The notes beneath the pieces are model-generated. The model saw only the letters and a program-made list of their open reading frames with translations, made no database searches and had not been told where the DNA came from. A DNA stretch of 64,000 nucleotides from Hypomyces perniciosus (Eukaryota; Ascomycota; Sordariomycetes; Hypocreales; Hypocreaceae). The stretch is from NCBI GenBank assembly GCA_008477525.1, contig SPDT01000013.1, positions 1,597,501-1,661,500 of the forward strand. The letters are read 5' to 3'. Numbering within the stretch: the stretch's first letter is position 1; the number at the start of each line of letters is the position of its first letter. The translations under genes and the position numbers were made by a program. Below, one piece after another: positions 1 to 64,000 of the stretch.

Positions 1-1594
1 ATAAATATTACTACTAGGATTAAACAGGGCATTTATATATTACCAGTAGCTACCTAGCTGTATCTTCTTTAATCCTTTTATAAATAAATCTATATAGCAA
101 TTATATTCCTAGGCTTAATAAACTGCAAGTTTAGTATTTCTGCTAGTAAAGTATAGCTAAATAAAGTTATTATACTTTTCAGTAAAATAATATTTACTAT
201 TATACTTTATATAATTAAAAGCTTAGCAGGAGGTTTTATAGTAAAGATTACTGCATTTCTAATAAATTACTAAATTAAAGAGGTTTCTTTATTCTTTTAA
301 ACCTTTAAATACTTTAATTATTATATTTTTTAAAGTATTAGTGGTATAATCCTAGTATAATCTTTATTAACTAATAGATTTAGTCTTTTTATATTTTCTT
401 TAAAATTAAATTTTTTATTAAAAGCTATTTATATTATTAGTATAGCTATATATAAACGTTTTAATAATTATATTAATATAAATTAACTTTTACTAGGTTA
501 TAGGGATTTTATAGTAAAGTATTTATTTATTTATTGCAGGGGAAAAGTACTGTAAAAATATATAAATCTTAAACTATAAAAGAGTTATTTTAAAGAATTT
601 ACTTTTAATAATCTTAAATTAAAAAGGAATAATTAAAAACTCTATATAATAGCTTAATATAAGCGAAAGATCTATAAAGTTACTTTATAGTATTTAGTTA
701 AATTATTGTAATTATTATCTTTAAGCTATTAATGAAATTTATTTTAAATAATTAATTTAATAAATCCGCCTTTCTTTTAAAATAGTTAATTTATTCCTAT
801 TAAATATCTCCTTTTAAATAAAAAAGCAGTATAAGTAATTTTATAAGCTGTTTAAGAAAAGGTATTAAAGGATAATTTAAACTGCCTTTTAATAATAATA
901 AAAAAAGTCTATAATTCTGCTTAAAACTTTCCTTTATAATAAAAAGCTTAAATTTATATTTTACTTTAATTACTTTTATAAAGTTATTTTAAACTAATAG
1001 TACATAATAAGTTAATTATAGGCAATAAACCTTTAATCTTTAAGAGTTTAAAAAAAGGGTTTTCCTTTTAAAAAAAAAGTATTTAAATATTTCCTCTTTA
1101 AATATATTTACTGCTTTTATTTATTTATTAAATGTAAGCATTAAATTCTTTTTTTATAAATAAAGTATTATTTAAAAAGCTTAATTAATAATCTAAAAAA
1201 ATAACTTTATTTAAAAGTCTTTATATTTAAAATATAGCCTCTTTATTAAAAGTAAACTAGTTATTTACTGCTAAAGGTATTTTTAACTTTAATAGTCTTT
1301 TTACTTTTATTAAGAATAGTAAAAGACTAGTATATTAAAGACCCTCTTTAAGGCAGATAGATTAGGCAAAAGGCTATAACTTTAAGGAAAAGTAAAAGAG
1401 GTTAAAGAGCAGTTATTTAAAGGAGAGATAGGTGCTAATAAGTAGGTAATAAGCCAGAAATTAGTAGTTAGGTGTAGCAGCAGTAGTTTACTGGTCTCTG
1501 AAGTTTTATATCTTTGGGGACTACAGTTACTTTTATATATGCATTCCGGCCTATGTGATATCACGAGAGCTCCGGAGCTTCCGGTCTCCTAACA
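1..1594 (-). mobile_element. 5' part of LTR retrotransposon C (inverted, RIP-decayed)
   Basis: Read on the minus strand, this stretch matches the 5' end of the element at 11135-12726, LTR first and internal region after; the two copies lie in inverted orientation about 10 kb apart. The LTR part is 1333-1594 (262 bp, the same length as both LTRs of the other copy) and starts on the minus strand with tgttaggagac. No reading frame of use survives. The element continues beyond the left edge, so its 3' LTR and TSD cannot be seen. Short ORFs inside it are chance. Confidence 0.8.
1333..1594 (-). repeat. LTR of element C (262 bp)
   Basis: This is the reverse complement of the LTRs at 11135-11396 and 17144-17405, with many C/T and G/A differences. 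It holds the near-palindrome gctccggagc, also seen in the 5' LTR at 11135. Confidence 0.8.
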
Positions 1595-3211
1595 AAGGAT
1601 TATAAGGCTATATAAGCTGGATTAAAAAGGAAGGGCGATTTATATAGGAAATCCTCGCTAGTAACGCTTTAAGTATATTATTCTAGATTCCTATCCCTTT
1701 CTATATTTATTTTTATAGGCAAATACTTTTAGATTTACTGCTGCTATAATGAAAAAGGGGCTATCTTAAAGCCATTTAAGGCATTAGCAATAACCTTTAC
1801 AACCAACTACTTTAAAAAGCAGTATAAAATACTAGAATATAATACTACCGATTTAAATATAAGTTCTGATTCTAATAATATTACCCTGCCCCTATTAAGC
1901 GATAGCGATAAAATACTATATTAATTCCGCGGTTATATATATAAAGAGTTTATAAGCTCTGCGTTATATATATTATTAATGCCGATCTATTATTTAAAGC
2001 GCTTAAAAATAAATATCGTTAATTTATTATATATTAGATAAACCCTGATTTTACGTAGTAAGTCTCTTAGAGTAGGATAACTTAATGCAATTCCTTTAAT
2101 ATAGTATTCTCTTTTAAAAAGGGATTTATTAAGGCAGAGCTTTATACCTTATTATTATAAATTTATCTTGGTTTTAATCTATAGACTTCCCTAAATTAAG
2201 ATATAATAATAGCAGTTACTAGCTACTTCTTTAACCTATATAGTTATTAATAATAATATCTCTTTACTCTTTACTAGTAGCCTGGAAGTTATATAAGGGA
2301 GAATTTTATATATACTTTTTAATAAGTTATAGATAACTGGAATTTTATTAATTGAATTAGTATAGTTATTTCTGATAATATATTAAATAATAATATATAT
2401 ATACAGCATTTCTTTTACAGTTTAGATATATAAATAACTAAGGATAATATATTAAAGAGGCAAATATAATATTACAGGTATATCTTAAATTTTATTAGCT
2501 AGGCTTTTTTATTTAAAGAGGATTATAAAGCTTTTAAATAAGAATTATAATTTTATATTATCATTAATTGCCTTAATCATAATCTTCGCTATTAGAGACG
2601 CCAGGGTTTTATTAGTAAGCTTTATAATATTGTTATATTTATTTATTCCTCTCTTTAATAAAGTAAGTGTTTTAAGGAGTTTGCCTAGGAATCTGACAAG
2701 AATAATAACTTCCAAATCTTTAGTAAATCTATATTTAAACTAGAGCTTATTTTTAGTAACAAGATAAAATAGAATTTAATATATCTAATAATTAAACGAG
2801 TATTATTAAAGCGGCAGTATATCTAGAAATTCCTATATAAAGATAACTTTAAAGAAGGCTAAATATCTAGTATATCTTTAAAGATATCCTTATATTTAAG
2901 GATTAGCGGCTTTTTATAAAGATTAAAGAAATCCTTTAACCTCTTTATAGTTAAATAATACGATATTAAGGCTAGGGGATTAAAGGCAGTTATAGCCGAC
3001 TTTAGGAGATTATAACAGGCATTAAATTCCTTCTTAAATCCTTTAAAGACTAGAAAGCATTATATACTATACTTACTAATAAAGAAATTCGATAGACTTA
3101 AAGCTAAATGCAAATTATAAACTCGACTTAACTAAGGCGTATATAATAAGGTGCCTTTGCGATAACCCTTTCTTAACCCCTTTAATCCCTTATATCCCGA
3201 TTAAATGCAAT
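1595..3211 (+). pseudogene. hAT-family transposase relic
   Basis: The plus strand carries a much-interrupted relic resembling fungal hAT transposases. The best-kept part is about 2602-2652, reading QGFISKLYNIVIFIYSS, followed at about 2761-2823 by K*NLIYLIIKRVLLKRQYI. The latter fits the hAT hallmark RWNxTYxMI with tryptophan TGG turned into the stop TAG, as RIP would do. About 2950-3110 continues with a leucine/lysine-rich part typical of this family before the RNase H-like C-terminus. Stops and frameshifts are frequent, so the product is dead. No terminal inverted repeats or 8-bp duplication were found. The right end is cut by the LTR of gypsy A copy 1. Assignment is by motif reading only. 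Confidence 0.6.
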
Positions 3212-3373
3212 TATTACAGCACCAAACCTGCCCTCTAATGACTCATCAGCATTATATGCGTCCTTATATAATAACTTGGTCCTACACCTTCGAACCATAT
3301 TCTTATAGCTTCTTGCCTTATTTAAGGCATAATAAAGATATTACCTTAACCTACTGTTCTATATACTGTAATA
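3212..3373 (+). repeat. 5' LTR of gypsy A copy 1 (162 bp)
   Basis: It matches the LTR at 34137-34298 over the same 162 bp. It starts tattacagcacc (copy 2: tgtcacggcacc) and ends gtaata. Confidence 0.85.
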
Positions 3374-6300
3374 GTTTATGCCTTCCTATAATAATTATAC
3401 TATTACCCCTAGCCTTTAACCCTGCCTAAGAAGATTAACGAAGTTGCTGATAGCCTAGTCGCGATACTACTATAAAGCCCTATATTTGACAGGAAATTCA
3501 CTAATCCCTAACTATAATAAAACTTTAAGCCTAAAAGCCTATATCCTTGCAGCAAAAAATACACTTTAGCCTAACTCTTTAAGCTATACCCAATTCCTTA
3601 GCCTACATTTAACCTAAGAATATTAAAGTAAAAATAAAAAGTATAAAAAAGGACTTTAATTAAAAAGCAAGACTTATTAATTACTACTGCAACTAGCTTT
3701 ATATTTATATTATCCTAAAAGCTTATAATAATAATTATAACCTAACCTTATAGCTTTAAATATTAAAACTTAAGCAGTTTTTTAGTGTTATCTTTAATTA
3801 CTTTTAGAATTAAAGTATAATTTTAATATAGCTTTAGAATAAAAGGAGTCTAAAAATATTGCTATTATTAAAAACTTAAAGCTTACTAAATATAAGGTTT
3901 AAAGCTAGAGTAATATAATCGATAAGTTTATTAAAGCTAAAAGTAATAATATTTTAAAGTATTAAACTAATACCTTTAAAGATAAATTTAACGTTAAAGA
4001 TAAAAATATAAAAACCTGTTAGTAAAAGTATATAAACTAGCATTTTATTATACTGTATAATATTATAATTAATATTAAATACTTTAATACTTTTTATAAA
4101 TATATTTTTTATATTAGCAGTTAATTAAATAGTGATACTTATAATTTAATATAAAAGGCATTTAACTATATTATAATAAAAAAGGATAACTATATAATAT
4201 AGGAATAGGAAAGTAATAAGACTTTTATTAAATTCCTGGACTTTTAGTATAAAGCCTTTAACCTTTTGCAATCTACTGCTTAAAAGTTTAATACCTATTA
4301 TAGTAAATAAACTATTCTAGAACTTTATTATTAAGTTTTATAAACTTGCAGCTTAAGCTAGTAAAACTGATATTTAAAAGGTTAATACCTTTTTTTTTAA
4401 AGTATTTAAAGAAATAGCTGCTGCTTTTATTAATAAAAGTGATAAGCCTATAAGTAAAGATAACTAGTCTATTTAAAGAACTTTTAGTTTAAAAGTATAT
4501 AATAACCTTAAAGAGCAGGCTTACTATACTAAACTTAAAAGTAACTGCAAGTTTAAAAAGCTAAATAGTAATTATACTCTTTAATAAACTTTACTTTAAA
4601 ATAAATTAAACCCTTTAAAGTAAAAAGATATAGGCAATCCTATATAGCTAAATATTATATCCTTTACTTTATAATATAAAAAATACTAATAACTTTATAA
4701 CCTATACTATTACTATAGCAGTTAATATATAGTTAATAACTGTATAAAAAAGTAGAAAACTAATACTATAAAACCTTAAACCCTATAAAAATGCAGTAGT
4801 AGCTTTATAGGATATAGAATATATTAAAGTAATAGCACTATAGCGCCTTAAAGTAAGGTATATACTTTAGGCTAAGGAAAAGGAATATTAGCACTATAAA
4901 TCCTTATTCTTTAATTCCTGCAATACTAATACTTCCTAGCCTAAAAGAATAACCTATTATATTATAAAAACCTATTTTTATACTATATTAATAAAACTAG
5001 CTTTATTAAAAGATTAATTACCTTTAATAATATACTTGCTTATAAAGATATAACCTTTAATATAAAAAGGCAGGGAAAAGAGTAGCTTTTTAATAATATT
5101 ATATTAAAAAGTATAATAGAATATTAAAATAGCCTGTAAATTTAATGCCTCTATAAATATAATAGATTATTATGAATAATAGACTATTAATTTTAAATAC
5201 TATAAATAGTAAATTACTATTTATTTATACTATATTATTCCTTATATAATTACTAGTAAATATATAAACCTTTATTAATTGTAGCTGTTTAATATAAGGC
5301 TTTATAAACTAGTATTTTCTTTAAAAGTCTTAAATCCTAATAATATAATTGCCTAAATTAAAGAGCTTTATTTTAGCTAATAGTAAAGCAGTAGTATAGT
5401 TTATTAACGATATAATCTTAAATATAAGAATAAGGCAATATAAAAAACTATATATATTTTTTATTATTAATCTTTTAGATTAAAACCCCTTTATCTTTAA
5501 AATACTATAGCTATAGTAATATAATCTTAATATTAACTAGCCTATATTAATAGTTACTTTTTATTTATAATACTATTTAATAAATTATTGCTTTTAGATT
5601 TATACTCTACTAATAATTTTTAGCCTAATAACTATCCTATATAATATTAATATCTTAGGCAAACCTTTAAAGTTAATATTTTATATTACTAATGAAAAAT
5701 AAAATAATATATTAAAAAGGATAAAAAAAAAGGTTAATAAGAAAGTTAGGTTTTAAGCTTATATTAAAGATATACTGGAAGAAATAATACTTTAATAGGG
5801 AGAAAGGGACTTATATATTAACTTTATATTAATATTAAAGTAAAATTACTACTATATTTATTAACTTAATAACTATAAAGGATTAAAAATTAAAGTATAG
5901 ATAATATTAAATAAGCCCTTAATACTAGTTTTAATAATACTTATAGCTAGTAGCCGCTAATATCTATACCGATATAACCTAGCGTAACTCCTTAAGCTAA
6001 ATGTATTAATATTTAATAAGCCTATAGCGGCAGCGCGATATAAATAACCTAACTTAATAAATATCTAAATATTTACTGTAATATTATTTATTTAATGCTA
6101 TAAAGACCTATTTGCCTAATATATAAGATTAACCTAGGCAGACTTAATAGAAGATATATAAAAGCAGGAATATAAAGTGTACCGACTATTAAAGCTTAAT
6201 AAGGATACCTTTGTAAATGTATTATAAAGATAAAGCAGCTTTGCAGCAGTATAAGTATTATTCCCTATAGCTTTTTATAATTTCCTTGCGTATTATTATA

Positions 6301-7541
6301 GTAGAAAGTATTTTTAAGGGATATTAAAGTTTAATATTAATAAATTTATAAAAGCAAAGCTAAAAACTAATAGAAAGTAATATTTAAAAGAAACTTTTTA
6401 ATTAACTATAAAATAAAATTATTAGCTCCCTTTTATAGCTAGTAAATAAACTTCCTTTAAAAGATTATAGGATAATAAGATTAAGCTTTTACTAGGGAAG
6501 GAACTACTATATTAAAAAAACTGCCTAATATTATTAAATAAACTTTAAATTATAAGAAAATAGCTAGATAAAAACCTAGCTAAAGGATTTATTAGGGAAT
6601 TTAAAGTAAAATATACTGCCCCCCTACTTTTTACTATAAAACTTAAAGGAGGCGTTTATATTTATTAAAACTATTAAAGCTTTAATAATATTACTAGAAA
6701 GAATTATTATTTATTACTGCTAATCTAAAAAATATTAAATACTTTATATAATATTAAATTTTATATTAAACTAGATATAATAGCTGCCTTTAATAAACTT
6801 AAAATTATAAAAGGATATAAATAAAAAATAGCATTTATAACCTAATTTAGGTTATTTAAAACCTTTATTATACCTTTTAGTCTTTATAATACTTTAGCCT
6901 TTTTTTAATATTATATTAACTATACTTTATATAATTTACTTAATAAAATTTATATAGTTTACTTTAATAAGATTTTAGTCTATTTAGCTATATAACAGGA
7001 ATATTAATAATATATATAAAAGGTTATAGATAAATTAATCAATATAAGCCTTTAAATTAATATTAAAAAATGCAAATTCAAGATAATAATAATAAAATAC
7101 TTTAGCTTAATTATTATAAGTAATAATATTAAAATAGACTTTAAAAAAATAGCTGCAGTTATAAATTAAAAGAGACCTTTAAACCTCCGCAAACTTTAAT
7201 GCTTTCTAGGCTTTGCGAATTTCTATTAGCAGTTTATTAAAGACTTTTTTAATATCTGTAAACCTTTAAATAGCCTTTTAAGGAAAGATATACTATAGAA
7301 TTAAATGGAACTTTATACTGCTGTATTTAACTATTTTAAAACCTAGTTTATAATGGCTTTAATCTTTACTTTTTCCACTATAATAAAAAGATAGTTTTAG
7401 AAACGGATACTTTAAACTTAGCATTTAGTGGTATTTTCTTTTAGTATAATAAAGATAATATTTTGCAATTAATATTATACTTTTTATTAAAGTATTTACC
7501 TGTTAAATGCAATTATAAGATTTATAATAAAAAACTGTTAG

Positions 7542-8122
7542 TGTTAAAATAACAAGGTTATACTGAACCTCATTTATATATAGCTTCTAGGAAACTATAC
7601 ACAACGCAGCAATAAGGAAACGACTAAGAGTCTAATTGGGTTAACAATGGATAAACAATTGAATTGTAACTGAACTAATAGCTAGAAAGCTATAGAATAT
7701 CTAGTGTATATGTGGCTAGTGTAGAAGTGATTGTATAAACAATAGCTTTGTCTTCTACAATAGTCCTCCGACCTAATAATAGGTATGCGGTGGCAGAATT
7801 GGGTTTGTGGCCGCATTCCTATTTTCCGCAAAATTCATTTGTATGTAAAATCGGTCAAATCGACTCACGGCCATACAAACGGGAAACCATTTTGGTCAGA
7901 TTTTTCACAATGGCCATTATGGCCATTGTATTGAGTCTAGGGTAGGCGGGGTAGCCGATCCTAGCTCAATTGTTATCGTTGAGGATCACAGAAATTTCCT
8001 GACTTACACCGAAGTTCCTCCGGAACTCGGTCCTAGCGTCGGGCCTAATTCCGGGTCTAGCCAGAATAGGAAGGTTACCCAATTACACAGAAATCCTTGC
8101 TTTTTAGCCCTCCTTTTTAACA
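7542..8122 (-). repeat. Solo LTR, 581-bp copia-type family
   Basis: On the plus strand it starts tgttaaaataac and ends tttttaaca. It is flanked by the 5-bp duplication gttag (7537-7541 and 8123-8127) and cleanly interrupts the RNase H part of gypsy A copy 1. The minus strand is taken as the true orientation because the copy at 47856-48436 has, on that strand, a purine tract before it and a primer-binding-like site after it. It is much less AT-rich than its host, so it is probably a later arrival. An inverted repeat lies at 7908-7928 (10-bp arms around one base). Confidence 0.85.
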
Positions 8123-8740
8123 GTTAGCTATTATTAAATTATTAAAGGAATAGCGCTTTAAGCTTTAAAGTATAGAAAATAAATTTAAGATTATTATAGA
8201 CTATAAAAACCTAGAATACTTTATAACTACTAAAGCATTAAATTAAAGATAAATCCACTAGTCTAAATTCCTATTTTAATATAATTTTTAGATTATTTAC
8301 TAGCCTAGCTTAAAAGCAGTGAAGCTTAATATATTAAGCAGGTGATTTTAAAATATCTTAATAAAGTTAAATTAAAATAATAGCTGATTAAAAGAAAAAA
8401 AAAACTTTACTCCTAGAAAGCTGTTTTAATCCCTATACGTATATTAATATTATAGAAAATATAGATAATAAAAACCTATTTACTATAATAACTAGTACTT
8501 TAATCCTAGACTTAAAATATTAATTAATAAAATAATCAATAAAGCCTATAAAATATTAAATATAGTAAGTATTATAATATAAGCGCTTTAAAACCTGGCT
8601 ATTTAATAATAGCCTAAAAGTATTTAAAATAACTTAAAGGCAGTAATATAAGATTTTTAAATCTATAGTAATTAAATATGTTACTAGGAATAACTTTTCC
8701 TTTTATTAATAAATAAAGCGAAGATATAAGTTATATATTT

Positions 8741-9139
8741 TGTCGAGGGGGAATTGGCACTCTAAAATACACACACAACACATACACACCCACACATAAC
8801 AAGTAGTATTAAGCGCGGGAACCGCGCTCTTAATAAAACCATAAAGTGGCGATTAAGTAATATAGGGATTAAAAGATACTGCAGATTATTTAATTATAAT
8901 ACTAGCAGCTAAAAGCAACTAATAGTTACCTTTATATGCCTTAGCGGCTATATTCTTACAGGTAAGGTTATATATTAAAGGGGGAAGAAGGTTACTTTTT
9001 ATTAAACTAGGTCTATCTATATATCTTTATACTCCTATACTTTCTTAATTCAGTAGCTGCTTGAATAAGCGGCTAACCTTTCTCGGGTAAGCTAAAAGAA
9101 AAAAAGCGGGTGCATTAAGTATATTAGTTACCCCCGATA
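8741..9139. repeat. ~400-bp LTR-like repeat (family LTR399), copy 1
   Basis: It starts tgtcgagggggaa and ends ttacccccgata, giving imperfect ~12-bp terminal inverted repeats with TG..CA-type ends; the copy at 46902-47304 ends cccccgaca. It contains a CA-rich tract at about 8767-8802 and a perfect 7-bp-stem hairpin (agcgcgg-gaa-ccgcgct) just after it. No clear target duplication was seen, so it may be a solo LTR or a non-autonomous terminal-repeat element. It abuts truncated gypsy A copy 1 on the left and gypsy D material on the right. Confidence 0.65.
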
Positions 9140-11134
9140 AAATAGATTAATATTTTATAGTTAAATAAAAAAGAAAATATTAAACTGTTTCTATAAACCG
9201 AGATTACTGCCCTATATAATTAATTTTAAATAGATAACATAAAAATATTAATAAAATTAGTAAATATAATATATTTAAAGAATAACTATAAAGATAGTAA
9301 AGATATTAAAGAATAGGCTATATAATTTATTTAAATAGTTAAAGCTATTAGCTTTACTACTTTAAAATAATAGTTTATTTAAATTTATTTATATTAACCT
9401 ATTTTTATAAGAAATCCTATTTAAATTTAAAATAGTAACAAAACTAAATAAATACTTTTAATTGTTTTTATAAAAAAAGAAATTTAATAAATAGTATTTA
9501 ATAAATCCTTTTTATTAAATACTATTATATTATCTTATTAAAAGTATATATTAGCTATACTGCATTTAGCTATATATTATATAAATAAAGAAAAATCAAT
9601 CTATAGCTATTATAGTTAAAACTATTATAAATAAAAACAAATAGAATTAAATAATATATTTTATAGATAAACAAATTATAATATTAAAAGAAGTTATATT
9701 AGTATTTATTTATATATACTATACCAGTGAAATAACCTTTTCCGTAATTGCGAATATATAAATTATAGCAGCAATTTTTATAGCTATAGATACTATTACT
9801 ATAATATTTAATACTAGGTAAATATATAATTTACACTACTATTAAAAAGCTAGCGCGGAAATAAAAATAATTAAAATAATACGCGATGCTTTTACTAATA
9901 AATACTAAAATAATACATTTAAAATAACTATATCTATTACTAAAAGGGATATAATAAAGATATTTATATTAATTGTAAAAAAGAAAAAGTTAAAGATTCA
10001 AAGAAATAACTAAAAATAAATAAATCTTAAATTATTCAAGAATTTACTATTATTGACTATAGTAAAGAATATAACCTAAATACTTAAATTAAAAAGTCTA
10101 TTTATAGAAAATTTAATATAATAAAATCTAAACTTAAAAGGGAAACTAGAAAAACTAAATAACTATTACTTTTATTTAAGCTTTTTAAACTGCTGCCTAA
10201 AATATATAGAATTAATATAAATAACTAATAAAATTACCGAAAATGCAATATATACTTTAATAAATAAACCGATTTAATAAAATATATCTTTATTAATAGC
10301 TATAATAAACGAAAAGTAAAAGGGTTAAGCCTAAACCTAAAAAATCTAAAGATTTAAAATAAAGAAAAGGGAACTGCTGTTTTTATTAAAAAAGATAAAG
10401 AATAAAGGCAGTAAAATCTATTAAAAAAGACGTAAATTACATCTTTTAGCTAAATTACATAATTAAGGTGCACTAAAAGAAAGTACTATATTTAATAAAA
10501 TATAATTATATGAAAATAGACTTTAAATTTAATTTAAGAGTAAAGCCTATAATGGCAGTAGTAGAGGTAAGATATTCAGATATTTTAGTAGATAAAGATT
10601 AGTTGCAGAATTATTCCTTTAACGCAAAAATCTTTATAGCAAATAAATTAAAGCTAATATAAGGAATATTAGGATTATTTAAAATTAATAAAAAGGTAAA
10701 ATTTAACTTTTATATTATAGGTATAATTAAAGGTATTATAGTATATATATACTATACTATTAAAGTATAAGTTATAAAAGAGTTTAAGTTAAATATATTT
10801 AGTAATAAAAACTTTATAGCTAAATATAATATAAATATATAAATATTATAAAACTATATAATAATTAAAATAGTATAGAGAATAAGTATATTATATAAGA
10901 TATAAGTTAAGTTAAAGTTAATATACTGCTATATAAAGGTATTATAAAATACTATTATATTAGTATATTTACTAAAACAAATTAAAGTATATTATATATA
11001 TTTTAATAAAAGAGATTTATACTTTATATAATAAATATACTATTTTATATCTGCATTAAATAATATACTAGACTATATATATAGTCTAGATATATTCAGT
11101 ATAATAGTAATATAAAGTTAGGTAATAGTTATAA
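9140..11134 (+). mobile_element. Ty3/gypsy retrotransposon D, 5' part (gag/protease relics)
   Basis: This decayed AT-rich stretch is taken as the 5' part of the gypsy element that resumes at 17411, because element C sits between the two with a 5-bp duplication (tataa at 11130-11134 and 17406-17410). No 5' LTR matching the 3' LTR at 23135-23283 was found; the neighbouring repeat at 8741-9139 is a different sequence. Lysine-rich gag-like fragments are visible, but no motif is well kept. Confidence 0.5.
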
Positions 11135-11396
11135 TGTTAGGAGACTAGAAGCTCCGGAGCTTTTATAATGTTATATAGGCCAGGATATATATATAAAAGC
11201 CACTATAGTCCCTGAAAATATAAAACTTTAAAGACCAGTAAACTACTACTGTTATATTTAACTATTAATTTTTAGCTTATTACCTGCTTATTAACACCTA
11301 TTTCTCCTTTAAATAACTGCTCTTTAACCTCCTTTACTTTTCTTTACAGTTATAGCCTTTCTCTTAATTTATTTACTTTAAAAAGGGTCTTTAATA
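11135..11396 (+). repeat. 5' LTR of element C (262 bp)
   Basis: It starts tgttaggagac and ends tctttaata. It is paired with 17144-17405; the base differences are mostly C/T or G/A. Confidence 0.85.
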
Positions 11397-14300
11397 TATT
11401 AGTCTTTTATTATTTTTAATAAAAGTAAAAAGACTATTAAAGTTAAAGATACTTTTAGCAGTAAATAATTAATCTATTTTTAGTAAAGAGGCTATATTTT
11501 AAATATAAAGACTTTTAAATAAAATTACTTTTTTAAATTATTAATTAAGCTTTCTAGACAGTATTTTATTTATAAAAGAAAAACTTAATATTTATATTTA
11601 ATAACTAAAAGATAAAAATAAATATATTTAAAAAGGAAATATTTAAATACTTTTTTTTAAAGGGAAAACTTTTCTTTTAAACTTTTAGAGATTAATGGTT
11701 CATTGCCTATAATTAGCTTATTATATCCTGCTAGTTTAAAATAACTTTATAAAGGCAATTAAAGTAAAGTATAAATTTAAGTATTTTATTATAAAAGAGA
11801 GTTTCAAGTAGAATTATAAACCTTTTTTATTATTATTAAAAGGCAGTTTAAATTATCCTTTAATACTTTTTTTTAAATAACTTATAAAATTATTTATACT
11901 ACTTTTTATTTAAAAAGAGATATTTAATAGCGATTGGTTAATTATTTTAAAGAGAAAGGTAGATTAGCTGGATTAATTATTTAAAATGAATTTTATTAAT
12001 AGTTTAAAAATAATAATTGCGATAGCCTAATTAAATACTATAAAGCGACTTTATAGATTTTTTGCCTATATTAAACTATTAGATAAAGTTTTTAATTATT
12101 TCTCTTTTAATTTAAAATTATTAAAAGCGAATTCTTTAAAATAACTCCTTTATAGCTTAAAATTTATATATTTTTATAGTATTTTTCCTTTATAATAAAT
12201 AAACAGATAGTTTATTATTAAATCCCTATAACCTAGCAAGAGTTAATTTATATTAATATAATCGCTAAGACTTTTATTTATAGGTATATTAATAATATAA
12301 ATAGCCTTTAACAGGAATTTTAATCTTTAAGAAAGTATAAGAAAATTAGATTTATTATTTAATAGAGATTATATTAAAATTACACTACTAATACTTTAAA
12401 AAGTTAAATAATTAAAGTATATAGAAGTGTAAAGGAATAGAAAAACCTTTTTAGTTTAATAATTTATTAGAAATATAATAGTTTTTACTATAAAACTTTA
12501 TATTAAACTTTTAATTATATAAAGTGTAATAGTAAATATTATACTATTAAAAAGTATAATAACCCTATTTGGCTATATTTCACTAATAGAAATATTAAAC
12601 TTATAGTTTATTAAGACTAAAAATATAATTACTATATAAATCTATTTATAAAATAACTAGAAAAGGTGCGGCTAAATAGCTACTAGTAGTATATAAATAC
12701 TTTATTTAATCCTAGCAGTAATATTTATATTATCTCTTTGTAATAAAAAGATTAATTAAAGATAGTATTTTGCTGTTAATATAAATATTTTAAATGTAAT
12801 ATTATACTATTTAGCCTTATAAATTTCCCTATAACCTTTTTGTAATATATTAATAATATATTATAAAATCTAGTCAATTTTATGTATATTATATATTTTT
12901 CATAATATATTAATTTATTGCTATACTTTTAAAGAGTATATATATTATATTTGCTAAGTTCTCGAAAAGCTATAAAATATAAAGCTATATATTAATATTC
13001 ATAAATATATTTTTTATATTACTTTAATACCTTTCTTTAAATATATTATTATATTTAATAGAATTAAAATAGAATAGTTATATATTTAAGCTATTATTAA
13101 ATGGCTAGTATTTAAAAGTATTTATAATATGTTTATATTTTGAAGATTTATAGGGTTTTACTATTACTTTGTTAAAAATTACAGTAAAATCATAATAGTT
13201 TTAATAGATTTTATTTATAGGAAGCGAGAAAGTTTTTTATAGTTAAAGCCTAGTACTGTTAAAGCTTTTTATTAGCGTAAAGGAAGTTTTTAAAGAAACC
13301 TGTTTTAATATATTATAACTGAAAGGTATTAATTTATATAGAAATAAATATATTAAACTATATAATTAAAGCAGTATTAGCTTAGTATTAGCGAGATACT
13401 TAATACTTTATAGTATGTATATTAAAAAAATTAAATAGTTTTAAATTATATTATTATACCTTTCACATTAAATTTTTTACTATTATAAAGGCTTTTTAAA
13501 TATAAAGATATTGTCTGGCTTATATAAGTATAGAGATTTAAATTATAATAAACTATTTTAATTACTAGTATTTTATAAATAAATAAAAGCTTTTATATTA
13601 ATAGGTAAAGGCTTTTAATAAATTAACTTTATTTAATCTTTCTATTAAATATAAGTGAAAGAAATTAAACCCTGTTAATACTTTATTTTAATGCTTTAAT
13701 TTTTATAATCCTCTTAAAATTAAAGAATTGCAGTAAGGCTATATATTAATAATTCTATAGTATCTTTATAATATAGAAGCCAATAGCTTATATAAATTAA
13801 AACATCTGCAGTAGTGCACTGCAATAATTAAGAATATATAAAATTGCTTATAAATATAAGCATTACTTTAGTATTACTTTAGGTTAAAGGATAGGGATTA
13901 GATGCTATTTAGTAAATAGTTTATTTATAAAGTATAATAGTTAAAGTTATAATAGCTATTAGTTTATAGGTTATATAGTAGACTACTATAAATTTACCGC
14001 TAAAACTATAAAAGTTTTTATACTTAACTGTTTTATAAATTTAATAAACAGATTACTTTATTTTAATAAAAGGTTTAAAGCTAGGGAGTAGTTAATATAT
14101 TTTATAGTAATAATTAGGTTATTAGTAATAACTAGTTAATTTACTATTAAAGTAAAGTCTATATACTAATAGGCCTTTATATTAAAATTTTAGTGCTACT
14201 TTATAATAATTTAACTACTAAATATGAAAGAGTTAATTATACTTTAAAATATATTATATTAATTTATTATTAATAAAGTATAAATTAAGATATTAAATAT

Positions 14301-17143
14301 TATATATTTATATATTATATTTATTAAATAATAAAAGCGAGAACCTATTAACTTTATAGTATACTTGCTTTATTATTAATATTAAAAAAACCTTTTAAAG
14401 AAACTTTTATAGATTTTATTATAAATTTACTAGACATTTTACATTATAAAGGTAAGCACTTATATAATATAATCTTTATTATTATTAACTGGTATATAAA
14501 ATATATTTTATATATATTTATAATAGTATATATTTTAAACAGTAGAGTTATTAACCTTTTTATAAAATATATTTATTTAATTTTGGAATACTATAAGGTA
14601 TTATCTTTCATAGAGATTAACTGTGTAAATCTAGATTTTAGTAAAGTTTTTATTATTTATTTAATTATAAATAGCAATTTAATATTACTTTTCACTTATA
14701 GACTAATAGTTAAATTAAATAATAGAATTAAACTTTAAAGTATTATTTACATTTTTTTATAATAAATAATAAAATAATTAACTATAAAAATTATTCTTTA
14801 TCTAAATTATATATAATAGTATTAAATATTTTATAATTAACTATTTATTAGCTTTTTTACTGCTTAGCTATAAGCCTAATACTTTAAGTTATAATAAATT
14901 AATCTATTATAAATATTATAGTAATATTATTATAAAGGTAAAAGAGCCTTAAGCTATTTATAAAATAGTTAAATAAACCTTATCATAAAGCTAAAAAGAA
15001 TATAAAAAGTAGTATAATATTTATTAAGTTAAAAAGAAATTCGCTGCAGGCAATTGGGTATTATTATTTATAAAATACCTAAAACTCCGGCAACTTAATA
15101 AAAACACTCGCTAAAAAGTATAGTAATTTTTATTAGATTAAATGCTAAATTAGAATAAATAGACTAGTATATTAGCTTTACTTTTTATTTTTTATTAAAA
15201 TTTATAATATTTTTAATATTATAAATCTTAAACTATATTATAGCTGTAAAGGAGAATTTTTTAAGTTAATAAATTACCTTTTTAGCGCTAAAAGAATATT
15301 TAAAATTAAAGAAATTATTAATTATAAATATAAAGGAATATAGCGTTTATATTTAATTAAGTAGAAAGATTATTTAAAGATTAATAATACTTAAAAACAG
15401 AAAAGTAATTTTATTAATATTAAGTTAATTTAAAAGTATAAATAGTAATTTATTAATAAATAATTAGCTACTATTATTAAGTGTTATAAAGTTAAAGGGA
15501 GTAAAATACTATATAGTTTTAATTAATTAATTAAAAATAGAAAATAAGCTTGCAATAGTATATATTTTCTAATATATAAATAGTAATACTACTATTAAAT
15601 AATAATTCATTTCTTTTATTTTTAAATAGTACTTTATTGCAATTTTCTACAATAATAAGATATATTTAAAGAAATATAGGAATTTTAATATATTAATATA
15701 TTATAGAGTAATTAACCGGGAACTGCCTATTATAAACAAAGAAATATATATTAGAATAAAGGTATATATAAGAACAGTAATAATAGTAAGAGAGTTTATT
15801 TAATTACAAGTAACTTAAAGGTTTAAATACTTTAAGTTTTAGCGGCAATACTGTTTATTTACTATAAACTATTTTTTTTTTACTTTTTAATTAAATTTAA
15901 CTTTTACTATATTAATATAAAGTTTTTTTTGTATTGAACTTATAGTAATAGTATTATAAATTAATTTTTTATTAGCTGCTATTATATTATAAAAAAGTAA
16001 TAGTAAAGTATTTACTTTATTAATAAAAGACTTTTAAAAATATTAAATTAATGATTTAGCAGTATTAATAAACTAATAGGCAATTCAGTTATATAATTTA
16101 TTATTTAAAAAATAATAAAAATATTTCTTAAGAGCAGTGAATATAATATAAATTAATATAAAAAGTTTTACTTTTTAATTATATAGAATTTATATTTATT
16201 ATTATAATATTAAAGCAGTTTTCTTTTTAACTTTACATTTTATTTAATTAAAAGGTTAAATAATAATAGTATAAAGTAGGGTCTTTATAGTAAATTAATA
16301 GTAGCTAATAGTAGTATCTATATTCAAATACCTATTAAGTTAAATTGCTAGGAGTTTTATAATATTTTATTAATAAAGGTATAGTAATTTTAAAGGGAGG
16401 GTATTTTAATAACAATACAGTAAAAGTAATATTAACTATAAGCGAAAATAGGCTTATTATATTAAAGTTTTTAAAGACTGCAGGATTATTATTATTTTCT
16501 AAACTTAAGCTATAAATATATTAAATAGGAAGTTATAGTAAAGAATTAATAATAGAAAACTTATAAAGCAGTAATATTTATTATAAAATGAAAAAAGAAA
16601 TTTATAGTTATAGGTTAAATTTAAAAAAAAAGAACTGCTATTATATAATAAATTAGCTGGTAAAGAAAGGCGAAAGAAAGAATATTTATAGGAAAAGTAG
16701 TTATATAAAGGGAAAGGCTAAAAGAGAGAGAGAAATAAAAAAGAAAAAAAGAAAAAAAAGAGAAAAATAGGTAAAAAGTAAAGTTATAGGTAAAAAGAGA
16801 AGTGGGGTAGAAATATATACAGTATATATAATAGTAAATTAAAAGAAGAAAAATAAAGTAAATTATTTATATATTAATAGCGAAAAGTTAATATATTATA
16901 TAAAACTTTTTTATTATCTTTTAAATTTAATTATATAAAAGTATACTTTTAAACTATAAAATTAAAAACTTTTTAAGCTATTAAATATATATTAAAGTAT
17001 TTAAATTTAAGCTTGAAAAAGCGTCTATATAGGAAATAGTTACTATTTAATATAGTAATAGGGTATTAAAAGCTGGAAAAAAGCTGGTTAAATATAAGGT
17101 CTTTACTAGTATTAAAGTTAATGCTATAAAAGGGGGGGCAGTT

Positions 17144-17405
17144 TATTAAAAGACTAAAAGCTTTAAAGCTTTTATAATATTATATAGGCTAGAATATATA
17201 TATAAAAGTAACTGTAATTTTTAAACATATAGAGCTTTAGAGACTAGTAAACTACTGCTATTATATTTAACTATTATTTTCTGGCTTATTACCTGCTTAT
17301 TAGCCCCTATTGCTCCTTTAAATGACTGCTCTTTAACCTCCTTTACTCTTCCCTAAAGTCGCAGCCCCTCGCCTAATCTGTCTGCCTTAAAGAGGGTCTC
17401 TGATA
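17144..17405 (+). repeat. 3' LTR of element C (262 bp)
   Basis: It starts tattaaaagac (5' LTR: tgttaggagac) and ends tctctgata, followed by the tataa duplication. Its last ~100 bp are richer in G and C than the same part of the 5' LTR, so the two LTRs decayed unevenly. Confidence 0.85.
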
Positions 17406-17410
17406 TATAA

Positions 17411-20400
17411 ATAACCTAAATAGCCTAATAAAGCTAATAGAAAATAATAAAAAATTAAATACCTAGATAACTATAATATCGATAAATATATCGCTATATG
17501 ATAGGAAAAAGCTATAGTGTTAATAATATATTTAAATAGTATAGATAAGTAAAGAAATCTTAAAATAATAAATAACTTTAAAGATATTTTATAAATATGA
17601 GATAAAGAATTAAAAGAAAACCTTATTGCTATATATAGATAAAGGCAGGATATATTAAAAAAGGAATAGCAGTTAAATTAATAAATATCCTTAAAGGTTA
17701 AATAAATAAAAGAGTATATATTTGTGGAATTAACTTAAATAAAGTAATATAATTAACAAGGATTATTAAATTACATGATATTTAAAGAGATAGAGGAATT
17801 ATCTTTTTAAATAAAGATAAAAAATAAAAATAGATTTAATTAAGAACGAGTAAAATAAAAAATTAGCAGTTAAATAATATTTATTAAAACTAAAAGATTA
17901 TAAGGTTTTAAATAAAATAATAAATAAACTCTATATATAAGGTTAAATATTATAAATAAAAAGGTTAACTTTATTTAAATGCTTAGTCTTTATTATTTAG
18001 CGTATAGTCAATAGTAAATAAAAAGGTAAAATAGTAATAGACCTTTAATAATTAAATACAATTACCATATTAAATATTTACTTAATACTATTACAGGAAT
18101 AAATTATTATAAGACTAAAAGGAAAAAAGTATATCTTTATATTTAATATATTAGCCTTCTTTTATTAACTCTTAATCTATAAAAACTATAAAGACTAAAT
18201 AATTTTAATAACTCCCTATGGATTAAAAATATCTTATATTATTATTATAGGATTTAAAAATAGTTTATCCTTTATATAAAGATTTATAGACTAATAATTA
18301 TACTATATAAAATATTTTATTTAAATTTATATTAATAATATTATAGTTTTTAGTAACATATTTAAAGAATACTGCTAGTATTTAATAAATCTATTTAAAC
18401 TTTTTAAAAGACGTTATTTTACTATAAACCTTTAAAAATCATTTTATAAATACCTTTTAGTAAGCTTATTTAGTTTTAAAGTAAATATATTAAAACTAAG
18501 TATTATAGTAGATTAAATAAAGGCATTAAAAAAGATTAAAATGCCTATAATATTAATAAATCTAGAAATATATTTAAAAATAGTAATATTTTTAAAGAGA
18601 TTTATTTATAAGTTTTACATAAAAGCTAAACTATTAAAGAAATATAAAATAATACAATTAATATAACTATATAAAGAGAATAAACTAATAAAAGAATAAA
18701 AAAATAAAAGCTTTTAAAATATAAAGAATTATATTGAAACTAATAGAAATTAAAAAAAAGTTATTTTAAATATTATAAAACTATTTAAGAAAAAGATAAA
18801 ACTATATTATTATAATTTAAATAGATTAATATTCTTTAAACTAGACGCTAATGGAAAAGGAATAAGTCTTTTTATTTTTTATATTAAAGGAGATAAATAA
18901 AATCGTTATACTATACTATAATACAAGATCTAACTAGTTTTATTCCTGAAATAACTTTTATTAAAGTTAAAATAACACTTTAAACTAATAAAACTAAAAG
19001 TAATATACCTAGTATAGGCATATAAAAAGCTCAAACTTATAGTTTAATTATTATAATTAAATATAATTGTTTTAATAGATTATACAGCAATAAAAGGAAT
19101 AATAAATTATACTATAATATTAATATTTAATTTAATAAAGGCGAATTATCGATTAATAAACGTATTAGTTTATGTAAGCTAATTCCAACTAAATATTTAC
19201 TATATTTTAAATTATATCAATTTAATTCTAAACGCACTATCCCAACTATTAATAATAAAAGATAAAAAGTATAATAAAGAAGAGAAAAATATTAACTATT
19301 TAAAGGTATTAAATAAACTAGATAATATTTAAAAAAAAAGATCTATACTTTACGATAATAACTATATAAATAAATAATGGCATTGAATTAAAATTTACAG
19401 GAAGCTATAACTTTAATAAAACGCTAGCTTAAATAATCAAATTATTAAAAATGTAAAAAAAAGCCAGGCATATGTATATAATTAATATAAAAAAAGAAAT
19501 TAAAGAAATATAATTATGATTTATAGTAAAAGATAATCTTTTTTATTAAGTTAAATAAAATAAAATAAAATCACTATATATACCCTAAAACTATATATTA
19601 TAAATTCTAAAGGCAGCCTATAATAAAAAGTTTTATACTAGCATATATAAAATAACTATAACCTTGAAAGGATTATCCTTTTATAGGAAACTAAAGTAAA
19701 TTAACAAATAAGTAAAATACTGTACAATTTATTTAAAAAATATAATAGATAAGCAATAATAGCTGGGAAAAGTATAACTAATATTTACACTAACTTAACT
19801 ATACTATACAGTTATAATTAACTTTATTATAAAATTACTAAAAAAAAAGCTTAAATTATTTTAAAGACTACTTACAAACAATAATTTATTTAATACACTA
19901 ATCATAATAACCTATAAATAATGATAAAAAAAATATTAATATTAATATTAAAATAAAAAAAGTATAGAATAGCTATATAAATATAAATATTTTTATAACT
20001 GCTATTACTTTATAATTAACGTATCCTTAAAGTTATTATTAGCGATCGCGACAAAAGATTTATATTTAATTTCTAGCAATAAGTCTTTAAGGCAATAAGA
20101 ATTTAATCAAACTTCAGTACCAGCTATTATTTATAGACAAATAAACGCTTTAAATTGAAAAACTAAGCTATAAAGATAGCTATATAATATTATATAGCAA
20201 TATTAAAAATACTTTAAATAGAAATTATCCTCTTTCTGCAATTGATATTAAATAATACTATTAATACTTGATTAAAAAGATTACTAAATAAAATAGGATT
20301 TAAATTTAAATTAAATAAATTAATAGACATATTTAAATAAAAATTAAAAATAAACTAAAAGGTAATAAATATATTATATTAATTATATATAGAGGAAATA

Positions 20401-23283
20401 TAATATATAATGAACATTGTAGTAATAGACGCTAAATATTTATATAATAAAATATGTAAACTAATAGAATTTTAAATAAAAGATAAAGTGTATTTAAAAC
20501 TTGATAAAGGATATTATTTGCCTAAAAAGCTATTATAAAAATAGTTTTAATAGTAAATATGACTTTTTAAAGTAATTGAAAGGGTTAGTTTATTAATATA
20601 TAGGCTAAAATTCCCTTTAAAGTAAAAGATATATAATATTATTTAAATAATATATTGATATTCAAACTTAAAGGAAATACACTTATTTAAAAAATAAAAA
20701 GAGCTATTAAGCCTAATAATAGTTAAGGGCAAAAGAAAATAAGAAATAAAAAAAATAATGAAAGGATAAGTAAACTAGAGAAGATAATATCTTTAAATTC
20801 AATACTTAATTTAATAGAAAAGATTTAATATAAAATATAATGAATAAATTAAATAGAGATAGCTAATCTTAATAGTAGTAAATATTATATAGAAATTTAA
20901 AGAGGAATACCTAGTTAAAGACCTTTATAAATAAATACTAATACAAGAATTTAAAAAAGTAATAAATATCCTATAAATAAATATTTAAATGCAATTACTA
21001 GTAAAAGCAATAAAGAAATTATAATAGAAAAAAGGAATTTTATATTAAAAGTTATCTCTTTATTTTAAAATGCAATAAATAGTAGATAAAAGGAGTCTAG
21101 GTATTATAAAGTAAATAATAAATATAGGCAGCTATTAACTACTCAACCTTTTACTAAAAACTTTTCTCTCTCTCTTTTTCTCTCTTTTTTATTTCGTTTA
21201 CCTTCTTTACTTTTTTTACTTTTTCCCTATTATTATTACTTTTTTAAAGAATTTTTAACTATATATTATTACCTGCCTTAAAGGTATATTATTTTATATA
21301 CTATTACTATATTAAATACACTTCTATTAACTTAAACCCTTATTTTATTAATTTAAGAAAATTAATTTAATTTTATTAAAGTAATAAATTACTATAGTAC
21401 TATAAAGGCAATTAATACTAAAGCTGTATTATAAAACGTAAAACCTACTTAAATTAATAAAAAAGGTAAAGTATTGAATTATAACTTTAATTTTAAAGTA
21501 TCATAAAATAAATATATAGTAATATAAAGATATCAACGGATTAGTAAAAGAATATATATTAAGAGACAAGGTAATAAAGAATACGTTTTATTTGATTAAA
21601 ATAAAGGCATTATACTATTTAATTTACATTAAAGTATATATTAAGAAATATATATATATAAATATTAAAGGTAAAGACTTTTTTAAATCAACTAAAATAT
21701 TAAAATGTAAATAAAAAGTTAATAAAGGTTAACGAATAGATTTAAGCTATAGGAAAAGCTTATAGCCTACTGGCTGTAATAGTAATTGCAATTATTGTTA
21801 TCCTTAGCATTAAAGGAATAAACCCTTTTATTAGCAGAAAATAAATTAATTTCCTTGCAAATTATAAAACATTTAACTTTACTTTAACTGCAATTAAATA
21901 TTACTTTATACTTAATAATAAAATTGTCCTAATATAAAGAGTTTTAATTAAAATAGAAAAAGAATTTAAAGAAATAAAAATAATAATAATAAAGGATGAA
22001 CTAAAAGAATAAAAGAGATGAATTATAACTATATAAATTAAATATATAGTAATTAATAGCAGTAATATAGACTTAATAAATATAAATAAAGAAATAGATA
22101 ATACATTAAATAAAAAAAAGAATAATATTAAAGATATAATAAAAACTATAAATATTAATATAATATTTAAAATAATATATTAAAATATAGCTAGCCTTTT
22201 ATTAATATTAAGTAAAAAGGAGATATTAATGGTAATAAAAAACTTTATTTAAATTAAATAATAGAAATAAAATTATTAATTGTATTATAAAAGAAAAGGC
22301 TATTAAAAGACTTTAATTATTAATAGAAGAAATAATAAAAACTAGTAACCTTAAAAACCTAGCAGTAAAAATTATAGACTAGATATTGCAATATAATATT
22401 TTAATATTAAATATAATATTAAAAAAGAAGCTAAAGATATAGGTATATTAGATAAAGTATTATAAGATTGCCGGCTAAATAGTCAAAGCAATAAATAACC
22501 TATATAAATATTAATAAATATATATATAAAAAAACCAATACTATAGCTATAAGTAGTAAACCTAACAATAATAATTATTACTAATATTAATATTATTAAG
22601 CAATAATATAGTTACTGAAAGATAAAATAAGCATTAATTATTATATCCAACTAATTGTTTAAATATATCAAATAGACAGAATTATAGTCTAAAAACCTAT
22701 AAAAAATAATAATAAAACTAACCAACTTAGCGGATAAATAAACAAGCATTATTAAAAAGCTGACTATAGTTAACTAAAAACTCTAATAAACCTTAACCCA
22801 GCTAGTCTTAAACTTTACAATACTATAAAAGCAGAAGGATAAAGTTAAAGTACTAGATAAAGTTATTAAAAAAGTAAAAAGGCTTATGGATATAAGCAGA
22901 TAGGGTATTAATATTAGTCTATATATTAACGCGTTAATAAAGACAATCGAACGCCAATATAGGAAGTCAATAAAACTAAAGGAAAATTAATAAATGTTTA
23001 TTTCTTTTCTTTTTTCTTTTTTCCTTTTATTCCTTTATCTTTCTTTATCCTTACTATTATTAACTTTGCTTTATAAATAAATATAAAGAATAATAATAGT
23101 TAAAATAACTGTAACTTTTCTTAAAGGGGGGAGTTGATATATATATTAGGTGTAACCATACACTTAATCCAGAGGATCTTATATTACATGCATTATTACA
23201 TATAACTACACTAGTCTAGACTTCTCTATTTATTAGCTAGCCCAATAAAACCATACTTCTTTACTAACACTTTATATATATCA
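17411..23283 (+). mobile_element. Ty3/gypsy retrotransposon D, 3' part (RT to 3' LTR)
   Basis: Reverse transcriptase and RNase H relics are readable at about 18050-18660. The active-site segment at 18328-18342 reads YINNI (YIDDI in the family), followed by VFSN, then FKLFKRRYFTINL and further gypsy-type connection sequence. Integrase-like relics follow to about 20.7 kb; a long AT-rich tail with pyrimidine-rich runs (about 21170-21230 and 22990-23050) leads to a polypurine tract (ttaaagggggga, about 23121-23132) and the 3' LTR. Stops are spread through all frames. This family differs from A, B and E. Confidence 0.7.
23135..23283 (+). repeat. 3' LTR of gypsy D (149 bp)
   Basis: It starts tgatatatat and ends atatatatca, a perfect terminal inverted repeat with TG..CA ends, and lies right after a polypurine tract. 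No second copy was found in the window. Confidence 0.65.
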
Positions 23284-24747
23284 ATTAATTATTAAAAGCT
23301 TTTAATAATTAAAATGAATAGATTTTAATTAAATATTTACTTTAATAGTTATTTTTTTTCTTTAATAGCTTTTTTTAATATTAATTATTATTTATAATTA
23401 AAAATTAAATAAATTAACTTTATTAATGCATTTTTTAATAAAATATTTAAAAAAATTATTTTCTTTAATTTCTTGAAAAGGTTTAAAGATTATATTAATT
23501 AAATTTCGTTTAAAATTAAATTTATTTTTAAAAAACTCTTTATAGTTTTAAATAATTCTTTAAAAAATAATAATAAACTTTATATACTTTAAAAATTAAA
23601 TTAAAATATATCTTTTTATTTTGAATTTTATTATTTTTTATAAGTTAAATAATAATATTTTTATTATTATTTATAAAAATAATTATCTTTTTATTAAATT
23701 GAATAAAAAAGCTATAATTGAATTAAAGGTAGCTTTTAATAAAGTTTTTATTATAAAAAATAAAAGCTGCATTTTTTTTAAATGTTTTAAATAATTAAAA
23801 AAAAACCTATAAAGTTTCTTAACTTTTAAAATTTAAAGTTTGTTTAATTACCTTTATAGCTTTTACTTTTAATTAATAAAACTATAATTAAATTTAATAA
23901 AATTAATATTAAACTTTTTTAAATTATTATTAAAATTATTATTTATTTAATAATATATATTTACATAAATATTAGCTTTTTAATTTAATAGTTAATAAAG
24001 TAATTTTAAAGTATATATAAAAAGTATTTAAATATAGCCTATAATTTATGATAGTATTTAAATAATGTTTAAAATTTAGCTACTTAATATACTAGAAAAT
24101 TTAATTTTATATTTATTAATTATTATAATAGTAATTTTATTATAGATAAAGAATTAAATAAATCTATTTATAATTATATTATTATAATTATTAATAAATT
24201 AATTAATTAAAAATTAAAAAAAGCTTAATTCTTTTTTATATTAAAAGTAAAGTTTATAACTTTTATAAAAGCTATTAAAAAGATTTAATAGCTTATTAGC
24301 TTATATAAACAGGTAAATTAATTAATTAAATAATTAATCTTTTTATTTCATAATAATAAAAATACTATTTTTACTTTAAATAACTTTACCTTTTATAATA
24401 AAATAAAATATACTTTATTATAATTTAATTATATTAAGGAATAGGTTAAAAATAATATTATTATAATTAACTATTTAAAAACTAGTAAAATACTTATTAA
24501 TAAATTTACTAAACCCTTTTTAAGCTAAAAGTTAAAGAACTTTATAAATCTTTTTAATTTTAAGCTTTTACTTAAAGTATATATTTAAGGTTTTTTACTT
24601 TTTCTTTATAATATTAAGTTATTTGATTTTTTTACTTTTTTAATTATATTAACTATTATTTTTATTTTTATATTTTAATTACTTTTTTATATGTAAATCC
24701 TATATTTACTTTAAAGTTATATAAAATAATATTTATTTTAAAAGAAG
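23284..24747. other. Extremely AT-rich stretch without recognisable features
   Basis: This stretch is almost entirely A and T, with long TTTAAA-type runs. No coding or repeat signal could be read. It is most likely a repeat decayed past recognition. Because an LTR of the 581-bp family begins at 24748, it may be the decayed interior of that element. Confidence 0.6.
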
Positions 24748-25224
24748 TATTAAAAAAGAGGGCTAAAAATAAAGATTTTAATATAATTAGATAATTTTCC
24801 TATTTTAGCTAGACCGAAAATTAAGCTTAATATTACAATTAAATTCTAAAGGAATTTTAATATAAGTTAAGAATTCTCTTTTATTTTTAATAATAATAAT
24901 TAAGCTAAAATTAACTACCCCGCCTATTTTAAACTTAATATAATACTTATAATAAATATTATAAGAAATTTAATGAAAAAGGTTTCCTATTTATATACCT
25001 ATAAGTTAATTTAAGCGATTTTATATATAAATAAATTTTGCAGAAAATAAAAATATAGCTATAAATTTAATTCTGCTACTATATACCTATTATTAAATTA
25101 AAAGACTATTATAAAAGATAAAGTATTATTTTATAATTACTTTTACAATATAGCTATATATTACTAGATATTCTATAGCTTTTTAGCTATAAGATTAAAT
25201 ATAATTTAATTGTTTATTTTATTA
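24748..25224 (+). repeat. 581-bp-family LTR, left part of split copy
   Basis: It matches the reverse complement of 7542-8122 from its end (here tattaaaaaagagggc, elsewhere tgttaaaaaggagggc), with heavy RIP-type change. It breaks off at 25224, where gypsy E starts, and resumes at 57419. Left plus right parts add up to about 580 bp, so it was a full-length LTR before a 32-kb insertion split it. Confidence 0.8.
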
Positions 25225-25396
25225 TATTACGGCACCGACCGTAACGCGATGTTGACGCCCTGTCACGTGAGCCCCGGTCACGTGACCAGGCCCCATCGCG
25301 TTCCTAGCTATAGCTTTCCATAGAGCCTCAGGGCTTTCTCGCTCTCCACGGCACAACAACGATATTTGCCCTGACCTGCCTTTCCGTACTGTAATA
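25225..25396 (+). repeat. 5' LTR of gypsy E (172 bp)
   Basis: It is nearly identical to 57247-57418 and far richer in G and C than its surroundings. It ends gtaata. It carries two GTCACGTGA-type sites around gccccg (about 25262-25285), i.e. a dyad with two CACGTG boxes. Confidence 0.9.
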
Positions 25397-26699
25397 GTTT
25401 ATGCCGTCCCTTAACTCGGCTGTGCCGTCGCGAGGCATATACCCAACCAATTACAAATTCCAATCACAAATTCCTCTAGAATCCCCCTTTATTCCTAAAC
25501 CTACAATAACGCCTCTATAGCCTAGCCTTTATCCCTTAAACCCTATATCTATAGGAAACCAATTATAAGCGAGATAAATATAAATGCCCTAAACCTTACC
25601 CTACAGCCTAACCTAGCCCAATAAACTATAGTTTTAGCTATAAAGTTTACGCCTTTCCCTTTTCTCTTTAAAACCCTGTAAAAATCTAGCATTAATAGCG
25701 ACTATATATATCTAATAAACGCGATTATTAGGGACAATAACCTTCATTACTAATTCTATCTCTTTAGCCAAGCAATCAAGAAAGGCCTAGCTTAATAAGA
25801 AAAACGAAAATAAACCTTTAAATAGGAAATCTTAAAGTAGGCAGCTAAAAATCAAGACCTTGAGGTATAAATCAAGGCCTAGGTTAAAGCCTTAAATATA
25901 GCTTTACTACTAAGCCCTAGAAATAATAACCTATTTAGCCGCCACTAGACTAAAGACCCTAAGTAATTTAATAGTAAATAAAAAGATATTACTAAATATT
26001 AGTAAAAATACATTAACTGGCATTCCTAGATTAATATTACCTTTATAGGCGACTAATTAATCTTCTCGACTAAACTTAAAAAGATCTTATATATTATAGG
26101 TCTTTTAAAGGGAGATATATACTAACTGCAATAAGGAAACTTTAACACTATTATCGAAAGTCTTAATAACCCTGCCTAATAGCACTAAAAGATTAATATA
26201 GTACTTTTCGCTAATTTTAATAAATAATATAAAATAATTAACCTCTCTTAAAAGGCATTACAGTCCTTTAATAACCTATATATATTAAATAAGCCTTTTT
26301 AGAACTTTATAGTAAAGTTATCTGCACTAGGCAGTAAATATAGTAAGACTACTAAGCAGATAGTAAAGGCTTTAAAGATAAAGGTCTTTTAAAAGCTTAT
26401 TAATGCTATAAAGACTTAAGTAATTAAGTTAAATAAGTTTAATTTTACTAAATAGTATTAACTTTATTAGACTATTTATAATAGGCTTTAAGAGGGCGCC
26501 TACTATAATGCCTTCTACGCTGCTTAAATAGGTTAATATTAATAAAGCTATTAATAGCAGCAGTATTAACATTAACAGCAATATTACCAACGCCAGCAAA
26601 ACAACTAAGCTGCTGCCCTAGCGCCAGCTAATAACCTAATGCAATTAAATACTATATATACCCTGCTACCTTGCCTTTAAGTCTTTTGCAAGGAATATA

Positions 26700-26780
26700 T
26701 CGCTAAAAGACTTTACTTTTACTGTAAAAAAGTAGGCTATAGCTTTAATAAATGCAATAAAAAAAAGCAGTTTAATATAT
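26700..26780 (+). pseudogene. Gag zinc-knuckle relic of gypsy E
   Basis: The plus strand reads RLYFYCKKVGYSFNKCNKK. This matches the CX2CX4HX4C layout of retroelement nucleocapsid knuckles, with the first Cys and the His both replaced by Tyr. TGT to TAT and CAC to TAC are the changes RIP makes, so the gag product would not bind zinc normally. Confidence 0.7.
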
Positions 26781-29093
26781 ACTAAGGCAATCTATACTAG
26801 ATATAAAATTAAAACTGTTAAATTTAGCTATATTAGCTATACCTTAACCTAGCAGTACTTTAAAGCCAATAATAAAACAGCCTAGTAAAGTATAATAATT
26901 AAACTCTACTAGCGCGTTAATATTACCTGCAATGCCTAGGTAACCTATAAATTTAAGCCTTAAATAATATACCCTCTTTAAGTATTAATAAAAATAATAA
27001 CAGTAGCGCTGCTTTATTAACTTTTAATTTACTTTAATTCAGCTAAACCTATTTATTAGGAACCTAAACCTAACTTGTAAATTAAAGAAAAGATTAACTT
27101 TTACTGAAAATCGCAAATAAAGGTTAACTATAAATAAAACTATTATCCTAGAATAGATCTACTATTATTTTTTTAATTAAAAACCCTTTAAACTTAAATT
27201 AATAGACAGTAAATCCCTTTTAATATAAAATATACTATTCTTTATATATAATATTTATATTAATATAAAAGCTTTAATAAATAATAGCTGTATACTTTAG
27301 GCTTTTACTAGCTGCGCTTTTATTAAGCGATTTAGTATTACTATTTAATAACTGCTATTTACTAAAAATCTTTTATTTACTAATAAAAGTATAGCTAATA
27401 AAATTTTAAACTTTTTTATTATATAAACTATAATCAGCTTTTATAAAAAACTTTACCTTTTTATTATTATAAATATCCTTAATAATATACCTATAATCCT
27501 TAGCCTTTTATAGCTAAGAAAATATAACTTTAATATTAACTAGGAAAAGTTAACTATTACTTTTAAATCCTATTACTATTATAACTACTATCTCCCGAAA
27601 AGTATAGCTAGCCTTATATAAGTCTTAATAGCAGTTAAAATAAAAAATAACTTCGCTAAAGCTAATATAGGGAGTATATATTACTAGTAACTAATAGTCG
27701 AAAACGCTTTAAATAAAGCAGAGCCTAACTTAATTAAATAAAAAACTATACTATACCAGCAATTATTAGTTAAAAATACCTTAAAAGAAATAAACTATAA
27801 CTTAATTAAAGAAAAAGCCCTTAAACTGTATATTCTATAAACTTTAACGCTAAACCGAGATTACTATATAACCTGCAGGTATAGTAGAATTAATAATAAA
27901 GAAATATAGGCATAAATAATCCTAAATTAAATATATATAAAGCCACTGCCTGCCCTTATAATCTATAGTTAATAATAAAAAGGGAAACCCTTATTAAAGC
28001 TATTATTACTACTTTTTAATATATTATTTCCGTAAAACTAAACTAAACTCTAAAATTAAAAAGTATACCTAGCTATAGCGGATATATAAATAATAGCAGC
28101 TATAAACTTTATTACCTTTTATTAATAACTATATATCCATGCAATAAAAGTAAACTAAAAGGAGATTAACTAAACTATTAAAATTAAAGAACTAATACCT
28201 ATTACTTTACTAAAGCTCCTAGATAAGTTTTTCTAATAAATACTTATAAGATAAAGAGACTATATTAAAGCAAAAATAATATTACTTAAAGAAATATATA
28301 ATTTTATTAATAAATACTACTCCCTAGTATAACTAAAAAAGATTATAGCCGCCAATATTAAGAAATTTATAGTAGGGAAACCTAAGTTTAGTAAACTAAA
28401 TATCTTAAAAAAACTGCTATTTTAACTACATAACTTACATAACGCCTTCCTGCTAAAAACAGTAAACAAGCTTCCTTTATAATAGGCCTAAGACTATAAA
28501 ATCGAGATACTGCTAGGAAAAGACCCGCTATACTAAAAGAATAAACTATTTTTACTTAATAAACTGCAGGTAATAAGAAAATAGTTAAATAATAATTTAG
28601 TAAAAGGATTTATCCGCAAATTGTAAGTATAATAGGCTATTCCCTTCCTCTTAGCCGCAAAACTAAAAGGCAGCGTTTATATTTATTAAGATTACTAAAG
28701 GTTAAATAATATTACTATTAAAAATTAATACCTATTACTATTAATCTAGGAAACCTTTAATGCTTTAAGCTAAGTAAAGGTATATATAAAACTTAATATT
28801 ATCGCTATATTTAATAACCTCTATATTATTAAAGGGGATATATAAGAAATAGTATTTATTATAAGGTTTAGCCTCTTTAAGATATTAGTTATACCTTTTA
28901 GCCTTTATAATATACCTGCTATATTTTAATACTATATTAACTATACTTTCTATAACCTTTTTAACTGTATTTATATAATATACCTTAATAATATCTTTAT
29001 ATATTTATTATATTAATAAAAGTACTGAAAATATATATGCAAAGTAGTAGCCTGCCTTTAAAATACTAGCCTCTAAATTAATATTATTAAATG

Positions 29094-32000
29094 TCAAGCT
29101 TCCCTCCTACACCTACAGGTACCCTACCTTTTAGGTGCCTACTCACCAAAATTCATAACCTTTTAACTAGCCATTAAGAAAAATAAGCTTAATAATACTC
29201 CCTCGCCCCTCCTAGGCACTTAAAGAAAGATAGCGAATGCTATTAAACTTTAAGTAAACTAGGGATAATTAAACCTCGCTGCTATTAAGCAGGCAGTAAT
29301 CTAGCGATTTGAGAAAGAGGGCACTCTTTTGCTTTTAGGATAAAGAGGAACTACAGTCTTCCTGCTTATACCTAAGAAACGATATATTGACAATAAATGC
29401 ATTAAAACTAATATCCCTAAACTTAATTTCGGCTCTAATATAAAGCCTAGCGTCTCTCTCTTCTTAAAAGGGACCTAGGAAAGCCTCTCTTCCTCCCTTT
29501 AAAGTAGGCCGATAAAAGTACTTGCCTTTAATAACAGTAAGCAGTCTACTGCAGCCTATAAAATCTTCGCGCAGATTAAAGAAATTAACGTAATTTAAAG
29601 AGCTAGATAAAAAGTTCTATTCTCAGTAGCCCAAGCTATCGATAACTGTTTAGCTAAATATTAAAGAAAATACTATCTTTTAGCCGCCTTATAAGTAAGT
29701 AAAGCGCTTACTGATACTCTTAAAGGCCTCCTCTCTTTAAAGGCCTTTATAGACTTTAAAAAGTTAAGCAGAAATCCCCTTTTAGCCTAACTAATAACTA
29801 TATAGCTAGTTAATAAAAGACCTACTAAAACAATAAGCAATAATAAATCGAACCCTACCCTTTAATTTAAATTAACTTAAATGCTCTGCTAGAGATTAAT
29901 AGCTTAAAGTAAGTTATATAGGCTATAATTGCAGTTAAAGGCGCAAATAAAAACCCTTTAATAAGAAAAGAAAATAATTTTACTTTGCAAAATAATAAAA
30001 GGCCAGCCTCTATTATAAAACCTAAAACCTAAAAATAAAATATAATAATTAGAAAACTTAATAATAGAATTTTCCTTTAAATCTTATTAAACTATAATTA
30101 AAGAAAGATTACTGCTATTAAAGCTAGATAGGAAATTATTAAAATTAAAAAGTTTAATAAAAAAGATATTATTTACTTTTAAAAAGTAAAATCTAGCTTT
30201 ATACTATAAGCTAAAAATAATAAAATTAAAAAAGTAATCCTTGCCTTAGGCTTAACTATAAAGGCTAGCGGCTTAAAGATTAAAAAAGTATATATCTAGA
30301 GGAGTTTTCTTATATAAAGTGTTCTTAAATACTATACTAATACTTTAGGCACTTTCCCTATTAATGCGCTAGTTTTAATTAAAGCTTAAGGGAGCGCTAG
30401 GTTTAAAGAACCTTTAGTCTTTTACTAAAAGGCCCCTTTTAGCGAGACTATTAATACTTGCTATTACTTTATCTCTTTTAAAAAGGAAGTTAAAATAGGC
30501 TTTAAACTCTTTAACTACTTAGCCCTAGCAAAGCTTTAAACTTAAAAGGCATAGATAACTTAATATAATAAATACCTTAGCTTTTATAACCTTTAAAGAT
30601 ACACTAAAACTATATAATATAAAAAATACAGTAAGCCTACCTTTTAATATACTAATAAAAATAAAAACTGCAATTACGTTACCTAATATATTAACTGCCT
30701 TAAACCTTACTAATCTAATACTTTAAACTGCTATATATATTTAACTATTAAAGATAGTATAAAAGTATATACTATTAAAGAATAATTTAAGAGTATTAAA
30801 AAACTTAAAATTTAAGAATTTTAAAAAAAGAACCTTGCCCCCTTTACCCTTAAGCCTAAATCTAGCGCACATAAAGGAAAAGCTCCTTAAACTGCCCTAG
30901 CTAGATTTTTTACTGCTCCTACTCTTAAAGCCTAAATTTAAAGACCCCTCCTTTTAAATAGGATAATACCCCCTGCCCCTATAATAAAGCTACCTTAAAA
31001 TAAAATCAACCTAATAAATATCCTTAATAGTTTATTAAAAGAAAGTTTACTAGCCTACTTTATAGTAAAGGTTATTAATTTTAATAACTTTATAAATAAC
31101 GCTTTAAAGGAATCCCTTAAAGGAGATAAACCCTATAAGTTTAATCTATAAATAATAGACTTTATTAAAACTACTAAAAAAACTTTAACCTAAAAATCTT
31201 TTAAGCTAATATAAGAAAATAAGGATAGTATTATAATATAGCCCTTTTACTTACTTAAAAAAACAGCTTTAATATTATATTTATCTAAAAGCTATAGACT
31301 TATTAAAACGCTTTATTATCTAGGAAACAAACAAAATCTTACCTTAGCTTTTAAGTATTTAACCTACTTAACAATTAAAGGGAGACTAAACCCTTTATCT
31401 TTATATATATTAGAAAATTATTAAACCTATTATATTAATAACTTTTACCTTTAAAACTAAAAAGTAATTATATTTATTAGGTAGAAGTCTATAGATATAT
31501 AATTATTAACGTTTACTATAAGGCTTCTTTTAATATTATAACAGAAACCCTTAAAAGGTAGGGCTAGCCCCCCTTAAACTTAATTATTATAAAAGACTTT
31601 AATATATTACACTAAATATAATAACTAGGCCAAGTCCTAGATACTCTAGGCAATAAATTAGCTAAATAAACAGATAAGTATAATTTAATCCTTGCCTTTA
31701 TAGACGCCTTTATAAAGGATTCTAGAAAATATATTAACCTTGTTTTCTTTAACTGCCCTATATTAATAACTATTATAAAAAACTTAAATATAGGCTTAAA
31801 CTATTATACAGTTACTATTATACTTTTAAGCTTTATTAGGCTAATAGCTAATATAAAAAAGAAATATATCCCCTTTAAAAGCCTATAAGAGTTTAGCTAG
31901 TTAATATATATATATACCTAGCTCCTCTTAAAGGTAAATGCAATTAACCTAACTAAAGGGGACCTAGACGCAGCTATATAAGTACTTTAGAGACTTTTCG

Positions 32001-34136
32001 CGGACTATATATAGTCGGCAGGTAAAAAGAGATACTAGAATAGATATAGCGCCCTTTAATAAAATAAAAACTGCTAAATAGCCTACTTAGCTTATATTGC
32101 GGCGCCCCTTAAAACTAATAAACGGACTAAGGCAAGGAAGACACTATATAATACCATTAAATATAAAAAACGCAATTACTAAAATAAAATTATAGCTAAA
32201 GCCAGCCTAGGCAAGGGTATCTAGCAGGTAGCTAAGTAGCGTAAAGCTATAGACTATTTCTAACCCCCCCCTTTAATAGACAGCAGCAGGAGTATTTTAA
32301 ACCTTAAAAAGTAAACAGCTTTCTTTAAAAAATACCTACTATAGCGAAAGGGAGCTAAAAAAGATATTAAAGACCCCTAAGAACCCTAAGTACTAGAAAA
32401 CCCTTAAATACTATAAGATAAAACAGTTATTAAAGAGGAGGCAAGGAAAGTTATAACTAAAGCAGGGAATACTGCGCCTAGTATAGATAATATATTAATT
32501 ACTTTTCTATACTATATATAGCCTACTATTAAAAAGTTTATTATAAACCTCTTTAAAGGTTACTTTAGGCTAGGATATTACCCCCTCCCTTTTAAAAACA
32601 CTAAAATTACTATTATACCTAAGCCTAGTAAGCTTAACTATATAACTTATAAAGCCTTTAAGCCTATTTTACTGCTATTTTATATAGGAAAAGGCTTTAA
32701 AAGGCTATTTATAAAAAGGGTATCCCTTTTAATATTTAAATATAAAATCCTTTTAAAGCAGTACTTTAAGGCCTTCTTTAAAAAAGCAGCTATAGACCTA
32801 GTCGCCTACCTAATTTATAACATTAAAATTGCCTTAAATAAAAGGGAGGTCGCAACTTTATTTACCTTTAATATCTTTAAAGCCTTTAATATTATTATAA
32901 AAAATAAACTAATTTTATAATTTAAGCAATAAAGCTAGCCTATCTAGTTTATAAAATAAATAGAGTCCTTTATAAGCAATAAAACTACTTTTATTTATAA
33001 AGGAGACAGGATTAATTTACTAGACCTTGCCTTTAAGTGCAGTACCTTATAGGGGTCCTTTATCTCCCCTATTATATTAATACTTTACTTTAGCCTAATC
33101 CTTTAACTTAAAGACTAATAATTTTATATTAAGTATACTAATAATATCGCTATATTTATTATAAAGGGGTCTACCTAAAAAACAGCTACCTTTATATAGT
33201 AAGCGCTTAATAAAACACTAAAATAAAAAGCAGAGAATACAGTATCCTTTAACTATATTAAAGCTAAACTGCTGCACTTTTACTATATAAAAGGCCAGAT
33301 TTATAAAAAAGGCATTATAATAAAGGGAAAACCAGTCTAGCTTAAAAAGAATATCTAGTAACTAAAGGTCTACTTTAATTTAAGGCTCTCCTTTAAGAAA
33401 TATATAGTAACACTTATAGGTAAAGTATATAAAGTCTTTAACTTCTTTAAATTGCTTAATAAAACTTAAAAAGGCTTACCTTTTAAAGCTATAGTATAAG
33501 CTGTAAAGGCCTATATCCTCCCTATCGCCCTATATAAAATAAAAGTATAGTGGCCAGGGCATAAACAATAATCGCAAACTAACCCTACTAAGCAGGTAAA
33601 TATAAAAGTATCTAGCCTAATAGATAAAATAAATAAAGCCTTTAAGACTGCAGTAAAGGCAGTTTTCCTAGTCTAGAAAACTATAAGCGTTCCTATTTTA
33701 TATAAAGAGTCAGGGGTCCCTATAGCCAGTATCGCCCTAGCCTAAGCCTAACTTAAGTGTATAGCGAGATTTGCAGGACTAGATTAAGACTATTTAATTA
33801 GCTAATATATTAACAAAAAACTCCCTCCCTAACTGCTATAAACCAGACTTTAATACACCGCCGCCCTAATTGGCAAAACTAGTAAACCTACCCTCTTTAC
33901 TAAAAAGTCCCTATATATTCTCCCTAATCCTAACTTAAAAGGTATAGGTAAATTAACTGCAGTAAGGAAACACTTAGAATTAATTAACTCCCTCCCCCCC
34001 TACTTAGTTTTAGTTTACTCTAATAGGTCTTAAATTAAAGGGAATATAGGCTAAAGAGCGTTCGCTTACTATAGAGTAAAAGCAACTATAGACACTAGAC
34101 GCCTTAATAATATAAAGGTCTATAACGCAAAGGTAT
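29094..34136 (+). mobile_element. Tad1-like LINE (non-LTR retrotransposon), 5' part
   Basis: The LINE starts right after one copy of the 14-bp duplication aatattattaaatg (29080-29093). ORF1-type sequence with a damaged CCHC-like region lies at about 30.60-30.75 kb, endonuclease-like sequence at about 31.3-32.0 kb, and reverse transcriptase at about 32.68-33.20 kb. The RT reads LVAYLIYNIKIALNKREVATLFTF.. (shown in part), then IFKAFN and the active-site segment YTNNIAIF, where the family has YADDI. The RNase H domain begins near 34.0 kb and is interrupted by gypsy A copy 2. Stops are frequent; it is not functional. Tad1 placement rests on the RT wording and the C-terminal RNase H. Confidence 0.8.
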
Positions 34137-34298
34137 TGTCACGGCACCAAACCTGCCCTCTAATAACTTATTAGTATCATGTGCGTCCTCACGTAATGAC
34201 TTAGTCCTATACCTTCAAACCACATTCTTATAGCTTCTTGCCTTATTTAAGGCACAATAAAGATATTACCTTAACCTACTGTTCCATATGCCGTAATA
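34137..34298 (+). repeat. 5' LTR of gypsy A copy 2 (162 bp)
   Basis: It starts tgtcacggcacc and ends gccgtaata, and is homologous to 3212-3373. Its ends form an ~11-bp inverted repeat (TGTYACGGCAC against the complement of the end). Confidence 0.9.
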
Positions 34299-37200
34299 GT
34301 TTATGCCTTCCTATAACAACTATACCATTACCCCTAGCCCTTAACCCTGCCTAAAAAGAATTAATAAAGTCACTAATGGCCTAGTCGCGATACTATAAAG
34401 AGCCCTATATCTTATAGGAAATTCACTAATCCCCAACTATAGTGAGACCTTAAGCCTAAAAGCCTATATCCCTGCAGTAAAGAATATACCCTAGCCCAGC
34501 TCCCTAGCCTATACCCGATTCTTTAGCCTGCATTTAACCTAAGAATACTAAAGTAAAAATAAAAGGTATAGAAAGGGACCTTAGTTAAAAAGCAAGGCTT
34601 ACTAATTATTTCCGCAATTAACTTTATATCTATATTATCTTAAAAGCTTATAATAATAATTATAACCTAACCTTATAGCTTTAAGTACTAGAACTCGAGC
34701 AGTTTTTTAATATTATCTTTAACTACTTCCAGAACTAAAAGTATAACTTTAATATAGCCTTAAAATAGAAAGAGTTTAAGAATACTGCTATTATTAAAAA
34801 CCTAAAGCTCGCTTAATATAAAGTCTAAAGCCAAAGCGATATAATCAATAAACTTATTAAAGCTAAAAGTAATAATATTTTAAAGCATTAAACTAATAAC
34901 CTTAAAGATAAATTTAACGCTAAGGATAAAGATATAAAAACCTATTAATAGAAGTATATAAACTAGTATTCTATTATACTGCGCAATATTATAATTAATG
35001 CCAAGTACTTTAATACCTCCTATAAATATATCCTTTATATTAGCAGCTAACTAAATAATAATACCTATAATTTAATATAAAAGGCACTTAACTATATTAT
35101 AATAAAAAAGGATAATTATATAATATAAAAATAGGGAAGTAGTAAAACTTTTATTAAATTCCTAGACTTATAGTATAAAACTTTTAACCTTTCGCGATCT
35201 ACTGCCTAAGAGTTTAATACCTACTATATAGCAAATAAGCCATTCTAAAACTTTATTACTAAATTCTATAAACTAGCAGCCTAAGCCGGCAAAACCAATA
35301 CCTAAAAGGTTAATACCCTTTACTTTAAAGTATTTAAAGAGATAGCTGCTGCCTTTATTAATAAAAGCAATAAACCTATAAGTAAAGATAACTAGTCTGT
35401 TTAAAGAACTTTTAGTTAGAAAGTTTATAATAACCTTGAAAAGCAGGCCTATTACGCTAAACTTACAGGCAACTGTAAGTTTAAGAAGCTAAATAGTAAT
35501 TATACTTTTTAATAAACCCTGCCTTAAAATAAATTAAACCCTTTAAAGTAAGAAAATGCAGGCAATCTTATATAATTAAATACTATATCCTTTACCTTAC
35601 AATATAAAGAATACTAATAACTCTATAACCTATACTATTATTATAGTGGCCAATATATAGTCAGTAATTATATAGAAAAGTAGAAAGCTAATACTATAAA
35701 ACCTTAAACCCTATAGGGATATAGTAGCGGCTTCTTAGGATACAGAATATATTAAGGCAACAGCACTATAGCGCCTTAAGGCAGGGTATATATCCTAAAC
35801 CAGGGAAAAGGTATACCAGCACTATAAGTTCCTATTCCCTAATTCCTATAGTACTAGCACTTTTTAACTTAAAGAAATAACCTATTATACTATAGGAACC
35901 TATTCCTATACTATATTAATAAGACTAGCTGTGTCGAAGGATTAGTTACTTTTAGCGATATACTTGCCTATAAAGATATAACTTTTAATATAAAAAGGCA
36001 GGGAAAAGAGTAATTTCCCGATAATATTGCGTTAAAAAGCGTAATAGAATATTGAAATAGCCTATAAACCTAATACCTTTATAGATATAATAGATTATTA
36101 TTAATAATAGACTATTAATTTTAAATACTATAAGTAGCAAATCACTACTTATCTATACTATATTATTCCTTACGCATTTACTAGTAACTATATTAACCTT
36201 TATTAATAGTGGCTGTTTAGTATAAGGCTTTATAGACTAGCATTTTCTCTAAAAGTCTTAAATCCTAATAATACAATTGCCTAGATTAAAGAGCCTTATT
36301 TTAATTAATGGCAAAATAATAGTATAGCTTACTAATTATATAATCTTAAATATAAGAATAGGGGAATATAGAGAGCTATATATATTTTTTAGTATTAATC
36401 TCTTAAATTAAAACCCCTTTATCTTTAAAATACTATAGCTATAGTAATATAATCCTAATATCGATTAGCCTATATTAACAGTTACCTTTAATTTATAATA
36501 TTATTTAATAAATTATTGCCTTTAAACCTATACTGCACTAATAATTCCTAGCCTAATAACTATTCTATATAATATTAATATTTTAGGTAAACCATTAAAG
36601 TTAATACTTTATATTACTAGCGAGAAATAAAATAATATATTAAAGAGGATAAGAAAGAAGGTTAAAAAGAAAGTTAGGTTTTAAGCTTATATTAAAAGTA
36701 TACTAGAAGAAATAATGCCTTAATAGGGAGAAAGGGACTTATATATTAACTGTATATTAATACTAAGGCAAAATCACTACTATATTTATCGACTTAATAA
36801 CTGCAAGGGATTAAAGACTAAAGTATAGATAATACTAAATAAGCCTTTAACACTAATCTTAACAATACCTATAGCTAATAGCTATTAATATCTATATTAA
36901 TATAACCCAGTATAACTCTTTAAGTTAAGTGTATTAATACCTAATAAGCTTATAGCAGTGGCGCTATATAAGCGACTTAACTTAATAGATATTTAAATAT
37001 TTACTGCAATATTATTTATTTAGTTCTGTAAAGACCTATCTGCCTAATATATAAAACTAACCTAGGTAAACCTGGCAGAAGATATATAAAAATGGGAATA
37101 TAAAGTATATTAACTATTAGAGTTTAATAAGGATACCTTTGTAAGTATATTATAAGGATAAGGCAGCTTTATAGCAGTATAAGTATTATTCCCTATAGCT

Positions 37201-40200
37201 TTCTATAATTTCCTTATATACTACTATAGCAGAAAGTACCTTTAAAGGATATTAAAGTCTAATATTAATAAATTTATAGAAATAAAGCCAGAACTAATAA
37301 AAAGTAATATTTAAAAGAAACTTTTTAATTAGCTATAAAATAAAATTATTAGCTTCCTTTTATAACTAGTAAATAAGCTTCCCTTTAAAAGATTATAAGA
37401 CTATAAAATTAAACTTTTATTAAGGAAGGAATTACTATATTAAAAGAATTGCCTAATATTACTAAGCGAACTTTAGGTTATAAGAAAATGGCTAGATAAA
37501 AACCTAGCTAAAGGATTTATTAAGGAATTTAAAGTAAGATATACTGCCCCCCTACTCCTCGCTATAAAACCTAAAAGAGGCGTCTGTATTTATTAAGATT
37601 ACTAAAGCCTTAATAATATTACTATAAAGAATTGCTATTTATTGCCATTAATCTAGGAAATATTAGATGCTTTATATAATATTAGATTTTATATTAAGCT
37701 AGATATAATAGCTGCCTTTAATAAACTTAGAATCGTAGAGGGATATAAATAAAAGACAGCTTTTATAACCTAATTTAAGCTATTTAAAACCTTTATTATA
37801 CCCTTTAGTCTTTATAATACCCTAGCCTTTTTCTAATACTATATTAACTATACTTTATATAATTTACTTAATAAAATTTATATAGCCTACTTTAATAATA
37901 TCCTAGTTTACTTAGCTATATAAAAGGAACACTAATAATATATATAAAAAGTTATAGATAAATTAATTAATATAGGTCTCTAAATTGATATTAAAAAATG
38001 CAAATTTAAGATAATAAAAATAAAATACCTCGGCTTAATTATTATAAGTAATAGTATTAAGATAGACCCTGAGAAAGTGGCTGTAATTGTAAGTTAAAAG
38101 AGACCCTTAAACCTCCGCAAACTTTAACGCTTCCTAGGCTTTGCGAATTTCTATTAACGGTTTATTAAAGACTTCTTTAATATCTGTAAACCTTTAAATA
38201 GCCTTTTAAGAAAAGATATACTATAGAATTAAACGGAACTCTATACTGCTGCGTTTAACTGTTTTAAAACCTAGTTTATAACCGCCTTAATCCTTGCCTT
38301 TTTTGACTATAATAAAAAGATAGTTTTAGAAATAGATGCTTTAAACTAGGCATTTAGTAGTATTCTTTTTTAGTATAATAAAGATAATATTTTGCGATTA
38401 GTAGTATACTTTTTATTAAAGCATTTACCCGCTAAATGCAATTATAAGATTTATAATAAAAAACTTCTAGCTATTATTAAATTATTAAAAGAATAGCGCC
38501 TTAAACTTTAAAGTATAGAAAATGAATTTAAGATTATTATAGACTATAAAAACCTGGAATATTTTATAACTATTAAAGTATTAAATTAAAGATAAGTCTG
38601 CTAGTCTAAATTCTTATTTTAATATAATTTCTGGATTATTTATTGGCCTAGGTTAAAAGTAGTAAAGTTTAATGCATTAAATAGGAGATTTTAAAATATC
38701 CCAGTAAAGTTAAACTAAAATAATAGCTAATTAAAAGAAAGAAAAAGAACCTTACTCCTAGAAAGCCGCTTTAACCCCTATACCTATATTAATATTATAG
38801 GAGGTATAGATAATAAGAACCTATTTACTGTAATAACTGGCACTTTAATCCTAGACCTAGAGATATCGATTAATAGAATAATCGATAAAGCCTATAAAAT
38901 ATTAAATATAGCGAGTATTATAATATAGGCGCTCTAAGACCTAGCTGTTTAATAATAGCCTAAGAGTATTTAAGGCAATTTAAGGGCAATAATATAAGAC
39001 TTTCAAATTTGCGGTAATTAAATATATTACTAGGAATAACTTTTCCTCCTATTAATAAATAAAGCGAAAATATAAGTTATATACTAAATACACTCTTTTA
39101 GGCTAAAGGGATACCCAGGATAAGTAAAAACGCTAGACCTCCTTAACTGTATATACTAGTGGCTATAAATGTTAACTGATATTAATATTTTTATTAAAGG
39201 TTATAACCTATACTTTTAAATAAAGTTAAGTAAGTCTACTCCCCTAGGATTCCTAAAACTATTGCTAGTACTATTCTAGGCCTAAAGTAATATTTTAATA
39301 GACTATATTATACTACTGCCTAACTATAACCAGTAAGGCTTAGTCTATAAGAATATCTTTATAGTGGTATACTACTTAACGAAAATACACTACTTTATTG
39401 CTACCTATATATTTAATGCTAAAAAACTTGCTAATGCCTTTATTTTATATATCTATACCTTATATAAAGCGCTAAAAATAATTATATTAAACTAGGGTAC
39501 CTAGTTTATATTTAAGTTCTAGAAATAGCTATTTTAATAATTTAGAATTTACTTTAAATATTCTTTAGCCTATTATCCAAAAACTAACAGCTAGACTAAA
39601 CAGCTAAATATAGGGGTAAAGTAATATTTTAGGTAGTTTATAAGTTTTTACTAGAACGATTAGGTAGACTGGTTGCCACTTATAGAGTTTGCCTAGAATA
39701 ATTAAGTATTTAAAATAACGGGAACCTCGCTATTTTTTGTAAATTATAGTTTTTACCCGCGCTTAGGAGTTAAGCCTTTAAACCCCTGCCTACTAAACAT
39801 ATCTATCGCCTAAAAGAGGAGTTTCTATAAAGCAAACACTATAACTAAGCATTTCTAACAAATCCTAGACTAACTGAAAGCCCTTACAGTATAATCGATC
39901 GCTTAATATAAGGCTGCGGCCAATATATTAAAGGAAGACTTATACTGATTCGCAGTTAATAAAAAGGTATAGTTAAAGACTAAATACCTTAAAATAAACC
40001 GCCTAATAAAGAAGGGAGATAATAAATAGGTGGGCCTATATAAAATCCTTAATATATACCCCTAAGCTTACTGACTTAAACTCCCTAACTATATCTATAT
40101 TTTCCCTATATTCTATAACTCTCTCTTTAAACTATTGGCAGTTAATAAAATAGGCTAATAGATATATCTGCCGGGATAAAACGCTATTAATAAGCGAGAG

Positions 40201-40239
40201 AATAAGAATATGCAGGGACGAGTCCTCGAAAGAGATAAC

Positions 40240-40440
40240 AAGATAAACAAAGTGGTGGAAAAGTGGGAATTCAATAAGATCCTCGACTGCTATAATAAGG
40301 ATAGCCTATACTATTATATAGCCTGGAAACACTACACACCAAGCTAGTAACCCGCAAAAGATCTAAAAGGATAAAACGCCGCCCTTTTAGAATACTATAT
40401 GAAAAACCCCGACAAGCCCGGCCCGCCTGCCTGGGTCAAG
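40240..40440 (+). pseudogene. Chromodomain relic of gypsy A copy 2
   Basis: The plus strand reads VVEKWEFNKILDCYNKDSLY, then YYIAWKHYTPS, two stops and PAKDLKG. This matches the chromodomain pattern WEVExILDxR..YLVKWKGY..WEPAxxL found at the integrase C-terminus of chromoviral gypsy elements. In the family this domain is thought to guide integration towards methylated histone H3K9. Two TGG codons appear as TAG. Confidence 0.75.
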
Positions 40441-40578
40441 AAAAGGAAGATAACCGACCAGCTAGACCCGCAACGCAGCAGCCGCTTATAACGGAATTGA
40501 TATAATAGGGGGATTAGAATATATATAGTCTTGGAATAGCCATTTGGGGGCAAATAGAGTTTGAAAAGGGGGGGGTAC

Positions 40579-40707
40579 TGTTACGGCACCAAACCTGCCC
40601 TCTAATAACTTGGTCCTACACCTTTAAACCACATTCTCATAGCTTCTTGCCTTGTTCAAGGCACAACAAAGATATCACCTTGACCTGCTGTTCCATGTGC
40701 CGTAATA
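40579..40707 (+). repeat. 3' LTR of gypsy A copy 2 (129 bp, internally deleted)
   Basis: It starts tgttacggcacc and ends gtaata. Compared with the 5' LTR it lacks 33 bp between two similar aataactt / aatgactt sequences, which suggests a short-homology deletion. Confidence 0.9.
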
Positions 40708-41578
40708 GGTATAGGCTGCCTTAAAGGCTATAGAGCTAGTAGCTAAACGCATAGAGGAAGACCGCACGATTTAAACAGCCTTCCTCTTCCTAGACAACTT
40801 ATCAGTTATTAATAGGCTGCTTAGCAAGCCCCCCTTATATATGCAAGGAGCATATATATATTTCCAGAAACTAGTATAGAGTATCTCGCCCTGTAAGACC
40901 TTTATCTTATAGGTCTTAGGATATAAGGATATTATAGGCAATAAATAGGCTAACTGTTTGGCTAAATAAGGCGCAGCCTTCCCTGCCGCGCTATAAAACT
41001 AGGCTATAATTATATATATTAGAAAATAGATTAAAAAAGAAGTTACAGAGCTAAAGGAGTAGGATTAGCTTAGCAAGACCTTAGAGGGCTATAAACAGTA
41101 GGGACTTAGGGCCTTAGCCTCCCCCCCAGAGCTTAAACTCCCTTGCCTTATCCTCTATAGGCTCTTAGCGGAGAGATTAGGATATAGGGACTTCTAGGAG
41201 TACTATAAACGCTTTAGATACAATAGAAAGTCTGTCTGTAAATGCAGTAAATTAAAAAGGTAAGGCTATTTCGTGGAATATAGAATGGTTAGGCCCTTCC
41301 TCCTAGATATCCCTTTAAAAGAGACCCCCCTCTTTTACCTATTTGGACCTATAGGAAGTAAGGCCTTCTAGAAACTAGTAGAGGAAGCGGACCTTTATAG
41401 TCCTCCCCTAGTGGAAATAGATTAACATTACCTAGATTAACCCTTTTTCTTTTATAAATTAAAACTTAGCGAATAGCGGTGCAAGCCGCCAGCTCTTAAT
41501 ATCCTATTACCTATAAAGGATTTATATAACTAGTTTACTTAATAGATATAAATAATAAAACAAACAAACAAATAAACA
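40708..41578 (+). mobile_element. Tad1-like LINE, 3' part (RNase H and tail)
   Basis: The LINE resumes after gypsy A copy 2. The plus strand reads ALKAIELVAKRIEEDRTI, then TAFLFLDNLSVINRLLSKPP and, after a few stops, YKDIIGNK*ANCLAK*GAA. This fits the RNase H of fungal Tad1-type LINEs, including the GHxGIxGNExAD-type end with His lost. The element ends in an A-rich tail (aataaaacaaacaaacaaat) and the second copy of the 14-bp duplication (41579-41592). Gypsy E's reading continues directly after it with KCKF. Confidence 0.85.
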
Positions 41579-41592
41579 AATATTATTAAATG

Positions 41593-43623
41593 TAAATTTA
41601 AAATAATAAAGATAAAATACTTTAGCTTAATTATTACCTTAAAGGGATTAGAAATAGATTCCGAGAAAGTTAAAGCTATATTAAATTAGCAACTATTTAA
41701 AGGAGTAAAAGACTTATAAAAGTTCCTTAGCTTTATAAATTTCTATGACTATTTTATTTAAAAATACTTTAAAATAGCTATACTATTAAATAAGCTTTTA
41801 AAAAAGGATTAACTATATACTTAAAGAGAGAAATAGTAAAAAGCCTTTAATTTAATGAAATATACCTTTAAATTAGCCTTAATCCTAGCCCTCTTTAACT
41901 ATAATAAGTAAATAGTCTTTAAGACTAACGCCTTTAATTAAATATTAAGTAATATTTTATTGCAGTATAATAAAAAGGGCATTTTATATTTTATTATATT
42001 TTTCTCTATAAATTATAACGCCTAAATATATAATTATAAAATCTATAATAAAAAACTCTTAGCTATTATTAAAGTAATAAAGGAGTAGCGCTTAGAATTA
42101 TAAGGCTTATAAGAGTTTAATGTTATTATAAACTATAAGAACCTTAAATACTTTACTTTAATAAAAGCCTTAAATTAACAGTAAATCTAATAATTTAAAT
42201 TCCTCTTTAACTTTAACTTCTATATTATTTATTAACCCGGCTTTAAAGCTATAAAGCCTAATACTTTAAATAGAAAAGCGGAAGATAGGCCTGCAAAATC
42301 AGACCCCTTTAACAATTAAATTAAAAACAGGCAATACACTATCCTCCTACAGAGTTCTTTTAACTTTAAAGCTTAGGTAATATTTTAAAAAAAAGTTTTA
42401 TTAAATATTAAACTATCTATAAAGGCCGCCTTTATAGCTATAATAATATTAACGGAAGATAAACTAATTAATAACCTGATTACAGCAGTATATAAACGAA
42501 ATACTATAGTAAAAGAAATAGTAACTGCGCTTTAAGACCCCGATATCTACTAATAGCCAAAACAGCTCTATAGAGAACTCTGGATTGCAATAAATAACTG
42601 CCGAGTAATAAATAGCAGAATTTACTACTAAAAGCAGCTTTTTATTCCCCTTAATAATAAACTTTAAATATAAATCCTATTTAAAAACCACTTAAGCGGC
42701 CTAGCCAGATACCTAGGCAGGTTTAAAACTCTAAACCTTATTAGCCGGATATACTAATAGCTATAAATCTTAAAAGACATTAAAGCATTTATATAAGCCT
42801 GTAAACTATATATTAAAATAAAGGCCTTACAATCCTTACTATAAAGCTTCCTTTAACTATTACTAGTCTTATTTTATATATAATTAAATATCTTTATTAA
42901 CTATATTATACAACTGCTTAAATTATACCAATATAATATTACCTATAAGCATTTATTAATAATAGTTTACTGCTTTATAAAAATATATTATTTTATATCT
43001 ATTATTTTACTATTAATAAAAGAGCTAGCTAATATATTTATTAATAGGATTTACTGCCTTTATAATATACCCGATAATATTATATTAAACTGCAGTATAT
43101 AGTTGATATTAAAATTTTAAAAATAACTTTTAAAGTAATTAAAAGTTATATTAAAATAGTTATTAGCCTTTTACTTTAAAACTAATAGCTAAATTAAAAG
43201 GATTAATGTAAATATAAAATAATACTTGCAAGCTTTTATTAACTGTTACTAAAATAACCAGGCCTACTGGCTTTTATTAGCCAAATTCACTGCAAATAAT
43301 ATAATATCTAAAACCACTAGCGTATTGCTGTTTTTCGCTAATTATAGTTTTAACCCTTACTTAGGGATAAAGCCTTTACAGCCTTACCCGCTAAACCTCT
43401 CTGCAGTAAGGAAAAGAGAGTTTTTCCGCGTTAACGCTATTGCCAAGCGATTTAAATATATTATTATATAGCTAAAAGCCCTCGCCAAGGCCTTAGAAAG
43501 AAGATATAAAAAAAACGTAAACGCGCAGAGAGAGGCATTACTAGTCTATACTATTAGGCAGGAAGTCTTTATTAATATGCAAAATATAAAGACTAACCGG
43601 CCAATAAAAAAGCTAGACAATAA
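41593..43623 (+). pseudogene. Gypsy E RNase H and integrase relic
   Basis: This continues the E reading frame interrupted at 29093. The RT connection and RNase H lie at about 41600-42240 (KFLSFINFYDYFI, then NYNAQ-like NYNA*IYNYKIYNKKLLAIIK), followed by integrase to about 43.6 kb (ITYKHLLIIVYCFIKIYYF matches the start of the integrase catalytic core; LLFFANYSFNP lies near its end). Scattered TAA/TAG codons replace Gln and Trp codons. Confidence 0.75.
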
Positions 43624-44204
43624 TGTTAAAAAGGAGGGCTAAAAAGTAAGGATTTCAGTATATTTGGGTAACCTTCCTATTCTGGCTAGACCCGGAATTA
43701 GGCCCGACGCTAGGACCGAGTTCTGGAGGAACTTCGGTGTAAGTCAGGAAATTTCTGTTATCTTTAACGATAACAATTGAGCTAGGACCAGCTACCCCGC
43801 CTACCCTAGACTTAATACAATGGCCACAATGGCTATTGTGAAAAATCTGACTAAAATGGTTTCCTGTTTATATGGCCGTAAGTCGATTTGACTGATTTTA
43901 TATACAAATGAATTTTGCGGAAAATAGGAATGCGGCCATAAACCCAATTCTGCCACTATATACCTATTATTAGGTCGGAGGACTATTGTAGAAGATAAAG
44001 CTATTGTTTATATAATCACTTCTACACCAGCCGCATATACACTAGATATTCTATAGCTTTCTAGCTATTAGTTCAGTTACAATTCAATTGTTTATCCATT
44101 ATTAACCCAATTAGACTCTTAGTCGTTTCCTTATTACTGCGTTATATATAGCTTCCTAGAAGCTATATATAAATAAGGTTCAGTATAACCTTGTTATTTT
44201 AACA
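43624..44204 (+). repeat. Solo LTR, 581-bp copia-type family, in gypsy E integrase
   Basis: It starts tgttaaaaaggaggg and ends gttattttaaca, is exactly 581 bp long, and is flanked by aataa on both sides (43619-43623 and 44205-44209). It is opposite in strand to 7542-8122. E's coding sequence reads through on both sides (KTNRPIKKLDN before; KDFPSPI after), so this is a solo LTR left by recombination or a solo-LTR insertion. Confidence 0.9.
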
Positions 44205-44341
44205 AATAAATAGGCAGGGCCTTATATAATAACGAAAGTATACCTATAAGCCTGCGCTATTAGCCTGCCAGAAGGCATAAAGATTTTCCCAGTCCTATAT
44301 AACTCCCTCCTATAACCTAATACAGCTACCCTACTGCATTC

Positions 44342-44567
44342 TGTTACAGGCTAGGCCATGTCTCCCGGAATTACAACTATACCGAATCCGGAAATATAAC
44401 CAATACTAGACTGCTTGCCTAATTAGGAAACCACCTTGGCCATAACCCTATACATACAACTATATAATACATACATAGCTAATATAGAGCTTCCTTCCTT
44501 CAGCTATAAATAGACAATACAGAGGTGCCCTAACTGTATGCTTTCCACTTAGGCTACACCTATTATA
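44342..44567 (+). repeat. 5' LTR of gypsy B (226 bp)
   Basis: It starts tgttacaggctagg and ends cctattata. The same 226-bp length is found at 56503-56728. Confidence 0.9.
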
Positions 44568-46901
44568 TATCTATAGCTCAGCTACTACTTAGCTAGTAAA
44601 TAACGGAACTCTTACTGCAAAAGGAAAATAGCGAATTTCAGAGACTAAGCCTCTAAAGGCAACAATATACAGTCGCGGATTAAGCAAGCTATTCTACCTT
44701 TACAGGAATAAATAACTGCACTAATAAAAAAGCTAGACTTTATAGCACTAGCGACTTAGGGGCTAGATAGCTAGGAAGATAAAATATCATTCCTTCCATA
44801 ACCTAAGCAAAAACCTGCGTAGGCTATAACTATAAAGCCTATATTAACCTCTATAATAGAGTTTATATAAACTCTTAAAGTTAAAAGGAAACTACTCTTT
44901 AACTTATTTAAATTCTTAAAAAAGTAAAAGGAGTATACTATATAGGCATAAAATATATGCAAAAAGCTTAAACTTAATAAAGAGTTTTATAATAGTAATA
45001 AAAAATAGTAATACTTTATTAACTCCTGCTTAAACGCTATACTTAAACAAGTAATTATTACCTTTTATATATTAAAAGGAATTAATAGGAACTATAACCT
45101 AGCGGAATTTATATAATACCTAAACTATACCTATAAAGATTAAAGACTCTAGAACCAAGCTGTATGAAAGCTGCGCACTTTTAAGTAAAGAGATAAAACT
45201 TTACTTTTATTTTTCTTTCCCTACTTTAAATAAAAGCTCTTTAAGGCAGGCGGCGACAACTAGGCTAACTAAGCCAAGATTATCTTCCTTAAAGGAGCGT
45301 TATCTCTAAAACTACGATTCCGCTTAATAACAGTGAACCTGCCGCTTACCTATAGCAAATAGCTTATTAAAGTCTAGGATATTGCTAGCTGCATTAAACA
45401 ATTAAATCTAGATTAACAGAACGCGGGAGCCGCCTTAATAGGCCACTTTTAGCAGAAAAAATATAATAAGCCTTAACTATATTATACTTTAAAAGACTAT
45501 ATATAAGCAGTCAATAAAGAGGGCGATACCTAAATAAGGGGCATAAACTATATAAAGAACTAGCGCTGATATAGCTTTTTAGTAAGTAAGGCAGATACTG
45601 CCTGGGAGGCTATATATTACTATTGCGGGAAGGAGGGATATATTGCCTGGTTTTGCAAAAAAAGCTATAAAACCCAGGCATATTAAGTCTAGATCGCTAA
45701 CTGTAAGTTTAATAATAATAACTAGTATACTAATAGTAAGGAAAACAGTAACTTTAACGATAAGTTAAAAGATTAGCTTTAATGTAAAGTTAGGCATTAA
45801 AGCCTATAAAGGAAGAATTAAAGGGATAGAAGGAGTTTAAGGAGTAAATAACTAGTAAATTAATAATATTATAAGTTAAAATAGAGAATATACCTATTAC
45901 AGTACTATTTAATACTGGCTATAACCTTTATACTATTATAAACTCCTCCTTTACCTAGAAGTTATACCTCCCGCAAATTAAAATTACTAAAAGGAAAATT
46001 AAAATATTTACTGAAATTTATAAAAAGGTAAAAACCAGCTATATTACTATTATTTACCTAAATCTATACAGCTATATTAAACGTTAATACACCTATATAG
46101 TAAATAAACTAAATTATAACCTAATCTTTAGTAAACTTTAAGTTAAGGCTAACTAGGTAATATATAATATAGCTAAAAAGGAAATTAACTATAGAAAAGC
46201 CAGCTTACAGCTATAATTTATAGATAAAGAGGAGCCTAGGAATATTAAAGCTATATAAAAAGCCTAGTTTATATTAGCTTTAATATTATAAGTAGAATAC
46301 TACTGTATTAAAGGGAATAGCGAAAAGGAAGTATACTTTTTTTAAGCTATCAGTTTATTTAATATTAAAAAAGCACTTTAACTTTAAAAACCTATAGATC
46401 CCTAGCAATATATCCCCCCTAAACTATATAAAGAGTTCTATTTACTATTCTCTATAAAAAAAAGCTACTAAACTTCCACTATACCGCCTTAAAGTCAATT
46501 TATAGATTCCCTTAAAAGCTAATAAATACAGTAAAAAACCGGAACTCCTTTAAGGCCCCTTTTACAGTATATTACGCGAGGAATTATTAATATTATAAAA
46601 GACCCTCTTTAACTTATTTAATAAAGGATTTATTTAAACTAGCAGCTTAGCTGCTATAGCCTTTATCCTCTTTATTTAAAAACTTAAAGGAGGAATTTAC
46701 TTTTATATAAACTACTGCGCCTTAAATGCAATAATGCAGCAAAATCGCTACCCCCTCCCCTTTTTTCCGAAACCCTTAATAGCTTAATAAAAGTAAAGTA
46801 GTTTATAAAGCTAGATATAGTAGCTATATTCTATAAAATTAAAGTCGCGAAAGGAGAAGAATATAAGACTATATTCTATATATACTATAGCCTATATAAT
46901 T

Positions 46902-47304
46902 TGTTGAGGGGGAATTGGCACTCCAAAATATACACACAACACACACACATACCCATACACAACGACTGGTATTAAGCGCGGGAACCGCGCTCCTGACAGA
47001 ACCACGAAGCGGCGATTAAGTAATATAGGGGCTAAAAAGATACTGCGGATCATTTAATCATGATGCCGGCAGCCAAAAGCAACCAACGGTTACCTTCATA
47101 CGCCTCAGCGACTGTGTTCTTATAGGTGGGGTTATGTGTTGAAGGGGGAAGAAGGTTGTTGTTTATTAAACTAGGTCTATCTGTATGTCTTTATACTCCC
47201 GTGCTTTCCTAATCCAGTGGCTGCTTATTTAAGCAGCCAACCTTTCTCGGGTAAGCTAACAAGAAAAAATGCTGGTGCGTTGGGCATATCAGTTACCCCC
47301 GACA
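46902..47304. repeat. ~400-bp LTR-like repeat (family LTR399), copy 2
   Basis: It starts tgttgagggggaa and ends ttacccccgaca, and is closely related to 8741-9139 but much less AT-rich. It contains the CA-rich tract and the same hairpin (agcgcgg-gaa-ccgcgct, about 46976-46992). It interrupts the RT of gypsy B after YSLYNF. Just past it the conserved PFGLTNAP region is partly missing (ISIPAVF), so the site also lost sequence. No clear target duplication. Confidence 0.7.
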
Positions 47305-47425
47305 AAATAAATAGCAGGTAGTTTTATTTAAATTTATTAGTATACCAGCAGTATTTTAATAGTATATTAACTAAATACTATACCCCTTTTTAAACAACTT
47401 TGCGTCTATATACCTTAATAATATC

Positions 47426-47505
47426 TGTTAAACCAAACTGTAAAAGTAAAGACGCTTTCGCTAAAAGCAAGGCATATTTTGCAACTTATTGGCTGTATTT
47501 CAACA
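47426..47505 (-). repeat. 3' LTR of copia element (80 bp)
   Basis: On the minus strand it runs tgttgaaatacag..tttaaca. It is nearly identical to 53897-53976 and adjoins the polypurine tract gagggggaa. Confidence 0.9.
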
Positions 47506-47824
47506 TTCCCCCTCAGATAAACTTCAATTATTAAGAATTGAAAATGTAAGCTGGATTAGAACTTATACCCAATTAAGTAGCAATTAAAACCATACTACTA
47601 TACGACTTATTTAAGTTGTGTAGTCCCTGTAGAATTATAGGTTAAAGTTCGGTTAAACTATAAATAGACTTTGACCTCGGTCTTATTGATAATGCCGATT
47701 TATCTAAAGGGTTCCCAAGCCCTTCCTGGGGTCAAGTCGGTTTAACTTCGGGCTTATTGCTCTTTGGGCTTATTGCCGATTTCCTAGCTTGAAAAAATCT
47801 GGGATTTTCTGGGATTCGAACCTA

Positions 47825-47855
47825 AGCGCAGTAGAAGCGGCAGGGACTTATAACC
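47825..47855 (+). other. Initiator tRNA-Met 5'-half-like sequence (extended primer-binding site)
   Basis: The plus strand reads agcgcagtagaagcgg then cagggacttataacc. This resembles the D-arm to anticodon-loop half of a eukaryotic initiator tRNA-Met (gcgcag.ggaagcg..cnggg..cataacc), with small changes. On the minus strand it directly follows the end of a 581-bp LTR, where a primer-binding site belongs. The other half of the tRNA is absent, so it is not a tRNA gene. Similarity was judged by eye. Confidence 0.55.
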
Positions 47856-48436
47856 TGTTAAAATAACAAGGTTATACTGAACCTCATTTAAGTGCAGCTT
47901 CTAGGAAGGTGCACCTAACGCAGCAATAAGGAAACGACTGAGAGTCTAGTTGGGTTAACAATGGATAAACAATTGAATTGTAACTGAACTAATAGCTAGA
48001 AAGCTATAGAATATCTAGTGATGTGCGGCTGGTGTAGAAGTGAATTGTATGAACAATAGCTTTGTCTTCTACAATAGTCCTCTGACCTAACAATAGGTGT
48101 GCGGTGGCAGAATTGGGTTCGTGGCTGCATTCCTATTTTCCGCAAAATTTATTTGTATGTAAAATCGGTCAAATCGACTCACGGCCATACAAACAGGAAA
48201 CCATTTTAGTCAGATTTTTCACAATAGCCATTATGGCCATTGTATTGAGTCTAGGGTAGGCGGGGTAGCTGGTCCTAGCTCAATTGTTATCGTTGAAGAT
48301 AACAGAAATTTCCTGACTTACACCGAAGTTCCTCCGGAACTCGGTCCTAGTGTCGGGCCTAATTCCAGGTCTAGCCAGAATAGGAAGGTTACCCAATTAC
48401 ACAGAAATCCTTGCTTTTTAGCCCTCCTTTTTAACA
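47856..48436 (-). repeat. 581-bp-family LTR inside the copia element
   Basis: It is the same 581-bp length as 7542-8122 and 43624-44204. On the minus strand it is preceded by the purine tract cagagggag (48437 upward) and followed by ggttataagtccc, a primer-site-like sequence. No target duplication flanks it (taacc against ctccc). It lies between the copia RNase H and the copia's own 3' purine tract and LTR, so it looks like a real element junction rather than a random solo insertion. Confidence 0.8.
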
Positions 48437-48639
48437 CTCCCTCTGGAATAGATACTATCCTATATAACTTTAAAGTAGATATAGGATCTAGATATAGGAA
48501 AGTAACTAGGACATAACAATAAAAAGGATAGCCAAATATAGCTGAAAATAACAGGAATAACCAGGATAGCTAATAACTAAAAAAAGAAAAGGGTAAGAAC
48601 CTTAGGTATAGACCTTAGGTAAAAGCTTGAGATTAAGGA

Positions 48640-51600
48640 GACTTATAAAGTTCTTTAATTTCGGACCTGGAAGAGGTTTAGTAAGCCCGTCAGTAACCAT
48701 TTTACTGGTTTCCAGATAGCTGACTGTAATAACGCTATTTTTAACCTGTTCCCTAATATAATTAAACTGTAACAGAGTATGTTTTGTTCGATTATAAAGG
48801 GTAGGGTTATTTAAGGTAGAAATAGCACCTTTGTTGTCGTTAAGTAAAGAGATTAGCTATCTAATTGGTCGATCTACCTCTTTATATAGGCCAATAAGCC
48901 ACTGAATCTCCCTAGTAGCTTCTATAAGAGCTATAAACTCTGCTTCTAGTATAGAAAGACAGATAGTTAAGCCCCTTTTCGATTTCTAGCTAATTAGCCC
49001 ATTAGCAACCATAATAATATAGCTATAAATCGATTTGCTTAATTCTTTATCCCCAGCAAAATCACTATCGCAATAACCAATAGGTATAGGACTAGATTTT
49101 CTAGTATATTAAATAGCTAGATCCTGGGTACTATTTAGATACTGTAATAGGTTGCGAGCTGCAGTTAAATACTCTTTATATAGGCCTTAGAATTATCTAG
49201 CTAGCCACTAGACTAAAAAGCTAGTATCTACTCGAGTATAAATTATTAAGTAGATAATAGTATTAATAATAACTTAAAAAAGCTTAATATTAGCTTTATC
49301 TAGTTTAATTATAGTTTTATTAGCTAAAATAGAGGGCTGTAAGGGTAATTAGATAGGCTTAGAGTTTTAAAGGTTAAAAAACTCTATAGCTTTAGTAATA
49401 TATTATTTCTAGGAAAGCTAAAGAAGGCCTCTTTTTCTATCCCTAATTATCTAAACCCCTAAAAAGAAAAAGGCAAGGCCTCTATCTTCTATAATATAGA
49501 CTTTATTAAAAGCTAGCTTTAGCTAGGCTATAGCTTCTTTATCTAGTCCAATAAAAAGACAGTTATCTATATAAGTAATAATAAAAATACCGTTATTTAA
49601 ATTATAGAGAATAGCAGAGTCAGAAATTAAAGGATTATATCCTAGTTTATTTCCTAAGGCTTATAAAGCCTGTTACTATTCTTTAAGGGACTGTTTTAGG
49701 CTGTAAAGAGCTTTCTGTAGCTAAATAACCTAATCTATATTAAGGTTATAACCCAGCTTTCTAAGAACAGACTTAATCTTAAAGGAAGCTTAACTGGCAT
49801 AGTCTTTAAATCTTTTAGGGAAGTTAAGGAAAATAGTTTCCTTAAGTATCCCATTAAGGAATACACTAATAAAGTCGATTTGTTCGATTTCCCAGTTATA
49901 GATAGTAGCTAGGGCTAATAAGAGCTGCCAGGTAAAAGGAATAGCTATTAAGGTGAATGTTTGGTTGAAATCTATTCCTTCTAGTTATTGGAAGCCCCTA
50001 GCAACTAGTCTAGCTTTAAATTTAACTATTCTATTATTCTAGTCTTTCTTAGTCTTTAAAACTAATCGACTAGTAATAGGATTCCTGCCTTTAGGAAGAC
50101 TATTACGCTTAATAAAAGTAAAGGTGTATTGTTTGACTAGCTGGTCAAATTCGCTATAAATCGCTGCTAGCCATTTAGTCTTATTAGGACTATAAAGTAC
50201 TTGCTTGAGCGTTTAAGGGTCTTGAGCTGCAGTAGCTGGAAAGGCTAGCTTTCTAACGCTATTATAGAGAAAGTGGGATATATCTATATCCATAGGATCC
50301 TCTATAACTGCAGAGTCTTGTATAACTGGTATAGGAATAAGACTAGGAATAGGGGGAATAGTAGTGGGTACTCCCTTTAGAATAGGGTCAGGGAGTAAGG
50401 GATTAATATCCTAAGAGCTAGGAATCATTTGATTAATAGAATCTAGCTCTATTTCTCCCTTTAATTCCTTATTATCCTAACCTGTAATAGGTTCTAGGAT
50501 TTAAAGCTTAGGAATCTTATCTTTATACAGCTTTATAGTTAACGATTTAAAGACTATATATCTAATTAAAATATAAATAAGATAGGTATTATTACCTAAA
50601 ACTGCTAGCAGTCTCCCAGTTTCAGTCCTAAGGGCTAATTTATAGCCCTTAGCCCTTTGTTTTTACAAAACGAATACCTTACAATAAGAGCCAATAATCC
50701 TATATCTTCGCAGATTAGGCTTATAATCCTTATTAAGGTCTAGGTCTTTATATAATTCTTAATAAAGGGTAGAGTCCCTATTAGTAACAGCTATATAGTT
50801 AATTAATTTAAGAACTGCAGTAATAATAAAATTCCAGAGATATAATAGTAGGTTAGCTGCTATAATAATAGCCTATAGCCTATTTAATAAAACTTTAATA
50901 AAGCATTCTATTAAACCATTCTGCTTATAAATATAAAGGCTGCTATAGGAATATATAATTCCTAAAGAAAAGAACCAGGTCTAAAGTTCCTAATTAATTT
51001 CCTTTCCGCTATTGTAATGAAATTCCTTAAAATACCGGTTATACTGCGTTTTCAGGCTATTTATAAAGCCTTATATAGTAGCTAGAAGGGTAGGTCCACC
51101 ACGATCTCTTAAAAGGAATAGCCACCTATATCTTGATTTTCTATCGATAATTAAAAGACCAATAAGGGCCTTATTATAAGGCACTAGCTTTATAGAGAAA
51201 GTATCAGCTTCTAGACAATCTAAAGAGGCTAGTGGATCAGGAATTGGCTTTAAATAAAGCCTCTTCATAGCTTTTCCCTTATCACACACTAAACAGTAAA
51301 ATTCAGTCTCTTTAATAGAATTAAAGTTAAGAATTCCAGTAATTATTTTAGCCGTCTTCGTTAGTAGACTTAAGCTAATATAACCTAGTCTTTTATGCCA
51401 TAAAAGGGCTAGCTTTAGTAGCTTGTGGCTAGAATTACTATTAATAATAGTATCTCCCTCTAGTTCAGATAGCTTAACAACTTTTAGATCTTTAGTAATA
51501 GAGGATTCCCTAGGCACACAGGGCCTTTCCTCTACAAAGGTATCCTCTATAGGCTTATTCCCCCCTATTTCCTCAGGCAATAGGGGCATACAAGGCCCCT

Positions 51601-53539
51601 TTTCCTCTACTTAGCCTAGGGTTTCAGGGAGTTTAGAGGGATCCTTTTCCTTAAGATAATTCCTCTTCATAAGCCTAGGGCTAGATCTAGTTAGTTGTTT
51701 ATTCATTGAAGCTACTGCTTCCGGAATAGCAATATATTCCTAAGCCTTTTCCTTACTAATAGTAGGAATTTGAACCTATATAAAGCTATAAGCTCTATAG
51801 CTATTTATATAGCTATATAGTGTAGTGTATCCTTTAATTGTAAGGAAAAAACCATATTTTAAGGGATTTAACAGCCTTATTAGCTGCATAGTTTTCATAA
51901 AAAGAGTATTATACTGTATATATCCTCCAGCTTAGTAATGCCTTAAACCACTTATAAAGTTTACATCTAGCTGTAGGCAATAAAGGGTATTTAGCAATTT
52001 TATCTCTTTATAGTTATTATCCTTATTAAGGATATTAAAAGTGGCTGTTCTTATTCCCTTAAGGGTAACAGGGCCCCCGCCAGTATAGACAACACCTAGG
52101 TCCCCTTTATTAAGTCTATAGTCTATAAACCATTTCCTAGAATTAACTATATAAACTGTAGATCTAGTATCATATAATAAACTATCTTAAATAGAAAGTT
52201 TAAGGGGTTTAGGTTTTTTAGAAGATTTAAAAGGCTTAGAAAGATTAAAAGACTTTTTTCCTTTCTTAGCGTTTAAAGTATATAAAAGATCTCGATTACT
52301 ATCTAAACTACTAATAGATTTAGTAAAAGACTCTTCTAACAGCTCTTTTAAGCTATACTCCCCAGTAGCTAGATAATATATACTAGCAAAAGCAGTATCC
52401 TCTATAGTTTACTTCTGGTTTTGTTGATTCTAATTCTTTTAATTCTTTTGATTTCCTTATTTCTTTTGATTTCCTTTCCTTTTATTAGAATTAGAAGCTA
52501 GCTTTTAATTGGGGGACTTAAAAGGGCCTAAGGCCTTATTAACCTTATATGCAGTTAAAGATAGATTCCTAGTCTCTTTTAATATATCTGCTATAAGGAA
52601 CTGAATATTAAAACCTTCAGTAGATTGCCCAATAGCTCTGCTAAATCTAATAGTTCCTTTAATTCTTTCAGTCTACTAAAGATAAGTCTTTTCTAAGGCA
52701 TTTAAATATTAATTTACTTAATTTAGTATATTAATATTAACCTTTAAAATAGCTAGCTTAGCCAATAAGCTATTAAAAGTAGCATTAAATTTAGCTAAAG
52801 ATCCTTTATAATTACTGTAATTTAATAAATGAAATTCCCTATAAAGGGAATCTCTCTGCAGAGTATTAGAGTAACTATATTATCTCTTTAATGCTAAAAA
52901 TACTTCTTTTAGGCTTTGAATCTAAGTAATAGATATAGCAGGAATAGCTGTTAAACTATCCCTAATTAGTATAAGTAATAGGGCCTATTCTGAATCAGAT
53001 AAAGAATCAGCAACTATAGGATTTTCTATAAAAGCATAGTAATCTATAGCCCTTAGTATAATACTTAGGGACTGTTTCCACTAATTAAAATTATTAGGGC
53101 CCACTAGCTTATAGCTTTCTGGAAAGCTATAGACCTTTTTTGATGCCTTTTTAATAAGACTACTATTTAGAGTAGAAATAGTATTTTAGGGTTAAGGAAT
53201 AGATGTAAATGGAACCTGGACTGGTATAGGAATAGGAGTAGGAGCTTATATTGGCACTGGTATAGGGGCTACAGGATTAATTTCTATTGGACTAGTAGTC
53301 TGTTGAGATTAAAGACCTGAGATAGCAGCAGTTAAGCTAATTAGAGTATTATTTAGCTGGGTTATAGTATTATTCTGACCCTCTAGCTGTGCCTTGACAG
53401 TCTCAGTAAGAGCCCTCTGTGCCTGAAGCTCTTGTTCTATATTCTGCACCTAAATAAATAGATCCCTTTGCTGCTTGGGAGAGCTATTATCCTCAATTAA
53501 GGAAATAGGGCTATTAGGAGCCCTGATAGGTCGACTCAT
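48640..53539 (-). pseudogene. Copia gag-pol polyprotein relic
   Basis: One frame can be followed on the minus strand for most of its length, broken mainly by TAA/TAG codons in place of Gln or Trp codons. Domains in order: gag from Met at 53539; coiled-coil-like NIEQELQAQRALTETVKAQL; KSPN..KRKGNQKK basic patch; aspartic protease with GGG changed to AGG (DTRST); GAG-pre-integrase LLWHKRLGYISLSLLTK and knuckle-like FYCLVCDKGKAM; integrase start FSIKLVPYNK; RT SLKQ and YIDNCLF; RNase H end. The longest open piece is 51071-51589 (172 codons). No protein of use could be made without multiple readthrough. Confidence 0.85.
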
Positions 53540-53713
53540 ACTGCTGTCAGACCTATATCCTATCGAAATAGGGAATATACTATATAGTATATATCAATCA
53601 CTAAAAATAGTAAAAATAGTAGCAGTACTGCTATAACTGCAACAGTATTTACAGTAGAAGCCTAGGAATAGCTTCAGATAGCCAAGAATCCTAAAAGTGC
53701 TAATATAAGCACT

Positions 53714-53845
53714 AGGATAAGCACTATAAAAACCCGCTATAAGTGCTGTAGTAGCGTTAGGGGAAGTGCTGTAAATACTAGGATAAGCACTATAAAAACC
53801 CGCTGTAAGTGCTATAGTAGCGCTAAGGGAAGTGCTGTAACCACT
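53714..53845. repeat. Two tandem 66-bp repeats in copia leader
   Basis: The two units, 53714-53779 and 53780-53845, differ at a few positions, mostly C/T or G/A. They lie between the copia 5' LTR/primer site and the gag start. The open minus-strand frame through them (TALxAGFYSAYPS repeated) is a product of the repeat, not evidence of a gene. Confidence 0.75.
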
Positions 53846-53896
53846 AGAAAAATCCACTAATAGAGACCCGAGGAAAACTCTCCCGGGCTCATAACC

Positions 53897-53976
53897 TGTT
53901 AAACCAAACTGTAAAAGTAAAGACGCCTTCGCTAAAAGCAAGGCATATTTTGCAACTTATTGGCTGTATTTCAACA
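53897..53976 (-). repeat. 5' LTR of copia element (80 bp)
   Basis: It pairs with 47426-47505 and differs at very few positions. The atatc duplication lies at 53977-53981. Confidence 0.9.
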
Positions 53977-53981
53977 ATATC

Positions 53982-56502
53982 CTAATCTATACTGATAGGT
54001 TATAAAAGGACTATATAAAAAAGGTCTAGCAAGTTTTATACGCCCTCGCTAATACTAGGCTATACCTAGATCCTAAAAAGTGCGCATTTATATAGAAAAA
54101 GATTAAATACTTTAAGTTTATTATATATACCGGTAAAAGAATTGCCTATAACCCTAAAAAGCAGTAAGCTATTAGCAAGTAGCAGGCACCTATAATAGTA
54201 ACAAGAGTCTAAAACTTCTTTAACTTTACTAATTACTACTAGATATTTATCCCCGGGTTCTTTTAAATAGCCTACCTGCTTATAAGGCTAACTAAAAAAG
54301 GGACCCTTTTCTAGTAGAAAGGTATAAAAAAAGCAGCCTTTTAAAAGCTTAAACGCCTCTTTATTAAAGCCCTTATACTATAAGCTTAAAATCCTATAAA
54401 ATACACTTTTATTAAAGTAGACTATTTAAAATATACTTTAAAAAGAGTCTTCCTATAAAAGAATAAAAAAGGAGAATATTATACTATAGCTTACTATTTA
54501 TAGAAGCTAAGCCCCGCTAAATATAATTATCTTATTTATAATAAAAAAATACTAACAGTAATTTACTATTTAAAAGAGTAGAGAGTAAAGCTATATAGCT
54601 ATAACCCCTTTATAATTATTTTAAACTATAAAAATTTATAGTTTTTTATAATATACAAAAAACTCTTTAAACAATAAACACGCTAGGCAAAGTTCCTTTC
54701 CTAGTTCGATTTTACAATCCAATATAGGCCAGGCAGTAAGGCAGCTGCTCTTAATGCATTAAGCTGCAGGGAATAAGACCTTCCACTTAATAAAGGCAAC
54801 AAGCGCAAACTAAACCGCTATATATAACTTATCCTAGCCATACTAGTAATATAGAGATTTAAAGATAGCAATACTAATTTCCCTTTAATATATATATTTA
54901 ATAGAAATAAAGAACTACAGGACCTATAGAACCTAACGATTTAAAAGGACCCGGTATATCGATAAATATATACTGCAGTTAAGAAAGAAAAGCGCTCCCT
55001 CCCTGCAGACCTTTAACTTAAAGTATAGATATTAGAATATATAATCGATAAGGAATAGAGATTAATGTTCTAAGACTATATTTAAGTACCAGCTATAACT
55101 AAAAAAGAAAGCAAAACGCTACGCATTTATATTATATAAGCAGAATATAACACTATAGTCTTAGGCTACCTAGGTTATAATAGAACCTTAACTATTATTT
55201 CCTGCAGGTTTTTTTAGCTAGGAATTAGCAGTATAATTTAACAATTCCTCTGCAACTACAGTATATAAAAAAAAGGAAAAGTATAGAGAAGCTATAAGTA
55301 AAAACTCTTTAAACTACTACCTATTCCTTAGCGTATCTGCAGTAACCTAACTATAGACTTTATAGTTAACCTACTACCTATAAAACTAATATAAGTATAA
55401 TACCTTTAGGTTATTATTAATTAGCTTACTAAAAATATTACCTTTAAGGTAATAGAGAGTATAAAGGCAGAAGTATATATAAAGAGGTTCCTTTAATACC
55501 ACTATTAGTTTTATAGGATACCCTAGTCTATAGTTAATAACCAAGGATCTAATTAAACTAGCCGCTTTTAAAGAGCTTTCTATAAACTAGCAGGAACCCA
55601 GTAATACCTAAGTACAGTATATTACCTATAGACTAACAGCAGACTAAAGAGGAGCAACTAAAAGATCTAAGTATACCTTAAAGTATATATAGACTACTCC
55701 CAGAGCAATTAGGGAGACCTCCTCCTAGCAGTATAACTAGCTTTAAATAACCGCAAATATACAGCTATCCAAATAAGCCCCTTTTTCCTTAAGTACAGCT
55801 ACTATATAAAACCCCTTTAGCTATATATAAAAGAAAATAAAGCTATTAAATTAAAAGATTTAGAAAAAAAGGCTATAAAAGAAATAGTTAAAAGACTAGA
55901 AGGAGTAACCGCCTTTGCCTAAGCAGTATTTACCGCTATACAATAACGCTATAAAGACTCCGCAAACTAGCGGCAAGGCCCCTTTAAGAGATATAAAGTA
56001 AGAGATAAAGTCTAGCTACACTTTAGTAACTATAATACTCCCCAGCCTTTTAAAAAGTTTAATGCCCTATATTATAAATATACAGTAATAAAGGTTATTA
56101 GCCTTTATATAGTGGAACTGGGCATATTAACTGGTATATACCCGCGATTTCACGTTAACCTTCTAAAAAAAGCAGCCGATAACCCCTTTCCGGGCCAGAT
56201 TTCAGATAACCCTTAACCACCACCAATACAAGTAGATAGCGAGGATGAATAGGAAGTTAAAGAGGTCCTTTGCGCGAGGACTAAGCGGCAAGGTCGCGGC
56301 TTTTTCCGCGAAGTATTAATACAGTAGAAAGGATATATAAAGCTAACCTAGGAACCGATACACGTACTTAAAAACACAGCAGCCCTCGATGACTATATAT
56401 CTAAATATAGCCCAATCGAATCTAACGATGGGCCACTTAACAGCTATGCGCCAGCGAAGCAACGGCGCCCAAGGAGAGAGCCACTGTAAGAAGGGGGGGT
56501 AA
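53982..56502 (+). pseudogene. Gypsy B pol relic, 3' half
   Basis: The reading resumes after the copia insertion: LIYTDRL, then ALANTRLYLDPKKCAFI*KK and FFNFTNYY*IFIPGFF, which is the RT connection of gypsy elements. RNase H and integrase follow to about 56.15 kb, with GYLGYNRTLTII near 55.17 kb at the integrase zinc-binding region. RFHVNLLKKA (about 56150) is the usual end of integrase, and the chromodomain comes next. Confidence 0.8.
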
Positions 56503-56728
56503 TATCACAGGCTAGGCCATATCTCCCAGAATCACGACTATACCAAATCCGGAAATACAACCAATACTAGACCGCTTGCCTAATTAGGCAACTACCTCGG
56601 CCATAACCTTATACGCACAACTATATAACGCATACAGAGCTAGTATAGAGCTTCCTTCCTTCAGCTATAGATAGATAATACAGAGGTGCCCTAACTGCAT
56701 GCTTTCCAGTTAGGCTATACCCGTTACA
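56503..56728 (+). repeat. 3' LTR of gypsy B (226 bp)
   Basis: It starts tatcacaggctagg and ends ccgttaca, preceded by a purine tract. It is clearly less mutated near its end than the 5' LTR. Confidence 0.9.
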
Positions 56729-56814
56729 TATTCTAGGCAAAAGATAATTAATAAAGCCAAGTTAAAGAATATTTAAAGCAGAATACTAAAAAGAGAAAAT
56801 AGTATAGATAAAGT

Positions 56815-56990
56815 ATAAGAGAAATAAGAGTTTAAAGCGCTTTTAAATTATTATAACAATAACGGATTCTATTATTTTATTAAATAAAAATACTATACTG
56901 CTATATAGCAATTAGCTAAAGACCTATAAGGCTAAAAGAAGGTAATATAAGACTTCTATAAAAGAAACTTAAAGAAGCCGGGCCTACCGC
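56815..56990 (+). pseudogene. Chromodomain relic of gypsy E
   Basis: This is the gypsy E reading after the gypsy B insertion: DKV*EK*EFKALLNYYNNNG, then FYYFIK*KYY, LAKDL and DFYKRNLKKPG. It has the chromodomain layout with Trp codons turned to stops. Confidence 0.7.
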
Positions 56991-57246
56991 GATAAGCACT
57001 AAAAGGAATTATAAAAGAGGAAAAGGAGGAAATAGCTAGAAAGAAATTAATGCCCGCAGAGCGCTAACCGAAGACTACACCGCGCCAAAGCCTACAACTA
57101 AACCATACATCACTAATACCAAAAACTATACAATTCGCCCCATTTACCCTTATATTAAAAGTATTAAGATGGATTACCCGGAATTTCGATTTATGCGAGC
57201 AATATAGCTATTCGCGGCTGAATGGCGTAATAAAGAGGGGGGGTAC

Positions 57247-57418
57247 TGTTACGGCACCGACCGTAACGCGATGTTGACGCCCTGTCACGTGAGCCCCGGT
57301 CACGTGACCAGGCCCCAACGCGTTCCTAGCTATAGCTTTCCGTAGAGCCTTAGGGCTTTCTCGCTCTCCACGGCACAACAACGATATTTGCCCTGACCTG
57401 CCTTTCCGTGCCGTAATA
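57247..57418 (+). repeat. 3' LTR of gypsy E (172 bp)
   Basis: It starts tgttacggcaccgacc and ends gccgtaata. Differences from 25225-25396 are few, almost all C/T or G/A. Confidence 0.9.
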
Positions 57419-57525
57419 TATTGTTTACTTAGTAAACTCTTAGTTATTTCCTTATTACTGCATTATATACAGTTTCCTAGAAGCTATATATAAATGAGGT
57501 TTAGTATAACCTTATTATTTTAATA
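57419..57525 (+). repeat. 581-bp-family LTR, right part of split copy
   Basis: This resumes the LTR broken at 25224: ttactgcattatatac..cttattattttaata matches the final ~100 bp of 43624-44204. Its first five bases (tattg) are the duplication made by gypsy E. Confidence 0.8.
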
Positions 57526-57903
57526 ACTTTTTAAAGAGATAAAGATTAATCCTTTTCTATACTTTAGCAGTAATTATATTATTTATAAAAACAGTTATTT
57601 ATTTAATTTACTCTTTTAATAATTCTAGCTTTATAAAAAGTAAATTTCTTATATTATTTATTATAGAAAATAAATTCTATAATATAAAAGTAAAAATAAA
57701 GAAAGTATAAAGGAAAAGTATAATATTAAATGGAAGTTTTTAGTAACTTAATTAAAGTTACTACCTAAGTTTATAACTATAATAGAGCGCAGTATAGCTC
57801 TATAAAGTATAGAGAGATAGGAAATAAAGCTTAATTCTATAAAAGAGAATATACTATAATGGCCTCGCTATATATATATATAGCTAATATAAAAAAGAAG
57901 CTG
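57526..57903. other. AT-rich border stretch, no gene seen
   Basis: AT-rich sequence like that inside the repeats, with no recognised element. Composition changes sharply after about 57.9 kb. Confidence 0.6.
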
Positions 57904-58019
57904 TATGCAGGCGCTGTAAGCGCCTGCATAGTCTAATATATCGCTTACGCGATATGTATTTCAGCTTGTATCTGCTTTGTAAGCAGATAAGAGCTCCCTA
58001 GCGCTGACAGGCGGTAGGG
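57904..58019. repeat. Cluster of four adjacent hairpins at the repeat/gene border
   Basis: Four inverted repeats follow each other: 57904-57930 (perfect 12-bp stem tatgcaggcgct, loop gta); 57938-57955 (7-bp stem atatcgc, loop ttac); 57969-57989 (8-bp stem tatctgct, loop ttgta); and 57996-58019 (ccctagc..gcggtaggg, imperfect). The first three share GTAAGC/GCTTAC around the loop. They end six bases before the stop codon of the F-box gene. Origin is unknown; a transposon end is possible. Confidence 0.75.
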
Positions 58020-58025
58020 CCCGGC

Positions 58026-58550
58026 CTACTCAACCCAACAGTTACCAAATCGGTCGCAAGTTTCGCACTTACTGGTGGAGAGAGTCTTGTACAGTGTCCT
58101 GCAATCAAAAGCGGTTGCATTGATGCTAATGATCGCGCGAAGGACGTTGGGACAATTCTCCATCACCATTCTGTACCTATGCAGTGAGTCGACAAGACTC
58201 ATTGCACGACGACTTACGCGACGAAAGGTAATTAACGTTGGAATATCCAACTGAAGGAGGATTTCGGTAGCGAGTTCTTGGGGAAGTGCATTGAGATGCC
58301 CCGATGAATATCCTGGTTGAAGGGAGTGCCGTCCTTGGTCCAAAGGACATCGGGTTTCGAGATCGGCATCGTCTAAGGTGTGGTCGACAATTCTTGACTT
58401 CCGACATGTATATAGGTGGAGTTGAGAAGGATTGAGACGTTTCGTACTCATGGTACCTAATGAACGGTGCAGCAGACGGTTTGAGAATGACAGGAACATA
58501 CCAAGCAGCCAGGTCTTGGACGAGGGGAGCCCATAGGTGCGCGGGATCAC
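58026..58550 (-). CDS. F-box domain protein, C-terminally truncated
   Basis: The 174-residue frame holds an F-box at about residues 87-130 (LNALPQELATEILLQLDIPT, then LITFRRVSRRAMSLVDSLHRYRM), starting with the LPxEL motif. F-box proteins bind Skp1 and recruit substrates to SCF ubiquitin ligases. After it comes a Cys-bearing part (CRTLYKTL..KCETCDRFGNCW) typical of fungal F-box proteins, which normally continue for hundreds of residues. Here the frame stops at CWVE, right at the hairpin cluster, so the gene seems cut by the repeat border. Met at 58451 (MSTKRLNPSQ) is an alternative start. No intron is obvious. It may be a pseudogene or a short expressed form. Confidence 0.7.
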   Translation of the reverse strand: MIPRTYGLPSSKTWLLGMFLSFSNRLLHRSLGTMSTKRLNPSQLHLYTCRKSRIVDHTLDDADLETRCPLDQGRHSLQPGYSSGHLNALPQELATEILLQLDIPTLITFRRVSRRAMSLVDSLHRYRMVMENCPNVLRAIISINATAFDCRTLYKTLSTSKCETCDRFGNCWVE

Positions 58551-59306
58551 CCCTCTCCTTCGACAGTCAATTAACCATTAAATTGTTGCCCAACTTCAAG
58601 AGACCTATACTAATAGACAATAGTCATGCTGTTGCCTAATAGATATGAGATCCTACTGTAGTATCTAATACGTGGTAGTATTATATGCACGCGACACCTC
58701 AACAAGTGGAAGATGTGATTGGAGGGCATATTTTATGCGCTGCCGGTAGAATCAGCCAAGCCATGGAACCTTCGGCTCTTGGAAACTGATCGAGATCTAG
58801 GCTCGATGCTCTAATTCGGAGAGAGGCCCGAACTCAGGACCCACGGTCGAATATCGAGACCTGCCTCTTCTGGAAGGCCGAGCGCGGCATCCACAGAGCT
58901 ACGGATCTATACTACCACGGCTCGGAGACTACCACAACGGCCCCCAACCCCATTCCCACATCCAGAAGGTGTCCCGGCCTCTCTATCCGAATCCCTTATC
59001 GACAAAGGTTCCTCCAAAGGTTCCTCCAAAGGTTCCAAGCGCTTCGAGTACCTCAGTGTCCGCCCGAGCCGCGGCAGGGACCAGGATAATGGATCGGCTG
59101 ATATGCACTGGAAGCCGACCCTGCAGTCTACGACCGGTCGGTTTGCCCATGAAAGTCGTCGGATGTTGTTGGGCCATGAATCATAAGAGCCGCCTATTCG
59201 ACTATATATTGTCTTGCTTTCCTGCCTTCCGTCCCCCTGTGTTTCTCAGGCTGGGCTCTTTTGAAGACTGTTCCCTATCACAACGAGTTTCACTCAGACC
59301 TGGAAG
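58551..59306. promoter_or_regulatory. Intergenic region between divergent F-box and S41 genes
   Basis: About 750 bp of ordinary composition. A TATA-like element (actatatatt, about 59199-59208) lies some 100 bp before the S41 start codon, followed by a pyrimidine-rich stretch (cttgctttcctgccttccgtcccc), as is usual in fungal promoters. Two and three-quarter copies of aaaggttcctcc lie at 59004-59036. ORFs seen here on both strands look like chance. Confidence 0.5.
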
Positions 59307-61864
59307 ATGCGCCGAAATGCCATCATCGCCACGGCCTTGCTGGCTGGCGCGACCGACTTGGCTGCCGCTACTGGCTGCGCTGCAGACAATTGTCTGCGTG
59401 CCCTGAGGGCGACTCAGATCCCCGGACGACTCGAGAGCGCCCAGGCCTTCTGTGCCAGCTACACAACGACCAGTGTTCCAGCAACAGCTATCCCAACATT
59501 TGCTTTGGATGGTTGCAAGAAGAACCAGAATGGTGATCTGCCTGCTCGTCTGTCTAGTGCTTGTTCTTGCATTGCGCCGGCTACCACCAAAGTTCCCATA
59601 ACCACCACCTCGCCAACGACAACCACTCAGACTGCAGCTCCAACTACAGTTCCTACCGGTGCATGTGCGCAGGTCAGCGCTTCGTGGGCAGCGCAACGCA
59701 AGACTGCTGGTACGTGATTCTATCTTGACTCGGCGTTTCGCGCTGCAGTCTACTAACAAGAGCTCATATAGCCGCTGTCCCAACCGTGGCTGCCTCACTC
59801 GCCCATGAGTGTCTCAACTCTGTCCCCGTGAACACGCAGGCGGCTATTGAACTTCTCGACTCGATTGAGCCATACCTTGAGTGGCAGAGCGACGCCGCGT
59901 ACAAGAAGGATCCGCCAAAGGACTACTTCTACCCCGGCTACGATATGTTTGCTAATCTTGCCCGAATCAAAACCGATGTGAAAGCCGGAAAGTATTCAAG
60001 CGAGTATGCCTACCTGGCCGACATGTATGAGAACGTATTTGGCAAAGGCCATGACGGGCACTTCGTCTTGTATCCGGATGCCTTGAGTAAAGCATTCCGT
60101 TGGAGACGCCAGCGCTCTCTCGTATCTATTAGCGAGGATGGCAACTCCCTACCTGTTATCAAGCTGTACGGTAAGTCATAAATCTCCTTCTCCCGTATGT
60201 CTTCCAACCGGACTAACGTTTGGATAGAGGATGTTATCGCCAACCCCAAGACTGCCTCTGTCGTCAAGCAGATCAACGGCATCGATGCTGCCAAGTATGT
60301 CGAGGACACTATCAACAAGGCAGGATATAACCAAGATGTCGATTCCGCGTACAATTCTATGTTTTACGAAAAGTCCGGGTTTGCGATTTCCGGATCCAAA
60401 GGCGCCTTCACCAGTGGCGGCCGTATTGGCATCATCTACCAGGGTCCTTATACGAACTTCACCTTTGCTAATGGAACTACCTTATCATTGGAGAACAAGG
60501 CCTCTGTCGTCGGTAATTTCACTGGTGTTATAGATGGACCTTCCTTCTACTCCAAATTCTGTGTTCCCAAGCCACCCAACAACTCCAGTTCTACTCCTCC
60601 AGCCAGCCAGCCTGGTAACGTCCCCGGTTATCCTCAGCCAGTAATCGCCACCAAAGATGGCGTTGTCGCCGGCTATTATCTCACTGGAGAAGGCCTGGAG
60701 GACGTCGCCGTTATTGTTCTTACTGCCTTTGAGAGCGAGAGCCCAGCTGAGTTCCAAGCGGTGACGAGAGACTTCTTGAACGAGGCCGTTGCTGCTGGCA
60801 AGACGAAGCTCGTCATAGACTTCCAGGGCAATGGCGGCGGCTACATCCTTCAGGGCTATGACTTTTTCCGCCAATTGTTCCCCAAGGTTGAGCAAGATGG
60901 CTTCTCTCGTTGGAAGGGTAATGATGGTTTCATCGCCATATCTCATATCTTCAGCGACGCAGTCAAGGACCTGAACCCTGCTACAAGCGATAACGAGGAT
61001 CTGATTGGTGCCTACGAGAATACGTTCAATTATCGCTATGATCTCAATCTCACGGACCAGGGTTTCCAGACCTTTGAGGACAAATTTGCTCCCCATGTTG
61101 TCAAGGACACCCCTTACACAGCCCTGATGCGCTGGAACCTGAGTGACCCTCTCACAACAGTTAATTCCACATTCGGCATGGGCATGGATATTTCAGGCTA
61201 CGGCTCGCTCACCAATCTCTCCCAGCCCTTCAAGCCCGAAAACATCGTCATGCTCTACGATGGTGTCTGCGCCTCGACCTGCACCATCGCCTCAGAGATG
61301 CTCCGCATTCAGGGTGGCGTCAAGTCGGTTGCCTTTGGTGGTCGTCCCATTGAAGGCCCTATTCAAGGTGTCGGTGGCGTCAAGGGTGCCCAGATCCTTC
61401 AATTCTCCGACATCCTTTCTTCCGCACAGCAAGCGGCCCAGTGGACGAAGGATCCTGAGAAACTCGCTGTTCTGAACCGATATACCGCACTCCCAATCCA
61501 ACGATCACTCTCAGCGGCTGTGAACGTGCGTGACCAGATCCTTCGGGACCACGTCAATGATGGATTGCCTGCACAGTTTGTCGCTGAGAATGTCGACTGC
61601 AGGTTGTACTGGACAGCGCCAATGATCACTGACGTAACTGAGGTTTGGAAGGCCACGGCTCACGCGGCCTTCAATGGTGCTAAATGCGCGCACGGCGGTA
61701 TTTCCAAACCGTCCGCTTCGAAGAGACGAGCTCCTCCTGTTCGACCAATTAGCAGGCCGACACATAGAACGTCTGAGTTGGTTGATAGTAGCCCTCGGAC
61801 ATTTTCCGAGAACTGGCTTGCTATGCACTTGCAAAAGGTGGTCGAGTTGCCAGAACATGAATGA
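59307..61864 (+). CDS. Secreted peptidase S41 (CPAF-like) family protein, 3 exons
   Basis: Exons: 59307-59709, 59772-60170 and 60228-61864, giving 812 residues. Introns of 62 and 57 nt start gtacgt and gtaagt, end tag, and have branch sites tactaac and gactaac; phases join cleanly. Residues 1-22 (MRRNAIIATALLAGATDLAA) look like a signal peptide. A Cys-containing N-terminal part follows (GCAADNCLRALRAT), then a Thr/Pro-rich linker at about residues 95-120. The S41-type core has VIDFQGNGGGY at about 463-473 and YDGVCASTCTIASEM, whose Ser, about 617, fits the nucleophile position of this family. Fungal members are annotated as CPAF-related; substrates are unknown. The basic C-terminus (SKRRAPPVRPISRPTHRTSE) is unusual. 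Several NxS/T sites suggest glycosylation. It converges on the transcription factor gene. Confidence 0.9.
59710..59771 (+). other. Intron 1 of S41 peptidase gene
   Basis: Donor gtacgt, branch site tactaac, acceptor atatag, 62 nt. Removing it joins QRKTA to AVPTVAASL in frame. Confidence 0.85.
60171..60227 (+). other. Intron 2 of S41 peptidase gene
   Basis: Donor gtaagt, branch site gactaac, acceptor gatag, 57 nt. Removing it joins VIKLYG to EDVIANP in frame. Confidence 0.85.
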
Positions 61865-62036
61865 ATGATGAATGCTTTATGTATATAGAATTGCGTGTAC
61901 CACAATTATGAAGAATTATATTTCAAGTATGCATCTTATCATCGTCCACTCATGCTACTGTTCTTACCACCATAAGGTGGGTGATGAAGTATATCACCAA
62001 GCAGGCTCATGCCTAGAACAGGTCTATAAAACAAAC
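61865..62036. terminator. Short 3' intergenic region between convergent genes
   Basis: 172 bp separate the stop codons of the S41 gene and the transcription factor gene, so the 3' UTRs probably overlap. AT-rich motifs such as gaattatattt lie just after the S41 stop. No single poly(A) signal stands out. Confidence 0.5.
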
Positions 62037-64000
62037 TTAGGCAAAGTTACTCAAACTATTAAATACAGTAGACCACAATGTATCGTCAAAAATACCGTTG
62101 CTGTCGTCTAATCCTGGGTAAGGAAGCGGCCATGAATCTGAGTCAAAAGGGCCGTCCAAGCCCATATCCTGATTCCCAGTACCCCCATTTATAGTACTGA
62201 TAGCCTCTGGTTGCGTTGAAGCCGCCACGACAGTGCTAGAATTCACCATTTCCAATCCTAGGATTCCTTTGACAAAATGCGAATAGCCACAGGCTAGCAA
62301 GCGCATTGTGGAGCATAAGCTGCCCACTATGTCCGTCTCTCGATCCTGATCAGAAAGATCTCGAGTCATGAGGTCGAGTTTCTTCAACAATTTGGCAACA
62401 ATATTCAGGTAATCTGTTTCATTAACGATGGCCTGAACTTCCGATCTTTGGCTAGGGCTTAGGCGTCCTGGCGCCGGGACGTTGTGAACAACCTGCTTCA
62501 AAAGTGCTGAGGCAGTCTTGGGAAGAGTTGCAAGGGCCGTACATAGCTGTGCCAATGTGAATACAGTAACCCGGGATAGTTCTGTATCCGGAATGCTTAG
62601 AAAAGCGTTCATAAATTCCTTTGTTGGTCTTAAAAGGCTCCATAGCATTGATGTTCTGAAGGTGGAAGTTTCGAGAGTTTGCGTGGAGTCAAGTTTGGTT
62701 ACCTCTGGCTGGCAGGAAATCCTTTCTCCGAGTACTACATCTCGGATACACATATCGATGTAGTGCATGTCGCAAAGAAGAGCATCCGCTACAAGATTGT
62801 TAAGGCATTGTCGCCACTTGTCTACTCAAGAATGCCACTTACCAGTTGGCCTCGGATAGCTTGAAAACTCTTTATCTAGTGAGGCTCTGAAACTTTCCAT
62901 TTCTCTCAAAAAAGGCCCAGTGATAACCTGGAGAAAAGTGTCTCCAAGAAATGAGCCCTCTGGATCCTTCAGGACGCCATAGCTGTTATTTACTCTCGAG
63001 ATAAATGACTGGACGAGAATAAACGGTGGAATCCATCTATCGGACAGATGCTCAGTTGATACGGCTAGGTGATCACAGTATTCCTCTATTCGCTTCGTGT
63101 GCTCCATTGCAGTCGGTCGGTGTATTGTTCTTGCTAGGCTACGAGACAACGGACAAGATATTAGCGTCTCAATGAACAGGAGTCTCTGAAACAGATATAT
63201 GACTTACCCTACTGAGAGCCAATACGCACCGAGCAGTGATCGCTGCTCATCTGAGCTCAAATTGGGCTTATGGTGCAGGCGTAAGTCATACACAATTGTC
63301 ATGCATAGATCCACAAGCAAGACAAGCTGTACATGACGCCTTTCGGCAGGGTAGCGATACCATGCAGACTTGACGAGAAGACCGCGGAGCAAGCCTAAAT
63401 TTCTCTCAGACCCCGCGATGATTCTCGAGGTGATATGATTCATAATTTCCTCTGCAAGAGGTTTTTGCAAGGGATGTGCTCTGGGGATTGTTGCTGCTAT
63501 AATGCAAAGGAAGAGGAAGGGCTCCTGTTTCTTGAGGAGAGCAGCAGTTTGATCAGGTCTGAGGACGACAAAGGGAAATTTCGGAACGAAGTGAGATCTG
63601 AACTGTTGGATTAGAGTATCGGCATCGTCTAAGCTCATTAAGCCTCGATCAATGATGTCAGGCCGGCCTTCCAATACAGGCTTTGCAGGTTCAGGGTGGT
63701 GGTGCAAATTGTCATTCGCTGCCATCAAATGGGCAGAATTCCTGGAACCGAGTTCAGAGGTATCAAAAATTGATACTGAGCCCATAGGTGGAATTCCAGC
63801 ATTGGAAGAAGAAGCAGATGCCACACTTTGGTTTCTCAGGATATTCCATTGTGTCATCAATTCACTGACCTTTTCCTCCAATGTATCGACTTGCCTAAAT
63901 CGTTACGCTCTAGGGTCAGTATTTTGATGTAAACAGACGCTTCCGTCTCATAATGTCAATAAAACCAGGTATCCAATCACTGACCGCTGACTATTCCGGG
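62037..64000 (-). CDS. Zn2Cys6-type fungal transcription factor, 5'-partial
   Basis: Exons in coding order: 64000-63985 (partial), 63894-63208, 63138-62843 and 62788-62037. Introns of 90, 69 and 54 nt have donors gtcagt, gtaagt and gtaagt and keep the frame. The visible ~583 residues start at RNSQRQVDTLEEKVSEL, the short coiled coil that normally follows a Zn2Cys6 cluster, so the zinc cluster itself should lie just beyond the right edge. The middle part (LIQQFRSHFVPKFPFVVL, then FLFLCIIAATIP and AYWLSVGLARTIHRP) fits the fungal transcription-factor middle homology region. The C-terminus is acidic and aromatic (DGPFDSDSWPLPYPGLDD), suiting an activation domain. Nuclear role is inferred; target genes are unknown. 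The neighbouring S41 gene does not by itself suggest a pathway. Confidence 0.88.

What the first reader, a model, noticed from the sequence alone, without database searches (positions are those of the whole stretch)
24748..57525. Deep nest of retrotransposons resolved to the base
A 581-bp LTR contains gypsy E, which contains a LINE (itself split by gypsy A), a solo LTR and gypsy B; B contains a copia element with another LTR inside. Borders are supported by LTR pairs of equal length (172, 226 and 80 bp), purine tracts, and duplications tatta/tattg, the 14-bp aatattattaaatg, ggtat, aataa, cattc/tattc and atatc. Reading frames of the hosts resume exactly after each insert. The order of insertion follows directly.
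Basis: seen in the sequence. Interest (0 to 1): 0.75.

Follow-up and report, generated by a model that had tools for sequence, protein, structure and literature searches.

The report
Nested, RIP-mutated fungal retrotransposons

Summary
The nest is real. LTR pairs, target-site duplications (TSDs) and hosts resuming in register support: gypsy E (25225-57418) in a 581-bp LTR; inside E a LINE (29094-41578), a solo copy of that LTR (43624-44204) and gypsy B (44342-56728); gypsy A (34137-40707) inside the LINE; a minus-strand copia (47426-53976) inside B.

Corrections: (1) the outer host is not a lone LTR: 23284-24747 is copia sequence joined to that LTR at the same junction as in the inner copia; (2) hence the "LTR inside the copia" is not shown to be a later insert: no TSD, copia coding end and purine tract on one side, a primer-site-like sequence on the other; (3) a ~0.4-kb insert in B was missed; (4) A's LTRs are unequal (162/129 bp); (5) nesting gives a partial order only.

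The block carries the signature of repeat-induced point mutation (RIP) and lies beside genes closest to hypocrealean fungi. One-way C-to-T load in shared sequences independently supports outer = older. LTRs of all four LTR elements keep more CpA/TpG than their interiors; the cause is unresolved. Nested RIP-ed blocks are published as widespread in Epichloe. Ordinary in kind, useful as a stratigraphy.

The parts
23284..24747 (+). C_out: RT/RNase H end of a Ty1/copia-type element, very heavily mutated (GC 9.7%), joined to the 581-bp LTR; outermost host, left end truncated at 23284
   Evidence: aligns to 50009-48437 (minus) of the inner copia; with the LTR 1408 matches, 462 transitions, 61 transversions, score 1837.5 v 34-48 for five shuffles
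24748..25224 (+). C_out 3' LTR (581-bp family), first part; last 5 bases are the TSD of E
   Evidence: 358/488 columns identical to 43619-44104
57424..57525 (+). C_out 3' LTR, second part (my statistics stopped at 57523)
   Evidence: alignment to 44087-44205
25225..57418 (+). gypsy E with all its inserts; LTRs 25225-25396 and 57247-57418; TSD 25220-25224 / 57419-57423
   Evidence: RNase H (5.9e-13) and integrase zinc domain (3.5e-05, just under the Pfam cut-off) in one frame at 41000-43623
29094..41578 (+). LINE (endonuclease-RT-RNase H type) with gypsy A inside; 14-bp TSD 29080-29093 / 41579-41592
   Evidence: P0241 residues 1-997 match 31148-34132, residues 1001-1235 match 40718-41404
34137..40707 (+). 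gypsy A; LTRs 34137-34298 (162 bp) and 40579-40707 (129 bp); TSD GGTAT 34132-34136 / 40708-40712
   Evidence: RVT_1 5.8e-09, RNase H 8.6e-13
43624..44204 (+). solo 581-bp LTR in E; TSD AATAA 43619-43623 / 44205-44209
44342..56728 (+). gypsy B with its inserts; LTRs 44342-44567 and 56503-56728; TSD 44337-44341 / 56729-56733
   Evidence: RNase H 1.2e-11 at 53979 onward
   Evidence: 414/540 columns over 46886-47424 v 8725-9248; flanks TAATT/AAATA do not match
47426..53976 (-). C_in: copia element with 80-bp LTRs (53897-53976 and 47426-47505); TSD ATATC 47421-47425 / 53977-53981; PBS-like GGTTATGAGCCCG at 53896-53884; purine tract at 47506 onward
   Evidence: RVT_2 2.6e-32 and three weaker copia domains below cut-off in the same frame
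47856..48436 (-). 581-bp LTR inside C_in, between copia coding end/purine tract (48437 side) and a PBS-like sequence (47855 side); no TSD

Best explanation
An AT-rich block of retrotransposon remains in a hypocrealean-like filamentous fungus. Elements landed one inside another: a copia (C_out), then E in its 3' LTR, then LINE, solo LTR and B in E, then A in the LINE, and the ~0.4-kb element and a second copia (C_in) in B. C-to-T mutation of the RIP type, heavier in the outer layers, destroyed their coding frames. Shown here: borders, TSDs, register at the tested sites, homology of the outer flank to copia, the mutation signature and its direction. Inferred: RIP as the agent (no RID gene or cross was examined), fungal placement from one neighbouring gene, and that C_in is a mosaic of two copia-type elements (80-bp-LTR and 581-bp-LTR) rather than a copia with a later solo-LTR insert.
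For: Borders/TSDs; register; outer copia flank; RIP composite index 0.63 to 1.47 in the 29 bins of 2 kb covering 1-58000 and -0.42 to -0.71 in the 3 gene bins; one-way change on shared sequences: inner to outer copia 332 v 14, LTR581 C_in to solo-in-E 31 v 6, solo-in-E to C_out 112 v 6, C_in to C_out 133 v 3; GC of the same LTR 0.17 (C_out), 0.36 (solo in E), 0.41 (C_in); neighbouring S41-peptidase-like gene, best named match Tolypocladium paradoxum 73% over 96% (best 120 of 495 listed).
Against: Interior GC is not strictly monotonic with depth: A, at depth 3, has GC 0.273, lower than LINE 0.301 and B 0.306 at depth 2. E's LTRs are hardly mutated although E is an old layer. The right flank at the copia and solo-LTR sites fits register 0 only narrowly. 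Assembly errors cannot be excluded without reads.
Confidence: 0.87

Rival explanations
1. One reading: the 581-bp LTR in C_in is a solo LTR inserted into the copia, and the outer copy is a solo LTR too.
For: The family does make solo LTRs with clean TSDs (AATAA in E; GTTAG at 7542-8122).
Against: In C_in there is no TSD (TAACC/CTCCC), and in two places (48437 and 24747) the same copia sequence meets the LTR at the same base. On the other side lies GGTTATAAGTCCC, 3 mismatches from the PBS-like sequence of the 80-bp LTR; that pattern has 9 matches in the window with up to 3 mismatches against 5.9 expected, about 5e-5 per position.
Confidence: 0.15
2. LTRs are spared because RIP needs long duplicated stretches or weakens at the edges of a repeat; everything was mutated in place after insertion.
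For: Papers state a size limit (over ~550 bp in PMC6218096) and that small elements are less affected (PMC8759822; passages seen). A v A-prime pairs stratified by the base before CpA are compatible with independent mutation of intact copies for the A, C and T classes (my reading of its counts). 42 of the 50 usable stop-prone codons are stops in both copies, which saturation alone could give.
Against: The 581-bp LTR copy in C_in is spared too (odds ratio 4.2) although above that size. For the class preceded by G, sites kept in both copies (36) are more than independence from a gene-like density would give (about 17, my arithmetic).
Confidence: 0.6
3. Elements jumped again after their interiors had been mutated, with intact LTRs, using proteins of other copies.
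For: LTR CpA+TpG v TpA odds ratios over interior: E 9.8, B 3.0, A 7.1, C_in 4.6 (4 of 4 LTR elements). Capture-recapture of kept CpA sites in A v A-prime puts the common ancestor at 48 per kb inside and about 190 per kb in the LTR, with similar later loss in both.
Against: Stratifying by preceding base raises the interior estimate to 61 per kb with a class of zero shared sites (unbounded) and shows a strong site effect of a preceding G; per-site heterogeneity of CV2 about 1.5-3 would mimic the result.
Confidence: 0.15

Closest known systems
Nested, RIP-ed AT-rich blocks of Epichloe festucae (PMC6218096, passages seen)
   Same: AT-rich blocks made of several retrotransposons interrupting one another, mutated by RIP, beside gene blocks of balanced composition
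   Different: Different families; that paper orders invasions by non-RIP mutations on trees, here two shared sequences found in several layers give the direction
Ophiocordyceps sinensis LTR-rich genome (PMC7542391, passages seen)
   Same: Large amounts of gypsy and copia elements coinciding with RIP-type regions, in the order Hypocreales (order recalled)
   Different: No nest is resolved in the passages I saw; identity with this species was not tested
Ty1/copia families of filamentous ascomycetes (PMC5445492, passages seen)
   Same: RT of the RVT_2 type in a fungal copia
   Different: That paper reports GalEa without PBS and FunCo1 with a tRNA-Lys-type PBS (ATTAAGAGTCT); here the PBS-like sequence is GGTTATGAGCCCG, which from memory resembles an initiator-Met half-tRNA site as in Drosophila copia
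Fungal LINE protein P0241 (unnamed source)
   Same: 37% identity over the whole 747-aa query; endonuclease, RT and RNase H domains
   Different: An apparently intact reading frame, whereas the window's copy is full of stops and split by A

Membership tests
Ty3/gypsy LTR retrotransposon (E, A, B) | LTR pair with 5-bp TSD | tested here: met
   E, A, B pairs and TSDs; A's pair unequal in length
Ty3/gypsy LTR retrotransposon (E, A, B) | RT, RNase H, integrase in this order | tested here: inconclusive
   A: RVT_1, RNase H and a weak integrase zinc domain (0.015) in order in one frame; E: RNase H then zinc domain just below cut-off; B: RNase H only. No rve domain scored; frames read with X at stops
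Ty1/copia LTR retrotransposon (C_in) | RVT_2 reverse transcriptase after the integrase part | tested here: met
   Pol_BBD, gag_pre-integrs, SH3-like, RVT_2 in order in one frame; only RVT_2 above cut-off; 366 copia-type matches to the RT/RNase H piece, best 120 listed
Ty1/copia LTR retrotransposon (C_in) | one LTR type at both ends and none between | tested here: not met
   80-bp LTRs at both ends, but a 581-bp LTR between coding end and 3' LTR
LINE (non-LTR retrotransposon) | EN-RT(-RNase H) coding, A-rich or simple tail, variable-length TSD, no LTR | tested here: met
   P0241 match; tail aaacaaacaaacaaataaac and 14-bp TSD; Pfam alone found nothing in the pieces
RIP | directional C-to-T change with CpA preference in repeats, genes spared | tested here: met
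RIP | dependence on RID and the sexual cycle | not testable with these tools
   no fungal genome held; no cross
solo LTR (43624-44204) | single LTR with matching 5-bp TSD and no internal region | tested here: met
   AATAA on both sides
solo LTR (47856-48436 in C_in) | matching 5-bp TSD | tested here: not met
   TAACC/CTCCC

The most novel reading that the evidence does not exclude
RIP-scarred retrotransposons kept moving: elements with dead, mutated interiors but intact LTRs were copied by proteins of other elements and built this nest, and C_in is a new provirus made by joining a 581-bp-LTR copia in single-LTR-circle arrangement (coding end, purine tract, LTR, primer site) into an 80-bp-LTR element.
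Probability: 0.12. Interest if true: 0.55.

Novelty: new member of a known kind. Interest (0 to 1): 0.22.

Why it matters
The nest gives a sequence of insertions that does not depend on any clock, with the same LTR present in the outermost, a middle and the innermost layer. That allows RIP load to be checked against insertion order, and it agrees. It also shows that LTR-LTR divergence is a poor clock in a RIP-ing genome (the older E looks younger than B). If the LTR sparing proved to be due to movement after RIP, it would bear on whether RIP really ends transposition.

Tried and rejected
Self-BLAST with loose scoring was swamped by low-complexity AT-rich matches and cut in output; I used only its strong rows. 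tRNA search found 0 genes; Rfam found nothing at gathering score, and three weak, below-threshold matches at 47400-47960, so a tRNA-like reading of the stretch after the 581-bp LTR was dropped. Pfam found no domain in the LINE pieces; the LINE was identified instead. The 5' part of the inner copia (50000-53896) has no counterpart at 9141-23400: score 52 on one strand v 35-39 in five shuffles and 42 v 35-50 on the other; the 52 is above shuffles but gapped and short, and I do not take it as real. A further 581-bp LTR copy was sought in six stretches on both strands with one shuffle each: 33.5-47 v 30-44 in five; in the gene block 73 v 53.5 and 52.5 v 45.5, unexplained. The 350-bp stretch after the 581-bp LTR in C_in is not found after the outer LTR (32 v shuffled maximum 36.5) and matches the leader after the 80-bp LTR only at 41.5 v 38.5; it scores 50 v 35.5 against a stretch that includes the LTR in A-prime, and the 80-bp-LTR leader scores 58 v 37 somewhere in 1-47400 minus (few shuffles); these are unexplained. 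The hypothesis of movement after RIP looked strong at first and weakened when stratified by context. A joined-flank test of A in the LINE first used a border one base off and showed split frames; with the corrected border it holds. Literature: 1 paper with all five terms; 0 papers; I saw only listings. I make no claim that any of this is absent from print.
Full report
Setting. Bases 1 to about 57,900 are AT-rich (2-kb bins 15-36% GC) and the rest is about 50% GC. The composite RIP index is 0.63 to 1.47 in the 29 bins covering 1-58,000 and -0.42 to -0.71 in the last three. Genes at 58-62 kb include an F-box protein and a CPAF-like S41 peptidase; the latter's best named match is Tolypocladium paradoxum at 73% over 96% of the query (best 120 of 495 listed). 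I take the source to be a filamentous ascomycete near the Hypocreales; the species is not identified.

Nest. E is bounded by 172-bp LTRs and TATTA/TATTG; the LINE in E by a perfect 14-bp duplication; A in the LINE by GGTAT; the solo 581-bp LTR in E by AATAA; B in E by CATTC/TATTC; the copia in B by ATATC. The flanks continue in register: six of six tests are best at shift 0 of 25, clearly for the LINE in E (26 v 17 of 30), the LTR in A-prime (28 v 16) and E in the outer LTR (21 v 16), narrowly for the solo LTR (18 v 16) and the copia (16 v 15; 15 v 14). For A in the LINE the two sides match consecutive parts of P0241 (1-997 and 1001-1235), and the joined frame scores 151 against 93-95 for four shifted joins. 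B in E and the small insert in B were not tested for register.

Outer host. But 23284-25217 aligns to 50009-47965 of the inner copia on the other strand over 2048 columns with 1408 matches, 462 transitions and 61 transversions, score 1837.5 against 34-48 for five shuffles. So copia RT/RNase H sequence runs into the LTR at 24747/24748 exactly as it does at 48437/48436. The outer host is the 3' end of a copia, cut off at 23284.

Inner copia. C_in has 80-bp LTRs, a TSD, a purine tract beside 47505 and a PBS-like sequence beside 53897, and its copia domains lie in one frame, only RVT_2 above the curated cut-off. The 581-bp LTR inside it has no TSD; the coding end and a purine tract (CAGAGGGAG) precede it in the element's sense and GGTTATAAGTCCC follows it. 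That arrangement is what a single-LTR circle or a tandem would show. The PBS-like match has three mismatches to the 80-bp-LTR one; the pattern is not enriched in the window as a whole (9 found, 5.9 expected), so the weight lies in its position. How C_in arose is unresolved.

Missed insert. 46902-47304 interrupts B and has a second, more mutated copy near 8741-9140 (51 v 8). Its TSD is not settled.

Order and mutation. Nesting gives C_out before E; E before LINE, solo LTR and B; LINE before A; B before the small insert and C_in. Independent of that, shared sequences change one way: copia 332 C/G-to-T/A from C_in to C_out against 14 in reverse; LTR581 31 v 6 from C_in to the solo in E, 112 v 6 from that to C_out, 133 v 3 from C_in to C_out. 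GC of that LTR is 0.41, 0.36 and 0.17 in C_in, solo and C_out. Against a simple layering, A's interior (GC 0.273) is more mutated than its host LINE (0.301), and E's LTRs are more alike than those of the younger B.

LTR sparing. CpA+TpG against TpA, LTR v interior, gives odds ratios of 9.8 (E), 3.0 (B), 7.1 (A) and 4.6 (C_in, 80-bp LTRs), and 4.2 for the 581-bp LTR in C_in. Papers describe a size limit for RIP and small elements escaping it (PMC6218096, PMC8759822; passages). A capture-recapture comparison of A with a second copy, A-prime at 3212 onward, suggested that the interior was already depleted before the copies parted (48 v about 190 kept-site ancestors per kb), and 42 of 50 usable stop-prone codons are stops in both. 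But sites preceded by G are protected and hold 36 of 47 sites kept in both; the other classes fit independent mutation, and site heterogeneity of CV2 about 1.5-3 would suffice. I leave movement after RIP as an open possibility.

Comparison. PMC6218096 reports (passages) that AT-rich blocks of Epichloe festucae are nests of RIP-ed repeats so common that most copies of most families are interrupted. This window is a new example of that kind. The name half-tRNA initiator-Met for the PBS and the RIP mechanism's need for RID are recalled, not tested.

Noticed in passing
3212-8740: Second copy of gypsy A (A-prime), 86% alike over 3210-7541, itself holding a minus-strand 581-bp LTR at 7542-8122 with TSD GTTAG.
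   Followed up: partly
1-1594 and 11135-12728: Long inverted repeat (84% over 1.6 kb) with a third related piece at 17142-17407; family not identified.
   Followed up: no
9141-23283: Fourteen kilobases at 17% GC, the most AT-rich part of the window apart from C_out; a 128-aa open frame at 14352-14738.
   Followed up: no
23151-23283: A short less-mutated stretch (GC 0.29) directly left of the truncated copia; may be the end of another element.
   Followed up: no
53706-53837: Two 66-bp tandem units, 91% alike, in the leader of the inner copia.
   Followed up: no
57900-58000: Abrupt border from the AT-rich block to a balanced gene block with F-box, S41-peptidase-like and other genes.
   Followed up: partly
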